Source of the DNA: Bacteroidaceae bacterium | Lineage (GTDB): Bacteria; Bacteroidota; Bacteroidia; Bacteroidales; Bacteroidaceae | Reading direction: 5' to 3' | Assembly: GCA_017524545.1 (NCBI GenBank) | Contig: JAFXVN010000074.1 | Span: forward strand, 43,588 to 107,587 | Length of the DNA stretch: 64,000 nucleotides | Part shown: positions 1 through 64,000 of the stretch, piece by piece | Position numbering within the stretch: position 1 is the stretch's first letter | Layout of the letters: the number at the start of each line of letters is the position of its first letter | Notes under the pieces: generated by a model | Told to the model about the DNA's origin: nothing | What the model saw: the letters and a program-made list of their open reading frames with translations, nothing else | Database searches by the model: none | Position numbers and translations under genes: made by a program

Positions 1-1
1 C

Positions 2-604
2 CCGCGAGCAGGATATGGCGGTGGATTCAAGAGATGGCTCTATGAAGACAATCCCCTGCCGTACAATAGCTGGGGCAACGGCTCTGGAATGCGTGTGAGT
101 CCTGTCGGATTGTATGCCCAAACCCTTGAAGAGGCTTTGAGTCTTGCAGAAACATCAGCTTCGGTTAGTCACAACCATCCCGAAGGAGTGAAGGGTGCTC
201 AGGCTATTGCCGCAAGCGTGTTCCTTTGCAGACAGGGGAGAACAAAGGCAGAAATCAAGGACTATGTGGAATGTTCTTTTGGCTATGACCTCAACAGGAC
301 AACAGACGAGATTCGTCCCACATATAGGTTTGATGTGTCTTGTCAGGGTAGTGTCCCAGAAGCCATCATCGCATTCCTTGAAGGCAATTCCTTCGAGGAA
401 GTGATACGACTGGCAATCTCTCTTGGTGGAGACTCCGACACTATCGGCTGTATGGCAGGAGCCATTGCCGCCTGTATGTTCCCTATTCCTGAAGCAATAG
501 CAGAAAGATGCAACACGATGCTGACCGATGATTTAAAGGAAATCAATAATAAGTTCTTTGACCTTGTGGATAAAGACCAACAAGCAGGAATGCGCTGTTT
601 TTAA
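2..604 (+). CDS. ADP-ribosylglycohydrolase family protein (5' end outside window)
   Basis: Removes ADP-ribose from modified proteins or small molecules if it behaves like its family (DraG/ARH fold, dinuclear Mg). The reading frame is open from base 2, and the residues before the first ATG (position 89), including GYGGGFKRWLY and NSWGNGSGMRVSPVG, are typical of the family, so the true start lies upstream of the window and ATG 89 is internal. Other family hallmarks are SHNHPEGVKGAQAIAAS and the metal-binding SLGGDSDTIGCMAGAIA near the end. About 200 residues of an expected 250-300 are visible. The membrane-protein gene that follows starts 27 bases downstream on the same strand. The family assignment is firm; the substrate is unknown. 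Confidence 0.88.
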   Translation, partial: PRAGYGGGFKRWLYEDNPLPYNSWGNGSGMRVSPVGLYAQTLEEALSLAETSASVSHNHPEGVKGAQAIAASVFLCRQGRTKAEIKDYVECSFGYDLNRTTDEIRPTYRFDVSCQGSVPEAIIAFLEGNSFEEVIRLAISLGGDSDTIGCMAGAIAACMFPIPEAIAERCNTMLTDDLKEINNKFFDLVDKDQQAGMRCF

Positions 605-631
605 TGAAAGGTAAGGAAAGGAGTTAGGAGT

Positions 632-1096
632 ATGACGGCAAAAAGATTTATATGGAAAACCATTAAGTGGATTCTTGTCACTATTGGAATAATGATTGTA
701 ACCCTTGTGCTATTCGTTGCTGGACTTTATGTATATTATGAGTATTTCTGGCAAGAGTGGTCTCCTGCAAGGATTGAAAGAATTACAGGGGTAAGGGTTC
801 CCGATTATACGATTACAGGATTTAGTCACGGGAACCATGCTATCCCTAACGACTTCAATGATAGATTTTACATTGAGTTTAAGGCTATGCCCTCTGATGA
901 AATGTTTGATGAGATTGATGAGATGATAGCAACAGGTAAAACGGCTTGGGAAAAAGACGGCGACAAATACTTTTTCTCTGTGACGTGGGGGAATGGGCTT
1001 CCAGCTCCTAAAGGAGAACGGAAAGACGGCGAAGGAATGTTCAGCATTGCCATAACAAGAGGAGAAATAAATGGAAAGATTGTCGCTGGAGATTAA
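632..1096 (+). CDS. Small membrane-anchored protein of unknown function
   Basis: A 154-residue protein I do not recognise. Residues about 10-33 form one hydrophobic segment after a basic start (MTAKRFIWKTIKW), so it is probably anchored in the inner membrane with the rest outside the cytoplasm. The soluble part is acidic and rich in aromatic residues, with FYIEFKAMPSDEMFDEIDEM and KYFFSVTWGNGLP. It starts 27 bases after the ADP-ribosylglycohydrolase gene, with GGAG close to the ATG, and is probably co-transcribed. No function is proposed. Confidence 0.7.
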   Translation: MTAKRFIWKTIKWILVTIGIMIVTLVLFVAGLYVYYEYFWQEWSPARIERITGVRVPDYTITGFSHGNHAIPNDFNDRFYIEFKAMPSDEMFDEIDEMIATGKTAWEKDGDKYFFSVTWGNGLPAPKGERKDGEGMFSIAITRGEINGKIVAGD

Positions 1097-1310
1097 CAGG
1101 AGCGAGGCACTCAAGATAGCCCCTCTTGACGGTTCCATGTTGCTGCATTGTCAACCTTTACACCACGGATGTAAGATCGTGTAAAGCAGGTGTCAATTTG
1201 AAGTTCTTGCTGCCAGGGCATTCAGAAAGCACTGGGGGGAGTAGTAGAAAAGGTTGGGAAAGCAAGAAGCCCAGCCTCGTGTCAAAGCAGTGGAAAAAGC
1301 AAAAAGTGTG

Positions 1311-1361
1311 ACCTTTTTGCACTTTATGTCGTAAAAAACATAAGATAAAGTACAAAAAGGT
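1311..1361. promoter_or_regulatory. Inverted repeat upstream of the AAA ATPase gene
   Basis: ACCTTTTTG (1311-1319) pairs with CAAAAAGGT (1353-1361), and the inner ACTTTAT pairs with ATAAAGT. The hairpin ends 10 bases before the -33 box of the ATPase promoter. It could be an operator or a terminator for the genes upstream. The rest of the gap 1097-1422 holds no convincing gene. Confidence 0.5.
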
Positions 1362-1371
1362 TGCACTTTTC

Positions 1372-1402
1372 TTTGTTGTCTCGGAAATAGATGCTATCTT
1401 TG
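1372..1402 (+). promoter_or_regulatory. Bacteroidetes-type promoter of the AAA ATPase gene
   Basis: TTTG (1372-1375) and TATCTTTG (1395-1402) are separated by 19 bases, fitting the -33/-7 consensus of the Bacteroidetes primary sigma factor. The predicted transcript has a very short leader before ATG 1423. Confidence 0.7.
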
Positions 1403-1422
1403 CAGGCAAATAAATAGGACGA

Positions 1423-2859
1423 ATGATGCAGAATCAGATAATAGGACGTGAACGGGAAATTGCCGAATTGAGGCGCTGTATGGACTCCGACCGCTCGGAA
1501 TTTGTCATTGTGTATGGCAGACGACGTGTGGGCAAGACGTTCCTTGTTGACCATTTCTTCCAAGGCAAATACGACTTCATGTATGTGGGCGGGCACAGGC
1601 TGACAAAAGCAAAGCAGCTTCGCAACTTCGGCAAGGCATTGAAGAAAGCCGCAGGCATGGCACTCCAGCCCAAGCTCTCCACTTGGGACGATGCCTTCGA
1701 CGCCCTCGAAGTGTACTTGGAATCTCTGCCTGTGGAAAAGAAGAAGGTCGTGTTCATCGACGAGATGCCTTGGATTGACACACCACAATCGGAATTTGTG
1801 GAGGCTCTCGAAACCTTCTGGAATGGATGGGGAGCCAGACGGAGCGACATCGTATTTGTGGCAAGTGGCTCTGCCTCCTCGTGGATGATGGACAAGCTGG
1901 TGGACAATCCCGGCGGCCTGCACGCCCGAATCACAAACAACATTTATGTGCGTCCGTTTACGCTGAGAGAGACAGAGGAATACCTGCTCTCCAAGCAATT
2001 CAATTGGAGCAAATACCAGATACTACAGCTCTACATGGTGATTGGCGGCATACCCTTCTACCTTAGCTTGCTCGACCCAAAACAAACGCTCCTTGCCAAT
2101 ATCGACCGCCTCTTCTTCCGACGGAATGGAGAACTGAAGACGGAGTTCGATGAGTTGTACAATGCGGTATTTAACAAGGCGGACAAGTATTTGGAGGTTG
2201 TCAGCCTTCTCAACAGCAACCACGAGGGGATGACGGCGGGACAGATAAAGACATCGTGCAAGATGGAGGGCAAGCGTCTTGCCACCATATTGCGGAACCT
2301 CGAACGCTGCGACTTCATCGTCTCCTACCAGCAATTCGGGAACAAGTCAAGGGGCACACTCTACCGGCTTGCCGACTTCTATACATTATTCTATTATAAG
2401 TTTGTTGGTGGGAACGATTCCAAGGACGAGGAGTGGTGGTCGCACAACTACAGCTCGCGTTCCGTGGAGTCGTGGCAGGGCTTTTCCTTCGAGCTGATAT
2501 GCCTTACACATGTACCGCAAATCCGCAGGAAGTTAGGCATCTCCGGCATAGCTACAAGTGCCTCCTCATGGCGTTACTCGCCTCCCAAAGACAGCAAGGA
2601 ACGGGGTTGCCAGATTGATTTGGTGATAGAGCGGGGCGACCGCGTGGTCAATCTCTGCGAGATGAAGTTCAGCATTGCACCCTTCAACATGACAGCCGCC
2701 TACGAAGAAGAGATACGCCGTCGTATCCAACTTTTCAGGGAAAAGACAAAGACAAACTATGCGCTGAACAGCACCTTTGTCACTACCTTTGGTGTTGCCT
2801 CCGGCAGGCACACAGGCGTGGTAGATAGCGAGGTGACGGGAGAAGACCTCTTCAAATAA
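1423..2859 (+). CDS. AAA family ATPase with C-terminal DUF234-type domain
   Basis: A 478-residue ATPase of the archaeal-type/DUF234 group. Walker A is YGRRRVGKTF (residues 31-40) and Walker B is VVFIDEMPW (about 109-117). A winged-helix-like segment follows (GMTAGQIKTSCKMEGKRLATILRNLE). The C-terminal part carries QIDLVIERGDRVVNLCEMKFS-like residues, the D...ExK pattern of a PD-(D/E)XK nuclease-like fold. Members are common in Bacteroidetes and archaea and their cellular role is unsettled; DNA binding or stress/defence roles have been suggested. It has its own promoter and an inverted repeat upstream, and is convergent with the PHP gene 10 bases away. ATG 1426 is an equally possible start. 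Confidence 0.88.
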   Translation: MMQNQIIGREREIAELRRCMDSDRSEFVIVYGRRRVGKTFLVDHFFQGKYDFMYVGGHRLTKAKQLRNFGKALKKAAGMALQPKLSTWDDAFDALEVYLESLPVEKKKVVFIDEMPWIDTPQSEFVEALETFWNGWGARRSDIVFVASGSASSWMMDKLVDNPGGLHARITNNIYVRPFTLRETEEYLLSKQFNWSKYQILQLYMVIGGIPFYLSLLDPKQTLLANIDRLFFRRNGELKTEFDELYNAVFNKADKYLEVVSLLNSNHEGMTAGQIKTSCKMEGKRLATILRNLERCDFIVSYQQFGNKSRGTLYRLADFYTLFYYKFVGGNDSKDEEWWSHNYSSRSVESWQGFSFELICLTHVPQIRRKLGISGIATSASSWRYSPPKDSKERGCQIDLVIERGDRVVNLCEMKFSIAPFNMTAAYEEEIRRRIQLFREKTKTNYALNSTFVTTFGVASGRHTGVVDSEVTGEDLFK

Positions 2860-2869
2860 GCAAGCATCT

Positions 2870-3586
2870 TTATGGTTGGATATACTTCAGGAACCGCTTT
2901 GTGTCGTAGTTCATGATGAGGGCATCGGGGAAGTCTGTTTCGGCGAGGAGCGGCCAGATGAAGCAGTAATTGGCAATGTCGTAGCTGATGTGGGCGTCGC
3001 TGCCGAGGATGACCGGGACTTCGTACTGCTTGCAGAGGCGCAGTATCTCGAGGTTGTTCCTGAGGGCTGCGTCCTTGTTGCGGCGGGGATTGAGGCTGCT
3101 GTTGTTGATTTCGAGCAGGGTTCCTGTTTCCTTTGCTGCAAGGACGATTGGCTCGAAGAGGAGTTCTGCGGTGCCGTCGCCGGGGTGGGAGATGATATGC
3201 GTCCAGGGGTTACGGATGGCGGCTACCATGCCGGCGGTGTTCTCTTCGATGGTGCCGCCCTGCCAACAGAGCAGATGAATGCCGGCGATGCGGATGTCAA
3301 GCTGCTTGTAGTAGAACTCGTCGAGGTCGAGCGTGCCCTTCGTGTCGAGGATGTTCAGCTCTGCACCGAGCATGAGGCGAAGGTCGCCCATTTGCCGGGG
3401 CACGACGTGCAGATTGCGGAAATAGATGGGATGGCAGGTGCCGGGGATGCCTGGGGCATGTTCCGTGATGCCGAGGATGTCGAGGTTCTTCTGCTGGGCG
3501 GCTGCGACCATTTCCTGGATGGTGCTGTAGGCGTGGCCGCTCATAATGGTGTGGGTGTGAACGTCTAACTTTAATTCATAGTTCAT
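2870..3586 (-). CDS. PHP-domain phosphatase (YcdX-like)
   Basis: A 238-residue metal-dependent phosphoesterase of the polymerase-and-histidinol-phosphatase fold. Metal ligands are visible in order: HTH near residue 10, TEHAPG, GAELNIL, HLLCW, SHPGDG and GSDAHIS. The length matches YcdX-like proteins. The start lies inside an AT-rich heptamer repeat, so the first residues MNYEL come from repeat DNA; in relatives the protein usually begins at about LDVHTH. It is the last gene of a minus-strand series after the pseudouridine synthase gene (31-base gap). The substrate is unknown. Confidence 0.85.
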   Translation of the reverse strand: MNYELKLDVHTHTIMSGHAYSTIQEMVAAAQQKNLDILGITEHAPGIPGTCHPIYFRNLHVVPRQMGDLRLMLGAELNILDTKGTLDLDEFYYKQLDIRIAGIHLLCWQGGTIEENTAGMVAAIRNPWTHIISHPGDGTAELLFEPIVLAAKETGTLLEINNSSLNPRRNKDAALRNNLEILRLCKQYEVPVILGSDAHISYDIANYCFIWPLLAETDFPDALIMNYDTKRFLKYIQP

Positions 3587-3632
3587 AATTCATAGTTAAC
3601 TTTCGTTGAGCTTTGCTTCATAGTTCATAATA
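3571..3632. repeat. AT-rich heptamer repeat cluster (TTCATAG/TTCATAA)
   Basis: Degenerate tandem copies of a seven-base unit (TTCATAG, TTCATAA) fill the junction between the PHP phosphatase and pseudouridine synthase genes. They run into both coding ends: they supply the start codon of the first and the stop region (DPYYEL) of the second. Confidence 0.75.
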
Positions 3633-5186
3633 GGGGTCGGTAAAGGTCTTGTCTTCGAGGGTGATGCTGTGGGCGTGGAGCATGAGGCGGGTGGCGGGCT
3701 TGCCGTAGAGACGGTCGCCGACGATGGGATTATTGAGGCCGAGGGGATGGGCGCAGTGGACGCGAAGCTGATGTGTGCGGCCTGTTATCGGGCGTAGCTC
3801 TATCAGGGCGTGGCCGTCCCTGTTCGCAAGCACACGGTAGTGCGTCTGTGCTGGCTTGCCATGCTCTTTGTCAACCATTTGGTGGGGACGGTCGTTGATG
3901 TCTGGACGCAAGGGCAGACTGATGTCGCCCTCTTCGCCTTCGGGCATTTCCCTTTCGAGCAAGGCATGATAGACCTTGTGGATGCGACGGTGCAGGAAAA
4001 GGTCTTGCAGCTCGTGGTACTTCTCTTCGGTGAGGGCAATGAGCATCAGTCCGCTGGTGTCCATGTCGAGGCGGTGCACGATGAGCGGCCCCGTGGCTTG
4101 GGGGAAACGCTCGCGCATGGCCTCTTGCACACAGGGCTGGTCGTCTTTGCCTGGCACAGAGAGCAGGCCTGCGGGCTTGCTCACGACGGCCAGCTCCTTA
4201 TCATTATATATAATGTGTAGCTGCGAGAGGAGCCGTTCGCGGTCGGCAAGCAAGGGATTGGGCTCAACATCCAGTCCCCTGAGCATGTGGCGCAGGATGG
4301 GGCGGCACTTGCTGTTGCAGGCAGGATAGAAATGCCCGTCGTGCCTGATTTCGTCCTTGGGCGAGGCTCCCACCCAGAACTCTGCCATGCAGAGCGGTTG
4401 CAGGCCTTCCTTGTAGGCGGCTTGCAGAAGCCTCGGCGCACAGCACTCGCCAGCACCCGAAGGCGGCACAGCAGGATGAAAGAGTTCCGGCAGGGCTTTC
4501 TCTTCGCCAAGGGCATTGAGGAAGACGAACTGGCGGAAGAGCCATTGTTGCAAGGCGATGCTGCGCTCGTGGCGCTCCCGTTGTAGCTCCTCTATTTGCT
4601 TTTGCTTTTCCCGAAGGGGAGCTTCGGCAGCGAGGATGCGCTGCTCCCAAGCTTGCTTCTGGCGGCGGTACTCGGCTTTCTCGAATTGGCTTTGCTTGAT
4701 TAAATCATCGGCGGGAAGCCGATGACGCTGTGCGTCGCGCTCTGCCTTGTGCTGCTGCATCAGCTGCTTGTAGGTGGCAAGCTCTGCCTGCATCTTGGCA
4801 CGCAAGGTGTCATTTGGGGTTTTGAGTTTTGAAAGTTGAATTATTCGGTGATTGATGTCGCTGATGGCAGCCTCTTCCTCTTGGAAGTAGCAGCCGGGAG
4901 CCATGAGGTCGAAGACAGGAGGGACGAAGTAGTCGTGCCGCGTCTTGCCGTCGAGTGTGCCGGAGAAGGCGGCGAGGAAGCAGACCCCCTCAATAACCAG
5001 CACGCCGAACATCTTGCCGCGTTGCAGCTCGTCGTGCCATTCGGGATGAAGGGAAAGGTAGCGGCGCACCTCGTCGGCAGCTGCAATGCAGAGCGGATGC
5101 GGCTCGTAGCAGAAGGGGTAGGTGAATTTTTCAGGCGGGCTAACCGCCTGAACACACGAGGGCAGGGGATGGATGGTTACAGCCAT
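3618..5186 (-). CDS. RluA-family RNA pseudouridine synthase with long N-terminal extension
   Basis: A 522-residue protein that should isomerise uridine to pseudouridine in rRNA or tRNA. The C-terminal ~230 residues are the catalytic domain: the active-site motif HRLDMDTSGLM holds the catalytic Asp, followed by HKVYHALL and RPITGRTHQLRVHCAHPLG. The N-terminal ~290 residues are an extension with a charged, coiled-coil-like stretch (about 115-215) and the cysteine-containing CNSKCRPILRHML, as in the long RluA relatives of Bacteroidetes and Vibrio. The start overlaps the end of wbqC by 10 bases, so translation is probably coupled. A small perfect palindrome (5130-5152) encodes part of the N-terminus. 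Confidence 0.9.
   Translation of the reverse strand: MAVTIHPLPSCVQAVSPPEKFTYPFCYEPHPLCIAAADEVRRYLSLHPEWHDELQRGKMFGVLVIEGVCFLAAFSGTLDGKTRHDYFVPPVFDLMAPGCYFQEEEAAISDINHRIIQLSKLKTPNDTLRAKMQAELATYKQLMQQHKAERDAQRHRLPADDLIKQSQFEKAEYRRQKQAWEQRILAAEAPLREKQKQIEELQRERHERSIALQQWLFRQFVFLNALGEEKALPELFHPAVPPSGAGECCAPRLLQAAYKEGLQPLCMAEFWVGASPKDEIRHDGHFYPACNSKCRPILRHMLRGLDVEPNPLLADRERLLSQLHIIYNDKELAVVSKPAGLLSVPGKDDQPCVQEAMRERFPQATGPLIVHRLDMDTSGLMLIALTEEKYHELQDLFLHRRIHKVYHALLEREMPEGEEGDISLPLRPDINDRPHQMVDKEHGKPAQTHYRVLANRDGHALIELRPITGRTHQLRVHCAHPLGLNNPIVGDRLYGKPATRLMLHAHSITLEDKTFTDPYYEL
5130..5152. repeat. Short perfect palindrome inside the pseudouridine synthase gene
   Basis: TTCAGGCGG and CCGCCTGAA flank a five-base loop. 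It encodes about residues 12-19 (VQAVSPPE) of the neighbouring frame, close to the N-terminus of the protein, and looks like an inserted palindromic unit. Confidence 0.7.
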
Positions 5187-5971
5187 AGCACGCCCTCCGG
5201 TCCTTCGTTAAAGAGCAAATCAACAATGCTGAGGTCGGGCAGGAAGCCATGACGGGAAGCGAAGACTTGGTAGTAGGCCCCCTCCCCGCCTTGCCCTCCG
5301 TCGCTAACGCTCCCCAATCGCTCTGCTCCCAACAGGCGATTGCCCCTTTTGGGGAATGCCACGGAGCCAGCAGAAGGGTTGGCAGCGGCATTGAGGCCCT
5401 CCCCCAAAGGGGCAATCGCCTGTTGGGAGCAGAGCGATTGGGGAGCGTTAGCGACGGAGGGCAAGGCGGGGAGGGGGCTGTAGGTCTGTGTCCTCTTTAC
5501 TGGCTTCTGAATGTCGAGCAACGAAGTAACCAGCATCATCAGTTCTTCGTTGAAGTCTGCAAGGAACTCCCACTTCTTTTCGTAGAAGGGGGCGAAGTCG
5601 TCGGCATAATACTCGAAGAAGGGTGACTGCCTGTAGCTGCTTTCGAGGGCGACCCAGTGCTGGTGGCGCCAGTTTCCGTGGTCGCTGATGCGTATGTCGC
5701 GCATCAGCGTCTTGCCTTTTGGCTTTACGACAGGAATGGTGAGGGTAAGCGCACCATTGGGACTGTCTATGTAGCAGCGGTTGCGGAGCGTCTGCTTCAC
5801 AAAGTTGTCGCAGACCTCAAGGCGCACCTCGTCGGCACGATAGTAGGCACTATAGTGGGAAATGGGGGCAAGGTAGCAGCAAGGCAAAGACCCCTCTAAA
5901 TCTCCCCTTAAAGGGGAGACTTGCGAACAGGAGTCCTCTCCCTTTAAGGGAGAGTTAGAGAGGGTCCTCAT
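5177..5971 (-). CDS. WbqC family protein carrying two palindromic insertions
   Basis: A 264-residue WbqC-like protein; the family occurs in surface-polysaccharide and LepB neighbourhoods and is thought to act on nucleotide sugars or transfer groups. Conserved parts are YLAPISHYSAYYRADEV, QTLRNRCYID, LTIPVVKPKGK, HWVALESSYRQSPFFEYYADD and the C-terminal FLPDLSIVDLLFNEG. Two foreign blocks stand out. Residues 2-28 come from a two-hairpin palindromic element, and about 67 residues before AYYQVFASRHGF come from a 202-base inverted repeat. Without them the protein is about 170-200 residues, the usual family size. It abuts lepB (stop and start adjacent) and overlaps the pseudouridine synthase gene. 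The native start may be the TTG near LPCCYLAP. Confidence 0.88.
   Translation of the reverse strand: MRTLSNSPLKGEDSCSQVSPLRGDLEGSLPCCYLAPISHYSAYYRADEVRLEVCDNFVKQTLRNRCYIDSPNGALTLTIPVVKPKGKTLMRDIRISDHGNWRHQHWVALESSYRQSPFFEYYADDFAPFYEKKWEFLADFNEELMMLVTSLLDIQKPVKRTQTYSPLPALPSVANAPQSLCSQQAIAPLGEGLNAAANPSAGSVAFPKRGNRLLGAERLGSVSDGGQGGEGAYYQVFASRHGFLPDLSIVDLLFNEGPEGVLWL
5277..5478. repeat. 202-base element with 73-base perfect inverted arms inside wbqC
   Basis: Arms 5277-5349 and 5406-5478 are exact reverse complements, with a 56-base spacer. The insertion keeps the wbqC frame open and adds Pro/Ala/Gly-rich residues (for example SPLPALPSVANAP and GSVSDGGQGGEGA). The outer ends (GCCCCCTCCCCGCC) resemble the smaller palindromic elements elsewhere in the window. 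Confidence 0.9.
5889..5966. repeat. Two-hairpin palindromic element at the wbqC 5' end
   Basis: Ends GACCC and GGGTC enclose two hairpins, CTCCCCTTAAAGGGGAG and CTCTCCCTTTAAGGGAGAG, with a short spacer. The wbqC ATG (5969-5971) lies 3 bases outside the element, so residues 2-28 of the predicted protein are element-encoded. Confidence 0.85.
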
Positions 5972-7423
5972 TTACTTGATGTTATCCACCAGCTTGAACA
6001 GGCGGTTCCAGCGGATATGATGACCGCTGAACCAGGAACGGTCCTTGTCTGTGCTGAGCCAGATGAAGATGGGTTTGCCCACGATATGGTCTTCGGGCAC
6101 GAAGCCCCAATAGCGCGAGTCGGCCGAGCAGTGGCGGTTGTCGCCCTGCATCCAGTAGTAGTCCATCTTGAAGGTGTATTCCGTAGCCTTTTTGCCGTTG
6201 ATGAGGATGTCGCCTTCGGGCGTTACCTTCAAGTCGTTGCCTTCATAGACACGGATGGGACGTTCATATATGGGAAGGTTTTCCAAGGTGAGCTTCAAGC
6301 TCTCACCCTTCTTGGGAATCCAGATTGGGCCGTAGTTGTCCTGGGTCCAACCAGTATATCCATTCTGCGGATAAAGCCTGTCTGTATCCTTGTCTTCTAC
6401 GGGTGTGACGCTTGCCACATAGTCTGTCTGCTTTTCCAAAGCTTCTTTTGCAGATTGCGTCAAGGGGATTTCGCCGGTGGTGTACATCTTCTTCACGTCG
6501 TCCATGCTCAGCCCGAGTTCATAGACAAGCTCCTCTGGCAGGTAGCTGGTCTTCAAATCGACATAGTATTTGAACTGTGCGTTCTTGGGAGTCGGGTTCT
6601 CTTTGCTGTCGAGATACACGATGCGGTCGCGAATCTCAAGGGTTTGGCCGGGGAGACCAATGCAGCGCTTCACATAGTTCTCGCGTCTATCGACCGGCCG
6701 CCAACCCACTTCGCCAAAGTCTTTCGGGTTAAGTCGGATGTATTGACGTCCCATCTCATATATGATGCTGTAGTATTTCCGTTGCTCTATGGGTGTCAAG
6801 TCTTCCGGCTGAGGCTTCGTCCCCGCCTGTTGCTCGTAGATTTGTGAGCCGATATCGTAGCAAAGAGCATAGTATTCGGTCTGGTATCTGACGTCGCTGA
6901 CAATGGTATCGCCAGCGGGATAGTTGAAGACCACAATGTCGTTGAGCTTCACGGGCTTTGGCGAGACGCGCTTGTAGTCCCATTGAATCCACTCCAAATA
7001 GCTTTTGCCGCCGAAGGGTAGGGTGTGCTGGCACAGGGGCATGTGGAGGGGTGTCTGCGGCACGCGGGGGCCGTAGCTCATCTTGCTGACCAGCAGGTAG
7101 TCGCCCACGAGGAGGCTCTTTTCAAGCGAACTGGATGGGATGGTGTAGTTCTGGAAGAAGTAGGTGTGGACGAAATAGACGGCTACAAGGGCGAAGACGA
7201 TGGCATCCACCCAGCTCATCACGGTGCGCACGACGGGATTCTCGGCATCTTTCCACCATGTCCAGGGGATGCGGCGCGTGATGTAGGCGTCGAAGATGAA
7301 GGGAATGACGATGATGCCCCACCAGGCATCCACCCAATAGAGGAAGGCGATGTAGAGGGCAATGGCAATGATGCACTTTATCCAGTCTGTCTTTGTGGCT
7401 TTGTATTTCTTTTTCTTGGTCAT
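5972..7423 (-). CDS. lepB: Signal peptidase I
   Basis: A 483-residue inner-membrane serine protease that removes signal peptides from secreted proteins. Two N-terminal hydrophobic stretches (about 17-45 and 66-90) are followed by the catalytic serine, Ser99 in [11 protein letters not shown], the substrate-binding [15 protein letters not shown], and the catalytic lysine, Lys252 in [17 protein letters not shown]. The C-terminal signature is [22 protein letters not shown]. The long insertions between motifs make it larger than the E. coli enzyme, as usual in Bacteroidales. The order dapB-lepB-wbqC is the conserved Bacteroidales arrangement. It starts 44 bases after dapB. Confidence 0.95.
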
Positions 7424-7465
7424 GGGTTTTATGGGCTTAATGGGTTTTATGGGGTTGATGGGCTA
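7424..7465. repeat. Nine-base repeat cluster (CCCATTAAA type)
   Basis: The dapB-lepB junction is made of degenerate copies of ATGGGTTTT/ATGGGCTTA. On the complementary strand this is the same CCCATTAAA unit seen before the SGNH hydrolase gene at 12343-12380. Confidence 0.65.
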
Positions 7466-7466
7466 T

Positions 7467-8180
7467 CTAAAAGCTGAAGAGGTCGCTCATGGTGAGCAGG
7501 CCTGAGTGGTCCTTTGTGTATTCTGCGGCGAGGACGGCACCGAGGGCAAAGCCACGGCGGGAGTGTGCGTCGTGGGTGATGGTTATCATGTCTTCGGGCG
7601 AGTCGTAGGTGATGCTGTGGATGCCAGGCACCTCTGCACGGCGGATGTCATCTATGCGGAGCACATTCGAGGCTGTCTCGTGCAGGCCCCAACGCTCTTT
7701 GCGGTCGAGGTTCTCCACAATCTGCTCGGCCAACGTGATGGCTGTGCCAGAGGGGGCATCCAGCTTGTGGACGTGGTGTGTCTCCACCAAGTTCACGTCG
7801 TACTGCTCGAATCGGTTCATTATCTTTGCAAGATAAGCGTTCACGGCGCTGAAGATGGCGACGCCCACGCTGAAGTTCGAGGCCCAGAAGAGCGTCTTCC
7901 CCTCCTGGCAGGCTCGCTTCACATCGTCGCCGTGTTCCTTCATCCAGCCCGTGCTGCCGCTGACTACCTTCACGCCTGCCCGCCATGCCTTGAGGTAGTT
8001 GTCGTAGGCTGTCCAGGGTGTAGTGAACTCGATGGCGACATCGGCACTGGCGAAGGCAGGGCTGTCGAACTCTTCCTGGTTGTCGATGTCTATGGTACTT
8101 ACGATTTCGTGACCGCGTGAAAGGGCTATCTCCTCTATCATACGGCCCATCTTGCCGTACCCTATGAGTGCTATTTTCAT
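7467..8180 (-). CDS. dapB: 4-hydroxy-tetrahydrodipicolinate reductase
   Basis: A 237-residue NAD(P)H-dependent enzyme of the diaminopimelate/lysine pathway, reducing HTPA to tetrahydrodipicolinate in the cytoplasm and so feeding peptidoglycan synthesis. The dinucleotide loop is GYGKMG at residues 8-13; FTTP and SGSTGW line the cofactor site; the catalytic region is ETHHVHKLDAPSGTA. The length fits the short Bacteroidetes form. It is the first gene of the operon, with a TAnnTTTG promoter box 23 bases upstream. Confidence 0.96.
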   Translation of the reverse strand: MKIALIGYGKMGRMIEEIALSRGHEIVSTIDIDNQEEFDSPAFASADVAIEFTTPWTAYDNYLKAWRAGVKVVSGSTGWMKEHGDDVKRACQEGKTLFWASNFSVGVAIFSAVNAYLAKIMNRFEQYDVNLVETHHVHKLDAPSGTAITLAEQIVENLDRKERWGLHETASNVLRIDDIRRAEVPGIHSITYDSPEDMITITHDAHSRRGFALGAVLAAEYTKDHSGLLTMSDLFSF

Positions 8181-8202
8181 ACGTTATTTAATAATTCTCG
8201 TG

Positions 8203-8210
8203 CAAAAGTA
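8203..8210 (-). promoter_or_regulatory. Promoter -7 box of the dapB operon
   Basis: CAAAAGTA on the plus strand reads TACTTTTG on the minus strand, matching TAnnTTTG, 23 bases before the dapB start. No clear -33 box is present at the usual distance. Confidence 0.5.
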
Positions 8211-8232
8211 CGAAGTTTCGACAAATTATGTG

Positions 8233-8240
8233 TACTTTTG
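8233..8240 (+). promoter_or_regulatory. Promoter -7 box of the DUF2851-thioesterase-dprA operon
   Basis: TACTTTTG matches TAnnTTTG and lies 35 bases before ATG 8275, back to back with the dapB promoter. The -33 box is weak. Confidence 0.5.
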
Positions 8241-8274
8241 TTTCACAAAATAAGTTAACGGAGCCAAAATAAGT

Positions 8275-9522
8275 ATGGAAAGGCTGTTGCACTACGTCTG
8301 GAAGCACAAGATACTGCCCCTGAAGCCGCTCGCCACGGAGGACGGGCAGGAGGTGGAGGTCATCGACCCCGGCCTGCACAACCACGACCAGGGCCCCGAC
8401 TTCTTCAATGCCAAGATTCGGCTGGGCGGGACGCTCTGGGCGGGCAATGTCGAGGTGCATCTGCGCTCGTCGGACTGGTACAGGCACAGTCATCAGGAGG
8501 ACCCCGCCTACAACAGCGTCATCCTGCACGTCGTGGGCGAGATAGACGGCGAGGTCAGGACGCAGGACGGCAAGACGCTGCCCCAGCTGCAGCTCGACAT
8601 CCCCGAGGGCATCCGCAGAAGTTACGAAGAGCTTTGCCGGACAGAGGATTATCCGCGCTGCCACCGCATTGTCACCTCGATACTGCCAATGAAGGTGCAC
8701 CAGTGGATGGACGCTTTGCTGGTGGAGAGGCTGAAGGAGCGGTCGGAGAAGGTGGCGGAGCGGGCAGAGAGGACAGGCGGCGACTGGGAACGCGCCACGT
8801 TCGTCACCCTGGCTCGCAGTTTCGGCTTTGGCTTGAACGGCGACGCTTTCGAGCGTTGGGCCATGCGCATTCCCCTCTCGGCGGCAGGCAAGCACCGCGA
8901 CGACCTGTTCCAGGTGGAGGCACTCTTCCTCGGAATGGCTGGCCTCATCGAAGAGGTCGAGGCCGTGAGGAGCGCGAAGGAGGTTCAGCTTCTCCAGCAG
9001 GAGTATGCCTTTCTCAGGCACAAATTCGGCCTGGACGAGCCGATGCAGCGTGCCGACTGGCGTTTCCTCCGCACCCGTCCCAAGAACTTCCCCTCGGTTC
9101 GCATCCTGCAAATAGCGGAACTCTACCACAGCGGCAGGGCGCAGATGAGCAAGCTCTTGGAGGCACGGGACATCGATGCCTTGCAGGAATGCCTCGCCGT
9201 GAAGGGAATGACGGCTGCCAGCCGCCGCCTGCTCATCATCAACACCGTGGTGCCTCTGCTCTTCGCCTACGGCCGCCACATCAGCGACGAGGACATCTGC
9301 CAGCGGGCTTGCCTGCTCCTGGAAGCTTTGCCAGCCGAGAACAACTACATCCTGCGGCAGTGGCAAGCCTGCGGACTGAAGGTGCAGACAGCAGCCGACA
9401 GCCAGGCGCTCATCCAGCTCAAACGCCAGTACTGCGACAGGACGGACTGCCTCCGATGCCGCTTCGGATACGAATACCTCAAGGGTAGTTCATCTTTCCC
9501 ACGTGTGGGAAACGCCAACTAA
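8275..9522 (+). CDS. DUF2851 family protein
   Basis: A 415-residue cytoplasmic protein of the Bacteroidetes DUF2851 family, whose function is unknown. Conserved features include LHYVWKHKILP at the start, VIDPGLHNHDQGPDFFNAKIRLGG-type residues around 30-55, the aromatic WAGNVEVHLRSSDWYRH, LHVVGEIDGEVR and a C-terminal zinc-ribbon-like CDRTDCLRCRFGYEYL. The core around GPDFFNAK...GNVEVH resembles a nuclease fold, but no activity is established. The last residues (SSFPRVGNAN) are encoded by a CACGTG-centred palindrome. It leads an operon with a thioesterase gene and dprA. Confidence 0.9.
   Translation: MERLLHYVWKHKILPLKPLATEDGQEVEVIDPGLHNHDQGPDFFNAKIRLGGTLWAGNVEVHLRSSDWYRHSHQEDPAYNSVILHVVGEIDGEVRTQDGKTLPQLQLDIPEGIRRSYEELCRTEDYPRCHRIVTSILPMKVHQWMDALLVERLKERSEKVAERAERTGGDWERATFVTLARSFGFGLNGDAFERWAMRIPLSAAGKHRDDLFQVEALFLGMAGLIEEVEAVRSAKEVQLLQQEYAFLRHKFGLDEPMQRADWRFLRTRPKNFPSVRILQIAELYHSGRAQMSKLLEARDIDALQECLAVKGMTAASRRLLIINTVVPLLFAYGRHISDEDICQRACLLLEALPAENNYILRQWQACGLKVQTAADSQALIQLKRQYCDRTDCLRCRFGYEYLKGSSSFPRVGNAN
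9495..9512. repeat. CACGTG palindrome at the end of the DUF2851 gene
   Basis: TTTCCCACGTGTGGGAAA, an 18-base palindrome, spans the last codons of the gene. A related palindrome cluster lies at 59752-59811. Confidence 0.6.
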
Positions 9523-9523
9523 A

Positions 9524-9590
9524 CACGCCTAATTGCCCAACGAGGCACGCCTAATTGCCCAACGAGGCACGCCTAATTTGGCAATTAGCC
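9524..9590. repeat. 22-base tandem repeat between DUF2851 and thioesterase genes
   Basis: Two identical 22-base units (9524-9545 and 9546-9567) and a partial third, each starting CACGCCTAATT, end in an inverted copy of the core (GGCAATTAG at 9580-9588). A similar CACGCCTAAG with an inverted partner occurs near 47805-47825. Confidence 0.75.
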
Positions 9591-9617
9591 ATAGCTAATG
9601 ATAAAACACAACGAGAA

Positions 9618-10025
9618 ATGAAATACGCTTACGAACTGAAGATGAAGGTGCGCGACTATGAGTGCGACCTCGAGGGCATCGTCAACAATGCCAACTACCA
9701 ACACTACATGGAGCACACACGCCACGAGTTCCTGCTCTCGGCGGGCATCAGCTTTGCCGAAATGACGGCCCAGGACATCGTCTCCGTCGTGGCCCGCATC
9801 ACCATTGCCTACAAGACGCCGCTCCGCAGCCGCGATGAATTCCTCTCCTGCCTCAATGTCAGGCAGGAGGGAGTGCGTTATATCTTCCATCAGGACATCT
9901 ACCGCCTGTCGGACATGAAGCTGGCTGCACGGGGGACAGTCGATGTCGTCTGCCTCGTCCACGGCAAGCTGAGCCGCTGCCCAGAGCTGGAGGAGAAGCT
10001 GAAAGCCTACTATCCTGAGATATGA
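9618..10025 (+). CDS. Acyl-CoA thioesterase (4-hydroxybenzoyl-CoA thioesterase-like hotdog fold)
   Basis: A 135-residue single-hotdog protein that should hydrolyse acyl-CoA or acyl-ACP thioesters. The signature Y-x-C/D-x-x-x-I-V-N-N-A-N-Y is seen as VRDYECDLEGIVNNANYQHYMEHTR, with the catalytic acidic residue in that segment. ATG 9618 is preferred over the upstream in-frame ATG 9555 because the 21 extra residues would be encoded by the tandem repeats. It overlaps dprA by four bases, a conserved Bacteroidales pairing. The substrate is unknown; membrane-lipid turnover is a guess. Confidence 0.88.
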   Translation: MKYAYELKMKVRDYECDLEGIVNNANYQHYMEHTRHEFLLSAGISFAEMTAQDIVSVVARITIAYKTPLRSRDEFLSCLNVRQEGVRYIFHQDIYRLSDMKLAARGTVDVVCLVHGKLSRCPELEEKLKAYYPEI

Positions 10026-11152
10026 CCGAGCAGGAGACCCTATACATGATGGCGCTGACGCAGGTGCCTTCGCTGAGCCTTGCCAGCCTGCGCCAGCTTA
10101 TTGACGAGCTGGGTTCGGCAACGGCGGTCTATGAGCACCGCCGCTCTTTGCAGCAGGTGATGCCTCTGGCTTCGCAAAAGACGCTCGATGCGCTGGCTGC
10201 TTTGGACAGCCATCTTGCACGCGCCGAAGCGGAGCTGGCTTTTTGCAGGAGGGGGAAGGTGCAATGCCTGGGCATCAATGACGAGGCTTACCCCCAGCGT
10301 TTTCGCGAGTGCCTCGATGCGCCGGTTCTCCTCTACTATCGCGGCACAGCCGACCTCAACGCCCGCCACATCGTCAGCATGGTAGGCACGCGGCAAATCA
10401 CGAGCTATGGCAAAGACCTCTGCCGCACGTTCGTCCGCGACCTGAAGAGCCTGTGCCCCGACGCCCTTGTGGTGAGCGGGCTGGCCTACGGCGTGGATGT
10501 AAATTGCCACCGGGCAGCTTTGGAGGAGGGATTGGAGACCGTCGGTGTCCTCGCCCACGGCCTCGACCAGATTTACCCGCGTCATCATCGGGAGACCGCG
10601 AAGCAGATGGTCTCCGGGGGCGGCCTGCTGACGGAGTACATGTCGCAGACGGCGATAGACAAAAGGAACTTCGTGCAGCGCAACCGCATCGTGGCAGGCG
10701 TGGCCGATGCTGTCGTCGTGGTGGAGAGTGCGGCAAGGGGCGGCTCCCTCATCACCGCCGACATCGCCCTCAGCTACGACCGCCAGGTGTGGGCTTTCCC
10801 CGGCCGCGTCCACGACACCTACTCGGCCGGTTGCAACCGCCTCATCTCCTCGAACTGCGCGGCACTGTTAACCAGTGCCGAGGACTTCTGCCTTGCCATG
10901 GGCTGGACGGACGATGTGCAGCACCGCAAGCAACTCTCCGAAGGCATCCAGCAGGAGTTGTTCGCCGATGACCTGACGCCCGATGAACAGCGTGTCCTAC
11001 AGGCACTTGCAAAGGACGACGGCAAGCAAATCAACATCCTCGCAGTCGAGACGAACATCCCGATTGGCGACCTCAACAGCCTCCTCTTTTCGCTCGAAAT
11101 GAAGGGCGCAGTGCAGATGCTCGCCGGAGGCAAGTACAAACTGAGGCGATAA
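10022..11152 (+). CDS. dprA: DNA-processing protein DprA
   Basis: A 376-residue protein that binds incoming single-stranded DNA and loads RecA during natural transformation. The extended Rossmann domain shows GTRQITSYG, SGLAYGVDVNCHRAAL, AHGLDQIYPRHHRE, GGLLTEY and the strongly conserved FVQRNRIVAGVADAVVVVES and ARGGSLITADIA. An N-terminal SAM-like helical region (about 1-75) and a C-terminal winged-helix (DML1-like) domain (LTPDEQRVLQALAKDDGKQINILA) complete the usual architecture. It starts inside the thioesterase stop (ATGA-type overlap), indicating coupled translation. Confidence 0.95.
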   Translation: MTEQETLYMMALTQVPSLSLASLRQLIDELGSATAVYEHRRSLQQVMPLASQKTLDALAALDSHLARAEAELAFCRRGKVQCLGINDEAYPQRFRECLDAPVLLYYRGTADLNARHIVSMVGTRQITSYGKDLCRTFVRDLKSLCPDALVVSGLAYGVDVNCHRAALEEGLETVGVLAHGLDQIYPRHHRETAKQMVSGGGLLTEYMSQTAIDKRNFVQRNRIVAGVADAVVVVESAARGGSLITADIALSYDRQVWAFPGRVHDTYSAGCNRLISSNCAALLTSAEDFCLAMGWTDDVQHRKQLSEGIQQELFADDLTPDEQRVLQALAKDDGKQINILAVETNIPIGDLNSLLFSLEMKGAVQMLAGGKYKLRR

Positions 11153-11248
11153 ACGCCTGTAGAGGTCTCTTTTCTCGGGAAAAATGGAAGTTCAGCCTGT
11201 CTATAGAGATATAATTTTGCCGTGCAGAGCGAATTTTCCTGCAAAAGT

Positions 11249-11279
11249 TTTGCAGATTCGGAAAATCTTCCTACCTTTG
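11249..11279 (+). promoter_or_regulatory. Promoter of greA
   Basis: TTTG (11249-11252) and TACCTTTG (11272-11279) with a 19-base spacer match the Bacteroidetes promoter exactly. The greA ATG lies about 140 bases downstream, giving an unusually long leader. Confidence 0.75.
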
Positions 11280-11421
11280 CATTCGCTGAACATAAAAAGA
11301 GTGGAAAAGGACAAGGGTTCCGGCTACACGGTCGGGATTCTTCTTTTTTTTTCGTGCTTCGCGCGAGGACAGAAGGCCTTGCCCCGATATATAGATAATG
11401 TATAACTAAAACAAACAATAC

Positions 11422-11889
11422 ATGGCTTACATGACACAAAAGGGCTACGACGAGCTCGTAGCCAAGCTGCAGCACATGGAGAGCGTTGACCGCCCCGCCG
11501 CAAGTGCTGCCATCGCAGAGGCTCGCGACAAAGGCGACCTGTCGGAGAATGCAGAGTACGACGCTGCAAAGGAATGGCAAGGCAAACTCGAGACTGAGAT
11601 TGCCATGCTGAAGAAGACCATCATCGAGGCAAAGATTATCGACACCACACACCTCGACACCGACACTGTGCAGATTCTCTCCACCGTTGAACTGCGCAAC
11701 GTGAAGAACAAGATGAAGATGAAGTACACCATCGTCAGCGCCACGGAGGCAGACTTCCGCAACGGGAAACTCAGTGTGGAGACCCCCATTGCCAAGGGAC
11801 TGCTCGGCAAGAAGGTGGGCGACGTGGCAGAGATACAAGTGCCACAAGGCACCGTGCAGCTTGAAGTGATGAGCATCAACTTTGACTAA
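11422..11889 (+). CDS. greA: Transcription elongation factor GreA
   Basis: A 155-residue factor that rescues backtracked RNA polymerase by stimulating transcript cleavage. It has the usual N-terminal antiparallel coiled coil (residues 1-75) with the acidic tip in DKGDLSENAEYDAAKE, and the C-terminal FKBP-like domain ending GLLGKKVGDVAEIQVPQG. Length and order are normal for the family. Its own promoter has a leader of about 135 bases with no clear feature. An AT-rich heptamer cluster follows the stop. Confidence 0.96.
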   Translation: MAYMTQKGYDELVAKLQHMESVDRPAASAAIAEARDKGDLSENAEYDAAKEWQGKLETEIAMLKKTIIEAKIIDTTHLDTDTVQILSTVELRNVKNKMKMKYTIVSATEADFRNGKLSVETPIAKGLLGKKVGDVAEIQVPQGTVQLEVMSINFD

Positions 11890-11901
11890 ACAGAGCGATT
11901 A

Positions 11902-11940
11902 GCAAAATTGTAAATTGTAAATTGTCAAATCGTAAATTGA
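11902..11940. repeat. AT-rich heptamer repeats (AAATTGT) before the HIT gene
   Basis: Five degenerate copies of AAATTGT/AAATCGT in tandem fill the greA-HIT gene junction and run up to the ATG at 11942. Confidence 0.75.
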
Positions 11941-11941
11941 A

Positions 11942-12334
11942 ATGGCATCAATCTTTTCCCGTATTGTGGCAGGCGAGATACCGAGCTACAAAATAGCTGA
12001 GGACGAGCGTTACTATGCCTTCCTCGACATCAGCCCCTTGCAGAAGGGACATACCCTTGTGATTCCCAAGCGCGAAGTGGATTACATCTTCGACCTCGAG
12101 GACGACGAACTGGCAGGACTGCAAGTCTTTGCCAAGAAGGTGGCACAGGCCATCAAGAGGGCCATCCCCTGCGTGAAGGTAGGGCAGTGTGTGCTCGGGC
12201 TTGAAGTGCCTCACGCCCACATCCACCTCGTCCCCATGCAAAGCGAGGCAGACATGCGCTTCACCAATCCCCATCTGCAGCTCACGCCCGAGGAGTTCGA
12301 GCAGATAGCCGAAAGCATCCGCAAGGCGTTCTAA
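11942..12334 (+). CDS. HIT family nucleotide hydrolase (HinT-like)
   Basis: A 130-residue histidine-triad protein, expected to hydrolyse purine nucleoside phosphoramidates such as AMP-lysine. The start SIFSRIVAGEIPSYKI, the central GHTLVIPKREVDYIFDL and the histidine triad in VPHAHIHLVPM are all present, with the catalytic histidine in the middle of the triad. Length is typical. It probably shares the greA transcript, separated only by heptamer repeats. Confidence 0.94.
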   Translation: MASIFSRIVAGEIPSYKIAEDERYYAFLDISPLQKGHTLVIPKREVDYIFDLEDDELAGLQVFAKKVAQAIKRAIPCVKVGQCVLGLEVPHAHIHLVPMQSEADMRFTNPHLQLTPEEFEQIAESIRKAF

Positions 12335-12342
12335 CCCCCATA

Positions 12343-12380
12343 ATGCCCATTAAACCCATTAAACCCATAAACCCCATTAT
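12343..12380. repeat. Nine-base repeats CCCATTAAA before the SGNH hydrolase gene
   Basis: Tandem copies of CCCATTAAA/CCCATAAAC fill the gap after the HIT gene, up to the ATG at 12382. The same unit, inverted, lies at 7424-7465. Confidence 0.65.
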
Positions 12381-12381
12381 C

Positions 12382-13074
12382 ATGAAGACAAGACTCATCA
12401 CTGCCGTTGCATTGCTCAGCATTGCTCTCGGCATCCAAGCACAGAAACATGAATTTGCCAACTGGAAACGCTACGCTGGCGCTAATAAGGAACTCGGCGC
12501 ACCTGCCAAAGGCGAGAAGCGCGTCGTTCTCATGGGCAACTCCATCACCGACGGCTGGCCACGCACACGCCCCGAGTTCTTCAAGGACAACAACCTCATC
12601 GGTCGCGGCATCGGCGGACAGACCTCATACCAGTTCCTCCTCCGCTTCCGCGAGGATGTCATCAACCTCCAGCCGAAGGTCGTTGTTATCAACTATGGCA
12701 CGAACGACATCGCCGAGAACACTGGCGCATACGACGAGAACCTCACCTACGGCAACGTCCTCTCGATGGTCGAGCTGGCTCGCTACCATAAGTGCAAGGT
12801 CATCCTGACCAGCTGCCTGCCTGCCGGCGGCTTCAGCTGGCGTCCGTCCGTCACCGACAGCATGGACAAGATTCGCAGCCTCAACGCCCGCGTCAAGGCT
12901 TACGCCGAGGCCAATAAGATTCCATACGTCGATTACTTCAGCGCAATGGTCAATGCCGAAGGCACTGCCATGAAGGCAGAACTGGCCAACGACAATCCTG
13001 GTGTTCACCCCAATGCCGAAGGCTATGCCGTCATGGAAAGCCTCCTGCTGCCTGTCATCAAGAAACTGCGCTAA
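12382..13074 (+). CDS. Secreted SGNH/GDSL hydrolase
   Basis: A 230-residue esterase/acetylhydrolase-like protein. Residues 1-19 (MKTRLITAVALLSIALGIQA) are a signal peptide, which is why ATG 12382 is preferred over 12343, where the extra residues would come from CCCATTAAA repeats. The four SGNH blocks are seen: block I FMGNSITDGW-type (Ser nucleophile), block II GRGIGGQTS (Gly), block III NYGTNDIAEN (Asn) and block V NPGVHPNAEGY (Asp/His). Family members remove acetyl groups from polysaccharides; the substrate here is unknown. Next on the same strand, 4 bases on, is the guanylyltransferase gene. Confidence 0.9.
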   Translation: MKTRLITAVALLSIALGIQAQKHEFANWKRYAGANKELGAPAKGEKRVVLMGNSITDGWPRTRPEFFKDNNLIGRGIGGQTSYQFLLRFREDVINLQPKVVVINYGTNDIAENTGAYDENLTYGNVLSMVELARYHKCKVILTSCLPAGGFSWRPSVTDSMDKIRSLNARVKAYAEANKIPYVDYFSAMVNAEGTAMKAELANDNPGVHPNAEGYAVMESLLLPVIKKLR

Positions 13075-13078
13075 CATC

Positions 13079-14155
13079 ATGGCGGACAACAAGTATTGTC
13101 TTATCTTGGCAGGCGGCAACGGCAGCCGTCTCTGGCCCATCAGCCGCACTGTCAAGCCTAAGCAGTTCCTCGACCTCTTCGGTACGGGACGCACCCTGCT
13201 GCAGCAGACCTACGACCGCGTGGCTCAGTTCATCGACCCCTCGCACATCTATGTCAGCACCAGTGTGGACTATCTGCCGCTCGTCTATGAGCAGTTGCCC
13301 GAGGTGGACGACATGCATATCCTGGAGGAGCCGCTGCGCCGAGGCACCCTGGCTGCTGTGGCGTGGGCCTCGGTATTCATTGCCAAGCAAGATTCCGAGT
13401 CAACTCTCTTCGTTACCCCTTCCGACCAAATCATCCTGCAAGAGGAGCAGTACCGGCAGGATGTCCTTGCCGGATTGGATTTCGTGGACAGCAACGAAGG
13501 GTTGCTGGTGCTGGGCATCACGCCCTCTCGTCCTGAGACGGGCTACGGCTACATCCAGATGGACGACGAGAAGCCGCTTTCTGGCGACATCTTCCCCGTC
13601 AAGTCCTTCACGGAGAAGCCCGACATGGAGTTTGCCAACATCTTCATGCAGGAGGGCAACTTCCTTTGGAACACAGGTCTGCTGTGCTTTAGCACCCGCG
13701 TCATGCTCGAGAACCTCATCATGCTTGTGCCAGAGTACAGGATGGAGATTCCCCGCATGAAGGTCGAGGCTGAAAGCAACGACCCGAAATTTGTCCCAGA
13801 GAGCTTCAACGCCCTGCCCAACTACAATATGGATGTCAGCATCCTGGAGCGCAGCAGTCAGGTCTTTGTGCAGTGCGGACACTTCGGCTGGGCCGACATC
13901 GGCACATGGGCAAGCATCGGCAAGGACGCTCCTGCCGATGCCGAAGGCAATGTCCTGCTTGATACCAATGCTTTCCTCTACGAATGCTCAGGCAATGTCA
14001 TCCGTCTGCCAAACGGCCACACCGCCGTCGTCAAAGGACTGAAGGACTATGTCATTGCCGAAGAAGGGGAGTTCCTTATGATATGTCCCCGCCACGACAT
14101 CGCGGCCATGCGACGTATGCACACTGACACGAAGTTCGGCGACCAGAAGTCGTAA
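13079..14155 (+). CDS. Mannose-1-phosphate guanylyltransferase
   Basis: A 358-residue nucleotidyltransferase making GDP-mannose from mannose-1-phosphate and GTP. Motifs: LILAGGNGSRLWPISR (GTP binding), KPKQFLDLFG, FVTPSDQII, FTEKPDMEFA, GNFLWNTGLLCF and the C-terminal FGWADIGTW. It is the single-domain form without the isomerase half. ATG 13079 is chosen because the longer frame overlaps the SGNH gene. Mannose-1-phosphate is also the product of the GH130 phosphorylase of the mannan locus in this window, so the two could be metabolically linked. Confidence 0.94.
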   Translation: MADNKYCLILAGGNGSRLWPISRTVKPKQFLDLFGTGRTLLQQTYDRVAQFIDPSHIYVSTSVDYLPLVYEQLPEVDDMHILEEPLRRGTLAAVAWASVFIAKQDSESTLFVTPSDQIILQEEQYRQDVLAGLDFVDSNEGLLVLGITPSRPETGYGYIQMDDEKPLSGDIFPVKSFTEKPDMEFANIFMQEGNFLWNTGLLCFSTRVMLENLIMLVPEYRMEIPRMKVEAESNDPKFVPESFNALPNYNMDVSILERSSQVFVQCGHFGWADIGTWASIGKDAPADAEGNVLLDTNAFLYECSGNVIRLPNGHTAVVKGLKDYVIAEEGEFLMICPRHDIAAMRRMHTDTKFGDQKS

Positions 14156-14156
14156 C

Positions 14157-14262
14157 AGTTCATAGTTCATAGTCCATAGTTCATAGTTATTTGTTTGCTG
14201 GGTTTGCAGGGCGTAGCCTAACTATGAACTATGGACTATGAATTATGAACTATGGACTATGG
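14157..14262. repeat. Inverted heptamer arrays forming a long hairpin between convergent genes
   Basis: Left arm 14157-14189 (GTTCATA units) is complementary to right arm 14218-14250 (TATGAAC units) with very few mismatches and a loop of about 28 bases. Lying between convergent genes it may end transcription from both sides. The right arm encodes the last residues (SKSIVHSS) of the DUF2027 protein. Confidence 0.8.
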
Positions 14263-14959
14263 ACTTGGATGCTGGCTTGTCATCCCTTATAATGTCTTCC
14301 GTCCAGTTGGGTTCCTTGAAGAACTCATTGGGTTGGAAGACATGTAATTTATAGAACTTCGTCAGGTTGAGGCGAAGTTCTGTTGTTATGGCGGGCTTCA
14401 GCTGGAAAGGCTTGTCCTGCTTCCATGCGATGGCCTGCACGCAAAGACGCTCCAAGTCGTTGACCTGCGAACGGTCGAACGCCTCGACGAAGAGCTTGCT
14501 GTTGGGTTCCACCACGCCGCAGAAGCGCAGCCGCCAGCTGGCATTTTCCGCACTCATCAGCGACACCTGCATATAGTAGTTGCTGTCGTTCACAAGGTAC
14601 GACTCGAAACCTGTGCTTGAGATTTCCTTCACCTCGTCGGGCAGGAAGGACAGGTAGAGGTTGAGCCGTTCGCCCTCGCGCCGTTCGAGAGGCTTGGGCT
14701 TGAATGTCGTCGGCTTCTCCTCCGGCTCGGGTTCGGCATCCTCTTGTACCTTGCTCTTTGTCCCTTGCCCCTTGTTTCCAATCGGATTCACCTTCCCTAT
14801 GTCGTAATCCTCGCTGCCTATGACCACAACATCCGCCATCAGCATCGGGATTTCAAACCCGTCCTCGTCCTCCACGAGGACAATGTTCTTCCCTTGGAAG
14901 CCACTCACTCTGCCCCCTCCCACCTCGGAGAGGAAGCGCACTTGATCGCCTATCTTCAT
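14243..14959 (-). CDS. DUF2027 protein lacking the usual C-terminal Smr domain
   Basis: A 238-residue protein. The N-terminal DUF2027 start MKIGDQVRFLSEVGGGRVSG, then VLVEDEDGFEIPML, an acidic linker (about 65-90) and the second conserved part (LNLYLSFLPDEVKEISSTGFESYLVNDSNYYM) match the Bacteroidetes family, whose members, as I recall them, continue into an Smr (MutS2-like) nuclease domain. Here the frame ends soon after NEFFKEPNWTEDIIRDDKP, in heptamer repeats, and no Smr motif follows. It is probably a truncated but still expressed gene. ATG 14959 is chosen because it gives the conserved start and lies just after a good promoter. Confidence 0.82.
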   Translation of the reverse strand: MKIGDQVRFLSEVGGGRVSGFQGKNIVLVEDEDGFEIPMLMADVVVIGSEDYDIGKVNPIGNKGQGTKSKVQEDAEPEPEEKPTTFKPKPLERREGERLNLYLSFLPDEVKEISSTGFESYLVNDSNYYMQVSLMSAENASWRLRFCGVVEPNSKLFVEAFDRSQVNDLERLCVQAIAWKQDKPFQLKPAITTELRLNLTKFYKLHVFQPNEFFKEPNWTEDIIRDDKPASKSIVHSS

Positions 14960-14983
14960 AATATCTGTTGTCTTTATGCCCTG

Positions 14984-15014
14984 CAAAGGTACGACATTTA
15001 GTTCAATAATCAAA
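14984..15014 (-). promoter_or_regulatory. Promoter of the DUF2027 gene
   Basis: Read on the minus strand: TTTG (15014-15011), 19-base spacer, TACCTTTG (14991-14984). The start codon is 25 bases downstream. Confidence 0.75.
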
Positions 15015-15050
15015 CATATCACACCTAATTGAGCTATTTAACGCGATTTG

Positions 15051-15082
15051 TTTGTTTGTCTTGAAAAGTATTCGTACCTTTG
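15051..15082 (+). promoter_or_regulatory. Promoter of the Fic gene
   Basis: TTTG (15051-15054) and TACCTTTG (15075-15082) with a 20-base spacer. It supports ATG 15104 as the Fic start, since the alternative TTG at 15080 lies inside the -7 box. Confidence 0.75.
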
Positions 15083-15103
15083 TCGCGAAATACGTGTGCC
15101 ATT

Positions 15104-15886
15104 ATGTGTGAGGACTTAGAGAAAGAGTATGGCGAGCTGATGCTGGAATACCAGCAGAAGGTGACTGACAAGATGCCGCCAGAGGAGTTGCAGGAATACA
15201 ATGAGGTGCTTTTCTCTGCTCACAGCTGCGGCATCGAAGGGAATTCATACACCATTAACGATACAAGGGCGCTGAAGGAACTTAGCTTGGGTGTGGTGCC
15301 TCAGGGAAAGCCCTTGGTGGAAACGATGGAGATGCTCGACCACTTCCACGCTTTCGAGTTTATGACGCAAACCCGCCACGAGCCTTTGACAGAAGATTAT
15401 CTGCTCCAACTGCACAAGATTCTCACGGAACACACGATTGCATATCGCCACCCGGGAGCCAAGCCCGGAGAATATACCACGATGGATATGGCAGCCGGAG
15501 ACACCTTGTTTGGCGACCATGAAGAACTGATTGCCAAGGTTCCCTTGTTGTTGGAAAAGACAGAGCAGGCTATGCAGGGCAACCTTCCCCGTATGTTTGT
15601 TGCCGCCACCTTCCACGGCTACTTCATTTACCTGCATCCCTTCCGCGACGGCAACGGACGCATGGGGCGATTGCTTTCAAACAAGATTCTGCTGCAAAGC
15701 GGACACCCGATTGTCATTATACCCCGCGAGGAGAAGGAAGAGTACATCAGTGCCTTGAAGCTGTTCCACTCCGACAGCATAGAATATCTTGTGGCCTTCT
15801 TCTACAAAACAGCCATCCGGCGTATGCAAAATGAGTTGAAGCAAAAAAGCTCCAACTCGGCAAAGGGGATGTTCTTCCTCTTTTAG
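15104..15886 (+). CDS. Fic family protein (predicted AMPylase)
   Basis: A 260-residue Fic-domain enzyme expected to transfer AMP from ATP to a protein hydroxyl group. The active-site motif HPFRDGNGRMGRL is complete, with catalytic His and the Asp/Asn/Arg residues. An inhibitory-helix motif of the (S/T)xxxE(G/N) type is visible near residue 45 (SCGIEGN), so this is a self-inhibited Fic protein rather than one relying on a separate antitoxin; no small partner gene is adjacent. Monocistronic with its own promoter. The target protein is unknown. Confidence 0.93.
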   Translation: MCEDLEKEYGELMLEYQQKVTDKMPPEELQEYNEVLFSAHSCGIEGNSYTINDTRALKELSLGVVPQGKPLVETMEMLDHFHAFEFMTQTRHEPLTEDYLLQLHKILTEHTIAYRHPGAKPGEYTTMDMAAGDTLFGDHEELIAKVPLLLEKTEQAMQGNLPRMFVAATFHGYFIYLHPFRDGNGRMGRLLSNKILLQSGHPIVIIPREEKEEYISALKLFHSDSIEYLVAFFYKTAIRRMQNELKQKSSNSAKGMFFLF

Positions 15887-15983
15887 CTTCACCTTTTGAG
15901 GCAAAAAATAACGAAAAAACTTCGGACAACGCACGCCTTGATGCATATTTTTGCGTTTCAGAAGTCTTTTTCCTTATAAATAA

Positions 15984-16014
15984 TGTGTAGTTTGAAAAAA
16001 ATGCCTTACCTTTG
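15984..16014 (+). promoter_or_regulatory. Promoter of topA
   Basis: TACCTTTG (16007-16014) is a perfect -7 box; TGTG at 15984-15987 is a one-mismatch -33 box at 19 bases. ATG 16040 is 25 bases downstream. Confidence 0.65.
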
Positions 16015-16039
16015 CGCCCAAAATCAAACGACCAATAGA

Positions 16040-18403
16040 ATGAAGGAGAATCTGGTAATTGTGGAGAGCCCGGCAAAGGCTAAGACTATAGAGAAATTTC
16101 TTGGAGACAAATACAAAGTGCTGTCCAGCTACGGACATATTCGCGACCTGAAGAAGAAGTCGTTCAGCGTGGATGAGAAGACCTTCGCACCGCAGTACGA
16201 GGTGCCTGCCGACAAGGTAAAGGTCGTGGATTTGCTGAAGGGACAGGCAGAGCAGGCAAAGATGGTGTGGCTCGCATCCGATGAAGACCGCGAGGGAGAA
16301 GCCATCAGCTGGCACCTTTATGAAGTGCTCGGCCTCAAGCCTGAGAACACCCGTCGCATCGTCTTCCACGAAATCACGAAGCCTGCCATTCTGGATGCCA
16401 TAGAGCACCCCAGGCAGATAGACCTCAACCTGGTGAACGCACAGCAGGCTCGCCGTGTGCTGGACCGCATAGTGGGCTTCAAGCTCAGTCCTGTGCTTTG
16501 GCGCAAGGTGAAGCCAAGCCTCTCGGCAGGTCGTGTGCAGAGTGTCGCCGTGCGTCTCATTGTGGAGCGCGAACGCGAGATAGAGGACTTCCGCAGCGAA
16601 GAGAACTACCGCATCACGGCAAGCCTCACCCCAGTCACCCCTCCTTTGGAGGGGGCGGGGGAGGCTATCAAGGCAGAACTCAGCCGACGCTTCGCCACCA
16701 TCGAGGAGGCAAGGGCATTCCTCGAGAGCTGCAAAAGCTGTCGCTTCACGGTGCAGGACATCGTCACAAAGCCCGTCAAGCGCACCCCGCCACCTCCCTT
16801 CACCACCAGCACCCTGCAGCAGGAGGCAGCCCACAAGCTGGGTTTCACCGTGGCGCAGACCATGATGGTGGCGCAGCATCTCTACGAGAGCGGACGCATC
16901 ACCTATATGCGTACCGACAGCGTCAACCTGAGCAATCTGTGTCTGGGAGCCAGCAAAAAGGTCATTGCCGAGCAGATGGGCGAGGAATACGTCAAGACGC
17001 GCCAATATCACACCAGCTCCAAGGGTGCACAGGAGGCGCATGAAGCCATCCGCCCCACCTACATGGACCAGTCGCAGATAGAGGGCAACCTGCAGGAACG
17101 CCGCCTTTACGACCTAATCTGGAAGCGTACCATTGCCAGCCAGATGGCCGATGCCGAGCTGGAGCGTACGCAAGTGACGATTAGTATAGAAGGCAAACAG
17201 GAAACCTTCCTTGCCGACGGTGAGGTTGTCAAGTTCGACGGTTTCCTGCGCGTATATAGCGACACGAACAGCGAGGCCTATAACGATGGCGAAGGCGAAA
17301 ACGAGAACCTGACCACCCTGCCCGCCATGACTGTCGGCGAGGACCTCTATCGCGAACAGATAGTGGCAACCCAGCGCTTCTCCCAGCGCCCTGTCCGCTA
17401 CAACGAAGCCAGTCTGGTGCGCAAGCTTGAAGAGCTCGGCATCGGTCGCCCCAGCACCTACGCCACCACCATCACCACCATCCAACAGCGTGAATACGTG
17501 GAGAAAGGCGACAAGCCGGGAGAAGAACGCACCTATCAGACGCTTACGCTCACAGGCGACGAGCTGGTCGCAGAATCGCGCACCACGCTTGTGGGTCAGG
17601 AACGGGGCAAGCTGCTTCCCACAGACACAGGTATCGTCGTGAATGATTTCCTGAAGGAGAACTTCCCCGAAATCATGGACTACAACTTCACGGCAGACAT
17701 TGAAAAGGAGTTCGACGACATTGCCGAAGGGAAAATCTCTTGGGAAGGTGTCGTGAGGAAGTTCTATGATGGCTTTGAGCCACTGGTGGAGAAGTCAGTC
17801 AATACCCATACGGAGCACAAGGTGGGCGAACGTGTGTTGGGCGACGACCCCACCACGGGTGCGCCTGTCACTGTCAAGATAGGCCGCTTCGGACCTGTGG
17901 TGCAGCTGGGCGGCGCGGCCACCGGGCAGAAGCCCCGCTTCGCACAGCTTGCTGCTGGGCAGAAACTGGAGACCATCACGCTGGAAGAAGCCCTCGAGCT
18001 TTTCCAACTGCCGCGCAAATTGGGCATGTACGAGGGTGAGCCCATCATCATCGGTGCCGGCAAGTATGGCCCATACGTCTCCCACAAGGGGTCGTATGTC
18101 TCTGTCCCAAAGGGTACAGACCCGATGGAGATAACCTTCGAACAGGCTGTCATCATGATGCACCACAAACATGTGGAAGAGGCGGAACGCCACCTCAGAA
18201 CCTTCAGCGAAGATGCCGAGCTGGAAGTGCTGAACGGTCGCTATGGCCCATACATTACCTACAAGGGCAGCAACTACCGTTTGCCGAAGGCTATGCACGA
18301 GCGTGCCAAGGAACTGACCTACGAGGAGTGTATGCAGATTGTGAATGAGCAAGGCGACAAGCCTGCCGCTAAGGTCTCCAAACGCCGCTTCACGCGCAAA
18401 TGA
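16040..18403 (+). CDS. topA: DNA topoisomerase I
   Basis: A 787-residue type IA topoisomerase that relaxes negative supercoils. The Toprim domain has LVIVESPAKAKTIEKFLG and the metal-binding LASDEDREGEAISWHL; the catalytic tyrosine is Tyr289 in RITYMRTDSVNLS. The C-terminal part has repeats (KYGPYVSHKGSYVSVPKG, RYGPYITYKGSNYRLPK) instead of zinc fingers, as in other Bacteroidetes. Residues 195-209 (SLTPVTPPLEGAGEA region) are encoded by a 45-base palindromic element in frame and are absent from the family pattern ITAS...KAEL. ATG 16040 gives the conserved start. The stop overlaps aroK by four bases. Confidence 0.96.
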   Translation: MKENLVIVESPAKAKTIEKFLGDKYKVLSSYGHIRDLKKKSFSVDEKTFAPQYEVPADKVKVVDLLKGQAEQAKMVWLASDEDREGEAISWHLYEVLGLKPENTRRIVFHEITKPAILDAIEHPRQIDLNLVNAQQARRVLDRIVGFKLSPVLWRKVKPSLSAGRVQSVAVRLIVEREREIEDFRSEENYRITASLTPVTPPLEGAGEAIKAELSRRFATIEEARAFLESCKSCRFTVQDIVTKPVKRTPPPPFTTSTLQQEAAHKLGFTVAQTMMVAQHLYESGRITYMRTDSVNLSNLCLGASKKVIAEQMGEEYVKTRQYHTSSKGAQEAHEAIRPTYMDQSQIEGNLQERRLYDLIWKRTIASQMADAELERTQVTISIEGKQETFLADGEVVKFDGFLRVYSDTNSEAYNDGEGENENLTTLPAMTVGEDLYREQIVATQRFSQRPVRYNEASLVRKLEELGIGRPSTYATTITTIQQREYVEKGDKPGEERTYQTLTLTGDELVAESRTTLVGQERGKLLPTDTGIVVNDFLKENFPEIMDYNFTADIEKEFDDIAEGKISWEGVVRKFYDGFEPLVEKSVNTHTEHKVGERVLGDDPTTGAPVTVKIGRFGPVVQLGGAATGQKPRFAQLAAGQKLETITLEEALELFQLPRKLGMYEGEPIIIGAGKYGPYVSHKGSYVSVPKGTDPMEITFEQAVIMMHHKHVEEAERHLRTFSEDAELEVLNGRYGPYITYKGSNYRLPKAMHERAKELTYEECMQIVNEQGDKPAAKVSKRRFTRK
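16622..16666. repeat. Palindromic element inside topA
   Basis: Starts AGCCTC, ends GAGGCT, centre CCCCTCCTTTGGAGGGG; 45 bases, that is 15 codons, in frame. It is the single-hairpin version of the element in etfB and the M28 peptidase gene. Confidence 0.85.
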
Positions 18404-18927
18404 AGAGCATCATCCTGATAGGCTACATGGGGTCGGGCAAGACAACCGTCGGCCGCCAGCTCGCCCTTGCACTCGGCCGCACTTTCTATGACCTCGACTG
18501 GTACATTGAGATGCGCTACCACCGCACCGTGGCCCAGCTTTTCGCCGAACGCGGCGAGGACGGCTTTCGTGAGCTGGAACGCAATATGCTGCATGAGGCG
18601 GCAGAGTTCGAGGACATCGTTCTCAGCTGCGGCGGCGGCACACCGTGCTTCTTCGACAATATGGAATACATCCGCAGCGTGGGCGAAAGCGTCTATCTGA
18701 AGGCGACACCCGAAGTGCTTGCCGCACACCTTCGGATGGGTAGGGTGGAGCGTCCTCTCATCAAGGGCAAGAACCCGGAGGAACTGCTCGAATACATCCG
18801 CACATCCCTCGCGCAGCGGGAACCCTACTACCTAAAGGCGCAGCACGTCGTCGATGTGACACTCATGGATAATTACGAGAAAATAGCAATTACCATAGAA
18901 CTTTTACGCAAGGAACTAAAATTGTAA
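18400..18927 (+). CDS. aroK: Shikimate kinase
   Basis: A 175-residue P-loop kinase that phosphorylates shikimate at O3 in the aromatic amino-acid pathway. Walker A is GYMGSGKTTVGRQLA; the Mg/shikimate Asp residues are in FYDLDWYIEMR; the glycine loop is CGGGTPCF; the lid arginine is in RVERPLIKG. Length is normal. The ATG overlaps the topA stop (ATGA), so the two are probably translated from one transcript that continues into speA. Confidence 0.95.
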   Translation: MKSIILIGYMGSGKTTVGRQLALALGRTFYDLDWYIEMRYHRTVAQLFAERGEDGFRELERNMLHEAAEFEDIVLSCGGGTPCFFDNMEYIRSVGESVYLKATPEVLAAHLRMGRVERPLIKGKNPEELLEYIRTSLAQREPYYLKAQHVVDVTLMDNYEKIAITIELLRKELKL

Positions 18928-18934
18928 ATTGTAA

Positions 18935-20827
18935 ATGAAAAAGTGGCGTATTGAGGACTCCGAGGAACTCTACAACATCAAAGGCTGGGGAGTGAATTAC
19001 TTCGGCATCAACGAAAAAGGGCATGTCTATGTCACGCCCAAGAAGAACAGCGTGCAGGTTGACCTCAAGGAGGTGGTTGACCATCTGGCTACCCGCCATG
19101 TGACGGCTCCTGTGCTGCTTCGCTTCCCCGACATCCTCGACAATCGTATCGAGAAGACCGACGAGTGCTTCCGCAAGGCAGGCAAGGAGTACGAGTACAA
19201 GGGCGAGCACTTCATCATCTTCCCTGTCAAGGTCAACCAGATGCGACCTGTCGTGGAGGAAATCATCAGCCACGGCAAACGCTATAACCTCGGACTGGAA
19301 GCCGGCTCGAAGCCCGAACTGCACGCCGTCCTTGCCACCAACATGGACAGCGACAGCCTCATCATCTGCAATGGCCACAAGGACCAGAACTTCATCGAGC
19401 TGGCACTGCTGGCACAGAAGATGGGCAAGCGCGTCTTCCTTGTCATAGAGAAACTTCCCGAGCTGGCCATCATTGCAGAGACAGCCAAGAAACTTGGCGT
19501 GCATCCCAACCTCGGCATCCGCATCAAGCTGGCAAGCAACGGCAGCGGCAAGTGGAGCGAGAGTGGCGGTGATGCCTCCAAGTTCGGTCTTAACTCCTCC
19601 GAGCTGTTGATGGCTTTGCAAATGCTCGACGAGCTTGGCCTGCGCGACTGCCTGCGCCTCATCCACTTCCATATCGGCAGCCAAATCAACAAGATACGCC
19701 GCATCAGCACCGCTCTTCGCGAGGCTGCGCAGTACTATGTGCAGCTGCACGCTATGGGCTTCGACATCAAGTTCGTGGATTGCGGCGGCGGCTTGGGTGT
19801 CGATTACGACGGCACCCGAAGCAGCAACAGCGAGAGCAGCGTCAACTACAGCATACAGGAGTACGTCAACGACTGCGTCTATACATTTGTCGAGGCTGCC
19901 AACAAGAACGGGATTCCTCATCCCGACATTATCACGGAGGGCGGACGCTCGCTGACGGCTCACCACAGCGTCCTCATTATAGATGTGTTGGAGAGTGTGT
20001 CGGCACCTCAGATGCCTGAGGACTTCGAGCCAGGTCCCGACGACCACAAGCTTGTGCACGACCTCACTGAGATTTGGGACAAGCTTTCTTCGCGTTCGCT
20101 GCTCGAGGACTGGCACGATGCAGAGGACATCCGCGAGGAGGCTCTCGACCTCTTCCGCCACGGCATCATCGATCTCAAGACACGCGCACAGATTGAGTCC
20201 CTCTATTGGGCCATCAGTCACGAGGTGGCAGAGCTGGCGCACCACCAGAAGCACGTGCCCGACGAACTGCGAAAGCTCGACAAGCAGATGGCAGACAAGT
20301 ACTTCTGCAACTTCTCCCTCTTCCAGAGTATGCCCGACTCGTGGGGTATCGACCAGCTTTTCCCCATCATGCCTATTGCCCGCCTCGAGGAGCAGCCCAC
20401 CAGAAGCGCCACTCTGCAGGACATCACCTGCGACAGCGACGGCAAAATCTCGGCTTATGTCAACGGCGGGCAGCAGACGAACTACATTCCCCTGCATCCT
20501 GTCCGCCAGGGTGAACATTATTATATAGGTGTCTTCCTCGTGGGGGCCTATCAGGAGATTCTTGGCAACATGCATAACCTCTTCGGCGACACAAATGCCG
20601 TGCACATCAGCGTTGATAAGGACGATTACACCATAGAGCAGTTCATCGACGGCGAGACGGTGGCCGACGTGCTGGAGTATGTGCAGTACGACCCGAAGAA
20701 GCTCGTCCGCCGGCTGGAGATATGGGTCAGCAAAGCCATCAAGGACGGCAAGATAACCCCCAACGAAGGCAAGGAGTTCATCAGCAACTACAGGGCGGGA
20801 CTCTATGGATATACCTATCTTGAGTAG
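18935..20827 (+). CDS. speA: Biosynthetic arginine decarboxylase
   Basis: A 630-residue PLP enzyme converting arginine to agmatine for polyamine synthesis. The PLP lysine lies in FPVKVNQMR near residue 90; HFHIGSQINKIRRIS, DCGGGLGVDYDGT and ITEGGRSLTAHHSVLI are the family's barrel motifs; the C-terminal half ends with ISNYRAGLYGYTYLE, matching the full-length SpeA pattern. The ATG is immediately preceded by AAATTGT heptamer repeats, 7 bases after aroK. The stop codon touches the first base of a palindromic element. Confidence 0.95.
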   Translation: MKKWRIEDSEELYNIKGWGVNYFGINEKGHVYVTPKKNSVQVDLKEVVDHLATRHVTAPVLLRFPDILDNRIEKTDECFRKAGKEYEYKGEHFIIFPVKVNQMRPVVEEIISHGKRYNLGLEAGSKPELHAVLATNMDSDSLIICNGHKDQNFIELALLAQKMGKRVFLVIEKLPELAIIAETAKKLGVHPNLGIRIKLASNGSGKWSESGGDASKFGLNSSELLMALQMLDELGLRDCLRLIHFHIGSQINKIRRISTALREAAQYYVQLHAMGFDIKFVDCGGGLGVDYDGTRSSNSESSVNYSIQEYVNDCVYTFVEAANKNGIPHPDIITEGGRSLTAHHSVLIIDVLESVSAPQMPEDFEPGPDDHKLVHDLTEIWDKLSSRSLLEDWHDAEDIREEALDLFRHGIIDLKTRAQIESLYWAISHEVAELAHHQKHVPDELRKLDKQMADKYFCNFSLFQSMPDSWGIDQLFPIMPIARLEEQPTRSATLQDITCDSDGKISAYVNGGQQTNYIPLHPVRQGEHYYIGVFLVGAYQEILGNMHNLFGDTNAVHISVDKDDYTIEQFIDGETVADVLEYVQYDPKKLVRRLEIWVSKAIKDGKITPNEGKEFISNYRAGLYGYTYLE

Positions 20828-20940
20828 GACCCACCCCGACCCTCCCTTAAAGGGAGGGAGCCAAATGATAAATGTTAAATAATAAATAAGATATGAATGA
20901 AGTAAAGTCCTCCCCCTTTAAGGGGGAGTTAAAGGGGGTC
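20828..20940. repeat. Two-hairpin palindromic element spanning the speA-flavoprotein junction
   Basis: Begins GACCC right after the speA stop and ends GGGTC inside the next gene. The two hairpins are CCTCCCTTAAAGGGAGG and CTCCCCCTTTAAGGGGGAG. The spacer (20863-20908) contains the ATG at 20893, so the element carries both the untranslated leader and the first 16 codons of the flavoprotein gene. Confidence 0.85.
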
Positions 20941-22086
20941 TTGTACATCGGCGTTGATGACCTTGACATCGACCTCTTTGAGAGCCAATACGTCGTGCCG
21001 GAAGGCATGAGCTACAACTCCTATCTTATCGAAGATGAGAAGATAGCTATTATGGATACTGCCGACCGTCGCAAAGGCGAGGAATGGAAGGCAAACCTCG
21101 CTGCTGCCCTCGCCGGCCGTAAGCCCGACTACCTTGTGGCGCATCACATGGAACCCGACCACGCCGCCCTCATTGCCGACGTGCTCTCGGCTTATCCCGA
21201 GACGAAGCTCGTCTGCAGCGCACAGGCTCTGAAGATGCTGCCCAATTTCTTCGACGGCTTCCAGTTCGCCGACCGCGTCCTGACCGTGAAGGAAGGCGAC
21301 ACGCTCTCCCTTGGCAGCCACACGCTCCACTTCATCGCTGCACCTATGGTGCATTGGCCCGAAGTGATAATGAGCTACGAAAGCACAGAGAAAATCCTCT
21401 TTGCCGCAGACGGTTTCGGGAAATTCGGAGCACTCGCCAACGAGACAGACGACTGGGCTTGCGAAGCTCGCCGCTACTACTTCAACATCTGCGGCAAGTA
21501 TGGTGTACAGGTGCAGAACGTCCTGAAGAAGGCTGCAACCCTCGACATACAGGCCATCTGCCCCCTGCACGGACCTGTCCTCACGGGCGAGGCCATGAAG
21601 GAGGCTGTCCGCCTCTACGACATCTGGAGCCGCTACGAGCCGGAAAGCGAAGGCGTGCTCATCGCATACGCCAGCATTCACGGCGGCACGGCAGCGGCAG
21701 CACAGCATCTCGGAGCTCTCCTCCGAGAAAAAGGCGCACGGAAGGTTGTGGTGAGCGACCTCAGCCGCGACGATATGGCCGAGGTTATCGAGGATGCTTT
21801 CCGCTATCCCAACATTGTGGTAGCAGCAGCAAGCTACGACGGAGGTGTCTTCCCCGTAATGCACGACTTCCTGCACCACCTGCAAATCAAGAACTTCCAG
21901 AAGCGTCGCTTCGGCATCGTCGAGAATGGCAGCTGGGCACCCAGCGCAGGCCGCGTCATGAAGGAAATGATTGAAGGCATGAAGGACTGCACAATCGTTG
22001 AACCCCTTGTCACCATCCGCTCCCGCATGAAGCCTGCCGACGAAGAGCAACTTGCTCTCCTGGCAGAGGCAATGGTCAATCCTTAG
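20893..22086 (+). CDS. FprA family A-type flavoprotein (flavodiiron protein)
   Basis: A 397-residue flavodiiron protein that should reduce O2 to water or NO to N2O in the cytoplasm, protecting an anaerobe. The N-terminal metallo-beta-lactamase-like domain has the diiron ligands in HHMEPDHAA and later H residues in LHFIAAPMVHWPE and CPLHGPVL; the C-terminal flavodoxin domain begins with the FMN loop ASIHGGTAAAAQHL. The first ~16 residues (NEVKSSPFKGELKG) are encoded by a palindromic element; the native protein would start near VLYIGVDDLDIDLFESQY. A bidirectional terminator follows. Confidence 0.94.
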   Translation: MNEVKSSPFKGELKGVLYIGVDDLDIDLFESQYVVPEGMSYNSYLIEDEKIAIMDTADRRKGEEWKANLAAALAGRKPDYLVAHHMEPDHAALIADVLSAYPETKLVCSAQALKMLPNFFDGFQFADRVLTVKEGDTLSLGSHTLHFIAAPMVHWPEVIMSYESTEKILFAADGFGKFGALANETDDWACEARRYYFNICGKYGVQVQNVLKKAATLDIQAICPLHGPVLTGEAMKEAVRLYDIWSRYEPESEGVLIAYASIHGGTAAAAQHLGALLREKGARKVVVSDLSRDDMAEVIEDAFRYPNIVVAAASYDGGVFPVMHDFLHHLQIKNFQKRRFGIVENGSWAPSAGRVMKEMIEGMKDCTIVEPLVTIRSRMKPADEEQLALLAEAMVNP

Positions 22087-22144
22087 CTGCACCTTGTCGT
22101 AAAAGAACAAAGGGTGCTGTGTCATAACACAAACAACTACACAA

Positions 22145-22180
22145 AAGAGGGTGTGCCAATTCATGTTGACACACCCTCTT
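22145..22180. terminator. Bidirectional terminator between flavoprotein and DUF3472 genes
   Basis: AAGAGGGTGTG (22145-22155) pairs with CACACCCTCTT (22170-22180), loop of 14 bases with further pairing. It sits between convergent genes. Confidence 0.7.
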
Positions 22181-22209
22181 CTGTGTATTGTGGATTGATT
22201 GGGCGTCCG

Positions 22210-24573
22210 TTACTTGGTGACAATCTTTCGGATCATGGATGCACCGTTGCGGAGGATGATGTGGGCGATGACTGTCTGTCCGGCGGGCAGGGCATAACCG
22301 ATGCGGCGCCCTTGCAGGTCGTAGAAATAGACGGCAGCGATGTCGTCGGACATTGAGGATTGGAGGTTGAAGGTTGATGGCTCCACTCCCTTTTCAAATA
22401 TCAAATCGTCGTTTTCAACCTTATTGATGCCATCTGCTATGGCAGCCGATGTGGTCTGCTCGAGCAGGGCCTCGCAGAGCGAGGCCTTGGGGGTGAGGTA
22501 GTAGTTGTCGAGCAGTTCGAAGCGGGCGCCCCTGCTGGTGCTGACGGTAGATAGCTGACCGTTTGTGTTGAATCCCAGAGCCTTGCTGCCTTCGCGGATG
22601 ATGAAGCGTTTGTTGGTTATGCTGAGTGACAGCTTCTTGGGCACGTCGGCGAGGGTGGGCTTCGAGCCGATGGTCAGGTAGTGGCCTGTGCCGAGGTTGT
22701 AGATGCAGTAGTAGCTCGTGTCGTCGTGGCGCACGACAATCCAGTGGTTCTTCGGCTCTGTGGCGTCTGCCTCGTCGCGTGGAATGCTGACAAGCTCGTG
22801 GTTGCGAATGGCGAGAACGCCGTCGTCGGTAGCTATCATGTAGGCGCGGAAGGAGCAGATGTGCTCTGCCTTGACGGTGTTGCCGTAGCGCAGCGTAGTG
22901 TTCTTCCCTGCCATTTCGAGCAGAGCCTTGCGCAGTGCCGTGTATGTGCATTCGGTGGCCAGAAGGTCGCGAATGGGTTCCAGTGCCTCGGCGGTATAGC
23001 TCTCGAAGCGGTTGGCCTTGGCAATCAGCTCTTCTGCAAAGGGCTTGAGCTTGTTGAGATTGCTTCGTGTTTTTATGAGGGCTGTCATCGAAGCTTTGGA
23101 GTCGGCCATATAAGCCGTCTGCAGCGTGGCAATGAGGGAGTCGAGGTCGATGCTTTCAACGATGCTGTGGTCATCCTCTAAGGGCAGCACGTTGGCGGAG
23201 TCCTTGGGCTGTCCGTAGCCTCCGGCCTGCATGTAGAAGGCGCGAGGCACGTCGCTGGCCAGCCCGTGTCCGTAGTCCATGCGTCGGTGGCGCGTCGTTA
23301 TCTCACCGCTATTGATGAAGTTCTGGTAGTCAGTCTGGCTGAAGAGATCCACTTTGTTGACGTAATACCACTTGCCACTGCCAACGCTTCGCTGGTAATT
23401 GTTGCGATAGTAGGCTCTGCGGAACAGCTCGCCACCCGTGTCGGCCCAGTTCTCGATGAACGAGTACCAAGTGTTGTAGTAGTGCGACTCTCCGCTGTGG
23501 CGGATGGTGGCCATGTAGTGCCACTCGGGGTCGTCGAGGTTCTTGTACCATGTGGAGAGCAGGGAGCAGGGATAGCGGATGATGCTGTCGTTCCCGCTCT
23601 GGTCTTTGAGCGTGATGGTACGCTCCTCGGGTCTTGCGCAGGTCAGGAACTGCACCCATTGTCCGGGGTTCCACTTCCCGTTATATACCATAGATTGGCA
23701 GCCAGTGCCCTCGTTGCCAAAGCGGTTGATGGTAACGTCGTCGCCGTATGCCAAAGCACCAGCCCGGAGGTAGGTTGCCAAATCGGGCGTGATGTCTGTG
23801 TCGCCATTGTCCCAAATGGAGAAGAGAACCCGGTGCTGATAAGACGAAGGAATCGTGTCGGTCCTGGCACCATTCTCATTGGTTACCGTCTGGCCACACA
23901 TCTGTATGCCCATGTAGCCGCCTGTAATGCCGAGCGTCATAAGGTAGGTGTTGATGGTGGCCCACTGCTTGGGCATGAGCACCTCTTGATAGCACCATTC
24001 GTAGGACTCGTTCTGCGGGGCATTGGCCGCAGTGGAATGTCCGAACCAAAGGTGTGTGGCTGGTGTCGGGAAGCCTTTCAGGTGGGTGTCGATGACAGGC
24101 TGGCCCCCCGAGCGCTCAAAGTCGAGTTCGGCGAGGCGCTGGATGCGCCTGTAGCCCTCCGGGGCTTGAATTTCCACGCGATACCATGTGTCGGCGGGGA
24201 AGTACATCTCGGGGATGATTTGCAGGTTTGCTGTCTTGCCCTGAGTGCAGGCTTCGGTGACACTGTGGTCCAGCAGTACCTCGTCTGTCTCGCAGTCCTT
24301 GACGCGGACGTTGAGGGTGACGTCGCCAGTCACCTTTGATGTCAGTTTCGCGAAACCCGACACCGTGGCACGCGGGATGCGCAGGCAATAGACGAGCGTG
24401 ATGCGGTCGTCGCTTTCAAAGGTCGTGTAGGTTATTCCACCGTCGTTCTTCCGAACGCCGGCATAGCGTCCTTCAATCTCGCGATAATGGCAATTGCCGT
24501 CGATGACGTCGGTAGCTTGCAGTTGCAAAGCACATACGAACATCAGAAGGAAGGAAAAGAAAAAATGTTTCAT
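22210..24573 (-). CDS. Secreted DUF3472-domain protein with C-terminal sorting-like tail
   Basis: A 787-residue exported protein. MKHFFFSFLLMFVCALQLQA is a signal peptide, so ATG 24573 is the start. The middle (about 170-400) has the DUF3472 pattern: YMGIQMCG, HRVLFSIWDNGDTD, RFGNEGTGCQS, NPGQWVQFLTCARP, WHYMATIRHSGE, LYSFIENW-like and RRAYYRNNYQ. The end (FYDLQGRRIGYALPAGQTVI) resembles the type IX secretion/sorting tail of Bacteroidetes, preceded by a linker that contains heptamer-like sequence. The family is linked to polysaccharide loci; no activity is known. It starts 84 bases downstream of the acyl-CoA dehydrogenase stop. Confidence 0.82.
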   Translation of the reverse strand: MKHFFFSFLLMFVCALQLQATDVIDGNCHYREIEGRYAGVRKNDGGITYTTFESDDRITLVYCLRIPRATVSGFAKLTSKVTGDVTLNVRVKDCETDEVLLDHSVTEACTQGKTANLQIIPEMYFPADTWYRVEIQAPEGYRRIQRLAELDFERSGGQPVIDTHLKGFPTPATHLWFGHSTAANAPQNESYEWCYQEVLMPKQWATINTYLMTLGITGGYMGIQMCGQTVTNENGARTDTIPSSYQHRVLFSIWDNGDTDITPDLATYLRAGALAYGDDVTINRFGNEGTGCQSMVYNGKWNPGQWVQFLTCARPEERTITLKDQSGNDSIIRYPCSLLSTWYKNLDDPEWHYMATIRHSGESHYYNTWYSFIENWADTGGELFRRAYYRNNYQRSVGSGKWYYVNKVDLFSQTDYQNFINSGEITTRHRRMDYGHGLASDVPRAFYMQAGGYGQPKDSANVLPLEDDHSIVESIDLDSLIATLQTAYMADSKASMTALIKTRSNLNKLKPFAEELIAKANRFESYTAEALEPIRDLLATECTYTALRKALLEMAGKNTTLRYGNTVKAEHICSFRAYMIATDDGVLAIRNHELVSIPRDEADATEPKNHWIVVRHDDTSYYCIYNLGTGHYLTIGSKPTLADVPKKLSLSITNKRFIIREGSKALGFNTNGQLSTVSTSRGARFELLDNYYLTPKASLCEALLEQTTSAAIADGINKVENDDLIFEKGVEPSTFNLQSSMSDDIAAVYFYDLQGRRIGYALPAGQTVIAHIILRNGASMIRKIVTK

Positions 24574-24656
24574 GGTGGTTTCTTTATGGAAGTTATGAGG
24601 AGCCATTACACTTGGCCCATCATAACTTCCCCTTTTAACTCCTTATTTTAATTATG

Positions 24657-26390
24657 TTATTGTTGTCTATAATTCTCCAACTGCTCCGCATTCATTCTGC
24701 CGACCAGTGAAGCGTGCTTCTCCACTTCTGCCTCGGCGAGGTTGACATAGACCTGAAGGCTCTTGCCGAAGAGTTCGGGAGCTTTCGATGCGTTCTGCAG
24801 CAGGAGAAGGCACATGATGACATCGGCAGCCATCTCGTAGAGGTGACGGGCGCAGAGGTCGAGCAACTCCTGGTTCTCCGCTCCCTTCACAGCAGCGGTG
24901 CATGCATTGAACTTCTCGGCCATACGGCATATCCTCTCTAACTCTCCCTTAAAAGGCGAGAACGGATTGTCTCCCTCTCCCTCGGAGAGGGCAGGGGTGA
25001 GGCTTTCGATAACCTGGCTGTAGAAGCCGTTGGTGACGTAGCGGATGGCAGCTACCGTCTGGAGCTGTGTGGTGCCTTCGTAGATAGAGGTGATGCGGGC
25101 GTCGCGATAGATGCGCTGGCAGGCATATTCGAGCATGAAGCCGCTACCGCCGTGCACCTGAATACAGTCGTAGCCGTTCTGGTTGGCATACTCAGAGTTC
25201 ATGCCCTTTGCCAGAGGCGTAAAGGCATCAGCAAGGCGGCTGTACTGCTTCAGCTCGGCACGCTCTTCCGGTTCCAGCTTGCGGTCGCGGGCAATGTCTT
25301 CCAGTGCCTTGTAGATATCGACGTAGCGGGCAGTCTGGTAGAGTAGGGCGCGGCCTGCATCGAGGCGGGCTTTGATGTTGCTAATCATCTCAGCCACAGC
25401 AGGGAACTCGATGATGGCTTTGCCGAACTGCTTGCGGTCGCGGGCGTAGGCAATGGCTTCGTTATAGGCAGCCTGCGAGAGACCGACGCTTTGCGCGGCA
25501 ATGCCGAGGCGAGCGCCGTTCATCAGGGACATTACATATTTAATAAGTCCCATCTTGCGGTCGCCGCACAGCTCGCACTTGGCGTTCTTATAGACAAGCT
25601 CACAGGTTGGCGAGCCGTGGATGCCGAGCTTGTTCTCGATGCGGCGCACGTCAACGCCGCCGTCGCGCTTGTCGTAGATGAACATCGAGAGGCCGCGACC
25701 GTCGCGCGTGCCAGCTTCTGAGCGGGCAAGCACCAGATGGATGTCGCTGTCGCCATTGGTGATGAAGCGCTTGGCTCCGTTCAGCCGCCAGCAGTTGTTC
25801 TCCTCGTCGAAGGTAGCTTTGAGCATGACGCTCTGCAGGTCGCTGCCGGCATCGGGTTCTGTCAGGTCCATCGACATCGTCTCGCCCTTGCAGACGCGCG
25901 GGATGTACTTCTGCCGCTGCTCCTCGTTGCCGAAGCAGTAGAGCGTCTCGATGCAGTCCTGCAGGCTCCAGATGTTCTCGAAGCCCGCGTCGCCGGTCGA
26001 GACAATCTCGTTGGCTGCCGTATAGACCGTAACGGGCAGATTGAGACCGCCGTAGCGGCGAGGCATCGTCATACCGTTCATGCCAGCCTGAGTCATAGCT
26101 TCAAGGTTCTCGTAGGTCTTCGAAGCGTAGCGCACTCTGCCGTTTTCGTGATGAGGCCCTTCGGCATCGACAGTCTCCGCATTGGGTGCAATCACATTCG
26201 CCGTGATGTCGCCCACGATGTCCAGCACTTTGTCGTAAGTGTCCATAGCGTCCGCGAAGTCCTGCGGTGCCTCGTCGTACTGGTCCTTGTCAGCAAAAGC
26301 ACGTTCTTTCAATTCCACGATGCGAGGCATCAATGGACTATTGTTCAGTTCAAACTGAATCTCTTTTATGTCGTTATAATAATTAGCCAT
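24657..26390 (-). CDS. Acyl-CoA dehydrogenase
   Basis: A 577-residue FAD-dependent acyl-CoA dehydrogenase that would pass electrons to the EtfAB pair encoded just upstream. Motifs: MSMDLTEPDAGSDLQSVMLKA (FAD and substrate), RLNGAKRFITNGDSDIHL, RRIENKLGIHGSPTCEL, AYARDRKQFGKAI and VHGGSGFMLEYACQRIYRDARITSIYEGT, where the catalytic glutamate is expected. The length and long C-terminal extension fit the AcdA/long-form group found next to etfBA in Bacteroidetes. A palindromic element (24932-25004) encodes residues about 463-486 (ESLTPALSEGEGD...). It follows etfA by 4 bases. Confidence 0.94.
   Translation of the reverse strand: MANYYNDIKEIQFELNNSPLMPRIVELKERAFADKDQYDEAPQDFADAMDTYDKVLDIVGDITANVIAPNAETVDAEGPHHENGRVRYASKTYENLEAMTQAGMNGMTMPRRYGGLNLPVTVYTAANEIVSTGDAGFENIWSLQDCIETLYCFGNEEQRQKYIPRVCKGETMSMDLTEPDAGSDLQSVMLKATFDEENNCWRLNGAKRFITNGDSDIHLVLARSEAGTRDGRGLSMFIYDKRDGGVDVRRIENKLGIHGSPTCELVYKNAKCELCGDRKMGLIKYVMSLMNGARLGIAAQSVGLSQAAYNEAIAYARDRKQFGKAIIEFPAVAEMISNIKARLDAGRALLYQTARYVDIYKALEDIARDRKLEPEERAELKQYSRLADAFTPLAKGMNSEYANQNGYDCIQVHGGSGFMLEYACQRIYRDARITSIYEGTTQLQTVAAIRYVTNGFYSQVIESLTPALSEGEGDNPFSPFKGELERICRMAEKFNACTAAVKGAENQELLDLCARHLYEMAADVIMCLLLLQNASKAPELFGKSLQVYVNLAEAEVEKHASLVGRMNAEQLENYRQQ
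24932..25004. repeat. Palindromic element inside the acyl-CoA dehydrogenase gene
   Basis: A hybrid: one half has CTCTCTAACTCTCCCTTAAAA, close to the GACCC-type element; the other has CCCTCTCCCTCGGAGAGGG and ends GAGGCT like the AGCCTC-type element. It is in frame. Confidence 0.8.
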
Positions 26391-26394
26391 TTTC

Positions 26395-27417
26395 TTACTT
26401 GCTATTCTGCTTATAATACTTAATCAACTTCGGTACCACCTCTTCCACTGTGCCGTTGATGACGTAGTCGGCAATGGTGTTGATGGGGGCGTTCTCGTCG
26501 CTGTTGATGGAGATGATGATGCCCGACTCCTTCATGCCTGCTACATGCTGGATGGCACCGCTGATGCCGCAGGCAATATAGACCTTCGGACGAACGGTGA
26601 CACCTGTCTGGCCAATCTGCAAGTCGTGGTCGGCAAAGCCTGCATCCACGGCAGCACGACTGGCACCAACCTCGGCATGAAGCACTTTCGCCAGCTCATA
26701 CAGTAGCTCGAAGTTCTCCTTCGAGCCCATCCCATAGCCGCCAGCCACGATGATGCTGGCACCCTTCAGGTTGTTCTTGGCTGCCTGCACATGACGGTCG
26801 AGCACCTTCGTGACATACTCCGTCTCGGGCACGAACTTCGCCACATCCTCGATGATGACCTCGCCTTTGTAGTTCGGGTCGAGCACCTCGGCCTTCATCA
26901 CACCACTACGCACCGTTGCCATCTGCGGACGATTCTCGGGGTTGACAATCGTCGCTACGATGTTGCCGCCGAAGGCAGGGCGAATCTGATAGAGCAGGTT
27001 CTCGTAGGTCTTGCCCGTCTTCTTGTCCTCGTGGGGACCAATCTCCAGGCTCGTGCAGTCGGCAGTCAGTCCGCTGTGCAGGGCAGAAGAGACGCGAGGG
27101 CCGAGGTCGCGACCAACGACATCTGCACCCATCAGACAAATCTGGGGCTTTTCCTGCTTAAAGAGGTTGACGAGCACAGCCGTATGGGGCTTGCTTGTGT
27201 AGGGAGCAAGGCCTGGAGCATCGAAGATATGAAGCTTATCCACACCGTATGGGAGAATCTGGGTCTCCACCTTTCCTGTAATGCCGCTGCCAGCAGCCAC
27301 TGCCTCGAGCTGTACGCCCAAAGTGTTCGCCAGCTTGCGACCCTTCGTCAGAAGTTCCTGGCTTACCTCGGCAACCTTTGTGCCTTCAAGCTCGCAATAT
27401 ACATATACACTATTCAT
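26395..27417 (-). CDS. etfA: Electron transfer flavoprotein subunit alpha
   Basis: A 340-residue FAD-binding subunit of the electron transfer flavoprotein. The N-terminal adenine-nucleotide-like domain starts MNSVYVYCELEGTKVAEVSQELL. The C-terminal FAD domain has AGGYGMGSKENFELL, VGASRAAVDAGFADHDLQIGQTG, YIACGISGAIQH and SINSDENAPINTIADY, the complete ETF-alpha signature. It is 6 bases after etfB and 4 before the dehydrogenase gene, the standard Bacteroidetes operon. Confidence 0.96.
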   Translation of the reverse strand: MNSVYVYCELEGTKVAEVSQELLTKGRKLANTLGVQLEAVAAGSGITGKVETQILPYGVDKLHIFDAPGLAPYTSKPHTAVLVNLFKQEKPQICLMGADVVGRDLGPRVSSALHSGLTADCTSLEIGPHEDKKTGKTYENLLYQIRPAFGGNIVATIVNPENRPQMATVRSGVMKAEVLDPNYKGEVIIEDVAKFVPETEYVTKVLDRHVQAAKNNLKGASIIVAGGYGMGSKENFELLYELAKVLHAEVGASRAAVDAGFADHDLQIGQTGVTVRPKVYIACGISGAIQHVAGMKESGIIISINSDENAPINTIADYVINGTVEEVVPKLIKYYKQNSK

Positions 27418-27423
27418 AGGGCG

Positions 27424-28371
27424 TTATCCGATTGTATGGCTTGCGAGGAGTTCCTGAACGAGACCGTTCACATCCTCGTCGCTGCCGGTTAATACTTTAC
27501 TTTCCTTTGCCTTGAAGACGATGTTCTCCACGTTCTTCACCTTGGTTGGCGAGCCAGCCAAGCCGCATTGCTGCAAGTCGGCATTCACGTCGGCACAGGT
27601 CAGCTGACCCAGCTTCAGGTAAGGCTTCTTCTCATACTCGCTGGCGTATGGCAGGTCGCCGAAGCCAGTGCCCTGCGGCAGCTCCATAGGAGCGAGGCAA
27701 CGCTTGAACTTCATCACCCGCTTCACATTGCGGGGACGGCAAGGAGCCGCGCTTCCGTTGACGGTCAAGACGCAAGGCAGAGGACTCTCCACCGTCTCCA
27801 CGCCACCGTCAATGTGACGCTTGACAACGAGCCTCCCCCGTCCCCTCCCAAGGAGGGGTGAACAATCAGTCTTGTCTCCCTCTCCTTTGGAGAGGGTTGG
27901 GGTGAGGCTTTTTATCTCTTCTACGTATGTTATCTGATTCAGCCCCAGCTTCTCAGCCACTTGCGGGCCGACTTGGGCCGTGTCGCCATCGATGGCCTGA
28001 CGACCGCCGATGATGAGGTCAACATCGGGGCAGACATGCTTGATGGCAGTGGCGAGGGCATAGCTGGTAGCCAGGGTGTCGGCACCTGCAAAGGCGCGGT
28101 CGGTAAGCAGATAGCCGCCGTCGGCACCGCGATACATTGCTTCACGAATCACTTCGGCAGCGCGGCCGGGACCCATCGTGATGACGGTGACGGTCGTGCC
28201 GGGGAATTGGTCTTTCAGTCTCAGGGCCTGCTCCAGGGCATTCAAGTCCTCTGGATTGAAGATGGCAGGCAGGGCGCTGCGGTTCACGGTGCCTTCCGGT
28301 GTCATGGCATCGGGACCGACATTGCGCGTGTCAGGTACTTGTTTTGCAAGTACAACAATCTTTAATGTCAT
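27424..28371 (-). CDS. etfB: Electron transfer flavoprotein subunit beta
   Basis: A 315-residue ETF-beta. Expected motifs: KQVPDTRNVG, NPEDLNALEQALRLKD, VTVITMGPGRAAEVIREAMYRGADGGYLLTDRAFAGADTLATSYAL-type residues (about 65-110), DLIIGGRQAIDGDTAQVGPQVAEKLG, and the C-terminal LAGSPTKVKN. It forms the heterodimer with EtfA. Residues about 155-180 (SLTPTLSKGEGDKT...LLGRGRGRL) are encoded by an 80-base palindromic element, which lengthens the protein beyond the usual ~290 residues. It is the first gene of the operon. Confidence 0.95.
   Translation of the reverse strand: MTLKIVVLAKQVPDTRNVGPDAMTPEGTVNRSALPAIFNPEDLNALEQALRLKDQFPGTTVTVITMGPGRAAEVIREAMYRGADGGYLLTDRAFAGADTLATSYALATAIKHVCPDVDLIIGGRQAIDGDTAQVGPQVAEKLGLNQITYVEEIKSLTPTLSKGEGDKTDCSPLLGRGRGRLVVKRHIDGGVETVESPLPCVLTVNGSAAPCRPRNVKRVMKFKRCLAPMELPQGTGFGDLPYASEYEKKPYLKLGQLTCADVNADLQQCGLAGSPTKVKNVENIVFKAKESKVLTGSDEDVNGLVQELLASHTIG
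27830..27909. repeat. 80-base two-hairpin palindromic element inside etfB
   Basis: Ends AGCCTC (27830-27835) and GAGGCT (27904-27909). Hairpins CCCCTCCCAAGGAGGGG and CCCTCTCCTTTGGAGAGGG. Same length and layout as the element at 37081-37160. Confidence 0.88.
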
Positions 28372-28416
28372 ATTGTCTTATTAGGTTTGCTTTTGCACAC
28401 TTTTGCAAAATTTGTG

Positions 28417-28447
28417 CAAAGGTACGACATTTAATTCAAACTACAAA
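28417..28447 (-). promoter_or_regulatory. Promoter of the etfBA-acyl-CoA dehydrogenase operon
   Basis: On the minus strand TTTG (28447-28444), 19-base spacer, TACCTTTG (28424-28417), 45 bases before the etfB start. Confidence 0.75.
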
Positions 28448-28461
28448 ATTTGGCGGCGGAT

Positions 28462-31400
28462 TTATCTCAAAACCTTCTTCTTTCCAATGAGGTTGACACC
28501 TTTTTGCATCCTCTGAAGGCGCTGACCTGCAAGGTTAAAACATCTACTATTTGACAATTTACTATTTACTGTTTCTTCGTCATTTTGAGCCTTGAATCTT
28601 GAATCTTGAATTGATTTAATCCCTGTCTTTTGGGGGTCGCCCAGATAGGTCAGGCGAAAGTGGTCGAAGCAGGTCCAGTCCTTGCCGGTCGAGGTGGCGG
28701 AGCGCACTCCAATGCGAAGGGTGCCGTCGGAAACGGTTGCCGCCACACTGTTGTCTGCGTAGTCGCCCTGCGTGAATGCCTGGCAGGCTGCGAACTGGCT
28801 GTTGGCGGGCTTGGCATATCCGCCTGTGCCGATGCGCATGAGCTGAACCGTCTCTTCCCCTGCATAGAGGAGGGCATTGCGAACCGTGTTGGTGCCGCTG
28901 TAGTCGCCTGTATAGAATCCCTGACATGTCAGCACATAGTCGCCACCAGGCAGGTTCGTCAGTTCCTGATAGACATCGAAGGTTGTAGCCCGCTGCTCTG
29001 CACAGAAGTTGCTGTAGTCGGCAGGTGAGTCCGAGTCGGCGGCACCGATGGTGGGATTGCCCCGCCAGGCACTGTTGCGTGTGTCGTTACGTCCGAAATC
29101 GGCACCGCTGATAAGGAATGTGGCATCCTGTGGAGCCTCCTCCGTCGCACCCAGGAGTATGGTATAGCGGTCCTGCAGGGTGACGAGTTGCCAGGCGGCG
29201 CGCTCGTCGGTACGGGATGAGACGGTTTCGACACCCCCTCCTGTCTCCGTTGCTGCCAGATACTTGCTTCCGCTGCCGATGGCATAGACGTAGCGTTCTG
29301 TATCGTCGGTGGAGAGACGCGAGAACGTCCATACGGAGGGCGAATAGTCCATGTAGAGGTTCTCGTTCAGGCTGCCCGAAGTGCCGTTCACTATGCCCGT
29401 GGCTATGGTGTAGCCCGAACCGCTCTTGGTGAGTGTGAGGTCGAGACCCACGTCGTTCATGGCGGCATGTGTGCCCCAGTCGCCTCCTGCACAGAGCCAT
29501 GAGCCTGAGGCTACGTTGTAGAGATAGAAGGTGCCTGCACCAACGGGATTTCCCTTCATGGTGGCGGGGGTGAAGCTGTCGGCCTCGACGGTCAGCAGAA
29601 GTCGCCCGTCGTCCAGGGTGAGGGCGTGCTTGCCTCCAAAGACACCTTCGATGATGATGTTGCCGATGCTGCCCTTGATGCTCTCTATGCTGCCGAGCAC
29701 GTAGGTGCCGCTCTCGACGAGTCCTTTGGTGCTGCGTATCTCGAAGACGGGATTCAGGTACTTTGGTCCGTTCTTCCATGTCTTCTTCTCGATACTCAAA
29801 GCGCGGACGTGCATCTGGTCGGACACGTCCTGGTCGTTGATGTCGAAGACCACACGTGCTCCGATGCCGAGTGCGAGGCTGTCTATTTGGATGCTGCCGA
29901 TGGTGCCTTTTCCACCGATTTGTAGTGTGGCATTGTACTCCATGCGAAGGCTTCTGTGGAAGGTGCCGCTGCTGACGAGTGTCGTGTGACGGTTCATCCA
30001 TACGTCGGAGCCTTCCATGGTGCCGTCGAACTGCAGGGTGCCGTTCCATACTTCCGTCCGGCCTGTGTAGGTCTGTGTGACAGAAGGCAGGACGAGTGTG
30101 CCTTCGCCCTGTTTCACCAGTCGCGTCGAACCCGTGAAGGCTCCGCCCGTGAGCGTGTGCGTGTATGTGGTGGTCTGGATGGTTGTGTTGCTGCCCGTCC
30201 CCTGCGTCCACGACGGCGTGTTGACGGTGAGGATGTGCGGCGAGGCTCCCTCTTCGACGGTGAAGGTCGCGTCCTTCTGCTCTGCAATCAAAAGGTGGTC
30301 GCCACTTCCTATCGTCGAGCCCTCGGCAATCAGGGTGCGTCCGTTCTGGGTCAAAGGAGGCGGTGCCACCGTGATGCCCTCCAATTGGCCGAGGAAGTAG
30401 CTGACGTGTGGGGGCTGGTTGTAGCCGCACATCTGCCAGCACATGGCATTGCGGTAGTCATGGTCGTGCCAGAGTGTGTAGTTGCGCCATTTTGTGGCTT
30501 CGGTTGTGGTGTATATGCGGAGCTTGTGGCTGCTGGTGCGCAGGATGAGTTCCTCGCGCCAGTCGCCAAGAATGTCGCCCTGGAAGTTTGGTGAGCCTTT
30601 TGTGGAATTGCATGTCCACACGGTGTTGCCGAAGGCCCAATAGTTGCTGCTCCAGTTCGAGCCAAGCTTCACGACATGAGGGTTCAGGCCGTGGTCGTAG
30701 CCGTCTTCGCTCATCTGGCCGTAGTTGAATGTCTCTTCCTGCAGGTCGCCGTCCCAGTAGATGCGGAAGTTTTGCATGATTGTGCCGTCGGAGGCCATTG
30801 CTGTCTGTCCGTTGACCGAGGAAATGTATCCATCGGTGCGAGCCGACGACATCAGGCATCCCGGGTAGGTGTTCGAGAAATTGCCTGCTATGCAACGTCC
30901 GTCGTCCCTGTCGGCCGAGCAGCTGAAGTAGGTTTCGGCTGTGGTGGCATTGCGAAGCATCGAGCCGGGCTTATCCTCGTGGCACGTGAACGTCTCCTCT
31001 CCCCAGCGGAACGGGTCGAGGTCGGAGGTGTGCTGCGCGTCGCCATGTCCGCGTCCGGTGGTGCTGAGACCCTTGCCGTTGTCGTCGATGACCATCGAGC
31101 CATAGACTATCTCGTCGCGCCCATCCATATCCACGTCGTTGATGCTGAAATTGTGGAAGCCTTGCCCGAACCAGGGACTTCCGCTTGACTCCTCTTTCCA
31201 AAACCAGCGTTGCGTCAGCTTGTGTGTCGTGGGGTTGACGTCGAAGGCTTTCATGTAGATGTGGGTGTAGATGCCTCGGCAGATGAGGATGCTCGGATGC
31301 TTGCCATCAAGATATGGTGCGCCGAAGAAATGCTTGTTGGCTCGGTGGCCGTAGTTGTCGCCCCAAGAGCCATTAGTGGTGTTTTTTATAAGCCCCTGCA

Positions 31401-32286
31401 GGGAGCGAGGCAAGGGATAGCTCATCTTCTGGTAGATGTTGCCTGTGGCTCCTTCTATATATAAAAGGTATTCCGTGCCTTGTGTCTCGTAGGCATTGTT
31501 GGCTTCGCGCCAGGCAATGGAGCTTCTGTAGTTTGCTGTTTTGGAACCTATCACCGTCTCCGTTCCGTCGGCTGCATGGATAGTCAGGCCGTCGTTGGCA
31601 CGCATCAGGACTTCTGCCTTTCCGTCCTCATCCCAGTCGAAGGCCACGGCATTACTCTCCATCTGATTGGGGCTGAACATGTTGGGCCCGATGTCAATCC
31701 ACCACAGCAGGGTGCCGTCCTGCTCGATGATGTCTATGCGGGTGTAGTCTTTCTGGCCGACATCCCAGATGCTTGCCTGGTCGGTCACGTTGATGCGTCG
31801 CACGATGAGTTCCATCTCTCCGTCTCCATCCAGGTCGGCCACGCTGATATCGTTGGGCTGATATTGCGAGGTGATGTCTGTGCCATCCTTCCCGATGACG
31901 GAAGGAAGCGTGATTTCCAGGTAGTTTTGTTTCCATACGCTGACAGCCTCGCAAGCATCACCCTCTACGCCGCGCACCACAGGCCGCACGGTGTAAGTGG
32001 AGGTGACGGTGCCGGTTTTGTCGGTGTAGTTCGATACTTCGAGCGGTTCTGTATTCAGCAGCGTGCCGTCGCGATAGACGTTGTACGCGACATCATAGTA
32101 TTCCTCGGCGGTAATGCGCCAGCTGAGGAAGATGCCGCCTGTCTTCTTCACAGCCACAAGTCCGCGACCGAGGACATCTGTCTTTCGCTGTGCGGAAACA
32201 GGAAGAGAGGTTACAACTAATGCATTCAAGATGCCACAGAGACAGCACAAAACGGTATGGCCGTAACGATTAAGGAAATGTTTCAT
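28462..32286 (-). CDS. Rhamnogalacturonan-lyase-like (PL11-type) secreted protein
   Basis: A 1274-residue exported protein. The N-terminus is a signal peptide ending near TSLPVSAQ. About residues 35-660 form a PL11-like beta-propeller: GRGLVAVKKTGGIFLSWR, FG-GAP-type calcium loops such as VADLDGDGEMEL, FDWDEDGKAEVLMRANDG and VDMDGRDEIVYGSM, then ADRDDGRCIAGNF and GDILGDWREELILR. PL11 enzymes cut rhamnogalacturonan I in pectin. A beta-strand repeat region (about 690-860) and C-terminal modules (LPGGDYVLTCQGFYTGDYSG) follow, ending in a sorting-like tail (FNLAGQRLQ...NLIGKKKVLR). The linker before the tail comes from heptamer repeats. It starts 19 bases after the fucose-isomerase-like gene, with which it forms an operon. 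Confidence 0.85.
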   Translation of the reverse strand: MKHFLNRYGHTVLCCLCGILNALVVTSLPVSAQRKTDVLGRGLVAVKKTGGIFLSWRITAEEYYDVAYNVYRDGTLLNTEPLEVSNYTDKTGTVTSTYTVRPVVRGVEGDACEAVSVWKQNYLEITLPSVIGKDGTDITSQYQPNDISVADLDGDGEMELIVRRINVTDQASIWDVGQKDYTRIDIIEQDGTLLWWIDIGPNMFSPNQMESNAVAFDWDEDGKAEVLMRANDGLTIHAADGTETVIGSKTANYRSSIAWREANNAYETQGTEYLLYIEGATGNIYQKMSYPLPRSLQGLIKNTTNGSWGDNYGHRANKHFFGAPYLDGKHPSILICRGIYTHIYMKAFDVNPTTHKLTQRWFWKEESSGSPWFGQGFHNFSINDVDMDGRDEIVYGSMVIDDNGKGLSTTGRGHGDAQHTSDLDPFRWGEETFTCHEDKPGSMLRNATTAETYFSCSADRDDGRCIAGNFSNTYPGCLMSSARTDGYISSVNGQTAMASDGTIMQNFRIYWDGDLQEETFNYGQMSEDGYDHGLNPHVVKLGSNWSSNYWAFGNTVWTCNSTKGSPNFQGDILGDWREELILRTSSHKLRIYTTTEATKWRNYTLWHDHDYRNAMCWQMCGYNQPPHVSYFLGQLEGITVAPPPLTQNGRTLIAEGSTIGSGDHLLIAEQKDATFTVEEGASPHILTVNTPSWTQGTGSNTTIQTTTYTHTLTGGAFTGSTRLVKQGEGTLVLPSVTQTYTGRTEVWNGTLQFDGTMEGSDVWMNRHTTLVSSGTFHRSLRMEYNATLQIGGKGTIGSIQIDSLALGIGARVVFDINDQDVSDQMHVRALSIEKKTWKNGPKYLNPVFEIRSTKGLVESGTYVLGSIESIKGSIGNIIIEGVFGGKHALTLDDGRLLLTVEADSFTPATMKGNPVGAGTFYLYNVASGSWLCAGGDWGTHAAMNDVGLDLTLTKSGSGYTIATGIVNGTSGSLNENLYMDYSPSVWTFSRLSTDDTERYVYAIGSGSKYLAATETGGGVETVSSRTDERAAWQLVTLQDRYTILLGATEEAPQDATFLISGADFGRNDTRNSAWRGNPTIGAADSDSPADYSNFCAEQRATTFDVYQELTNLPGGDYVLTCQGFYTGDYSGTNTVRNALLYAGEETVQLMRIGTGGYAKPANSQFAACQAFTQGDYADNSVAATVSDGTLRIGVRSATSTGKDWTCFDHFRLTYLGDPQKTGIKSIQDSRFKAQNDEETVNSKLSNSRCFNLAGQRLQRMQKGVNLIGKKKVLR
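28549..28617. repeat. AT-rich heptamer repeats inside the 3' end of the PL11-like gene
   Basis: Units such as TTTACTA and ATCTTGA recur in tandem and encode the linker SIQDSRFKAQNDEETVNSKL just before the C-terminal tail. Confidence 0.6.
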
Positions 32287-32305
32287 AGTTATAGTTTTTC
32301 TAACG

Positions 32306-33430
32306 TTATTTCAATAGTTCTTTCAGTAATGAACCGATATGTCCGGGAATGACGATGTGGTGATTCCCAATCGGGTCGGTCAGGAAATAGGAGGCTTGGC
32401 AGGGGTCTGAGAGCTGGATGACCTGTTGCGTGCGGCAGAGGTCGGGTTCCGCCGTGTTCCTCACCAGCGTTCCTTCGGCCACGAAGCTCCGCCCCAGATC
32501 GCCCGAAACCTTGAACAGCGTGACGGCTCCCTCCTTCATGTATCCACGAACACCCACACCGATACCTGACTCGAAATGCGTGTCCAGTTCGTAGCGTTCC
32601 ACCATATCCAGCGGGATGGTGCAATGGGCAAAGAGCAGTTCGCCCGTATCGGGATTGATGCGTGCCGGATTAGCTTGGAAGCCCGAGACACCTGTCAGCG
32701 AGCGGGCTATCATCATCGACAGCATAGCCGGCACATCGCCCTCGCAGCCTGCCACATAGCCCTCGCTGTTCAGCTTCGCCAATGCCAGACAGCCCGTGCT
32801 TTTCAAGGCCGTCAGCAGGTCGAAGCAGCGCAAAGTGAAACCGTTCAATTGGTGCGTGCAGATAATCTTCTTCAGTCCTTCGTAAATGGTGCAGTCATCA
32901 ATAGCATCAAGCAATTCCTGCATGGAGATGTCCACGAGCTCTATGCCAAGGCGCTCTCTTACGATACCGTAGTCTGCGCCACTGGAAATGAGCCAATCCG
33001 AGGGTTTGCCGATGACACCAAGCTTGCAACCGTTCAGCTGCCGACGGGCTTCTTCCACACGTTTCAGCGTCAGAATGCGTTGGCTGATATATTCTCTGCT
33101 GCCGTGCAGTATTTCTCCCTGAATCCCCTTCCTGCGCAGATACGACAGGATTTCCATCGATGCCGCCAGCGAATTGCTTTTGCCGGAAGTGAGGAGGTAG
33201 AACGGCTGGCGCGATTTCTCCATCAGCATGGGCAGCAGGCGCAGGAAGATTCCCTCTGTCCCGCCTGTCCGCACATAGATGAGCGAGAGCGGCTGGCTGC
33301 CATAGTCGGCATAGTCGCTTCCTCGAAAAAGAAAGTCAATGCCAAGACTTCCCAGAAATTCGCGTGTCACAGACTCCACAGCCCTTTCATCGTGGAGCTC
33401 TGAGGTTAAAGTATATATTGCAGTCTTCAT
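32306..33430 (-). CDS. L-fucose/L-arabinose isomerase-like protein
   Basis: A 374-residue cytoplasmic protein resembling the L-fucose isomerase C-terminal-domain group. Visible pieces: LIYVRTGGTEGIFLRLL, FYLLTSGKSNSLAASMEILSYLR, GVIGKPSDWLISSG, GCLALAKLNSEGYVAGCEGDVPAMLSMMIAR and FAHCTIPLDMV. The acidic LNSEG...CEGD residues may hold the metal site. It may process a deoxysugar from pectin, since it is co-transcribed with the PL11-like gene (19-base gap), but the substrate is not known. No good promoter box is visible upstream. Confidence 0.75.
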   Translation of the reverse strand: MKTAIYTLTSELHDERAVESVTREFLGSLGIDFLFRGSDYADYGSQPLSLIYVRTGGTEGIFLRLLPMLMEKSRQPFYLLTSGKSNSLAASMEILSYLRRKGIQGEILHGSREYISQRILTLKRVEEARRQLNGCKLGVIGKPSDWLISSGADYGIVRERLGIELVDISMQELLDAIDDCTIYEGLKKIICTHQLNGFTLRCFDLLTALKSTGCLALAKLNSEGYVAGCEGDVPAMLSMMIARSLTGVSGFQANPARINPDTGELLFAHCTIPLDMVERYELDTHFESGIGVGVRGYMKEGAVTLFKVSGDLGRSFVAEGTLVRNTAEPDLCRTQQVIQLSDPCQASYFLTDPIGNHHIVIPGHIGSLLKELLK

Positions 33431-33480
33431 AATTTATTTTCTTGCTTTGCGGTACTTCTGATTCGATGCGTTAGGAGTCC

Positions 33481-34938
33481 TTATTCTACAAGTCTTAATC
33501 CTTTTTCCGAAAGATAGTATCGCTGGTTGGGATGATTTGGCTTGTCTGGGTATGAGCGGAGGACATAACCTCCTTCAATGGCTGGTTTTAAGTAATTAAC
33601 CACAACATTATTTCTTCCCTTAAGATGTAATCTTCGAAGAATCTCCGAGAATGTGCAAACATCTTCCCTTATAGCATTTACGAGGTGCTGAACTTGTACC
33701 ATAGGTTGTACCATAGGTTGTACCACAGCTTGTTCCCTAGCTTGTTCCCTAGCTTGTTCCCCCAACCAATAAGTAATAGTAGAACTTACCAGGTCGCTTA
33801 TGAATTCCACTTTACCCTTGGTCAGTTTTTCCCAAACCAGCATCTTGTCTATACCGTAACCGGCATTCTCACCCAATTTGGCATAACGGAAGAACTTGAT
33901 GATGCTCGGATTGCGGGGTATGGAGTGTATCTGTGTGCGTAGCTCCGATAGTGGGAACATGAACCGTCCCGGATTCTGCAGTTCTATGCGGTCGGTGAAC
34001 ACCCTTATAGTCGGATGCATAGGGCTGAAATAGTCGGCATGAGCACAACAGTTGGTAAGTCCCTCGCGAAGCGCATACAACTGGGATTCGTCTTCCGTAC
34101 CAGCACCATTAGGTTGTGCCTCGTATGGCGCATCCACAAAGTTACGTAAGCGCTGAAGGATAATCTGGTACGATTCCCAGATGTTATCCTGCTCCTGCAT
34201 ACGATAGGTGTAGCGCACCTGTGCCTCGGCCAGACTCTTGCTTGGTATTTCCAGATAGTCAATCCAGAAATTGCTTGCATAACGCTGCACTATATCTCGC
34301 TCGCCAAGCATCAGGATACCACCGATGGTCATTTTCCCTTCTTTGGTGATGCCAACCTTCTCGCAGAACTGCTCGTCGGACAGGTTTTTGTAGGGAAACG
34401 ACGGGTTCGCGTTGCGTATCTGGTTCCTGTAGGTTTCCAGCGAACCTTTATTGATGTCGCTGAAGCTTGTTCCTTCCACCATCTGCTCACTCTTGCTGCC
34501 AAAAGCTTGGTCGCGCATCATAGCCATCACTTCCGTCTCTGTGGCCCGACGGTCACCGCTACCTGTTCGGATGAAGGTGTTTATTGGGCTCCCGTAATAG
34601 ATGGGTTTCACCATCGATGACGGCACGAAGAATGCCAGTACCAGCTTTCCGTCGAAGTTGTATTTCTTACCTTGAGCCGACAATCGCATATTGAACTTCT
34701 GTCCATTGCGAAGTGTATTGAGGAAGTCCGACTCCGTTTTTTCTCCGTTATTTATGCCTTGTATGTCAAATCGTTTTCCTTCCTGTCGGATACCGAACAC
34801 AACCCACCCTCCCGAGGTGTTGGAGAAAGCAGATACGGTAGTCCAAACATCCTCCGGCAGTTTGTCTTGAGCCGCCTTACACTCGAAGTCGTCCCATTCT
34901 ATGTCTGTCAGCTTTTGTAGAAGCTCCTCTTTTGTCAT
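33481..34938 (-). CDS. AlbA_2/Schlafen-type ATP-binding regulatory protein
   Basis: A 485-residue protein with the N-terminal AlbA_2 (Schlafen-like) domain: EWDDFECKAAQDKLPEDVWTTVSAFSNTSGGWVVFGI and the following TFIRTGSGDRRATETEV. The middle has an ATPase-like helicase-type region (YALREGLTNCCAHADYF, FTDRIELQNPGRF) and the end a winged-helix segment. Members are putative transcription regulators, often near mobile or defence genes. A run of 12-base repeats (33700-33766) encodes REQAREQA and QPMVQPMV in a linker, so the length may vary between strains. Transcribed alone. Confidence 0.85.
   Translation of the reverse strand: MTKEELLQKLTDIEWDDFECKAAQDKLPEDVWTTVSAFSNTSGGWVVFGIRQEGKRFDIQGINNGEKTESDFLNTLRNGQKFNMRLSAQGKKYNFDGKLVLAFFVPSSMVKPIYYGSPINTFIRTGSGDRRATETEVMAMMRDQAFGSKSEQMVEGTSFSDINKGSLETYRNQIRNANPSFPYKNLSDEQFCEKVGITKEGKMTIGGILMLGERDIVQRYASNFWIDYLEIPSKSLAEAQVRYTYRMQEQDNIWESYQIILQRLRNFVDAPYEAQPNGAGTEDESQLYALREGLTNCCAHADYFSPMHPTIRVFTDRIELQNPGRFMFPLSELRTQIHSIPRNPSIIKFFRYAKLGENAGYGIDKMLVWEKLTKGKVEFISDLVSSTITYWLGEQAREQAREQAVVQPMVQPMVQVQHLVNAIREDVCTFSEILRRLHLKGRNNVVVNYLKPAIEGGYVLRSYPDKPNHPNQRYYLSEKGLRLVE
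33700..33766. repeat. 12-base tandem repeats inside the AlbA-type gene
   Basis: About five tandem 12-base units, first GGTTGTACCATA-like, then GCTTGTTCCCTA-like, keep the frame and encode four-residue repeats (QPMV, REQA). Confidence 0.8.
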
Positions 34939-35154
34939 ATCTCTTCTGTTTGTTTTGTAACTGTTCCTTTGTACACAGCATTCATCAATTCCTGCTCTGT
35001 CATGTCGTTTGTTGTATATCTATATAACGTACCTCACCTCATATTATTTAATTCAGCGGTTTTCTGTTCCCCTTCGGGTATCTTGACTGTATGTTATTGA
35101 TACTATTCCAATTTAAATATATCTTCAGTATAAACCTGCTTGAATAATCGCCTG

Positions 35155-35162
35155 CAAAGATA
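35155..35162 (-). promoter_or_regulatory. Possible -7 box upstream of the AlbA-type gene
   Basis: CAAAGATA on the plus strand reads TATCTTTG on the minus strand. It is about 215 bases before the AlbA-type start, and no -33 box is clear, so it may not be the working promoter. I see no gene in 34939-35558. Confidence 0.35.
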
Positions 35163-35291
35163 CGACTTTTTCCCGATTATTTGGCATCTTGTATCGCATA
35201 ATTCATTTGCACACCTCTTTTCTGATGAGATTACGGCTCGTGCGATACTCATGCGATAAAGAACAATAAACAGGTAAGACATCATAAAAGA

Positions 35292-35323
35292 TTTGGTGGT
35301 TCCAGAAAAACATCGTATATTTG
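35292..35323 (+). promoter_or_regulatory. Orphan Bacteroidetes-type promoter
   Basis: TTTG (35292-35295), 20-base spacer, TATATTTG (35316-35323), pointing right. No protein gene follows on this strand before the 21-base tandem repeats. Confidence 0.5.
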
Positions 35324-35496
35324 CAGCGCAAAGGTGCTCTTTGACATATTATTACAAAGCAATATCATAACCCCAAATCGGTCATTAGGTGTATTGTGAC
35401 TGGAAGCCAATATGGCAAAGTAATCGGGGACAGTGTGCCGTATAATCTTACAGGACGTGCCACAAAACTTCACATAACGTGTTATGAAATTATTAT

Positions 35497-35580
35497 CAAG
35501 CTTTGAAAATCTATTTTCAAGCCTTGATAATATATTTTCAAAGCTTGATAATATATTTTCACGCCTTGAAAATAATTATA
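35497..35580. repeat. Four tandem 21-base repeats
   Basis: Units at 35497-35517, 35518-35538, 35539-35559 and 35560-35580. Each has a CAAGC(C/T)TTGA-like core followed by an AT-rich ATTTT tail, so each unit is itself partly palindromic (TTTTCAAG...CTTGAAAA). Confidence 0.85.
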
Positions 35581-35761
35581 TAACGAGCATAGAAGACTTT
35601 TATGCCGAGTTGTCGGAAGGTATATATCACGTTTTTTGAGAGTTTGTTCCCTGTTAGAAATTTGTCCGCTATTTCTTGATTAAGTAGGCACATCTGGTTG
35701 TTTGGCTGGTGCTCTGACAAACGACGAAGAGCCGTGGCTTTGTCCATCAGCCCCGCCATGT
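35559..35761 (-). pseudogene. C-terminal remnant of a DUF3990 protein
   Basis: The frame encodes DTVNLYMAGLMDKATALRR and then EHQPNNQMCLLNQEIADKFL, which match the C-terminal end of DUF3990 proteins (an ADP-ribosyltransferase-like family of 150-200 residues). The N-terminal catalytic half is missing; the upstream bases instead belong to the end of the DUF3791 gene. It is therefore a deletion remnant. The stop region lies in the 21-base repeats. Confidence 0.6.
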
Positions 35762-35766
35762 AGAGG

Positions 35767-36009
35767 TTAACGGTATCGACCCTCCCAGTTGTTAAGACAT
35801 TCAACCATACCTTCTGCGATATTTTCACGGCTTTCACTATGAAGAACCTCATAATGGGGAATGATATAGTGTTCAATTATTCCCACTTTCTTCATCCGCT
35901 GATATACGTCCTTATAGGAAACGTTTAGAAGTCGTGCCGTAGTCTCAATACAAGTAGATACAAAAGTCATAACAACTTGAGCTTTTGGTATTTCAATAAT
36001 GTCCTTCAT
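35767..36009 (-). CDS. DUF3791 family protein
   Basis: An 80-residue protein with the DUF3791 pattern: FVSTCIETTARLLNVSYKDVYQRM and the strongly conserved YIIPHYEVLHSESRENIAE. DUF3791 genes usually neighbour DUF3990 genes, and some authors have suggested these pairs are toxin-antitoxin-like; here the partner survives only as a C-terminal fragment downstream, so the pair is broken. No clear promoter is visible. Confidence 0.75.
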   Translation of the reverse strand: MKDIIEIPKAQVVMTFVSTCIETTARLLNVSYKDVYQRMKKVGIIEHYIIPHYEVLHSESRENIAEGMVECLNNWEGRYR

Positions 36010-36092
36010 GCGGATATCACTTTATTTTGTTATAGTCTTATTGAGTGTAGATAATAGCGTGCAAACACCGACATTTTCATCAGAACAGAAAC

Positions 36093-37421
36093 TCAGTACT
36101 CTTCTATGAAGTCGCGCACCAGGCGGAAGACGGGTTCGTAGCTGGCGGTGATGGCGTGGTGCCAGTCGTCGTAGATGGTGTGGTAATACTGGAAGGCGTC
36201 GCCATTCTCGTTCTCAAGGAAGATGCAAGGCACATGCTGCATAGCGAAGGGGTAGTGGTCGCTGTTGGCGGCGAGGTCGCCTCGGTGCAGCTCCTTGAAG
36301 TAGTGCTTCTCTGCGTTTATCTTCTCGAAGAGAGGGAAGGCCGACATGCCTTCGTCGCTCACCTCGCAATACTGCACGGGATTGTTGTCGCCAATCATGT
36401 CGATGTTGAAGAGGTACTTAATCTGGGAGAGCGGCACGATGGGATTCTTCACGAACCATTTCGAGCCATTCAGGTTGGTGTCCTCTCCAGAGAGGGCAAG
36501 GAAGTACATGTCGAATTTCGGACGGTGTTTGGCATAGTAAGCGGCCAGCGTCAGGATGCAAGCCGAGCCGGAGGCATTGTCGTTGGCACCGGCATAGAAG
36601 ACCTTCTTGCCGAGGTTGCCGAGGTGGTCATAGTGGGCTGTGAAGACGTAGCAGCTGTCGTGCCGTTCGCCCTCTATCTTTGAAATGACATTGAAGCACT
36701 CGTAGTCCTTCAGGAACTTGGCATCAACATTGAGGCGAACGCGCTGCACGCCCTCGATGGCTTCGGGTGTCACCCAGACGATGGGCTTATCGACAACCTT
36801 GCTTGCGTATGCCTTGAAGAACTTGATGGGCGCAGGCCAGGTGTAGAGGAGGCCAGCATTGGGAGCCTCGCCGTTTTTCTGCAAACGGGAGAACACGTCG
36901 CGGTGCTTGTAGGTGAACCAGAACTCGCAAGCCACCAGGCAGTTCTGGTACTCGGGTTTGGCGAGGTCGGCAAAGAGCTTGTCGGCATCGAAGTTGAGCG
37001 TGTCAACATGATAGACAGGGAACTCGCCCTTCACGCCTGGCGAATACTCGCGCATCGAGAAATCGATTCCGGGGCGAAGAAGCCTCCCCCTCCCCCTCCA
37101 AAGGAGGGGAGAACTGTCCTGCCCATCTCCCTCTCCTTTGGAGAGGATTGGGGTGAGGCTCTCCATCTCCATCTTCCCTGCGAAGGTCTGGACATCGAGC
37201 TTGAAAGGCTGCAGCGTCACTTCATCCACACCGGCTTTCCTGTATTCCATTTCGAGGAAATGCCCGGCTTTGTTCGCGCCGCCTTTGGCATAGCCGCGAC
37301 CCTGGTACTTCGAGGAGGCCAGTTCCTTCACAATCCGTTTGTAGTGCACCATGTCCTGCGCACTAAGTTGCATACCGACAAGGGCAAGCAAGACAACAAA
37401 AAGCTTTCTCATATCCTTCAT
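36093..37421 (-). CDS. M28 family zinc aminopeptidase, secreted
   Basis: A 442-residue exported metallopeptidase (signal peptide MRKLFVVLLALVGMQLSAQ, starting three codons after the first ATG). Zinc ligands of the M28 fold are visible in order: FTAHYDHLGNLG, GANDNASGSACIL, LSGEDTNLNGSK (catalytic Glu region), FNIDMIGDN and a His in ANSDHYPF. It should trim amino acids from peptides in the periplasm or outside the cell. An 80-base palindromic element adds about 27 residues (SLTPILSKGEGDG... WRGRGRLLR) before IDFSMREYSPG. Transcribed alone. Confidence 0.92.
   Translation of the reverse strand: MKDMRKLFVVLLALVGMQLSAQDMVHYKRIVKELASSKYQGRGYAKGGANKAGHFLEMEYRKAGVDEVTLQPFKLDVQTFAGKMEMESLTPILSKGEGDGQDSSPLLWRGRGRLLRPGIDFSMREYSPGVKGEFPVYHVDTLNFDADKLFADLAKPEYQNCLVACEFWFTYKHRDVFSRLQKNGEAPNAGLLYTWPAPIKFFKAYASKVVDKPIVWVTPEAIEGVQRVRLNVDAKFLKDYECFNVISKIEGERHDSCYVFTAHYDHLGNLGKKVFYAGANDNASGSACILTLAAYYAKHRPKFDMYFLALSGEDTNLNGSKWFVKNPIVPLSQIKYLFNIDMIGDNNPVQYCEVSDEGMSAFPLFEKINAEKHYFKELHRGDLAANSDHYPFAMQHVPCIFLENENGDAFQYYHTIYDDWHHAITASYEPVFRLVRDFIEEY
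37081..37160. repeat. 80-base two-hairpin palindromic element inside the M28 peptidase gene
   Basis: Ends AGCCTC and GAGGCT; hairpins CCCCTCCAAAGGAGGGG and CTCTCCTTTGGAGAG. By eye most positions match the element in etfB, including the middle spacer. Confidence 0.88.
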
Positions 37422-37438
37422 GGTTTATATTCCGACTG

Positions 37439-37446
37439 CAAAATTA
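37439..37446 (-). promoter_or_regulatory. Promoter -7 box of the M28 peptidase gene
   Basis: CAAAATTA on the plus strand reads TAATTTTG on the minus strand (TAnnTTTG), 18 bases before the first ATG. The -33 box is weak. Confidence 0.45.
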
Positions 37447-37492
37447 CAAAAAAGAATCAATAATCTACGAAGAAGAATTAAGAATTATTTCC

Positions 37493-37500
37493 TATATTTG
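37493..37500 (+). promoter_or_regulatory. Promoter -7 box of the oxidoreductase gene
   Basis: TATATTTG, 41 bases before ATG 37541; the -33 region is AT-rich without a clear TTTG. Confidence 0.5.
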
Positions 37501-37540
37501 CAGAAGAATTGCGAAATAACAAACAAAATAGAATCTTACT

Positions 37541-38707
37541 ATGACAGAACGGAAACTCAGAATGGGTATGATTGGCGGAGGCGGGAACGCCATGATTGGC
37601 CCAGTCCATCTGCGCGCAGCATTGATGGAGAATGACATCGAACTCGTATGCGGATGCTTCAGCCGCAACTATCAGACATCACTGGCGACAGGCCGGGCTT
37701 GGCACGTCCCCGAGGAGCGCATCTATCGCGACTACAAGGAGATGATGCAGAAGGAGGCTGCCCTGCCCAAGGGAGAACGCATGGACTTCGTTGCCATCGT
37801 CACGCCCAATAAAGTACACTACGAGCAAGCCGCTCTTGCGCTCGACATGGGCTTCGACGTTGTGCTGGACAAACCGATGACTTTCTCCCTCGAGGAGGCA
37901 CTACAGCTACAGAAGAAGGTGGAAAAGACTGGCCTAACGCTGGCCTTGACGCATACCTACTCCGGCTATCCCGCCGTCAAGGAGATGAAAACACGTATTG
38001 CAGAAGGTCAGCTCGGCAAGTTGAGGCGTGTCTATGTGGAATATACCCAGGGATGGCTCTCCCAACGCATCGAGTTGGAAGATGGCAACAATGCCGGTTG
38101 GCGCACCGACCCCGCTCAGGCAGGCAAGGGAGGCTGTGTGGGCGACATCGGTACCCACGCCTGGCACCTCTCGGAATACATAACAGGCGAGAAGGTAGTG
38201 GAGCTTTGTGCCGAGCTTAACACCTTCGTCGAGGGACGGCCTGTTGACGATGATGCAGCGGCCTTTCTGCACTTTACAAACGGTCTGCGAGGCGTGCTTC
38301 ATGCCACCCAGATTGCCACAGGCGAGGAGAACCGGATTGTCATCCGTGTCTATGGCGAGAAAGGCAGCTTCGAATGGCAGCAGATGGAACCGAACACAAT
38401 GATAGCACGATGGGGAGACCGACCAGCAGAAATCATTCGCACAGGCAATGGATACATGGGCACCCTGGCCAAATGGAACACTCGCGTTCCGGGCGGACAT
38501 CCCGAAGGTTTTATTGAGGCCTTTGCTAACATCTACCGCAACTTCTCGAAGACGATTCGTGCCAAAGCTGCAGGCGAGACACCTCTGCCGGAATACTTGG
38601 ACTTCCCCAACGTCAACGACGGCGTGCGCGGACTCCAGTTCATCGAGACAATGGTTGCCTCGGGCTACGATAAGGAGAGGAAGTGGGTTAAGTGGGTTGA
38701 GAAATAG
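37541..38707 (+). CDS. Gfo/Idh/MocA family oxidoreductase
   Basis: A 388-residue NAD(P)-dependent sugar or polyol dehydrogenase-like protein. The Rossmann loop is GMIGGGGNAMIGPVHL; the catalytic-region DKPMTF (EKP-type lysine) is near residue 108; the C-terminal part has YTQGWLSQRIELEDGNNAGW, GGCVGDIGTHAWHLSEYITG (with the HxxxxxH-type residues) and the substrate-binding tail. Cytoplasmic, single gene. The last codons (KWVKWVEK) come from a nine-base repeat and overlap the convergent transporter gene by 20 bases. The substrate is unknown. Confidence 0.9.
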   Translation: MTERKLRMGMIGGGGNAMIGPVHLRAALMENDIELVCGCFSRNYQTSLATGRAWHVPEERIYRDYKEMMQKEAALPKGERMDFVAIVTPNKVHYEQAALALDMGFDVVLDKPMTFSLEEALQLQKKVEKTGLTLALTHTYSGYPAVKEMKTRIAEGQLGKLRRVYVEYTQGWLSQRIELEDGNNAGWRTDPAQAGKGGCVGDIGTHAWHLSEYITGEKVVELCAELNTFVEGRPVDDDAAAFLHFTNGLRGVLHATQIATGEENRIVIRVYGEKGSFEWQQMEPNTMIARWGDRPAEIIRTGNGYMGTLAKWNTRVPGGHPEGFIEAFANIYRNFSKTIRAKAAGETPLPEYLDFPNVNDGVRGLQFIETMVASGYDKERKWVKWVEK

Positions 38708-39602
38708 GTTCCACATGTACCGCCACATGCGTGTCCTTTCCATAGCGTTGCCTCAGGAGTTCTTCCACTTCTGAGGCTTTCTCGTGCGCTTCGCAAAGGC
38801 TGATGTTGCCATCCATCAAGATGTGCAGTTCGATGGCATAGTGGTTGCCGATGCGGCGCGTGCAAAGCTCGTGAGGCTCCGTCACACCGGGGACAGAAGC
38901 TGCCAACTGCAGTATTTCCTGCTCCACCTCGTCAGGAAGGGACTGCTCCATGAGGTCACCAATGCCGCCTCGCAGCAGGTCGAGAGACACTTTCACGATG
39001 AACAGGCCTACGATAATGGAAGCGAGAGGGTCGAGCACCGTCCAGGAGCCTCCCCCGACCCCTCCAAAGGAGGGGAGAAATATGGCGCCGCCTATGCCGA
39101 GGGCTGTGCCGACGGACGAGAGCGCGTCGCTGCGATGGTGCCAGGCATTGGCCTCAAGAGCCTGACTCTCCAAATCCTTTGCCTTTACCATCGTATAATG
39201 GAAGACGCCTTCCTTCAGCACGATGGACAAAAGCGCCGCCCAAAGCGCCAAGAGTCCTGGGGCAGGGAGCTGTTCGCCTCTCGTCCAGGCAACAATCTTC
39301 ATCAGGCCGCCATAGACGATTCCCACGGCAACGGCGAGTAGCATCATGCCGATGATGGTCATCGCCAAAGTCTCGTACTTCCCGTGTCCGTAGTCGTGCG
39401 ACTTGTCCTTGGGCTTGTTGCTGATGTGCACGAAGACGAGCACGATGATGTCCGTCACGAAGTCCGAGAGCGAATGGACGGCATCGGCCACCATCGCAGC
39501 ACTGTGTCCCACGATGCCCGCCACGAACTTGAAGAGCACGAGCAGCACGTTCACCGCACCGCCCCATAGCGTCACCTTATATATCTCCTTGCTTCTGTCC
39601 AT
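38688..39602 (-). CDS. Cation diffusion facilitator (zinc/iron efflux) transporter
   Basis: A 304-residue inner-membrane transporter that should export divalent metals with proton exchange. Six hydrophobic segments are predicted; metal-site residues are in AMVADAVHSLSDFVTD (TM2) and NAWHHRSDALSSVGTALG (TM5); a basic His-Asp loop (SHDYGHGKYETLAM) follows TM3. The C-terminal cytoplasmic domain has ELHILMDGNISLCEAHE. ATG 39602 gives the conserved MDRSKEIYKVTLWGGAVN; the longer frame lies in a repeat. A half palindromic element (39047-39077) inserts FLPSFGGVGGGSW into TM5-6 loop. Confidence 0.92.
   Translation of the reverse strand: MDRSKEIYKVTLWGGAVNVLLVLFKFVAGIVGHSAAMVADAVHSLSDFVTDIIVLVFVHISNKPKDKSHDYGHGKYETLAMTIIGMMLLAVAVGIVYGGLMKIVAWTRGEQLPAPGLLALWAALLSIVLKEGVFHYTMVKAKDLESQALEANAWHHRSDALSSVGTALGIGGAIFLPSFGGVGGGSWTVLDPLASIIVGLFIVKVSLDLLRGGIGDLMEQSLPDEVEQEILQLAASVPGVTEPHELCTRRIGNHYAIELHILMDGNISLCEAHEKASEVEELLRQRYGKDTHVAVHVEPISQPT
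39047..39077. repeat. Half palindromic element inside the cation transporter gene
   Basis: AGCCTC end and one hairpin (CCCCTCCAAAGGAGGGG) of the two-hairpin element; the other end is missing. Confidence 0.8.
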
Positions 39603-39619
39603 TATTCTGATACAAGGGG

Positions 39620-39737
39620 CTGTGCCAAAACACAAACAACGGATTACACGGATTTCACGGATTTAAACTATACTGATGGTCAGTAAATGAGATAATCCGT
39701 CGAATCCGTGTAATCCGTTGTTGTTAATATGACACAG
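39620..39737. repeat. Inverted repeat element with GGATTACACGGATT arms
   Basis: Arms 39635-39663 and 39694-39722 are 29 bases and differ at only about two positions; the loop has a small hairpin of its own. The outer ends (CTGTGCC.../...GACACAG) extend the symmetry. It lies between two genes on the minus strand. The outer motif, GCTGTG...ACACAAACAAC, recurs at 22113-22136. Confidence 0.8.
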
Positions 39738-39752
39738 TTCCTTTTGGTTTCC

Positions 39753-40853
39753 TTATTTCATGCAACTGTCGATGAATGCCTTCATTTCGGGATAGTGCTT
39801 TTCGATGCTCAGCAAGAGGTGAAGCTGGTTGTTGGCACGGACGAAGTTGTGGTCGGGGTATTGGCACTTCCAGTACTTGTCGCCACTGAGGTAGTCCCAG
39901 AGGAAGCGGACGCACTGCATATAGGGGAAGAGGGCAGTGGCGTAGGGCAGGTTCTCTATCTCAACGGGCAGGAGGAAGCTGCGAGCGCTTTCCAAATAGC
40001 CTTCGGTGAATGCCTTGAAGATGTCCATGCGGAACTGCACCTTGTCCATGTCGGGGCAGTCCTCTGCAACCTCATTTGCACCTGTGCGCAGGAAGTCGCC
40101 GTAGTCGGAGAAAATGAAGTTGGGCATCACGGTGTCGAGGTCGATGACGCAGAGCACGTTGTCCTGCTGGTCGAACATCATGTTGTTGACCTTCGTGTCG
40201 CAGTGGCAGACGCGCTTGGGCAGTGTGCCTTCGCGTCCCATGCGCTCGGCCTTGCACATCTCGTCGGCGCGTTTCTCTATCTCTGCAAGCATGTTCTGCA
40301 CTTTCTCTTCCTTGACACGGCCGGCGGGGTCGCGCTTTATCACGTCGCGCAGCTGCTCCAGGCGGAACTCCATGTTGTGGAAGTCCTTGATGGTCTCGCC
40401 CAGCTGTACGGGGATGTCGGCAAGCATGGCCTGGAAATTGCCGAAGGCGCGACCTGCTGCGCGGCTGCTTTCGGGGTCAACAGCCTGTTTGGTGATGGCT
40501 CCGTCGATGAAGACCATCAGTCGCCAATACTTGCCGTCCACGATGGTATAGAGCTTGTCGCTGTCCTTTGCGGGCATGAAGCGCAGCACGCGGCGGTCGA
40601 TGTCGGGTGTTCCCTGCTCTGCGAGCTTCCTCCGGATGTGGGAGGTGACAGCATCGATGTTGCGCATCACCATATCCACGTCGGGGAAGACGTTGTGGTT
40701 GACGCGCTGCAGCACATAGTCGGGCTTGTCCTGTTCGGCCGTTTTAACTTTGTAGGTGTCGTTGATGAGACCCTCGCCCAGCGGCTTTATTTCGCTGACG
40801 GTCCCTTCGTAGGCAAAGCGACCCACGATGTCGTTCAGTTGATTGAAGTCCAT
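39753..40853 (-). CDS. Phosphotransferase-family protein (N-acetylhexosamine 1-kinase-like)
   Basis: A 366-residue APH-fold kinase. The nucleotide loop is PLGEGLINDTYKV, the catalytic Brenner motif HCDTKVNNMMFD, and the Mg-binding Asp is in VIDLDTVMPNF; YLRR-type features are replaced by KAFTEGYLESARSF. Length and motifs fit the NahK-like kinases that phosphorylate N-acetylhexosamines at C1, but other small sugars are possible. ATG 40853 gives the conserved start MDFNQLNDIVGRFA. It diverges from the macroglobulin-like gene with heptamer repeats between. Confidence 0.85.
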   Translation of the reverse strand: MDFNQLNDIVGRFAYEGTVSEIKPLGEGLINDTYKVKTAEQDKPDYVLQRVNHNVFPDVDMVMRNIDAVTSHIRRKLAEQGTPDIDRRVLRFMPAKDSDKLYTIVDGKYWRLMVFIDGAITKQAVDPESSRAAGRAFGNFQAMLADIPVQLGETIKDFHNMEFRLEQLRDVIKRDPAGRVKEEKVQNMLAEIEKRADEMCKAERMGREGTLPKRVCHCDTKVNNMMFDQQDNVLCVIDLDTVMPNFIFSDYGDFLRTGANEVAEDCPDMDKVQFRMDIFKAFTEGYLESARSFLLPVEIENLPYATALFPYMQCVRFLWDYLSGDKYWKCQYPDHNFVRANNQLHLLLSIEKHYPEMKAFIDSCMK

Positions 40854-40885
40854 AGTTTTTAGTTTATAGTTAATGGTTTTGTTTG

Positions 40886-40893
40886 CAAAGATA
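40886..40893 (-). promoter_or_regulatory. Promoter -7 box of the kinase gene
   Basis: CAAAGATA on plus = TATCTTTG on minus, 33 bases before ATG 40853. Confidence 0.5.
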
Positions 40894-40900
40894 ATAAATA

Positions 40901-40932
40901 ATTCACAATTCATAGTTCATAATTCACAATTA
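40901..40932. repeat. AT-rich heptamer repeats in a divergent promoter region
   Basis: TTCACAA/TTCATAG/TTCATAA units in tandem between the promoters of the kinase and macroglobulin-like genes. They occupy the -33 regions on both sides. Confidence 0.7.
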
Positions 40933-40937
40933 TTTTA

Positions 40938-40945
40938 TACTTTTG
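40938..40945 (+). promoter_or_regulatory. Promoter -7 box of the macroglobulin-like gene
   Basis: TACTTTTG, 33 bases before ATG 40978. Confidence 0.5.
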
Positions 40946-40977
40946 CAGTTGAAATGATAAAAAGGGATAACATATCT

Positions 40978-43860
40978 ATGAAAAAACTATTCTTCACTCT
41001 TCATTTTTCACTCATTACTCTTCTTTGTGCTTATGCACAAGCTCCCACCACACTCGAAGGTTGGGCAGAGCGACTCGAGAAGTTCGGCAAGTCCATTCCG
41101 CAGGAACATGTGTTCGTCCACATGGATAACACCTGCTATTTCCTGGGCGATACCATCTACTACAAGGGCTATGTTCGCCGCAGCGACACGGGTACGCCGA
41201 GCCGTATCAGTGGCGTGCTCTATGCCGAACTGCTCAATCAGGACGGCTACCTCGTCGAGCGTCAGCAGCTTGAATTGCAGAATGGGCAGGCGCACGGCAG
41301 CTTTGTCCTGAAGGACACGCTCTATGGCGGCTACTACGAGCTGCGTGCCTATACGCGGTGGCAGCTCAACTGGGGCATTACCGAACATGCGCACAACAAG
41401 CTTTCCGAGCTTTGGTTCTTCAACAAGCGCATGGCTAAGGAATACTATCGCGACTACGAGAAGCTTTATAGCCGTGTCTTCCCCGTTTTCGACAAGCCGA
41501 AAGAGCCCGGCGACTTCTTCCACGAGATGACGCTGCGCCCCCTGCGCCGCCAGTCCAAGATAGACGAGACATCGCCCAAGCCCAAGCTGAAGCTCTTCCC
41601 GGAGGGCGGCAACCTCGTGGCTGGCGTACCCAACCGTGTCGCATTTGAGGCGACCAGCAACGAGGGACTGCATCTGGAAGGAAAGGTGACGGTGACAGAG
41701 GGTTCAAACAATGTCGTGGCAGAGGCAGATATTGAACAGCGCGGACGAGGTTCTTTCACCTTCACGCCTCAGATGGGCAAGAGCTACAGCGTGACATATA
41801 CGGGTAAGAAAGGGTCGGTGAAAGAGCCGCTGCCCAGTCCCGAAAAGGATGGCTGTGCCGTGCAAGTGATGAACGATGGAGAAGGGAATAGACGAATAGA
41901 GATTCAGATGGCGGGCAGTGCTTCCAATGAGCCTCTTGGCATGACCGTGATGCACGACGGCGTGCTGCTCGACTTCCAGACCATTCCGACAGGAGCTTCC
42001 GCGACGCTCGCTCTCGACGAAGCGAAGCTGAAGACAGGCGTTTGCCAAGTCACCATATATAATAATGTGGGACGTGTCTATGCCGACCGCCTCTTCTTCT
42101 GCCGCAAGAGCGATTTTGCCCCCAGCAACCTGCATTTCAGCGGCCTTGGTCAGGAGCCGGCAGAAGCCTTTGCGCCTGTCAGCCTTGCTGTCGATGGCGG
42201 AAAGCCAGGCGCAACGGTCAGCGTGTCTGTGCGCGATGCCACCCACTCGGAATATCTCTACGACGATGGCAATATCCTGACCGAGATGCTTCTTGCCAGC
42301 GAGATACGCGGCTTTGTGGAAAATCCCGGTTACTTCTTCGAGAAGGACGACGAGGAGCGTAACCGTGCCCTCGACCTCCTGCTTATGATACAGGGCTGGC
42401 GTCGCTACGACTGGCACACCATGACTGCGCCAGGAGCGTTCGAGCTCAACCACAGACCCGAGCAGACCCCGCTCCTCGTGGGTGAGGTGAACAAGTACAT
42501 TTCGGGTCATCAGGAATCGATGTACGAAGGGAATTACGATTCGTTGGATGCCGGGACAGATGTCGTGAGCAGAGACAACCCGTCAACCGAACAGCAGACA
42601 GAGACCAATATGGACAGCGACACCAAGCAGGCCGAGGACGGTGGCAGCGTGACCGAAGCCCGTACCGTTTCCGAGACGACCGGTCGGGATATCCCCGTCG
42701 CCAGCGACAATCTCACCCGCTTTACCGAAAAGCCGGACGAGTTGAGGCGTGAGCTGCTGGTCAATGCCCAATTCTATAAGTCCGGTGCCGGCCAGAAGGT
42801 CGGTGGCGAGATGATGACAGAGCAACATGCCTTCTCCATTCCCACGCCGCGTTTCTTCGACGGCAACTGCATCTTCAATCTTGCAGCCAGCGACAGCACC
42901 AAGTGGAAGAAGGGGAAACCGCATGTATGGACGATACCTGGAACGGACAAGAACGACCTCCTGAACTATCCCGAGTTCTACGTCCGCATTCGCCCCCACT
43001 ATCCGCGCTTTGTGAAACCCTACGACTGGTACCAGTGCCATTTGGCTGTGGCTCCCAAGGGTTCTGTCATTGCGCCGGACTGGGTGTTGGACGGCTCGCG
43101 CCTGCTCGATGAGGTGACGGTTGGCATCAAGCGTGCACGTCTGGGACGTTTCGACCCCACGAAGCCGGCATACGTCATTGATGCCTACGAGGCATTCAAC
43201 GAGGTTTGCGATGCAGGCTTCTGCCCGGGTGTCTTTTATGGCGGCAACCGCTTCGTACGCGACGTTTCGCGCACCTACATCGGCGACATGAACCTGTCCC
43301 GTAACTATGAACTGACGTACCGCATGGGAGGCAAGACCCAGTCCAACATGTCTGCCGACGCCCAGAACCGAACGGCCGTGGGCGGTGCGGCACCCAGCGC
43401 GATGCCTGTCGAGAGCTTCAACATTTCGTCTTCCGAGAAACAAAAGTACAACCTGCTGAAGAACCTTGGCAAGGTCTATATCTATACCGACTATAGTCCG
43501 CGCCGGGAGGGCAATTCTCTTTACGATGGAGATAACATCCCGGAAGTCATCGTTGACCTTCGCCTCTACGACAACGTCGGCTCGATTCGCGAGACCTCGC
43601 GCGACCGCCGCTACATCCTGCCGGGCTTCTCCGTACCCGAAGAGTTCTACCAGCCCGACTACTCGAACAAGCCATTGACCGAAGTGAAGGATTACCGCCG
43701 CACGCTCTACTGGAATCCAGACCTCAAGCTCGACGACAGCGGCAAGGCAGAGTTCCACTTCTACGGCAATGGCAAGCAGACGCACCTCTCCGTCACGGCC
43801 GAAGGAATAGCTAGCGACGGCACCCTGCTCACGGGCAAGAGTATGCCGGAGGACAGATAG
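40978..43860 (+). CDS. Large exported macroglobulin-like (MG2-type) surface protein
   Basis: A 960-residue protein with signal peptide MKKLFFTLHFSLITLLCAYAQ. Residues about 30-160 look like an MG2-type beta-sandwich (QEHVFVHMDNTCYFLGDTIYYKGYVRR...YGGYYELRAYTRW); then more beta-rich domains (LKLFPEGGNLVAGVPNRVAFEAT), a Ser/Thr/Glu-rich linker (about 520-580) and a TonB-plug-like segment (LLDEVTVGIKRARLGRFDP). The end (FHFYGNGKQTHLSVTAEGI) is a final beta-strand. Such proteins are common in Bacteroidetes and often sit near TonB-dependent systems, but no partner is adjacent. Function unknown. A strong terminator follows. Confidence 0.75.
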   Translation: MKKLFFTLHFSLITLLCAYAQAPTTLEGWAERLEKFGKSIPQEHVFVHMDNTCYFLGDTIYYKGYVRRSDTGTPSRISGVLYAELLNQDGYLVERQQLELQNGQAHGSFVLKDTLYGGYYELRAYTRWQLNWGITEHAHNKLSELWFFNKRMAKEYYRDYEKLYSRVFPVFDKPKEPGDFFHEMTLRPLRRQSKIDETSPKPKLKLFPEGGNLVAGVPNRVAFEATSNEGLHLEGKVTVTEGSNNVVAEADIEQRGRGSFTFTPQMGKSYSVTYTGKKGSVKEPLPSPEKDGCAVQVMNDGEGNRRIEIQMAGSASNEPLGMTVMHDGVLLDFQTIPTGASATLALDEAKLKTGVCQVTIYNNVGRVYADRLFFCRKSDFAPSNLHFSGLGQEPAEAFAPVSLAVDGGKPGATVSVSVRDATHSEYLYDDGNILTEMLLASEIRGFVENPGYFFEKDDEERNRALDLLLMIQGWRRYDWHTMTAPGAFELNHRPEQTPLLVGEVNKYISGHQESMYEGNYDSLDAGTDVVSRDNPSTEQQTETNMDSDTKQAEDGGSVTEARTVSETTGRDIPVASDNLTRFTEKPDELRRELLVNAQFYKSGAGQKVGGEMMTEQHAFSIPTPRFFDGNCIFNLAASDSTKWKKGKPHVWTIPGTDKNDLLNYPEFYVRIRPHYPRFVKPYDWYQCHLAVAPKGSVIAPDWVLDGSRLLDEVTVGIKRARLGRFDPTKPAYVIDAYEAFNEVCDAGFCPGVFYGGNRFVRDVSRTYIGDMNLSRNYELTYRMGGKTQSNMSADAQNRTAVGGAAPSAMPVESFNISSSEKQKYNLLKNLGKVYIYTDYSPRREGNSLYDGDNIPEVIVDLRLYDNVGSIRETSRDRRYILPGFSVPEEFYQPDYSNKPLTEVKDYRRTLYWNPDLKLDDSGKAEFHFYGNGKQTHLSVTAEGIASDGTLLTGKSMPEDR

Positions 43861-43887
43861 GGATTGCTCATTTGGGACACATTCGGG

Positions 43888-43916
43888 ACAAAAAGCTTCG
43901 CTTTGAGGCTTTTTGT
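43888..43916 (+). terminator. Terminator after the macroglobulin-like gene
   Basis: ACAAAAAGC (43888-43896) and GCTTTTTGT (43908-43916) form a perfect stem with an 11-base loop, 28 bases after the stop. Confidence 0.8.
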
Positions 43917-43950
43917 GGCAGGAAAATTTCCCTATGTGCTTTCTTTTGCC

Positions 43951-43958
43951 TACTTTTG
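43951..43958 (+). promoter_or_regulatory. Promoter -7 box of the 177-residue protein gene
   Basis: TACTTTTG, about 55 bases before the GTG start at 44013; the -33 TTTC (43927-43930) is weak. Confidence 0.5.
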
Positions 43959-44012
43959 CAGGCGCAAAAAGAGAAAAGTGATTAGTAACCTGTCAAATAG
44001 CAAACAAACAAG

Positions 44013-44546
44013 GTGAATCTATACATCAGATATTTCGACGATGAGACGCTTGTCCACAATGTGGCAGAGGCACTCGACTTCCTTTCCTCTCTGGACGATG
44101 TGGAAGTCACAGAGGAAATGGTGGCGGAACTGGAGAAGTTCATGAGCAGCAGTGCCATGTTCCCCAAGCACATCAAGGTGCGTGCACGCTCCTTCTTCAT
44201 TGCCATCAAGACGACGGCAAAGACAATGGAGGAGTTCAAGTCCAAAGGCGCAAACCAGGGCAAAGAGGAGAAGGCAGCCCAGAAGGAGGCGCTGGAGCAG
44301 TACGCCATGCCGCAGCCGGGATGGTATGCAGCAAAGATGACCTTCAAGCGCGTCATCGTGATGCCCGAGACGCAGAAGTCGCATTATGTCGATACGCCCT
44401 TCGTATGCAAAGTCTGGGCGAACAGCACACAGGAGTGCTACGAAAAGGTTCTCGACCATCTGCACAGTCGTGACGACATCGACCCGCGTAGCCAATACCC
44501 CAGCATCAAAAGCCCGAACTTCGAGTTTGAATATCTGGGAGAATAA
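44013..44546 (+). CDS. Conserved protein of unknown function
   Basis: A 177-residue cytoplasmic protein I do not recognise by name. It starts at GTG 44013, the first possible start after an in-frame stop five codons upstream; the beginning (NLYIRYFDDETLVHNVAEAL) looks folded, not noise. A helical, charged first half (ELEKFMSSSAMFPKHIKVRARSFF) is followed by a Lys/Gln-rich linker and a beta-rich half (TFKRVIVMPETQKSHYVDTPFVCKVW). The lysozyme gene follows 9 bases on, so the two are probably co-transcribed. Confidence 0.7.
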   Translation: MNLYIRYFDDETLVHNVAEALDFLSSLDDVEVTEEMVAELEKFMSSSAMFPKHIKVRARSFFIAIKTTAKTMEEFKSKGANQGKEEKAAQKEALEQYAMPQPGWYAAKMTFKRVIVMPETQKSHYVDTPFVCKVWANSTQECYEKVLDHLHSRDDIDPRSQYPSIKSPNFEFEYLGE

Positions 44547-44555
44547 CGTTTTGTT

Positions 44556-45350
44556 ATGTCGCTCCGCTTATCGTGTTTTTGTGCCTTGCTCCTTTTGGCA
44601 GCGGCATCCTCTGCCGACAAGAAAAAGAGCAAGCAGATAGAACCCATCTATGCCTTGCCAGTGCCGGAGGTGCTGCCTTCCGCGCCATTGCCAGACCGCC
44701 CTCTGCCTGCCGTCAGGGAGCTTCTGGCCATCATCCGCCATACCGTCAGCCAGGGGCAGGGCATCGACGTCTCGCACTACCAGGGACACATCAACTGGGA
44801 AGGGGTGTCGCGCGACAAGAACGTCCAGTTCGTCTATGTCAAGGCCACAGAGGGCGCGGGCTATGTGGACGACTTCTATCTGCGCAACCTCTATGGCGCC
44901 AAGCGTGTCGGCATCCCCGTTGGCGTCTATCATTTCTTCCGGCCGACGGCCAGCGCCTTGGTGCAGTTGGAGAACTTCCGCTCGAATGTTGACCCGCGTC
45001 AGCAGGACTTGATTCCCGTCGTCGATGTCGAGAAGCGCGGCAGATGTTCGCTTTCGCAGTTCCATCGAAGCCTGAAGGCCTTCCTCGACGGCGTGGAGCG
45101 CATGTTTGGCGTGAAGCCCATCATCTATACGGGTGTCAATTTCTATGCCAAGTATCTGGAAGGCAAGTTCACGGGCTACCGTTTCATGGTGGCGCGCTAT
45201 GCGGAGGAGTTCCCCGGCCTTTGCGACGATGTGCCCATCGTCCTGTGGCAGTACAGCTGCACAGGCAAGGTGGACGGCATCAAAGGCCACGTTGACCGCA
45301 GCGTCTTCCTCGACCGCTACACCGTCGCCGACATCATGCTCCCGCGATAG
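44556..45350 (+). CDS. Glycoside hydrolase family 25 lysozyme
   Basis: A 264-residue exported muramidase that should cut the N-acetylmuramic-N-acetylglucosamine bond of peptidoglycan. An N-terminal signal peptide ends near ASSADKKK. Catalytic motifs: GQGIDVSHYQGHINW (Asp), FVYVKATEGAGYVDD, GVYHFFRP, and DLIPVVDVEKRG (the Asp-x-Glu pair); the end has RYAEEFPGLCDDVPIVLWQYS and VDRSVFLDRY. The single-domain size is normal. It may be for cell-wall remodelling or attack on neighbours. Confidence 0.93.
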   Translation: MSLRLSCFCALLLLAAASSADKKKSKQIEPIYALPVPEVLPSAPLPDRPLPAVRELLAIIRHTVSQGQGIDVSHYQGHINWEGVSRDKNVQFVYVKATEGAGYVDDFYLRNLYGAKRVGIPVGVYHFFRPTASALVQLENFRSNVDPRQQDLIPVVDVEKRGRCSLSQFHRSLKAFLDGVERMFGVKPIIYTGVNFYAKYLEGKFTGYRFMVARYAEEFPGLCDDVPIVLWQYSCTGKVDGIKGHVDRSVFLDRYTVADIMLPR

Positions 45351-45542
45351 ATGCCTGTTTTCAAAGAGGCTAGAAGAAAGAAGAAGATAGAGGAAGATAG
45401 AAGAAGATAGAGGACAATACCTTTGGAAGCAGCCCTAAAAGCTATCTTCGATGGTCAACTTCGTTCCACAAAAGGGATATAGCGCAGATTCGACTTTCTC
45501 CGCAATGGCTATAGCAATCACAATTGCTTCTCTATTGACTTA

Positions 45543-46142
45543 TCACTTGCGCATTTCGAGCAGGTCGTAATACATAAGGCGGGTGGTCAGTGTGACTGGC
45601 TGTCCTTTTTTGCCACCCGTATAAAGGAATTCCTGCTCCTCGGTGGAGAAGAGGGTGTGGAAACCGTTTTTCTTATAGAATGCGATGACCTTAGGATCGT
45701 TGACGGCATCAACGATGATGAAACGGCAACCGGTCTTGTTGCTGCTGGAATAGAACCATCCTTTGATGAACTGCAGAGCTTCGCTGCCAATGCCTTGTCT
45801 GGCGAACTCACGGCTTACGCCAAGGCGACCTGTCAGCACGCCCGAGTATCGGCGGAGGGGCTTTTCGTGGTGGGTGAGGCTTTTCATGTAGTCGCGACGG
45901 CTACGTGGCAGGTCGTAAATACGGATACTGTCGTTTGATATGGTTAGGGCGCAGACAATCTTCGTAGGGTTGTCGCTCAAACGGAAACAATAGGTCTTGC
46001 CCATTAAGAAGTGGGCGTAGCGTGTGGCATCGTGGGCAAAGAAATCGTCCAGGTCGTCGTTGTCACACGAAAAGGGCTGGCAGGCGGCAAGCACTTCGTC
46101 TGTCAGTTCGTGGAACGTGCATTTGTCTGTGATGAATGCCAT
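45543..46142 (-). CDS. GNAT-family acetyltransferase, candidate toxin
   Basis: A 199-residue acetyltransferase similar in layout to TacT/AtaT-type toxins that acetylate aminoacyl-tRNA. The start FHELTDEVLAACQPFSCDNDDLDDFFAHDA matches the FDCGxxxLDxFL-like opening of these proteins; the acetyl-CoA motif is LGVSREFARQGIGSEAL; the end has FIIVDAVNDPKVIAFYKKNGF. ATG 46142 is preferred because it gives this opening. A 55-residue gene ends 14 bases upstream on the same strand. It is a strong GNAT but the toxin role is inference from size, sequence opening and neighbour. Confidence 0.82.
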   Translation of the reverse strand: MAFITDKCTFHELTDEVLAACQPFSCDNDDLDDFFAHDATRYAHFLMGKTYCFRLSDNPTKIVCALTISNDSIRIYDLPRSRRDYMKSLTHHEKPLRRYSGVLTGRLGVSREFARQGIGSEALQFIKGWFYSSSNKTGCRFIIVDAVNDPKVIAFYKKNGFHTLFSTEEQEFLYTGGKKGQPVTLTTRLMYYDLLEMRK

Positions 46143-46156
46143 CTCGTGTAAAATGT

Positions 46157-46324
46157 TTAGAGCATACCGGCTTTGCTCAGAATGGCATGGGCCATTAAAC
46201 AATAGGAATGGTTGTCCCTATTGTCAGTCCCCTTATAGTTACGCTCGGCCTCTTCTGCATGTTGCAGGAATACACGTGCCTCTTTGCCTTTCAGCGTAGG
46301 GATGGCTTTGATTGCTGTAGCCAT
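46157..46324 (-). CDS. Small protein, candidate antitoxin partner of the GNAT
   Basis: A 55-residue protein (MATAIKAIPTLKGKEARVFL at the start) with a predicted helix about 12-32 (KGKEARVFLQHAEEAERNY). It ends 14 bases before the GNAT start, so the two are probably one transcript. It does not show the ribbon-helix-helix DUF1778 pattern of classic GNAT antitoxins. Small genes opening with a similar AIKxIP pattern precede GNAT or other toxin genes in Bacteroidetes as I recall them; this is unverified. ATG 46324 rather than the longer frame is chosen by position of the conserved opening. Confidence 0.55.
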   Translation of the reverse strand: MATAIKAIPTLKGKEARVFLQHAEEAERNYKGTDNRDNHSYCLMAHAILSKAGML

Positions 46325-46421
46325 AAAACTTCTTACCTTTAATGATTTCCCCTGCAATGGTATGAATAATTTTCAAATTATCATTCGATTGGGTCAAAAT
46401 ATAACATTTATTCGCAAGGAA

Positions 46422-46556
46422 TGTAAGCGATTATGTGTTTATGTAAGCGATTTTGTAAGCAGCTTCACTTTTTTTTTGTAATGATTTTGAGCCAAGAAAC
46501 CATTCAAATACAGATTGTTCTGGTATTATCTATGTTTTGTTTCAAACCTTGTAAGC
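46422..46556. repeat. Four TGTAAGC direct repeats
   Basis: TGTAAGC at 46422, 46442, 46454 and 46550, the first two as part of ATGTAAGCGATT. They lie in a 317-base gene-free stretch (46325-46641) between divergent genes and might be a binding-site array. I see nothing else clear in that gap. Confidence 0.5.
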
Positions 46557-46641
46557 ATTTTTTGTGAAAGTACTTACAGATTGAGGGGTTGTTTCCCCAT
46601 TGCTGAGGGCAGTACAGCTCAACCTGACTGTCCGAAGCAAT

Positions 46642-47112
46642 ATGAAAAATAACAAAAAGAACCGCGTAGGGTCTGAAGCACAGTACGGCCCTCGCCCCGT
46701 AGGAGAAATCCTACACGATTATCTGGAGAAAAGTAATGAACCTTTGGCACGCGCTTATCGCGCACGGCAATTTTTCCCGAACACCGAGCTTTGCATCGAC
46801 CTGAAAACCATCCTCCACAGCGACCGCAGGGCACGAATGAGAAAGGACTACCCGGGCGTGCTCACCCGCGACGGCCGCGAGCACTACACATTCATCGAGA
46901 CGCTGCCCGAACAGGCTGCCAGGCGCAACCCGCACGTCTTCTGCGGCGAGTTCATCACGGTGACGCGCTGGGCGGACGGCACGCTGCACCCGAACTTCAA
47001 ACCTACTAAGATTGGCGGCAGGGGCTTCACCCCGGAGAGCTATGCCTAGGGCGTGGCCTGCGAACTCCGCGAAGCGCTGAAAGGCCTGATAGAGGAGGAA
47101 ATGAGTGAGTAA
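46642..47112 (+). pseudogene. Small mobile-element-type protein interrupted by an in-frame TAG
   Basis: ATG 46642 encodes 135 residues, including YGPRPVGEILHDYLEKSNEP, YPGVLTRDGREHYTFIETLP and GGRGFTPESYA, then a TAG at 47047-47049. The same frame continues for 20 more sense codons, reading GVACELREALKGLIEEEMSE, before TAA (47110-47112). This tail looks like a natural helical C-terminus, so the TAG is probably a recent nonsense change. I do not recognise the family, but it sits next to a primase-like remnant as in Bacteroidales mobile islands. The truncated product may still fold. Confidence 0.55.
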
Positions 47113-47127
47113 TTAACGACCAAGTCT

Positions 47128-47282
47128 GTTCCAGTTCCAATTGTTCCAATTAAAAAAATGAAGTACAATAACCCTTATATATAATATATAATATATAATT
47201 AGTTAATATATAGATAGTTATATAAGGAATAAGGGGGAACTGTACTTCTCAAAAAAGAAACTGGAACAACTGGAACTGGAAC
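47128..47282. repeat. Long hairpin (155 bases) between broken genes
   Basis: Outer arms 47128-47151 and 47259-47282 (GTTCCAGTTCC type) pair over 24 bases with two mismatches; inner pairs AAGTACA (47161-47167) with TGTACTT (47241-47247) and CTTATATA with TATATAAG extend the stem. The loop is almost pure AT. Confidence 0.8.
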
Positions 47283-47322
47283 GCTTCGGCAAGTTTAATT
47301 TCATCTAAAAAGCAGATTAACA

Positions 47323-47712
47323 ATGAGATACGATATCAGTAGGGCATCTGCACCTAAAATGCCGACACTCGGAAAAGGGACAGAATGCATCCAAATCCTG
47401 CTCTCGCAGGCCTCAAAAGACATGCACGAACCCCTGGTTCCGATGTTTTTCCCTATTCTTGGCGCACACATCAGCGGCGCAGAATTTCAGTATCCCGACC
47501 ACAGTTGGAAGGAACCATGCGGCATAATGGCCAACCTTGTGGGCGATTCGGGCTGTAACAAGGGTCAATTGTCGAACCTTGTGGAGGCTATTTGTCGTGA
47601 CTTCCGAGGGCACGACGAGGAGGAGCTGAAGAAGCTGGTGGAATGGCTGGAGGGGGCTGGCATTCTATGCTCGCCCTTTCTTGAACGCGGAAGCTTGCCA
47701 TTTCCTCTTTGA
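47323..47712 (+). pseudogene. N-terminal fragment of a DUF3987-like primase/helicase
   Basis: A 129-residue frame whose first ~100 residues (LVPMFFPILGAHISGAEFQY, CGIMANLVGDSGCNKGQLSN, RDFRGHDEEELKKLVEW) resemble the start of DUF3987-type primase-helicase proteins of Bacteroidales mobile islands, including a Walker-A-like GDSGCNKGQ. Full proteins run several hundred residues; here the match stops around 47650 and the frame closes soon after. It is probably the remnant of a deleted mobile region. The family name is tentative. Confidence 0.45.
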
Positions 47713-47771
47713 GGTTTCCCCGCACCTCCCCGATGTCCACCAAAGACCATCTTTGCCGCACGCAAATGTCG

Positions 47772-47779
47772 TACCTTTG
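47772..47779 (+). promoter_or_regulatory. Orphan -7 box after the DUF3987-like remnant
   Basis: TACCTTTG, preceded by TTTG (47752-47755) at 16 bases, shorter than usual. No gene on the plus strand follows before 48155. Confidence 0.35.
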
Positions 47780-47950
47780 CAGTGCCATTCGGAAGCAAAC
47801 CACGCCTAAGTGCGCAATTAGGCAGGGCTCGCGGACGAACCAGGCACGGCTGGCGCGCCGCCAAAGCATTAAACCTCAAACAGAAATTTTCAAACATCTA
47901 AAGACACAAAAAGCTCTAATCCCGCACGGAAAGCACAGAAAAACTATTTA

Positions 47951-48094
47951 TCAAGAATTAGAGAATTAGAGAATTATGATACACAGCTGTTGAATCTGTA
48001 CGAATCGGAGAATTGATGTTTGCTGGCAAACATTTCCTCTCATTCTCGATAATTCCATCTTAACTCCTAAAGAAAGAAATTCTCTAATTCTTGA
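47951..48094. mobile_element. MITE-like element with 17-base terminal inverted repeats
   Basis: TCAAGAATTAGAGAATT (47951-47967) and its exact reverse complement (48078-48094) enclose 110 bases with a central perfect hairpin ATGTTTGC-TG-GCAAACAT (48016-48033). No coding sequence. It could be a miniature inverted-repeat element or a structured RNA. The rest of 47713-48154 shows only an orphan -7 box. Confidence 0.55.
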
Positions 48095-48154
48095 CAGAAA
48101 CCGAACATCCGCGTCATCCGTTCTCAATAACCCATAACCCATAACCTCTCACCC

Positions 48155-49570
48155 CTAACCCCGGGCTTCTTTCAGTTGCCGGTTGATGTCTGCCATGCGT
48201 TCGGCTGTCAGGGGGTAAAAGTGACAGGTGATGATGGCAATGAGGGCTACGATGGCGGGGATGAAGGACATGAGCATACGGAGGCAGAGGAGGGCTGACT
48301 CCGGCTGGGAGATGAGGACTTGAGCTGCCATTTGTTCATCGCTGCGCGGCATGTAGCCACAGGCCGAGAGGAGCCACAGGACTGCTGCACCGCCAATGGC
48401 ACCGCCAAACTTCTGTGCCATCGAACTGGAAGAGAAAATGAGGCCTGTGGAGGCTGTCTTGTATCGCAACTCGGCATAGTCGCTGACGTCGGCATACATC
48501 GACCAGACGAGGGGCGACATCATGCCCGTGAGGATGCTGATGAGGACTTGGAACAGGAGCATGAGCCAGAAGCCTGCGGGCGAAACGGGGATGAAGAAGA
48601 AGGCGATGCTCAACACCATGAGGACGGCATTGACGGCCATGAACAGCGGCTTCTTGCCAAGGCGACGGGCGAGGGGAACGGTGAGGGCCACGCCCACCAT
48701 GTTCGAGATTTCGCCTATGCTGAGGAAAAGGCCGGCGTAGAAAAGAATTGATAATTGATAATTGATAATTGTTAATTTGAGAACCCTGTCGAAGCCGATG
48801 ATGTCGGCAAAGTAGTAGGCGACTGTGGCTCCACGGACGGTACAGAAGAGGTTGAAGCAGAGGGCAGCACCGATGAGCAGCCACCACGGACGGTTCGAGA
48901 GGAGCGAACGGAAGTCCCCTGCGATGCTGACGGTGGAGACGGTCTTCAGCCGCTCGCGCGTGAGGGCGAAGGTCAGCAGAAATAGCACGAAGCAGGCGGC
49001 AGCAATGACCATCATAGCGTGCTGCCAGGCGAGGGAGGTAGCTCCACCACCGGCCTTGAAGAAATTCACCAACGGCTCCCATGCTGCCAAGGCGACGAAC
49101 GAACCGCCGTAGGCAAAGAACATGCGGAAGGAGGAAAAGACGGTCTTCTCCTGCGAGTCGTCGGTCATTACGCCCAGCATCGCTCCGTACGGCACGTTGA
49201 TGGCCGTGTAGATGGTCATCATGAAGATGTAGGTGGCGTATGCATAGATGAGCTTGGCGCCATACGTCCAGTCGGGTGTGGTGAACAGCAGGATGCCTGC
49301 GATGCTGAACAGCGGAGCCACCCAGAGCAGATAGGGGCGGTACTTTCCCCAGCGGGTTTGTGTGCGGTCGGCAATGATGCCCATCATGGGGTCGCTGACG
49401 GCATCCCAGATGCGGGTGACGAGTACCAGCACGCCTGCATCCACAAGGCTCAGTCCAAAGACATTGGAGTAGAAGAAGGGCAGATAGTACGAGAACACCT
49501 TCCAAAACATCGACGACGACATATCGCCGAAGCCGTAGCCAATGAAATTTACTACTTTACGATTTACCAT
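48155..49570 (-). CDS. MFS glycoside:cation symporter (mannobiose importer)
   Basis: A 471-residue, 12-helix transporter of the GPH/MFS type. Opening [49 protein letters not shown] and the second-half [20 protein letters not shown] are the family pattern. Its place after the GH130 gene (overlapping by 7 bases) matches the ManP inner-membrane symporter of the Bacteroides fragilis mannan pathway, so it probably imports mannobiose. Residues [10 protein letters not shown] in the middle are encoded by heptamer repeats (48743-48776) and interrupt a predicted helix. The start codons also lie in such repeats. Confidence 0.87.
48743..48776. repeat. Heptamer repeats (TGATAAT) inside the symporter gene
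   Basis: Tandem AATTGAT units, all in frame, encode [10 protein letters not shown] between VLKL and [11 protein letters not shown]. Confidence 0.75.
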
Positions 49571-50760
49571 TTATTCATGTTTTTGGCAATCAGCCGTTTG
49601 ATTGTTTCCACGCTGGCTCCTGTCGTCAGTCCGTCCCTGGGCGTGTTCATGCAATAGTCAATGAGGCGGTCAAGGGAGCTGACAGCCACATGGAGGCGGG
49701 TGTCGGCGGTGGCGTAATAGATGAGGACGCGGCCGTCGTCGTCGAGAATCCAGCCGTTGGAGAAGGCCACGTTCATCACGTCGCCCACATATTCCTTCCC
49801 TTCGGGCACTAGGAACCAGCCGCCCGGTTGTGCCGTGACGCGCGTGGGGTCGTCGAGGGCTGTCATATACATATACAACACGTAGCGCAGGCCGTCGGCT
49901 GTGCCGCGCACGCCATGAGCCAGATGCAGCCAGCCCCTTTGCGTCTTCAGCGGTGCTGGTCCTTCTCCGTTCTTCACCTCTTGGATGGTGTGGTAGTGGC
50001 GCGGGTTGATGATGATTTCCTCCCTGACCTCTGCATGAGTGATGTCTTCCACCAAAGCCCAACCGATACCTCCGCCGCTGCCGGTGTCGATGAATCCGTC
50101 CTGCGGGCGGGTGTAGAAGGCATACCATTCGCCATTTACACATTTTCCATTTACTATTTTTGTACGGATGAACTCGGGATGAAGCACGACATTTCGTTGC
50201 TGGCTGCGGCTTTTGAGGTCGGGCAGACGTTCCCATTTGACGAGGTCTTTCGTGCGTGCGATGGCGGCAGTGGCGGTGGCAGCACTGAGGTTGCCAGGCT
50301 GTGAGTCATCGTGACGCTCGGCACAGAACACGCCATAAATCCAGCCGTCCTCATGCTGCGTCAGGCGCATATCATAGACGTTGGTGGCGGGGATGAGGTC
50401 TTCGGGCATCGTGATGGGTTCGTCCCAAAAGCGGAAGTTGTCGATGCCATTGGGACTCTCGGCCACGGCAAAGAAGCTCTTGCGGTCAGCACCCTCTACA
50501 CGGCACACCAGCAGGTAGCGCCCATCCAGCTTGATGGCACCTGCATTCAGCACGGCATTCATCATGATGCGCTGCATCAGATAAGGGTTGTCCTTTTCCG
50601 AGAAATCATAACGCCACTCCAAAGGCGTATGCTCGGCTGTCAGTATGGGATGTCGATAGCGTTCGTAGATACCGTTTCCCCACTCCTCGGGTTCATTCTT
50701 CATTGCAAGCAACGCTTCGTGCCGTTCAATCAGCTGCTGCTTTCGTAGTTCGTAGTTCAT
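49564..50760 (-). CDS. GH130 4-O-beta-mannosyl-glucose phosphorylase
   Basis: A 398-residue GH130 subfamily-1 phosphorylase, expected to split mannosyl-1,4-glucose with phosphate into mannose-1-phosphate and glucose in the cytoplasm. Typical parts: [87 protein letters not shown] and [30 protein letters not shown]. Thirteen residues after HPEF (about [13 protein letters not shown]) are encoded by heptamer-like repeats. The first residues MNYEL also come from repeats. Part of the mannan operon, overlapping the symporter gene. Confidence 0.93.
50138..50161. repeat. Heptamer-like repeats inside the GH130 gene
   Basis: CATTTAC/CATTTTC units in tandem, encoding [10 protein letters not shown] close to the conserved HPEF and TRPQDGF segments. 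Confidence 0.6.
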
Positions 50761-50785
50761 AGTTCAATATTCAATTTTCAATGAA
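50741..50785. repeat. Heptamer repeats at the GH36-GH130 junction
   Basis: TTCGTAG/TTCATAG/TTCAATA units span the GH130 start and the GH36 stop. Confidence 0.7.
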
Positions 50786-52954
50786 AAACACTCGGCTGGC
50801 ATATTCTTCGCGGAGGGGAATTTCGAGGCCAACCTCCATGAGGAAGCGACCGGTAAACCGTTTGCCTGAGAGCGAACAGGGTTTCTGGCCTACGCGGACG
50901 TTCTTTTCCGTCAGGGTGTATGTGGCATCGGGATTAAGTCCGGCCAATCGGATGCGAGGAAGCGGCTGGTCGTAGTAGTTGTCAATCTTATATACAAAAA
51001 GAACACTTTGGCGGCAGGCATCATCAACATACATCAACGAGGAAACGCCCTTGCGGTCATAAGGTGAGATGAGACGATAAAGGCCAGCCGTCTGCACGAC
51101 CGGGCGAAGCTGTTTGTAGTCGGTCATACAGGTGGATGTCTGCTGACGCTCCTCGTCGGTCATATCCTTGGGTTGCAGCTCGATACCCAGACGCCCGGAC
51201 ATGGCAACATCGCAGCGGAACTTGATGGGAATGACCCTGCCGCCTGTGTTCCAATACGGGCAATGATTGATGTGACAAGCCATTGCATTTGCAGGGAAGA
51301 ACATCGACGTTCCCCATTGGATATAGACGCGCTGCAAGGCATCGGTGTTGTCTGAAGTCCAGAACTCGTCGAAATAGGGCAGCAGACCGTAGTTGGCGCG
51401 TCCGCCACCCGAGGCACAATCCTGAATCACGATGTCGGGATATTTGGCGCGGATGCGCTGCAACGTCTTGAGCAAACCGAGGTGGTAATCGACGTAGAGG
51501 TTCTGCTGACGGTCCTTGGGCAGATAGAGCGAGCCGAAGTTCTGGATGGAGGCATTGGCATCCCACTTGATGTATGCTATTTCAGGATTTTGAGTGAGCA
51601 GGTCATCTACAATCTTGAACACGAAGTCCTGCACCTCGGGATTGGTCATGTCGAGCACCAACTGCGTGCCGCCGCGTCCCAGTTTCAGCTCGCGTCCCTT
51701 TGTCTGTAAAACCCATTCGGGATGCTGCTCGAAGAGTTCACTTTTGGTGTTCACCATCTCCGGCTCTATCCAAATGCCGAACTTGATGCCCCGTTCACGG
51801 GCGGCTTTTGTCAGTACACCGAGTCCACCGGGCAGCTTGTTCTTATCTACTACCCAGTCGCCCAGGCTGGAGGTGTCGTCCTTGCGGGGATATTTGTCGC
51901 CAAACCATCCGTCATCCATCACGAAGAGTTCACCGCCGAACCTGCTGATATCGTCCATCATGGCAATCATGCGGGCCTCGTCGATGTCAAAATAGAGGCC
52001 TTCCCACGAGTTGAGCAGGATGTCGCCCGTCTTCATCCCCCTGTGCAGCATTCCCTCGGTGCGTGCCCAGCGGTGGAAATTACGACTGGCACCACTCAAA
52101 CCTTCATTAGAGAAGGTGAGGGCAAGATGCGGTGTCTCGAACTTTTGCTTCGGGTCGAGGATGTATTCGCTGGATTGGGGGTCGATGCCAGCATAGAAGT
52201 GGTGCTCCTTATGTGAGATGGTATTGAAGCGGAGTTCAAAGTTCCCGCTCCAGCATAAGGCAGCACCTATGACGCGGCCACTATTCTCCTGCGGCCTTCC
52301 GTCGAGGGAGACCATAACCTCGGGCGCATCAAGATGGGCGTTTCGCGTTCCGTCGGTATTGCGAATGGTTTTCACGCCGCCGGTCAGCGGTTCTGATGTC
52401 GGTTCTGTCTCTGCTGCCCAGTTGCCGTGCATGTGGGTAATCCATACATCCCCTTGGCGCAAGACCAAATGCCCCGAATCGTAACGCTTCAAGGTGATGG
52501 CCTTCTTTTCCGCGTTCTCTATTTCCGTCCATGTCTCGATGATATCCACACGATTGTATGCCTTGTAGAACACCCTAACCCTGACGGGTTGCAATTTGTC
52601 CTGCATCGTGAAGATGTGAGTCTTTGAAGCAGGCTCTGCCTTCACCTCATAATCCTCCACTCTCAACTCCAGATTCAAATCCCCGTCGGCATGAAGCACC
52701 TGCAGGGCTGGCAGCTGTACCATATCCACCGTACCAAAGGCAGGCAAAGCAGACGAGTTGAGGTCGGCACCAGCATCGCGCAGCTCTTGCAAACTGGTAA
52801 CACGCGGGCCATAGTAGGCCATACGGAGGTCTTGCCCCTCTCGGGCGTGCAGAACGAGCACGGTGTTCGGAGTCTCTATGCTCACATCGCCACTCCATGC
52901 AGCAGCGCTCAATGTCCCCAAAAATGGGAGCAGAAGCAGAATAAACCTTTTCAT
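50771..52954 (-). CDS. GH36 alpha-galactosidase, exported
   Basis: A 727-residue retaining alpha-galactosidase that should strip galactose side chains from galactomannan. Signal peptide MKRFILLLLPFLGTLSAAAW. The N-terminal beta-supersandwich is followed by the barrel: NSWEGLYFDIDE, ELFVMDDGWFGDKYPRKDD, FGIWIEPEMVN, the nucleophile Asp465 in AYIKWDANAS, and the acid/base Asp535 in EFWTSDNTDALQR. GASGGGR-type CASGGGRANYGLLPYFDE is also present. It follows the GH59-GH26 gene by 26 bases and precedes GH130 by 10. Confidence 0.95.
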   Translation of the reverse strand: MKRFILLLLPFLGTLSAAAWSGDVSIETPNTVLVLHAREGQDLRMAYYGPRVTSLQELRDAGADLNSSALPAFGTVDMVQLPALQVLHADGDLNLELRVEDYEVKAEPASKTHIFTMQDKLQPVRVRVFYKAYNRVDIIETWTEIENAEKKAITLKRYDSGHLVLRQGDVWITHMHGNWAAETEPTSEPLTGGVKTIRNTDGTRNAHLDAPEVMVSLDGRPQENSGRVIGAALCWSGNFELRFNTISHKEHHFYAGIDPQSSEYILDPKQKFETPHLALTFSNEGLSGASRNFHRWARTEGMLHRGMKTGDILLNSWEGLYFDIDEARMIAMMDDISRFGGELFVMDDGWFGDKYPRKDDTSSLGDWVVDKNKLPGGLGVLTKAARERGIKFGIWIEPEMVNTKSELFEQHPEWVLQTKGRELKLGRGGTQLVLDMTNPEVQDFVFKIVDDLLTQNPEIAYIKWDANASIQNFGSLYLPKDRQQNLYVDYHLGLLKTLQRIRAKYPDIVIQDCASGGGRANYGLLPYFDEFWTSDNTDALQRVYIQWGTSMFFPANAMACHINHCPYWNTGGRVIPIKFRCDVAMSGRLGIELQPKDMTDEERQQTSTCMTDYKQLRPVVQTAGLYRLISPYDRKGVSSLMYVDDACRQSVLFVYKIDNYYDQPLPRIRLAGLNPDATYTLTEKNVRVGQKPCSLSGKRFTGRFLMEVGLEIPLREEYASRVFFIEN

Positions 52955-52980
52955 ATTTTAGTAAATTGCAAATGGTAAAT

Positions 52981-55900
52981 TTATTTGGTGTCTTTAAGCA
53001 TGAGAATCCTCCCATCCTCGACCATCTTGCGGAAGTCGGGAGCATCTTTGGTCGATGGTGCCGGGGCAAAGTAATGCTTTTCGTTGAAGTTGCGCCAGAC
53101 AAGGAAATAGCTGAGAGGATATTTCTCAATTTGTGGTTTCAGTACACGTGTCCACCACGTCGGGTCGGGAATACTCTGATAGCCACATTCCGTGAGGGCG
53201 ACAAGGCGACCCGATTTCTTGGCGAACTCGCAGAGCATGGTGAGGTCTTTATTGAGCGTACTGATGAAGGCACTCTCGTCACTGGACTGCTGATAGGCAT
53301 CAAGGCCGATGATGTCCACGCGGTCGTCGCCTGGATAGGAATCCATGTCATCGTCTTTCATACCGAAGTTGGGGCTCCAGCTCCATACGATGTTCGTCAA
53401 GCCGTCGGCCAGCAGTTTATCTTGTAGGCAGTTCCACAGCGCTTTGTATTCCTGGGCGGTGCAAAGTCCCTTGCCCCACCAGAACCAACCGCCGCTGTTT
53501 TCGTGCCAGGGACGGAAAATGACGGGTACAGGCTGGCCGTGCTCATCTTTCAGCGAGCGGAGGAAGTTGGAGAGGCGCTGCATCCACTGTTGGAACTTCT
53601 CATGCTGGCTGCCGCCTGGGAGGATGCTGCGGACGGTGTTGGCATTCTTGTTGTCCCACGCCGTGCCACCCGTTAGTGGATTGCGGGGATGCCACGAGAT
53701 AGTGGCGATACCGCCGCGAAGCACATGTGCCAGCAACTCTTCCCTCATGCGGTCGAAGGGAACACTGTCCAGACTTTTGGCATCGCCCATCTCAATACCC
53801 CCAAGCTCGAAGCCCATCACGGCGGGGTAGTCGCCACAGACGGCAAGCACATCCGAGCGGCCACGGTCCCATTGCCAGCCAAGGCCATAGAACGGGTCGT
53901 CCTGATGACCAAACATAATGCCACGTGTACTGAGGTCTTTCAGGCGCTGCAGCAAGACCTCTTTGCCATTCGAGTTTGCAGGGTAAAGCGGCTGGATTGC
54001 AGGAATTACAGTCTGCGTAGCCTGATTACGACCGAGAGGCGTAATCTTAAGATTGTCGAAATATGGAGTAGAGACGCGGCGCTCTTTCAAAGGAGCTATC
54101 AAGCCTGCCATACCCTTGCCGTAGTGATCTGATGTGGCCTTCACCACTTCGACTCCATCGACGTAGCCCGAGATGCGGTCGCCCTCGAAGCGCAGCTTGA
54201 GGTTATGCCATTCGAGGGCAGAGATATTGCTAAGCACAGCCTCGTCCAGCGTGTATTCTCCGCCAATCTCCACGTCCTTTCGGGCGAGGATGATGGCTTG
54301 CTGTTCCTTGTCGCCAATGAGTTCCTTCTTGTCGAGCTTTCCACGGGTGAGGATGAGCGTTATCTTCCCTTTGTCGTCCATCTTCAGATAGTAACCTTTG
54401 GCCCAGATGCCATAGCCAGAACCCACATCACAGAGGCGACCCATTACGCCAGCCTCATCGCCAGGATTGAGATACACGTCGGCACTGACTTCGTAGTCCT
54501 GCCAGTCTGCATCGCCCAGGATGGTGTAGTGATGCCATTCTGGTGCCCAGCTAAGGGTGTGAGAACCGACTACCTGCTGGATGCAGGTATTATCATTGAA
54601 CATTGGTGCATTAACCAGTTCGAAGCATCCTATCAGGTCTGCCAGATAGTGAGGCAGGTAGCCCCACTCGGAGGGATTCTTGTACTGCTCGAAGTCGTCC
54701 TCGTAGGGGATGGGGAAGGGTAGGGAGGCTGGGATATTGTCAAACGTCCCTTTTTGCTGCCCTGTTGTCGTGGAAAGGGAATAGACTGCGTTTGGTTTCA
54801 AAGTGATGGAGAAACTACGGTTCTTGGGAGTGATGTCCTTCAAGCGCACGAATTGTTGCAGCGAGTCGCTATACCATACACAGAGCTTACCTGTGGCAAG
54901 TCCGTCGGTCACCTCTATCTTAATCTTCTGTGCTTTCTTCGCTCCTTTCGTCTCAGCGATGATGCTGTAGTCGCCCGTCTGTGGGTCGCGCATCGTCACC
55001 ATAGAACCACCGGAAGGCAAATTCAGACAACCATCGTCGATGTAACGCCATCCCACACGGGTGAACTGGCCGTAGTGGGCATAGCCCCAAAGCGCTTCGC
55101 GAACGTGGTAGTGCCCGCTCCACGGTTCCTGAGCAAGGAGCATCGGTGGTTCCTTGCTATAAGGTTCCAGCGGATATGTAGCACCGATATCGTACCAGTT
55201 GACGACCTTGGTTGCGCCGCTGATGATGTAGTTTTGGTTGAAGCAGTGGACGATACTGATGAGGCAATCAAAGCCAGGCAGATACACGTGGTCCTCGCTG
55301 TTCCAAATGGGCTTGCCCATATCTTCTGCCATCTTGCGTTCTTCGGAAGTCAATTGTATCTCGCTGAACGTATGGGCGCAAATGGCATCAAGGGCATCAC
55401 GCAGTTCTTGGTCTTCCTGCATCCGCTTCAGAAACTCCATCTTCTTTTTGCCCCAGTTGCCGAAACCATGTAGCTTCACGTCTCGGAAACCGCGTTCGTT
55501 CATGGCTCTGCGCAGATGCTTGGCAAAGTCGGCGTTCCATCCCTTCTCGTTGTGGCAGCCCAAAGCATCCAGTTCCAGACCGTGCACCTCACGCAATCCC
55601 TGAAGCCAATCCACGTAGTAATCCACCATATTGTCTGACCAGTAATTGCCCACCCAGGCAGGGGCACTCCACGAAGTAGCGTCGAGGGCAAGAGCCGGAT
55701 TGCGCCGTTTCGCCTCCTGTATCACCCACCACATATAGCCGCGCAGGTAGTTGTGGTCGCCCTGATAGTGGCTATGGGAGGGCATCGAACCCTGCGTACT
55801 GTTGCCGTCACCCGGCACTTCGACGAGCATTGTGCTGACGCTGGCCCCAAACATAGGCTTATAGACCATGTCCATGATCTGTGAGCGCTGAGGCTCAGGA

Positions 55901-56061
55901 TAATCCTTCAATAATACAGAAGTGGCGCCGCCACCATTCACAGCTCCAATGCCGTCGAATTGCTTGCCTTTGGCGTTGCTGCTCAACTGAATGGTCTGTG
56001 CCTTAGCACTACCAAATAATAGGCTCAATACTGCTCCAATAAGTAGATGTCTTCTTGTCAT
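52981..56061 (-). CDS. GH59-GH26 fusion enzyme, exported
   Basis: A 1026-residue protein (signal MTRRHLLIGAVLSLLFGSAKA with a twin-arginine-like RR) that joins two glycosidase families. The N-terminal half matches GH59, the galactocerebrosidase family: FDGIGAVNGGGATSVLLKDY, FGASVSTMLVEVPGDG, SHYQGDHNYLRGYMWWVIQE, the proton donor Glu172 in LGCHNEKGWNADFAK, the nucleophile Glu256 in PIWNSEDHVY, and AQEPWSGHYHV. A beta-sandwich/lectin-like stretch follows (about 470-660). The C-terminal ~330 residues are GH26: GIMFGHQDDPFYG, Glu854 in RPWHENSGGWFWWG (acid/base) and Glu958 in LTECGY (nucleophile). ATG 56061 overlaps the stop of the GH26 gene upstream, so translation is coupled. Confidence 0.9.
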   Translation of the reverse strand: MTRRHLLIGAVLSLLFGSAKAQTIQLSSNAKGKQFDGIGAVNGGGATSVLLKDYPEPQRSQIMDMVYKPMFGASVSTMLVEVPGDGNSTQGSMPSHSHYQGDHNYLRGYMWWVIQEAKRRNPALALDATSWSAPAWVGNYWSDNMVDYYVDWLQGLREVHGLELDALGCHNEKGWNADFAKHLRRAMNERGFRDVKLHGFGNWGKKKMEFLKRMQEDQELRDALDAICAHTFSEIQLTSEERKMAEDMGKPIWNSEDHVYLPGFDCLISIVHCFNQNYIISGATKVVNWYDIGATYPLEPYSKEPPMLLAQEPWSGHYHVREALWGYAHYGQFTRVGWRYIDDGCLNLPSGGSMVTMRDPQTGDYSIIAETKGAKKAQKIKIEVTDGLATGKLCVWYSDSLQQFVRLKDITPKNRSFSITLKPNAVYSLSTTTGQQKGTFDNIPASLPFPIPYEDDFEQYKNPSEWGYLPHYLADLIGCFELVNAPMFNDNTCIQQVVGSHTLSWAPEWHHYTILGDADWQDYEVSADVYLNPGDEAGVMGRLCDVGSGYGIWAKGYYLKMDDKGKITLILTRGKLDKKELIGDKEQQAIILARKDVEIGGEYTLDEAVLSNISALEWHNLKLRFEGDRISGYVDGVEVVKATSDHYGKGMAGLIAPLKERRVSTPYFDNLKITPLGRNQATQTVIPAIQPLYPANSNGKEVLLQRLKDLSTRGIMFGHQDDPFYGLGWQWDRGRSDVLAVCGDYPAVMGFELGGIEMGDAKSLDSVPFDRMREELLAHVLRGGIATISWHPRNPLTGGTAWDNKNANTVRSILPGGSQHEKFQQWMQRLSNFLRSLKDEHGQPVPVIFRPWHENSGGWFWWGKGLCTAQEYKALWNCLQDKLLADGLTNIVWSWSPNFGMKDDDMDSYPGDDRVDIIGLDAYQQSSDESAFISTLNKDLTMLCEFAKKSGRLVALTECGYQSIPDPTWWTRVLKPQIEKYPLSYFLVWRNFNEKHYFAPAPSTKDAPDFRKMVEDGRILMLKDTK

Positions 56062-57239
56062 TTCCTTATATACTTCTTTCCATTCTTGATATAGATTCCA
56101 TGTCGGCCTTCCGTCCACGGGCATCCAAAGAGGTCAAAGCTGCCAGATGGCGCGGATGTTTGCTCTGCCCGGACAGCATTCATGCTTGTTTGCAATTCCT
56201 GTTTGAAGTCCTCGCGCGAGAGGACATAGTCGTTGGAGAAAGCCTCCGTCCACCAGGCGGCATCACAGTTGCTGTGGTCGGTACTTTGGAAGTCTTCGCT
56301 ATTGGGGTCTTTCGTGCGGTCGTAGTCGTACCAGGGAACGAAGTAGAGCCATTTGCTGCCTGCCTGCCACTGCTTGCTGATGGTCGGCACGCTGCCGCAC
56401 TCCGTGAGTGCCACCAGCTTGTCAGGAGAGGAATTCTTAAGAAATTTGTAGCAGCTGCGATAGATAGTCGAGGCGTTGCTCTTGTTATAGACATCGATGC
56501 TGACGATATCCACATACTCGTCGCCAGGATACCACTTGTAGCCGTCGCTGTAGGGCTTGTTCCATGCAGCTGCTGTGGTCCACACCCAGATGAGGTTGTT
56601 GAGTCCTGCATCCTGAAAGCGCTGATACATCACGCGCCACAGCTCATTGCAAGCCTCTGCATCCATGCCCCACCAGAACCACTGGCCTCCCGCCTCGTGC
56701 AGGGGACGCCACAACACGGGAATCTTGCGCTGCTTGAGCAATTTCAGGTATGAGATAATCGTGTTCAAGTCCTTCATCATCAGCTTATACTCGTCGGACT
56801 CAGGTTCAAATATCTTTCGCACGTCGAAGCTTGTCTCTCCCGCCCCTGTCCCTGGGGTACAGGTATAGTCATTGCCGTCGTTCGTTGGCACGTTCCAGTG
56901 CCACATGATGGCCACGACACCTCCCTGACGGTGCCAGTTATAGACCTCCGTGACGTTCGTGTAGTCTATCCATCCTCCTTTTTTCGAGAAAGGATGGTGG
57001 ATGTAGTCGAAGCAGTTCAGCGCCGGCCATTTGCCCGTATGCTGATAGACCCACTTTGCCTCATTGATGTTCCAGTTGACGTTGGCCATCGTGCCGGAGA
57101 GCGTTTTCACGCCCTCAATGTCTTTCAGGCACCACAGCAGCGCCTCTGCCTCTTCTGACAGCTGGCGGGTTTCCTGTGCTGAAATGCCACTCACAAGGAA
57201 CAGCATCAGCAGGACATGCAAAAATCTTTGGCTTCGCAT
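56058..57239 (-). CDS. GH26 beta-mannanase, exported
   Basis: A 393-residue endo-beta-1,4-mannanase or mannobiosidase. Signal peptide MRSQRFLHVLLMLFLVSGISA, which fixes ATG 57239. GH26 motifs: GTMANVNWN, WPALNCFDYIHH, GGVVAIMWHWNVP, the acid/base Glu182 in RPLHEAGGQWFWWG and the nucleophile Glu280 in LVALTECGSVP. The C-terminus (GIYIKNGKKYIRK) resembles Bacteroidetes secretion tails. It is the first gene of the mannan operon; the next gene starts inside its stop codon. Together with the fused GH26 domain, the operon has two mannanase modules. Confidence 0.93.
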   Translation of the reverse strand: MRSQRFLHVLLMLFLVSGISAQETRQLSEEAEALLWCLKDIEGVKTLSGTMANVNWNINEAKWVYQHTGKWPALNCFDYIHHPFSKKGGWIDYTNVTEVYNWHRQGGVVAIMWHWNVPTNDGNDYTCTPGTGAGETSFDVRKIFEPESDEYKLMMKDLNTIISYLKLLKQRKIPVLWRPLHEAGGQWFWWGMDAEACNELWRVMYQRFQDAGLNNLIWVWTTAAAWNKPYSDGYKWYPGDEYVDIVSIDVYNKSNASTIYRSCYKFLKNSSPDKLVALTECGSVPTISKQWQAGSKWLYFVPWYDYDRTKDPNSEDFQSTDHSNCDAAWWTEAFSNDYVLSREDFKQELQTSMNAVRAEQTSAPSGSFDLFGCPWTEGRHGIYIKNGKKYIRK

Positions 57240-57275
57240 AGTTCTATGATGTTTGTGATAATCAAAAATGCACCG

Positions 57276-57283
57276 CAAAGATA
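57276..57283 (-). promoter_or_regulatory. Promoter -7 box of the mannan operon
   Basis: CAAAGATA on plus = TATCTTTG on minus, 36 bases before ATG 57239. No -33 TTTG at the usual place, which would suit a promoter that needs an activator such as the AraC protein beside it. Confidence 0.55.
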
Positions 57284-57338
57284 CGGACTATTAATAAGAG
57301 CGACTGACTCTTTCTTAACCATTGATGGCACAGCCCTT

Positions 57339-58241
57339 CTAAATGATGATTTTCTTCTTGTTGTAATTCTCGCGGAACTCAGTAGGGGTACATCCTTTAT
57401 GTTTGCGGAACAGGCGGTTGAAATTAGAGAGCGTATTGAATCCGCATTCATAGCAGATGCCCTGCACCGTGTCGGTTGAATCCACAAGTTGACGGGCTGC
57501 CATACCGATTCGCACATCCACGATGTAGTCAGACAATGTTCGTCCGGTACGTTTATGAAAAAAGCGAGAAAAAGCAACAGGTGTCATTCCTGTTAAATCC
57601 GCCAGCGTCTCTAAGCGCACATCCTCATGGAAATGACTGGAAATATACTCTTGAACTTTTGCTACGCGATGGCTCTCGCTGCGTGTTTCAATGCGGGCAA
57701 AAGAAGAACTGGATAGGGTTCGTGCGTCCTCGGAAAGTGACAGGTCATAGAGTAGTTCCAAAAAATCCAGCACGGCATGGAAACCGTGTTGTTGATGTGT
57801 CAGCGCATCCAATTGTCGGTTGACTTTCATGATCGTAGGCAATGAAAAGGCAAGACCGCACTGGGCACGCTCTATCATCTTGCGGATAGAGTGGAACTGG
57901 TTCTTATTAAGCAAACTCTCGGGCAGCACATCAGAGCTGAACTGTATTGTTATTTCGCGGACATTCGTACTTGTACACTTCCCCTGCTCCCATACATGTT
58001 CCAAGTTTGGACTGGTTATGAGCACCAGGTCGTAGTCGCTGATTTCTTCGCTATGGTCACCAACCGTACGCTGTACACCAGCGGCATTAGTTAGAAAGTT
58101 AAGTTCATACTCTGGGTGGCTGTGAATTGGGAAATCAAAGGACGACTTGTGTCGGTCTGCCAAGTAGAAGCAGTCGCTGTCGGACAGGGGTGTAATCTCT
58201 CGCATCACAGGTGTTGGTGATAAGTCTTGTAGCCTGTTCAT
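57339..58241 (-). CDS. AraC-family transcriptional regulator of the mannan locus
   Basis: A 300-residue regulator with an N-terminal cupin-type sensor (HSHPEYELNFL near residue 45) and a C-terminal double helix-turn-helix: LETLADLTGMTPVAFSRFFH and VQGICYECGFNTLSNFNRLF followed by KHKGCTPTEFR. The start ATG 58241 is just after a TAnnTTTG promoter; the longer frame overlaps the epimerase gene and is rejected. It stands between the epimerase and the GH26 operon, so control of these genes by mannan-derived sugars is likely. Confidence 0.9.
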   Translation of the reverse strand: MNRLQDLSPTPVMREITPLSDSDCFYLADRHKSSFDFPIHSHPEYELNFLTNAAGVQRTVGDHSEEISDYDLVLITSPNLEHVWEQGKCTSTNVREITIQFSSDVLPESLLNKNQFHSIRKMIERAQCGLAFSLPTIMKVNRQLDALTHQQHGFHAVLDFLELLYDLSLSEDARTLSSSSFARIETRSESHRVAKVQEYISSHFHEDVRLETLADLTGMTPVAFSRFFHKRTGRTLSDYIVDVRIGMAARQLVDSTDTVQGICYECGFNTLSNFNRLFRKHKGCTPTEFRENYNKKKIII

Positions 58242-58266
58242 ATCAATATAATATGGTTTCCACGGC

Positions 58267-58274
58267 CAAAGGTA
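58267..58274 (-). promoter_or_regulatory. Promoter -7 box of the AraC gene
   Basis: CAAAGGTA on plus = TACCTTTG on minus, 25 bases before the ATG at 58241. Confidence 0.6.
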
Positions 58275-58332
58275 ATACTTTTTAGAAAAACAGAGAAAGA
58301 AAATGAAAAGAAAGAAGAACAATAATAGAAAA

Positions 58333-58359
58333 GAGGTGCTTCCACGTACGAAGCGCCTC
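58333..58359 (-). terminator. Terminator after the epimerase gene
   Basis: GAGGTGCTTC (58333-58342) and GAAGCGCCTC (58350-58359) form a 10-base stem with a G-U pair and 7-base loop, followed on the minus strand by TTTTCT. It ends the epimerase transcript before the AraC promoter. Confidence 0.8.
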
Positions 58360-58372
58360 CTTTCTGTTCTGG

Positions 58373-59623
58373 CTATATACCGATGCGCTCTATGAGTTCC
58401 AGGCACATGCGCCCGTTGTGGTACGGACATTTCCAGAAGCCTGCATGGTCGTCGTCGAGGTTCACGCTGCCATCCTCGCGGATGCTCCAGTACCATTCGC
58501 CACGCTCATGGTCGATGAGCTGGTTCTTGATGTACCCCCACAATCGCAATGCCTTATCCAATGCCGCCTTGTCGCCAAAATGCTGATAGAGGTTGAAGAA
58601 GCCCACTACGGCCTCGGCCTGCACCCACCAGTGGCGGTCGCGGTCGAAATGCGAGCCGTCGGGCTCTCCTTCATAAATCATGGAGCCGTCGGGCTGCAGC
58701 CCCTTCTCGCTTGCCAATGCCACCTCTCTCACTATCGGCTCTACCTTATTTAATATGGCTTTGTCTCCCAGCACAAGCGCAGCCTCGTGCAAGAGCCACG
58801 AACATTCTATGTCGTGACCGTAGCTTTCTGTCGTGCTGCGGCGCGTCCAGTCCATATCGAAGAAGAGGTCGAGGTGATGTGTCTCGGGGTTAAGGATGTG
58901 GTCGGTGAAAAGAGAAGCCAACCGTTCGACTGCGGCTGAGACCTTTCCGGCATACTCGCTTTCCGGGTTTGTTTCGCGTAGCAGACGAAGCAAGTTAGTG
59001 TATGGCTCAATGACGTGCAGATGCGTGTTCTGGCTCTTTGGATAGTTCTCGTCCTTGGCAGAGAGACGCATGTCCGCGATGGGTTGCCAGTCGCGGGTGC
59101 AGGCCTCGATATAGCCACCGTAATCGTAGTCCCAGGCGTGATGCTCGATGATGTCGAAGAGATGGAGGGCCATCTGCAAAGCCTCCTCGTCACCCGTCAG
59201 CCGGACATATTCCGAAAAGCCGTAAAGCATGAAGCCCTGGGCGTAGAACTGTTTCTTGGTGTCAAGTGGCTGTCCGTCTGCCGTGACACTCCAAAACGTG
59301 CCGCCATGTTCCCTGTCCATGAAATGTGCGAGGATATAGTCTTTAGTCAACCGGGCTGCCTCAAGGCAAGCACTGTCGTCAAGTACGCGGCAGGCAGCAC
59401 TGAAGGTCCAGAGCAGCCGGGCATAGAGGATGGCACCGCGTGGAGCATCCTTCTCTATCTGGCCCTTTCCCGTCATCCGTCCAAACCATCCGCCCCGCCT
59501 TGTGTCGAGCATGTTGTTGAGCCAGAACGGCAGGATGTTTTGAGTAAGACATTCGTGGACTTCACGGCATAGCGTGCGCAATACGGTCTCATTTGAAGGA
59601 AAAAGGTGACTCTTTTCGGGCAT
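58373..59623 (-). CDS. Mannobiose/cellobiose 2-epimerase
   Basis: A 416-residue AGE-family epimerase that should turn mannobiose into mannosyl-glucose in the cytoplasm, the substrate of GH130. Typical parts of the (alpha/alpha)6 barrel: LPFWLNNMLDTRRGGWFGRM, GAILYARLLWTFSAACR, HGGTFWSVTADGQPLDTKKQFYAQGF, SQNTHLHVIEPYTNLL (with active-site His), SYGHDIECSWLLHEAALVLG and RHWWVQAEAVVGFFN. Length fits cellobiose epimerases. It is transcribed separately from the operon, with its own promoter and terminator. Confidence 0.94.
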   Translation of the reverse strand: MPEKSHLFPSNETVLRTLCREVHECLTQNILPFWLNNMLDTRRGGWFGRMTGKGQIEKDAPRGAILYARLLWTFSAACRVLDDSACLEAARLTKDYILAHFMDREHGGTFWSVTADGQPLDTKKQFYAQGFMLYGFSEYVRLTGDEEALQMALHLFDIIEHHAWDYDYGGYIEACTRDWQPIADMRLSAKDENYPKSQNTHLHVIEPYTNLLRLLRETNPESEYAGKVSAAVERLASLFTDHILNPETHHLDLFFDMDWTRRSTTESYGHDIECSWLLHEAALVLGDKAILNKVEPIVREVALASEKGLQPDGSMIYEGEPDGSHFDRDRHWWVQAEAVVGFFNLYQHFGDKAALDKALRLWGYIKNQLIDHERGEWYWSIREDGSVNLDDDHAGFWKCPYHNGRMCLELIERIGI

Positions 59624-59652
59624 AGTGAAGCGATTTCTTTGTTTTCAGGGGA

Positions 59653-59660
59653 CAAAGATA
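59653..59660 (-). promoter_or_regulatory. Promoter -7 box of the epimerase gene
   Basis: CAAAGATA on plus = TATCTTTG on minus, 29 bases before the start at 59623; a CAAT-type -33 is near 59683. Confidence 0.5.
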
Positions 59661-59751
59661 GGAATAAAAGAAGCAGGACGAGCAATCCAAACACGAATAA
59701 TTACCTCATTGGCTCATCATTTGTTAATAAAAGCTCATCCCTGCCCGATTT

Positions 59752-59811
59752 GTTTCGCACGTGGAAACAGTTTGTTTCGCCCGTGAAACAAGGCGTTCCC
59801 ACGTGCGAAAC
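59752..59811. repeat. CACGTG palindrome cluster after the fucosidase gene
   Basis: GTTTCGCACGTGGAAAC (59752-59768) and GTTCCCACGTGCGAAAC (59795-59811) are near-perfect reverse complements, with GTTTCGCCCGTGAAAC (59774-59789) between. Three related palindromes in 60 bases downstream of the fucosidase stop. Confidence 0.75.
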
Positions 59812-59837
59812 AGTTTTTCTAGGCACGGACTTCGACT

Positions 59838-61301
59838 TCACTTCATGGGCTGTAGGAATAGCTGCACCTCGCTTAGGAGGGGACAGCAGGCGGAACTGCT
59901 GACCTTGACCCTGAGAGCCTGAGCTTCTGTCTCTGGCAAACGAAGCAAACGCCGGGGGCCGATGGTGGTGCCGGTAGCGACGACCTCCCATTCCCCCTCT
60001 CGTGTGAGGGCTTCGACAGAGAGACTGTCTATGCGCTGTCCCAATTGGATGGGTTCGCAAAGGCGAAGGCGGTAGAGGGGAACTGGCTCCCGGAACGTCA
60101 TCGTCAAGGTTGCCTCGCGGACATCATCGTCTGTCGCCCAATAGGTCTGACTGTCGCCATCCGCCACATTGCGCGCGGCAAAGCCTTTCCGCTCGTTCGT
60201 TGCCTCCCACGACTTGATGTCCTTTGCCTCCAACGGCCGACTGAACTCCTTTTGCAGCGCCTCGCCAAAGGCAACCAGTCGGGCAGAGTCGATGGGATGG
60301 ATAAGCCCTTCCTTTGTTGGCGGGACATTGAGGATGAGGTTCGCCCCTCTGCCTACAGAAGTATAATAGATGTCCATCAGCTGCTCGACGGTCTTCACCC
60401 TGTCGTCCTCGCTTTCGTGGTAGAACCATCCCGGACGAATGGAGACATCCACCTCGGCGGGCACCCAATGCGTACCGCCCACGTCGCCGTGCTGGAGGCT
60501 GTTCTTGTTGGCGTGTCCGGGGGCGAAGTTGTCGCGGTTGAGCGTCGCCCAGTTGGGGTCGCCCACAAAACCTTTTTCGTTGCCGCACCAACGGGTGTCG
60601 GGACCTCCGTCGCTGAAGATGCAGGCCATCGGTTGCAGCTCGCGAATCAGGGTGTCGGTCGTTGCCCAGTCATAGTAGGTGCGGTTGTCGATGGTACGCT
60701 TCTCGCACAAGCCGCCATAGTAGCCGTCGCCGCCATTCGCTCCATCCTGCCAGACCTCAAAGATGGGGCCGTACCGGGTAAGCAGTTCTTTCAACTGGCC
60801 TCGGAAGTAGTCGATGTAGTCGGGCGAACCATAGCGCATGTCGTGGCGGTCCCACGGCGAGAGATAGATGCCGAACTTCAAGCCAGCCCTGTTTGCCTCC
60901 GCAGCCAGCTCGCCCACGACATCACCCTTGCCGTCGCGCCATGAGCTGTGAGCCACGCTATAGTCCGTCAGTTGGCTTGGCCAAAGGCAGAAGCCGTCGT
61001 GGTGCTCGGCCGTCAGGACGACACCCTTCATGCCCGCAGCCTTCAGCACCTCCACCCACTGGCGAGGATTGAACTTCGTGGGTTGGAACTCATCGGGCGA
61101 AGCATCGCCATAGCCCCACTCCACATCGCGATATGTGGTTGTGGTGAAGTGGATGAAGGCATACATTTCCATGTCGTGCCAAGCCAACTGGCGTTCCGTC
61201 GGCACAGGCCCGTAAGGCGCAGGAGCAATGGATTTCCTTTCCGCACAGCCAGCGTTGAGAAGCGTCAAGGCAGAGAGTAAAAGAACAGTCGTCGTTTTCA
61301 T
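59838..61301 (-). CDS. GH29 alpha-L-fucosidase, exported lipoprotein
   Basis: A 487-residue retaining alpha-L-fucosidase. MKTTTVLLLSALTLLNAGC is a lipoprotein signal with Cys19, which places ATG 61301. GH29 features: QLAWHDMEMYAFIHFTTTTY, VVLTAEHHDGFCLWPS, FGIYLSPWDRHDMRYG, the nucleophile Asp186 in FEVWQDGANG, and RGANLILNVPPTKEGLI. The last ~130 residues form an F5/8-type carbohydrate-binding domain. Fucose is not part of mannan, so its place next to the mannan genes may be coincidental or reflect mixed hemicellulose use. Confidence 0.93.
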   Translation of the reverse strand: MKTTTVLLLSALTLLNAGCAERKSIAPAPYGPVPTERQLAWHDMEMYAFIHFTTTTYRDVEWGYGDASPDEFQPTKFNPRQWVEVLKAAGMKGVVLTAEHHDGFCLWPSQLTDYSVAHSSWRDGKGDVVGELAAEANRAGLKFGIYLSPWDRHDMRYGSPDYIDYFRGQLKELLTRYGPIFEVWQDGANGGDGYYGGLCEKRTIDNRTYYDWATTDTLIRELQPMACIFSDGGPDTRWCGNEKGFVGDPNWATLNRDNFAPGHANKNSLQHGDVGGTHWVPAEVDVSIRPGWFYHESEDDRVKTVEQLMDIYYTSVGRGANLILNVPPTKEGLIHPIDSARLVAFGEALQKEFSRPLEAKDIKSWEATNERKGFAARNVADGDSQTYWATDDDVREATLTMTFREPVPLYRLRLCEPIQLGQRIDSLSVEALTREGEWEVVATGTTIGPRRLLRLPETEAQALRVKVSSSACCPLLSEVQLFLQPMK

Positions 61302-61319
61302 AATAATGTGTTGTTGCTG

Positions 61320-61351
61320 CAAAGGTACGCATTTCCATGCGACTACCCAAG
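61320..61351 (-). promoter_or_regulatory. Promoter of the fucosidase gene
   Basis: On the minus strand CTTG (61351-61348), 20-base spacer, TACCTTTG (61327-61320), 19 bases before the ATG. Confidence 0.6.
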
Positions 61352-61414
61352 CAAAAGACAGGAAAAGTTTTAGCTTTTGCTTGCGAGGAACAAGATTATC
61401 CGTAACTTAGCCAT

Positions 61415-61464
61415 CGATTTTGATTGAAAATCGAGAGTACTACTTTTGATTTTGATTGAAAATC
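61415..61464. promoter_or_regulatory. Two identical palindromes, candidate operator
   Basis: GATTTTGATTGAAAATC occurs at 61416-61432 and 61448-61464, 32 bases apart, about three helical turns. They precede a 29-residue frame (61493-61582). The spacing fits two dimers on one DNA face. Confidence 0.6.
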
Positions 61465-61492
61465 ACCAGTAGAGGACATCATATTAAGGTCT

Positions 61493-61582
61493 ATGTTTGA
61501 ACGTATATTACAAATTAGCAACGAGTTAGAAGACGGCCTAGAGTATATTTATGTTGGTGATTTCTTCAAGCGACTTTGGTAG
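61493..61582 (+). pseudogene. Short reading frame, probably a 5' gene remnant
   Basis: ATG 61493 encodes 29 residues, MFERILQISNEL then EDGLEYIYVGDFFKRLW, before a stop. It has coding-like composition and follows the paired palindromes, so it may be the start of a lost gene. I cannot name it. Confidence 0.35.
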
Positions 61583-61622
61583 GAAGGACTGTAAGTGGCT
61601 TCTCCCATATATTATCAATTGT

Positions 61623-61943
61623 TTAGTCCCACAAACTTCTGAAGTACTTTCAGAACAAGTCAATCCCTTTCTCGATGGTTCGCTCCTCTTCCTTCGTGTT
61701 CACTCTACCAGCATACTTCATCAACTCAAAAGCATCAATCATCTTCTGAATGGCATTGTTCCACTCGCGCATATCCTTGAAGTCTGGAGGGCCACCATGC
61801 TTGTCGAGCGCCTTGAACGCCTGTAAGCGTGGCACTATCATTTGTGCGATTGTGTTATCTGTGTTCCAAACGTCCTCAATCGGATAATCATGCTTATAAC
61901 TCCAGTTTCCCTCGCTGTTTGTTCTGTTATGTTTCGTTTTCAT
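61623..61943 (-). pseudogene. Small phage-like protein ending in an in-frame TGA
   Basis: ATG 61943 encodes 97 residues: WSYKHDYPIEDVWNTDNTIAQ, IVPRLQAFKALDKHGGPPDF and NNAIQKMIDAFELM are the conserved-looking parts, similar to small proteins I recall from phages and mobile elements. A TGA at 61650-61652 follows GIDLF, but the frame goes on KYFRSLWD before TAA (61623-61625), which looks like the real C-terminus. The TGA may be a nonsense change of a GGA codon. It overlaps the DUF6557-like gene by four bases. Confidence 0.5.
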
Positions 61944-62974
61944 CTTATTAACGGATATCTTGTATTGAAAGTTGCATAATTGATGCGGATTTGTCTGCCC
62001 AAGGATGGATTAGTCGCAAAGATGATGTCACCAGACTTGCAGCTACCCATAAGCACATTTTGTAGGGCCAAGTCATCTTCTGTCATTGTCTCTATTGGTT
62101 CACCTGTTGTCAGTATATATATCATTCTGTCAAAGTGTGGCAACATATCGTAAATCAGTATCAGATTAAGGAGGTATTTAGCTCCGCTTGTTCCCTCATC
62201 AGCAAACGATGTTAGTTCCTCCGAATAAAACAACTCCGACTGAAAGAGGCTGCAAAGATCTTCAGTCTTCAGATAATTGTCATTCGCTTTGTCGTTAATA
62301 GCCGGTATCGCCTTAACGATAAAGTCGCTTATATCAGTCATTCGCCTATAGTATCGTTCTGCCAGATGCTTCTTGTAGGCACATCTCAGTTTGACTTCTC
62401 CACTACGATAGCCCCTATACCATCGACTTTCCTTTAGCTTGTAAATAAGTTGCTTTTTCCTTTTTGGAGAAAGGTCTTTAATTGTCGGTATCATTCCACC
62501 GTTTTTACGAATGATGCTAAAGTTCTTGTTTGCATATTTCTCAAAATATACATCATCATCCCATCTGTCCATGAAATCTATGTCAATATCATAAAGGCGG
62601 AATCTTTTTTTCCTGTCCTCTTCCACAAATCCGTGGAAAGAGGTGTGCCAAAGACAACAGGCGGCAATTTCCTCATTGGAAGCCTTGACATCAGGAGCAA
62701 TGACAATCTCCTTGGTTAGAGAATGTTCCCAGAGGTCGCCCTCCATCGGGAAAGCATGGAGATGAGGTTCGTTTCCATTTTCCCAATCCTCCATTGTAAT
62801 GTGGCACACATCATCGTTTGCGTCATCATGATGTTTCGGAGTCAATAGGCGCAACATATCGAAGTGTATTTTGTACCATCCCAGGTTACCTGTTTCTGGG
62901 TAGTTGTACATGATACGGATTTGCCTTTCCACCTCGTCGAAGGAAACGCTGTCAAGTAATTCTTTGAAAATCAT
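61940..62974 (-). CDS. DUF6557-like protein
   Basis: A 344-residue protein. The first ~110 residues (MIFKELLDSVSFDEVERQI, NLGWYKIHFDMLRLLTPKHHD, WEHSLTKEIVIAPDVKASNE, CCLWHTSFHGFVEED) fit the DUF6557 pattern as I know it: a C-W-H/E-x-x-F-Y/H-G-F core after an acidic beta-rich part. The rest is a charged region with YRRMTDISDFIVKAIPAIND that I do not recognise. It overlaps its neighbours by four bases on both sides, so the three genes are one operon. Function unknown; contexts include immunity-type and mobile clusters. Confidence 0.6.
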   Translation of the reverse strand: MIFKELLDSVSFDEVERQIRIMYNYPETGNLGWYKIHFDMLRLLTPKHHDDANDDVCHITMEDWENGNEPHLHAFPMEGDLWEHSLTKEIVIAPDVKASNEEIAACCLWHTSFHGFVEEDRKKRFRLYDIDIDFMDRWDDDVYFEKYANKNFSIIRKNGGMIPTIKDLSPKRKKQLIYKLKESRWYRGYRSGEVKLRCAYKKHLAERYYRRMTDISDFIVKAIPAINDKANDNYLKTEDLCSLFQSELFYSEELTSFADEGTSGAKYLLNLILIYDMLPHFDRMIYILTTGEPIETMTEDDLALQNVLMGSCKSGDIIFATNPSLGRQIRINYATFNTRYPLIR

Positions 62975-63615
62975 ATTTTAATAGTTTTATCGATTTCTAT
63001 TTTGATTTCAGTTTCGAACTTTCGAATATAAATGAAGTCCGTAATGGCAAACTTCATGTGTTGAAAGAGATGATGGAACGCACTCGTCAAATGTAAGTCC
63101 TTTGTCAATTCCTGGTCAAGCCCTTCATTCCAATTAGGTGGCGGGCAATCCATACCGATGAAATGATCGAAGGAGCTGTTGATGTCTCTTGGAAGTGTTA
63201 GCGTCGGTAAAGTCACCCCATCATCATATAAACAGTTCCAATCACTATCACAAAGAGCATTCCATAAATCTTGTCTGTCTTTTCCTTGAACAGGATGCAG
63301 TATCGGATAATTGCTGCAAAGGAAGCACTTGGCCGTTACCTCCGGCTCTTCCCCAAAGTCCTCATTATCCTTTATGCTCTCCCAAATGTGATGTGCTCTG
63401 TTGTACATTTCATGTAGTGCTTTGGTGAGGGCATCATTAAAGGCGATAATGTCTTGCAGAATCTCTTCTTGATGGGCCAGCACCCTCTTGTTAATCATAT
63501 TCTGTCTTAAGGACAACAAGCAATCATAATCCGAAAAGTCGTATCGTGTATCTTTGTATTTCCACAAGATTTCCTTCTCGACACATCGAATGTCGTAGTC
63601 GTCTATATCAATCAT
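62971..63615 (-). CDS. Protein of unknown function, first gene of the three-gene operon
   Basis: A 214-residue acidic protein. ATG 63615 (MIDIDDYDIRCVEKEILWKY) is chosen because it starts the compact part; an in-frame GTG at 63702 extends it by 29 residues (IPYLNHLFEVNSGRN...) that might belong to a decayed upstream gene. It is rich in Asp, His and Trp, with a CFLCSNYPILHPVQG segment that could bind metal. No family recognised. The next gene starts inside its stop. Confidence 0.55.
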   Translation of the reverse strand: MIDIDDYDIRCVEKEILWKYKDTRYDFSDYDCLLSLRQNMINKRVLAHQEEILQDIIAFNDALTKALHEMYNRAHHIWESIKDNEDFGEEPEVTAKCFLCSNYPILHPVQGKDRQDLWNALCDSDWNCLYDDGVTLPTLTLPRDINSSFDHFIGMDCPPPNWNEGLDQELTKDLHLTSAFHHLFQHMKFAITDFIYIRKFETEIKIEIDKTIKI

Positions 63616-63702
63616 AGTCTTTGATTTAAGTTTCTGGATGCAAAATAAACAAAGATTTCTGCCGCTATTCACTTCAAAGAGGTGATTCAAATAAGGAATC
63701 AC

Positions 63703-64000
63703 ACTCTCAAAATCAGTCCTTTTAAAATCTCTGATACGGTCATAATAATCTTCTTATAAGCTAATCCCACCATTTTCTCATCCGATGTTCCAGATAGAGG
63801 AAAAAGACATGCCAAGCTTTTTCTTGACGGAGAGAATAAGGGTCATAATAATGACTAAACCTTTTTCCTGACTTCGTCAATGCGACACCCAAACTTCAAC
63901 GTTGTCCCAAGTCTACCTCAAAGAGGGGACGTATGGCCTTGTGGTCATTAGTCAGGAACATGGTCTTAGTGTAGAAACTCCTGTTGTTAGGCATGTGTAC
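63703..64000 (-). pseudogene. Degraded coding sequence at the window end
   Basis: On the minus strand, segments with coding-like composition are spread over frames: MPNNRSFYTKTMFLTNDHKA then IRPLFEVDLG, a stop, then KFGCRIDEVRKKV in another frame, HYYDPYSLRQEKAWHVFFLY, and finally YYDRIRDFKRTDFESV leading into the GTG at 63702. This looks like one gene broken by frameshifts and stops. It could also be chance; the family is not identified. Confidence 0.3.

Follow-up and report, generated by a model that had tools for sequence, protein, structure and literature searches.

Hairpin elements lodged in frame within protein genes of Bacteroidota, and orthologous loops that hold different repeats in related species

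We describe a family of short hairpin elements that lie mostly in frame inside the predicted protein genes of a Bacteroidaceae genome, that are present or absent at the same point in its congeners, and whose loops, in closely related species, are often occupied by a repeat of another kind. The explanation that we consider probable is that these are non-autonomous, REPIN-like elements that spread and are then filtered by the reading frame and by the tolerance of protein loops. The starting point is a stretch of 64 kb (hereafter the window; 53.6% GC) from a draft genome of 3.6 Mb in 85 contigs (G000). The best single-protein identities, 93-97%, are to public metagenome genomes (named Bacteroidaceae, Prevotellaceae or Bacteroidales bacterium), several of them from ruminant rumen; other proteins of these same records have lower identity to G000.

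The elements form three subfamilies built on one plan: a head, AGCCTC (S), GACCC (D) or AGCCCC (T), followed by a stem-loop with a pyrimidine-rich 5' arm and a stem of 7-10 bp, the head lying about 14 nt outside the stem-loop. Two such head-plus-hairpin units in inverted order make a doublet. A sequence-only reading of the window had grouped seven loci into one family, and the grouping holds: R1, a covariance model built on 22 G000 copies (the etfB and M28 peptidase copies of the window among them), matches all seven at E<0.01, with values from 4.8e-21 to 0.0092, and gives one extra window match at E=0.2. A scan for pyrimidine/purine hairpins finds 13 in the window, 11 within these loci and two outside (9495-9512 and 36482-36495), against 2-6 in all in five first-order random sequences. 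The in-frame placement asserted for all seven stands for five internal copies and for the wbqC copy, which follows the start codon, but not for the 'flavoprotein' copy, which straddles a gene start.

In wbqC, a D-type doublet with GACCC ends and two stems (5889..5966, minus strand) supplies, in frame, residues 2-28; the N-terminus thus reads M, 27 residues and LPCCYLAP in G000, and MATLLPCCYLAP in the relative G013. The same reading frame holds an eighth window copy, absent from the earlier list: a 202-nt inverted repeat (5277..5478, minus strand; about residues 165-231 of 264) with 84-nt arms that are 96% complementary and T-like ends GCCCCCTCCCCG. The G013 protein has different residues at the place of this palindrome. 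In topA, an S-type element of which a single stem remains (16622..16666, plus strand) encodes residues 214-228 in frame. A D-type hairpin pair (20828..20940, plus strand) surrounds the start of the gene at 20893-22086, its left hairpin lying between the arginine decarboxylase stop codon and the ATG of this plus-strand gene, its right one in frame after residue 5. The host named earlier, a flavoprotein gene, needs correction: the minus-strand ORF 20929-22164 is without Pfam match, and the true gene is the plus-strand 20893-22086, with an ODP beta-lactamase match and a weak flavodoxin match. The other four copies are in frame on the minus strand: a mixed element in acyl-CoA dehydrogenase (24932..25004, residues 463-487), which by eye is S-type in its right half and, with mismatches, D-like in its left, S-type doublets in etfB (27830..27909, residues 155-181; predicted translation including the peptide SLTPTLSKGEGDK) and in the M28 peptidase gene (37081..37160, residues 88-114), and an S-type singlet in a cation efflux protein gene (39047..39077, residues 187-197). 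At the etfB insert site the homologous solved structure, 6fah chain B, shows two matched segments with 4 residues between them, the second being a weak match, and the cation efflux insert is flanked by two segments that both align to FieF.

A census over 860,299 bases of G000 turned 123 hairpins into 89 elements, nine of which were headless and dropped. The remaining 80, some weak singlets of which may be chance, comprise 34 doublets (14 SS, 13 DD, 6 TT and 1 SD; 66-94 nt long in 31/34) and 46 singlets, which would extrapolate to roughly 330 per genome if evenly spread. Contig C55 contains 10 hairpins and first-order random sequence modelled on it none. With the etfB copy as blastn query against the whole genome we obtained at least 65 matches (40 of 133 candidates scored); this and the other genome-scan copy counts are lower bounds, since only part of the candidates was scored. 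The 30 loci fetched from these matches show a typical unit of 81 nt, mostly within long ORFs. Among 26 hand-chosen half-elements, 95.2% of cells pair and six of the eight stem pairs have changes on either side; the consensus of the 22 full copies gives a single long hairpin whose halves pair with one another. Doublets are better conserved than singlets in all three subfamilies, the mean best identity to another half being 0.98, 0.978 and 0.954 in doublets and 0.904, 0.889 and 0.838 in singlets for S, D and T, respectively. As for target-site duplication, a flank match of 2-9 nt was found in 0/34 doublets. Native DNA as the doublet spacer is not supported as a general feature: of nine doublets tested, L184 shows it clearly (0 of 300 shuffles), L173 is borderline (5%) and the other seven are negative. 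In IleRS, two units seem by eye to bracket native sequence in L300, in G517 and, in degenerate form, in G494.

Placement in genes was assessed with our own gene finder, which predicts 706 genes on the G000 contigs at a coding density of 0.906, an approximate value as the finder is home-made. Sixty-three of the 80 elements lie inside predicted genes, 14 at gene edges and three in intergenic DNA, with 30/34 doublets inside. Heptamer arrays of the same contigs (n=99) are distributed very differently (21 inside, 28 at edges, 50 intergenic; P=8e-15 for the difference from the elements). Compared with coding density, doublets do not differ (P=0.40), and the 80 elements together are somewhat less often inside genes than 90.6% (P=0.001). 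A frame-filter model, with random insertion, tolerance of every in-frame open insertion and intergenic copies that cost nothing, leads us to expect about 65% inside; the observed shares are 88% for doublets (P=0.002) and 79% for all elements (P=0.006). This excess of genic copies was unexpected and counts against the explanation that we favour. It is a point for another process, which we consider rather unlikely overall, in which loops are replaced by one another without true transposition: hairpins would stall replication or repair, template switching would copy another hairpin in, and the in-frame positions would come from existing loops.

Inside genes, SS doublets are read forward in five cases and in reverse in four, five being symmetric, and 29/30 inside doublets use frame 0 or 2. 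Reading in both orientations and in these two frames indicates repetition at the DNA level and not protein homology. Element positions are spread along the proteins, and 8/55 host genes contain more than one. The notion that the element is specially open in all frames is not supported, as a mean of 3.5 of six frames is open in the 34 doublets against 3.46 in resampled sequence. The peptides that the elements encode abound in S, P, G and K, and the relatives' genomes, one per species, include many incomplete drafts; both could suggest assembly artefacts or convergent low-complexity loops. We find this scarcely credible, as copies in unrelated genes match one another as DNA while being read in both orientations, and named strains of both Segatella and Flavobacterium columnare contain the core.

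Comparison with orthologues bears out the presence/absence differences between congeners that had been proposed. TopA has a short native loop at the insert site in 27 of 30 aligned sequences (30 loci fetched, out of 114 genomes with a match), G000 having the S element, G020 a D-like peptide and G051 an S-like start, the latter two identified by eye. In EtfB (21 of the 30 fetched loci used), 19 sequences have a short native turn, G000 has the S doublet, and G013 carries at the same point a different element, which begins S-like and continues D-like. These largely native samples argue that elements do arise in otherwise native loops, which speaks against replacement of one hairpin by another, as does the fact that S and D have little common sequence to prime a switch. 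Among the other hosts, the acyl-CoA dehydrogenase of G013 is shorter, the ends of the insert kept and its middle gone, and four other orthologues are native; the M28 peptidase of G013 has a repeat-like peptide at the insert site, where G005 and G008 are short; and in another protein an S-like element of G000 and a D doublet of G005 occupy the identical place. A partner was present in the orthologue survey for 12/71 inside elements, one of these 12 failing to align. Orthologues thus do not share the residues, and the family is neither restricted to one genome nor fixed: with 38 candidates scored per genome, R1 finds copies in at least 89/121 genomes of the genus (E<=1e-4, G000 included). Neither of the two outcomes that would have refuted the sequence-only reading was therefore seen. 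We infer movement, and the elements do look mobile, as that reading had it.

Two close genome pairs, G069/G105 and G087/G124 (92.7% and 94.8% identical in topA-locus DNA), allow the loops to be compared at short distance. The flanks of 20/26 elements from G124, G069 and G105 were mapped onto G087, G105 and G069. The length difference at the site is a multiple of three in 26/28 element-by-genome comparisons (self matches left out, target gaps of -5 to 400 nt only), which gives P=7e-11 if they are independent, though they are not fully so, loop L175/L182 being counted from both sides. The exceptions, which count against the explanation that we favour, are L177/L208 and L184/L212; in 28/28 the site lies within an ORF of over 100 codons on both sides. 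Together with the 63/80 inside genes, this upholds in-frame placement. Clean empty sites are rare in these comparisons, another point against that explanation: in G124/G087 and G069/G105, where one genome carries an element the other has a native segment of 17-91 nt, so native residues were mostly replaced and not merely interrupted.

What we did not expect, and what the earlier account lacks, is that orthologous loops of related species are refilled with different repeats. Fourteen loops of G069/G105 have a mapped partner; two hold the same element, four no repeat and eight a different repeat (four called by program, four by eye), the different repeats being palindromes of D-type or mixed kind, or else inverted heptamer arrays. 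These counts, the occupation of such loops by inverted heptamer arrays as well, and the sharp element edges seen in several alignments are further points for loop-to-loop replacement. Flank identity varies from loop to loop within one genome pair, which might mean that species differences are alleles imported by homologous recombination instead of local gains and losses. Import of this kind would account neither for the in-frame entry of repeats nor for the copies in unrelated genes, and we hold it to be very improbable.

The repeat core spreads through Bacteroidota, which the sequence-only reading had missed. In the order, R1 copies occur in at least 8/295 genomes (E<=1e-6, G000 included, 15 candidates scored each), and one exact half-element pattern has at least 108 matching stretches in named genomes. 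The 80 titled matches listed, all with names that we take to be Bacteroidota, range from Segatella and Prevotella to Flavobacterium, Croceitalea, Psychroflexus and Chitinophagaceae. Of 92 matches in the 80 listed loci, 34 lie within an ORF of at least 200 codons, a count limited by contig ends, so genic placement extends beyond the genus but looks less dominant there. At one place in a protein that is presumably leucyl-tRNA synthetase, L331 has an S-type element and G000 a D-like one. In IleRS, identified through solved structures, the loop before FLAWTTTPWT holds an S-core insert both in L300, a Flavobacterium record, and in L280, a Prevotella record from sheep abomasum, and, by eye, paired hairpin units of other sequence in G517 (of the same class as G000) and an inverted short-repeat array in G000; in the rest of the 30 fetched genomes no element was detected in this loop, whose length is variable.

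Such loops lead us to a broader proposal, which we regard as possible and put forward tentatively: Bacteroidota proteins may have a few surface-loop 'ports' that exchange hairpin cassettes of any family in frame. The cassettes would be S/D/T elements, inverted heptamer arrays and larger palindromes, the ports would lie in conserved genes, one and the same IleRS port serving in Prevotella and Flavobacterium, and exchange would be so rapid that the cassettes already differ between species with about 93% identity of their topA DNA. If true, this would amount to a general and ongoing rewriting of protein loops by repeat DNA.

A transposase, for example of TnpA-REP type, had been suggested as something to look for in copy-rich genomes, and a TnpA-REP link is not supported: PF01797, found in 63/121 genomes of the genus, shows no significant association with R1 counts (18/27 genomes with at least 10 matches vs 45/94 others, P=0.13; Fisher P 0.13-0.86 over four cut-offs), and the S-rich but incomplete genomes G020, G104, G124, G089 and G106 are not among the 63. 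That these are ordinary REPINs, mobilised by the genome's own Y1 (RAYT/TnpA-REP) transposase, would suit their anatomy and the four PF01797 matches of G000 (three over the cut-off), one of which (L063) has a D doublet within 1 kb. This doublet is the sole such association, no S/D/T element being found in the fetched flanks of 15/16 Y1 loci scanned; none occurs at the 12 loci from relatives, five of which have matching pairs of hairpins, of other sequence, on their flanks. With no association with copy number and other hairpins at the Y1 genes, RAYT was rejected as the mover, and we consider this explanation improbable. Across the Y1 loci and the PF01797 survey of the 121 genomes, no fitting transposase was found, which also weighs against the explanation that we favour.

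Our preferred explanation, the spread of non-autonomous elements, would work as follows. Doublets would copy themselves to new sites, probably as a single strand that folds and is acted on by an enzyme whose gene lies elsewhere. Copies landing in genes would persist only where they leave the reading frame intact and the protein offers a tolerant surface loop, and native loop residues would often be lost at insertion. Doublets may later be reduced to singlets or to remnants with a part deleted. As tolerant loops are presumably few, they would be hit, emptied and refilled repeatedly, and orthologous loops would end up with different repeats. If this is right, short hairpin repeats keep supplying an abundant phylum with new protein segments on a large scale, with tRNA synthetases, a topoisomerase and electron-transfer proteins among the recipients. 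The many natural, matched empty, filled and refilled loops would make loop tolerance, effects on the enzymes and spread without a visible transposase open to experiment, and such inserts are to be expected when these genomes are annotated or their proteins aligned.

Intragenic REPs and Rickettsia palindromic elements (RPEs) are already in print; of the S/D/T family we found no published description, in a search that left most subscription journals outside, and a literature search with six stem sequences of 15-17 letters returned no paper. RPEs are described as in-frame palindromic elements of several families in unrelated protein genes, and the CGTC class, including RPE-4 and RPE-6, is listed without transposase association (PMC10969869, PMC3733652). 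The parallel with Rickettsia drawn earlier is sound, as both are multi-copy palindromes in frame in unrelated genes; with 63/80 inside and 26/28 length differences in multiples of three, ours are of the RPE-like kind. The likeness is drawn from descriptions, and the phylum is a different one: most of our units measure 66-94 nt, whereas the review gives about 150 bp, and here sister species often have different families in one loop.

TnpA-REP subclass 2.4 is described as having REPs within tnpA genes with the frame kept, and subclass 2.6 as having atypical REPs in Bacteroidetes; intragenic REPs are mentioned for O. terrae and R. conorii, and the recB genes of two Xanthomonas are reported to carry different REPs at roughly one site (PMC6006769, PMC3733652). 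By eye, our heads are AGCCTC, GACCC and AGCCCC and not GTAG, GTGG or CGTC at the stem foot. Compared with GTAG/CGTC REPs and with both subclasses, most copies here are genic and refilled loops frequent; the comparison with subclass 2.6 REPs is by description, and the two may be kin. The coding inverted repeats of nematomorph mitochondria, up to 284 bp (PMC6649704), also lie within protein genes, but in organelle genomes, and again the likeness is by description. As to MITEs, inverted ends are present and none of the 34 doublets has a flank match of 2-9 nt, an autonomous parent having been sought by reading the element list.

The build is that of REPINs, which in Pseudomonas fluorescens and others are described as inverted REP pairs with a spacer, conserved as doublets over singlets and present in several groups per genome (PMC3116915). 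Here too the inverted doublet with its spacer (34 doublets) is the conserved unit. REPINs are described in that text as extragenic and near a RAYT, whereas 63/80 of our elements are inside genes and 3/80 intergenic, and no matching RAYT accompanies them in the loci scanned. The S/D/T elements thus have RPE-like placement and a REPIN build, without the extragenic site or, in the loci scanned, the cognate RAYT of the latter.

The wbqC reading frame harbours an inverted repeat that spans 202 nt (window 5277-5478) and whose two arms are 84 nt long; the ends of this repeat resemble those of the T subfamily of palindromic elements. Two other inverted repeats, at 35491-35553 and 59751-59812, do not lie within predicted genes, and another predicted gene has tandem 22-nt repeats (CCAACGAGGCACGCCTAATTG) at its end (9515-9599). 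Degenerate heptamer arrays are present at 14153-14200, 14220-14277 and 48742-48784; we counted 99 of them across 860 kb of the window's genome, the majority not contained within genes. They are of the AACTATG, AATTGTA and TTCACTT types, and some form inverted pairs. In relatives, heptamer arrays are also seen in protein loops that host palindromic elements.

The isoleucyl-tRNA synthetase (IleRS) may contain a second variable loop, near query residues 310-328. This is suggested by the interruption of the tblastn match there in genomes G517 (locus L385) and G471 (L384). Subfamilies of the palindromic elements could be species-specific, as suggested by two doublets on contig C6 of the relative G013 (L117), which carry a stem of their own, CCCTCTCCCGTGGGAGAGGG.

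In five loci of relatives (L228, L229, L230, L234 and L237), Y1 transposase genes are flanked by paired hairpins, either CCAGCC..GGCTGG or CCCAGGGC..GCCCTGGG. These hairpins constitute a REP-like system separate from the S, D and T elements.
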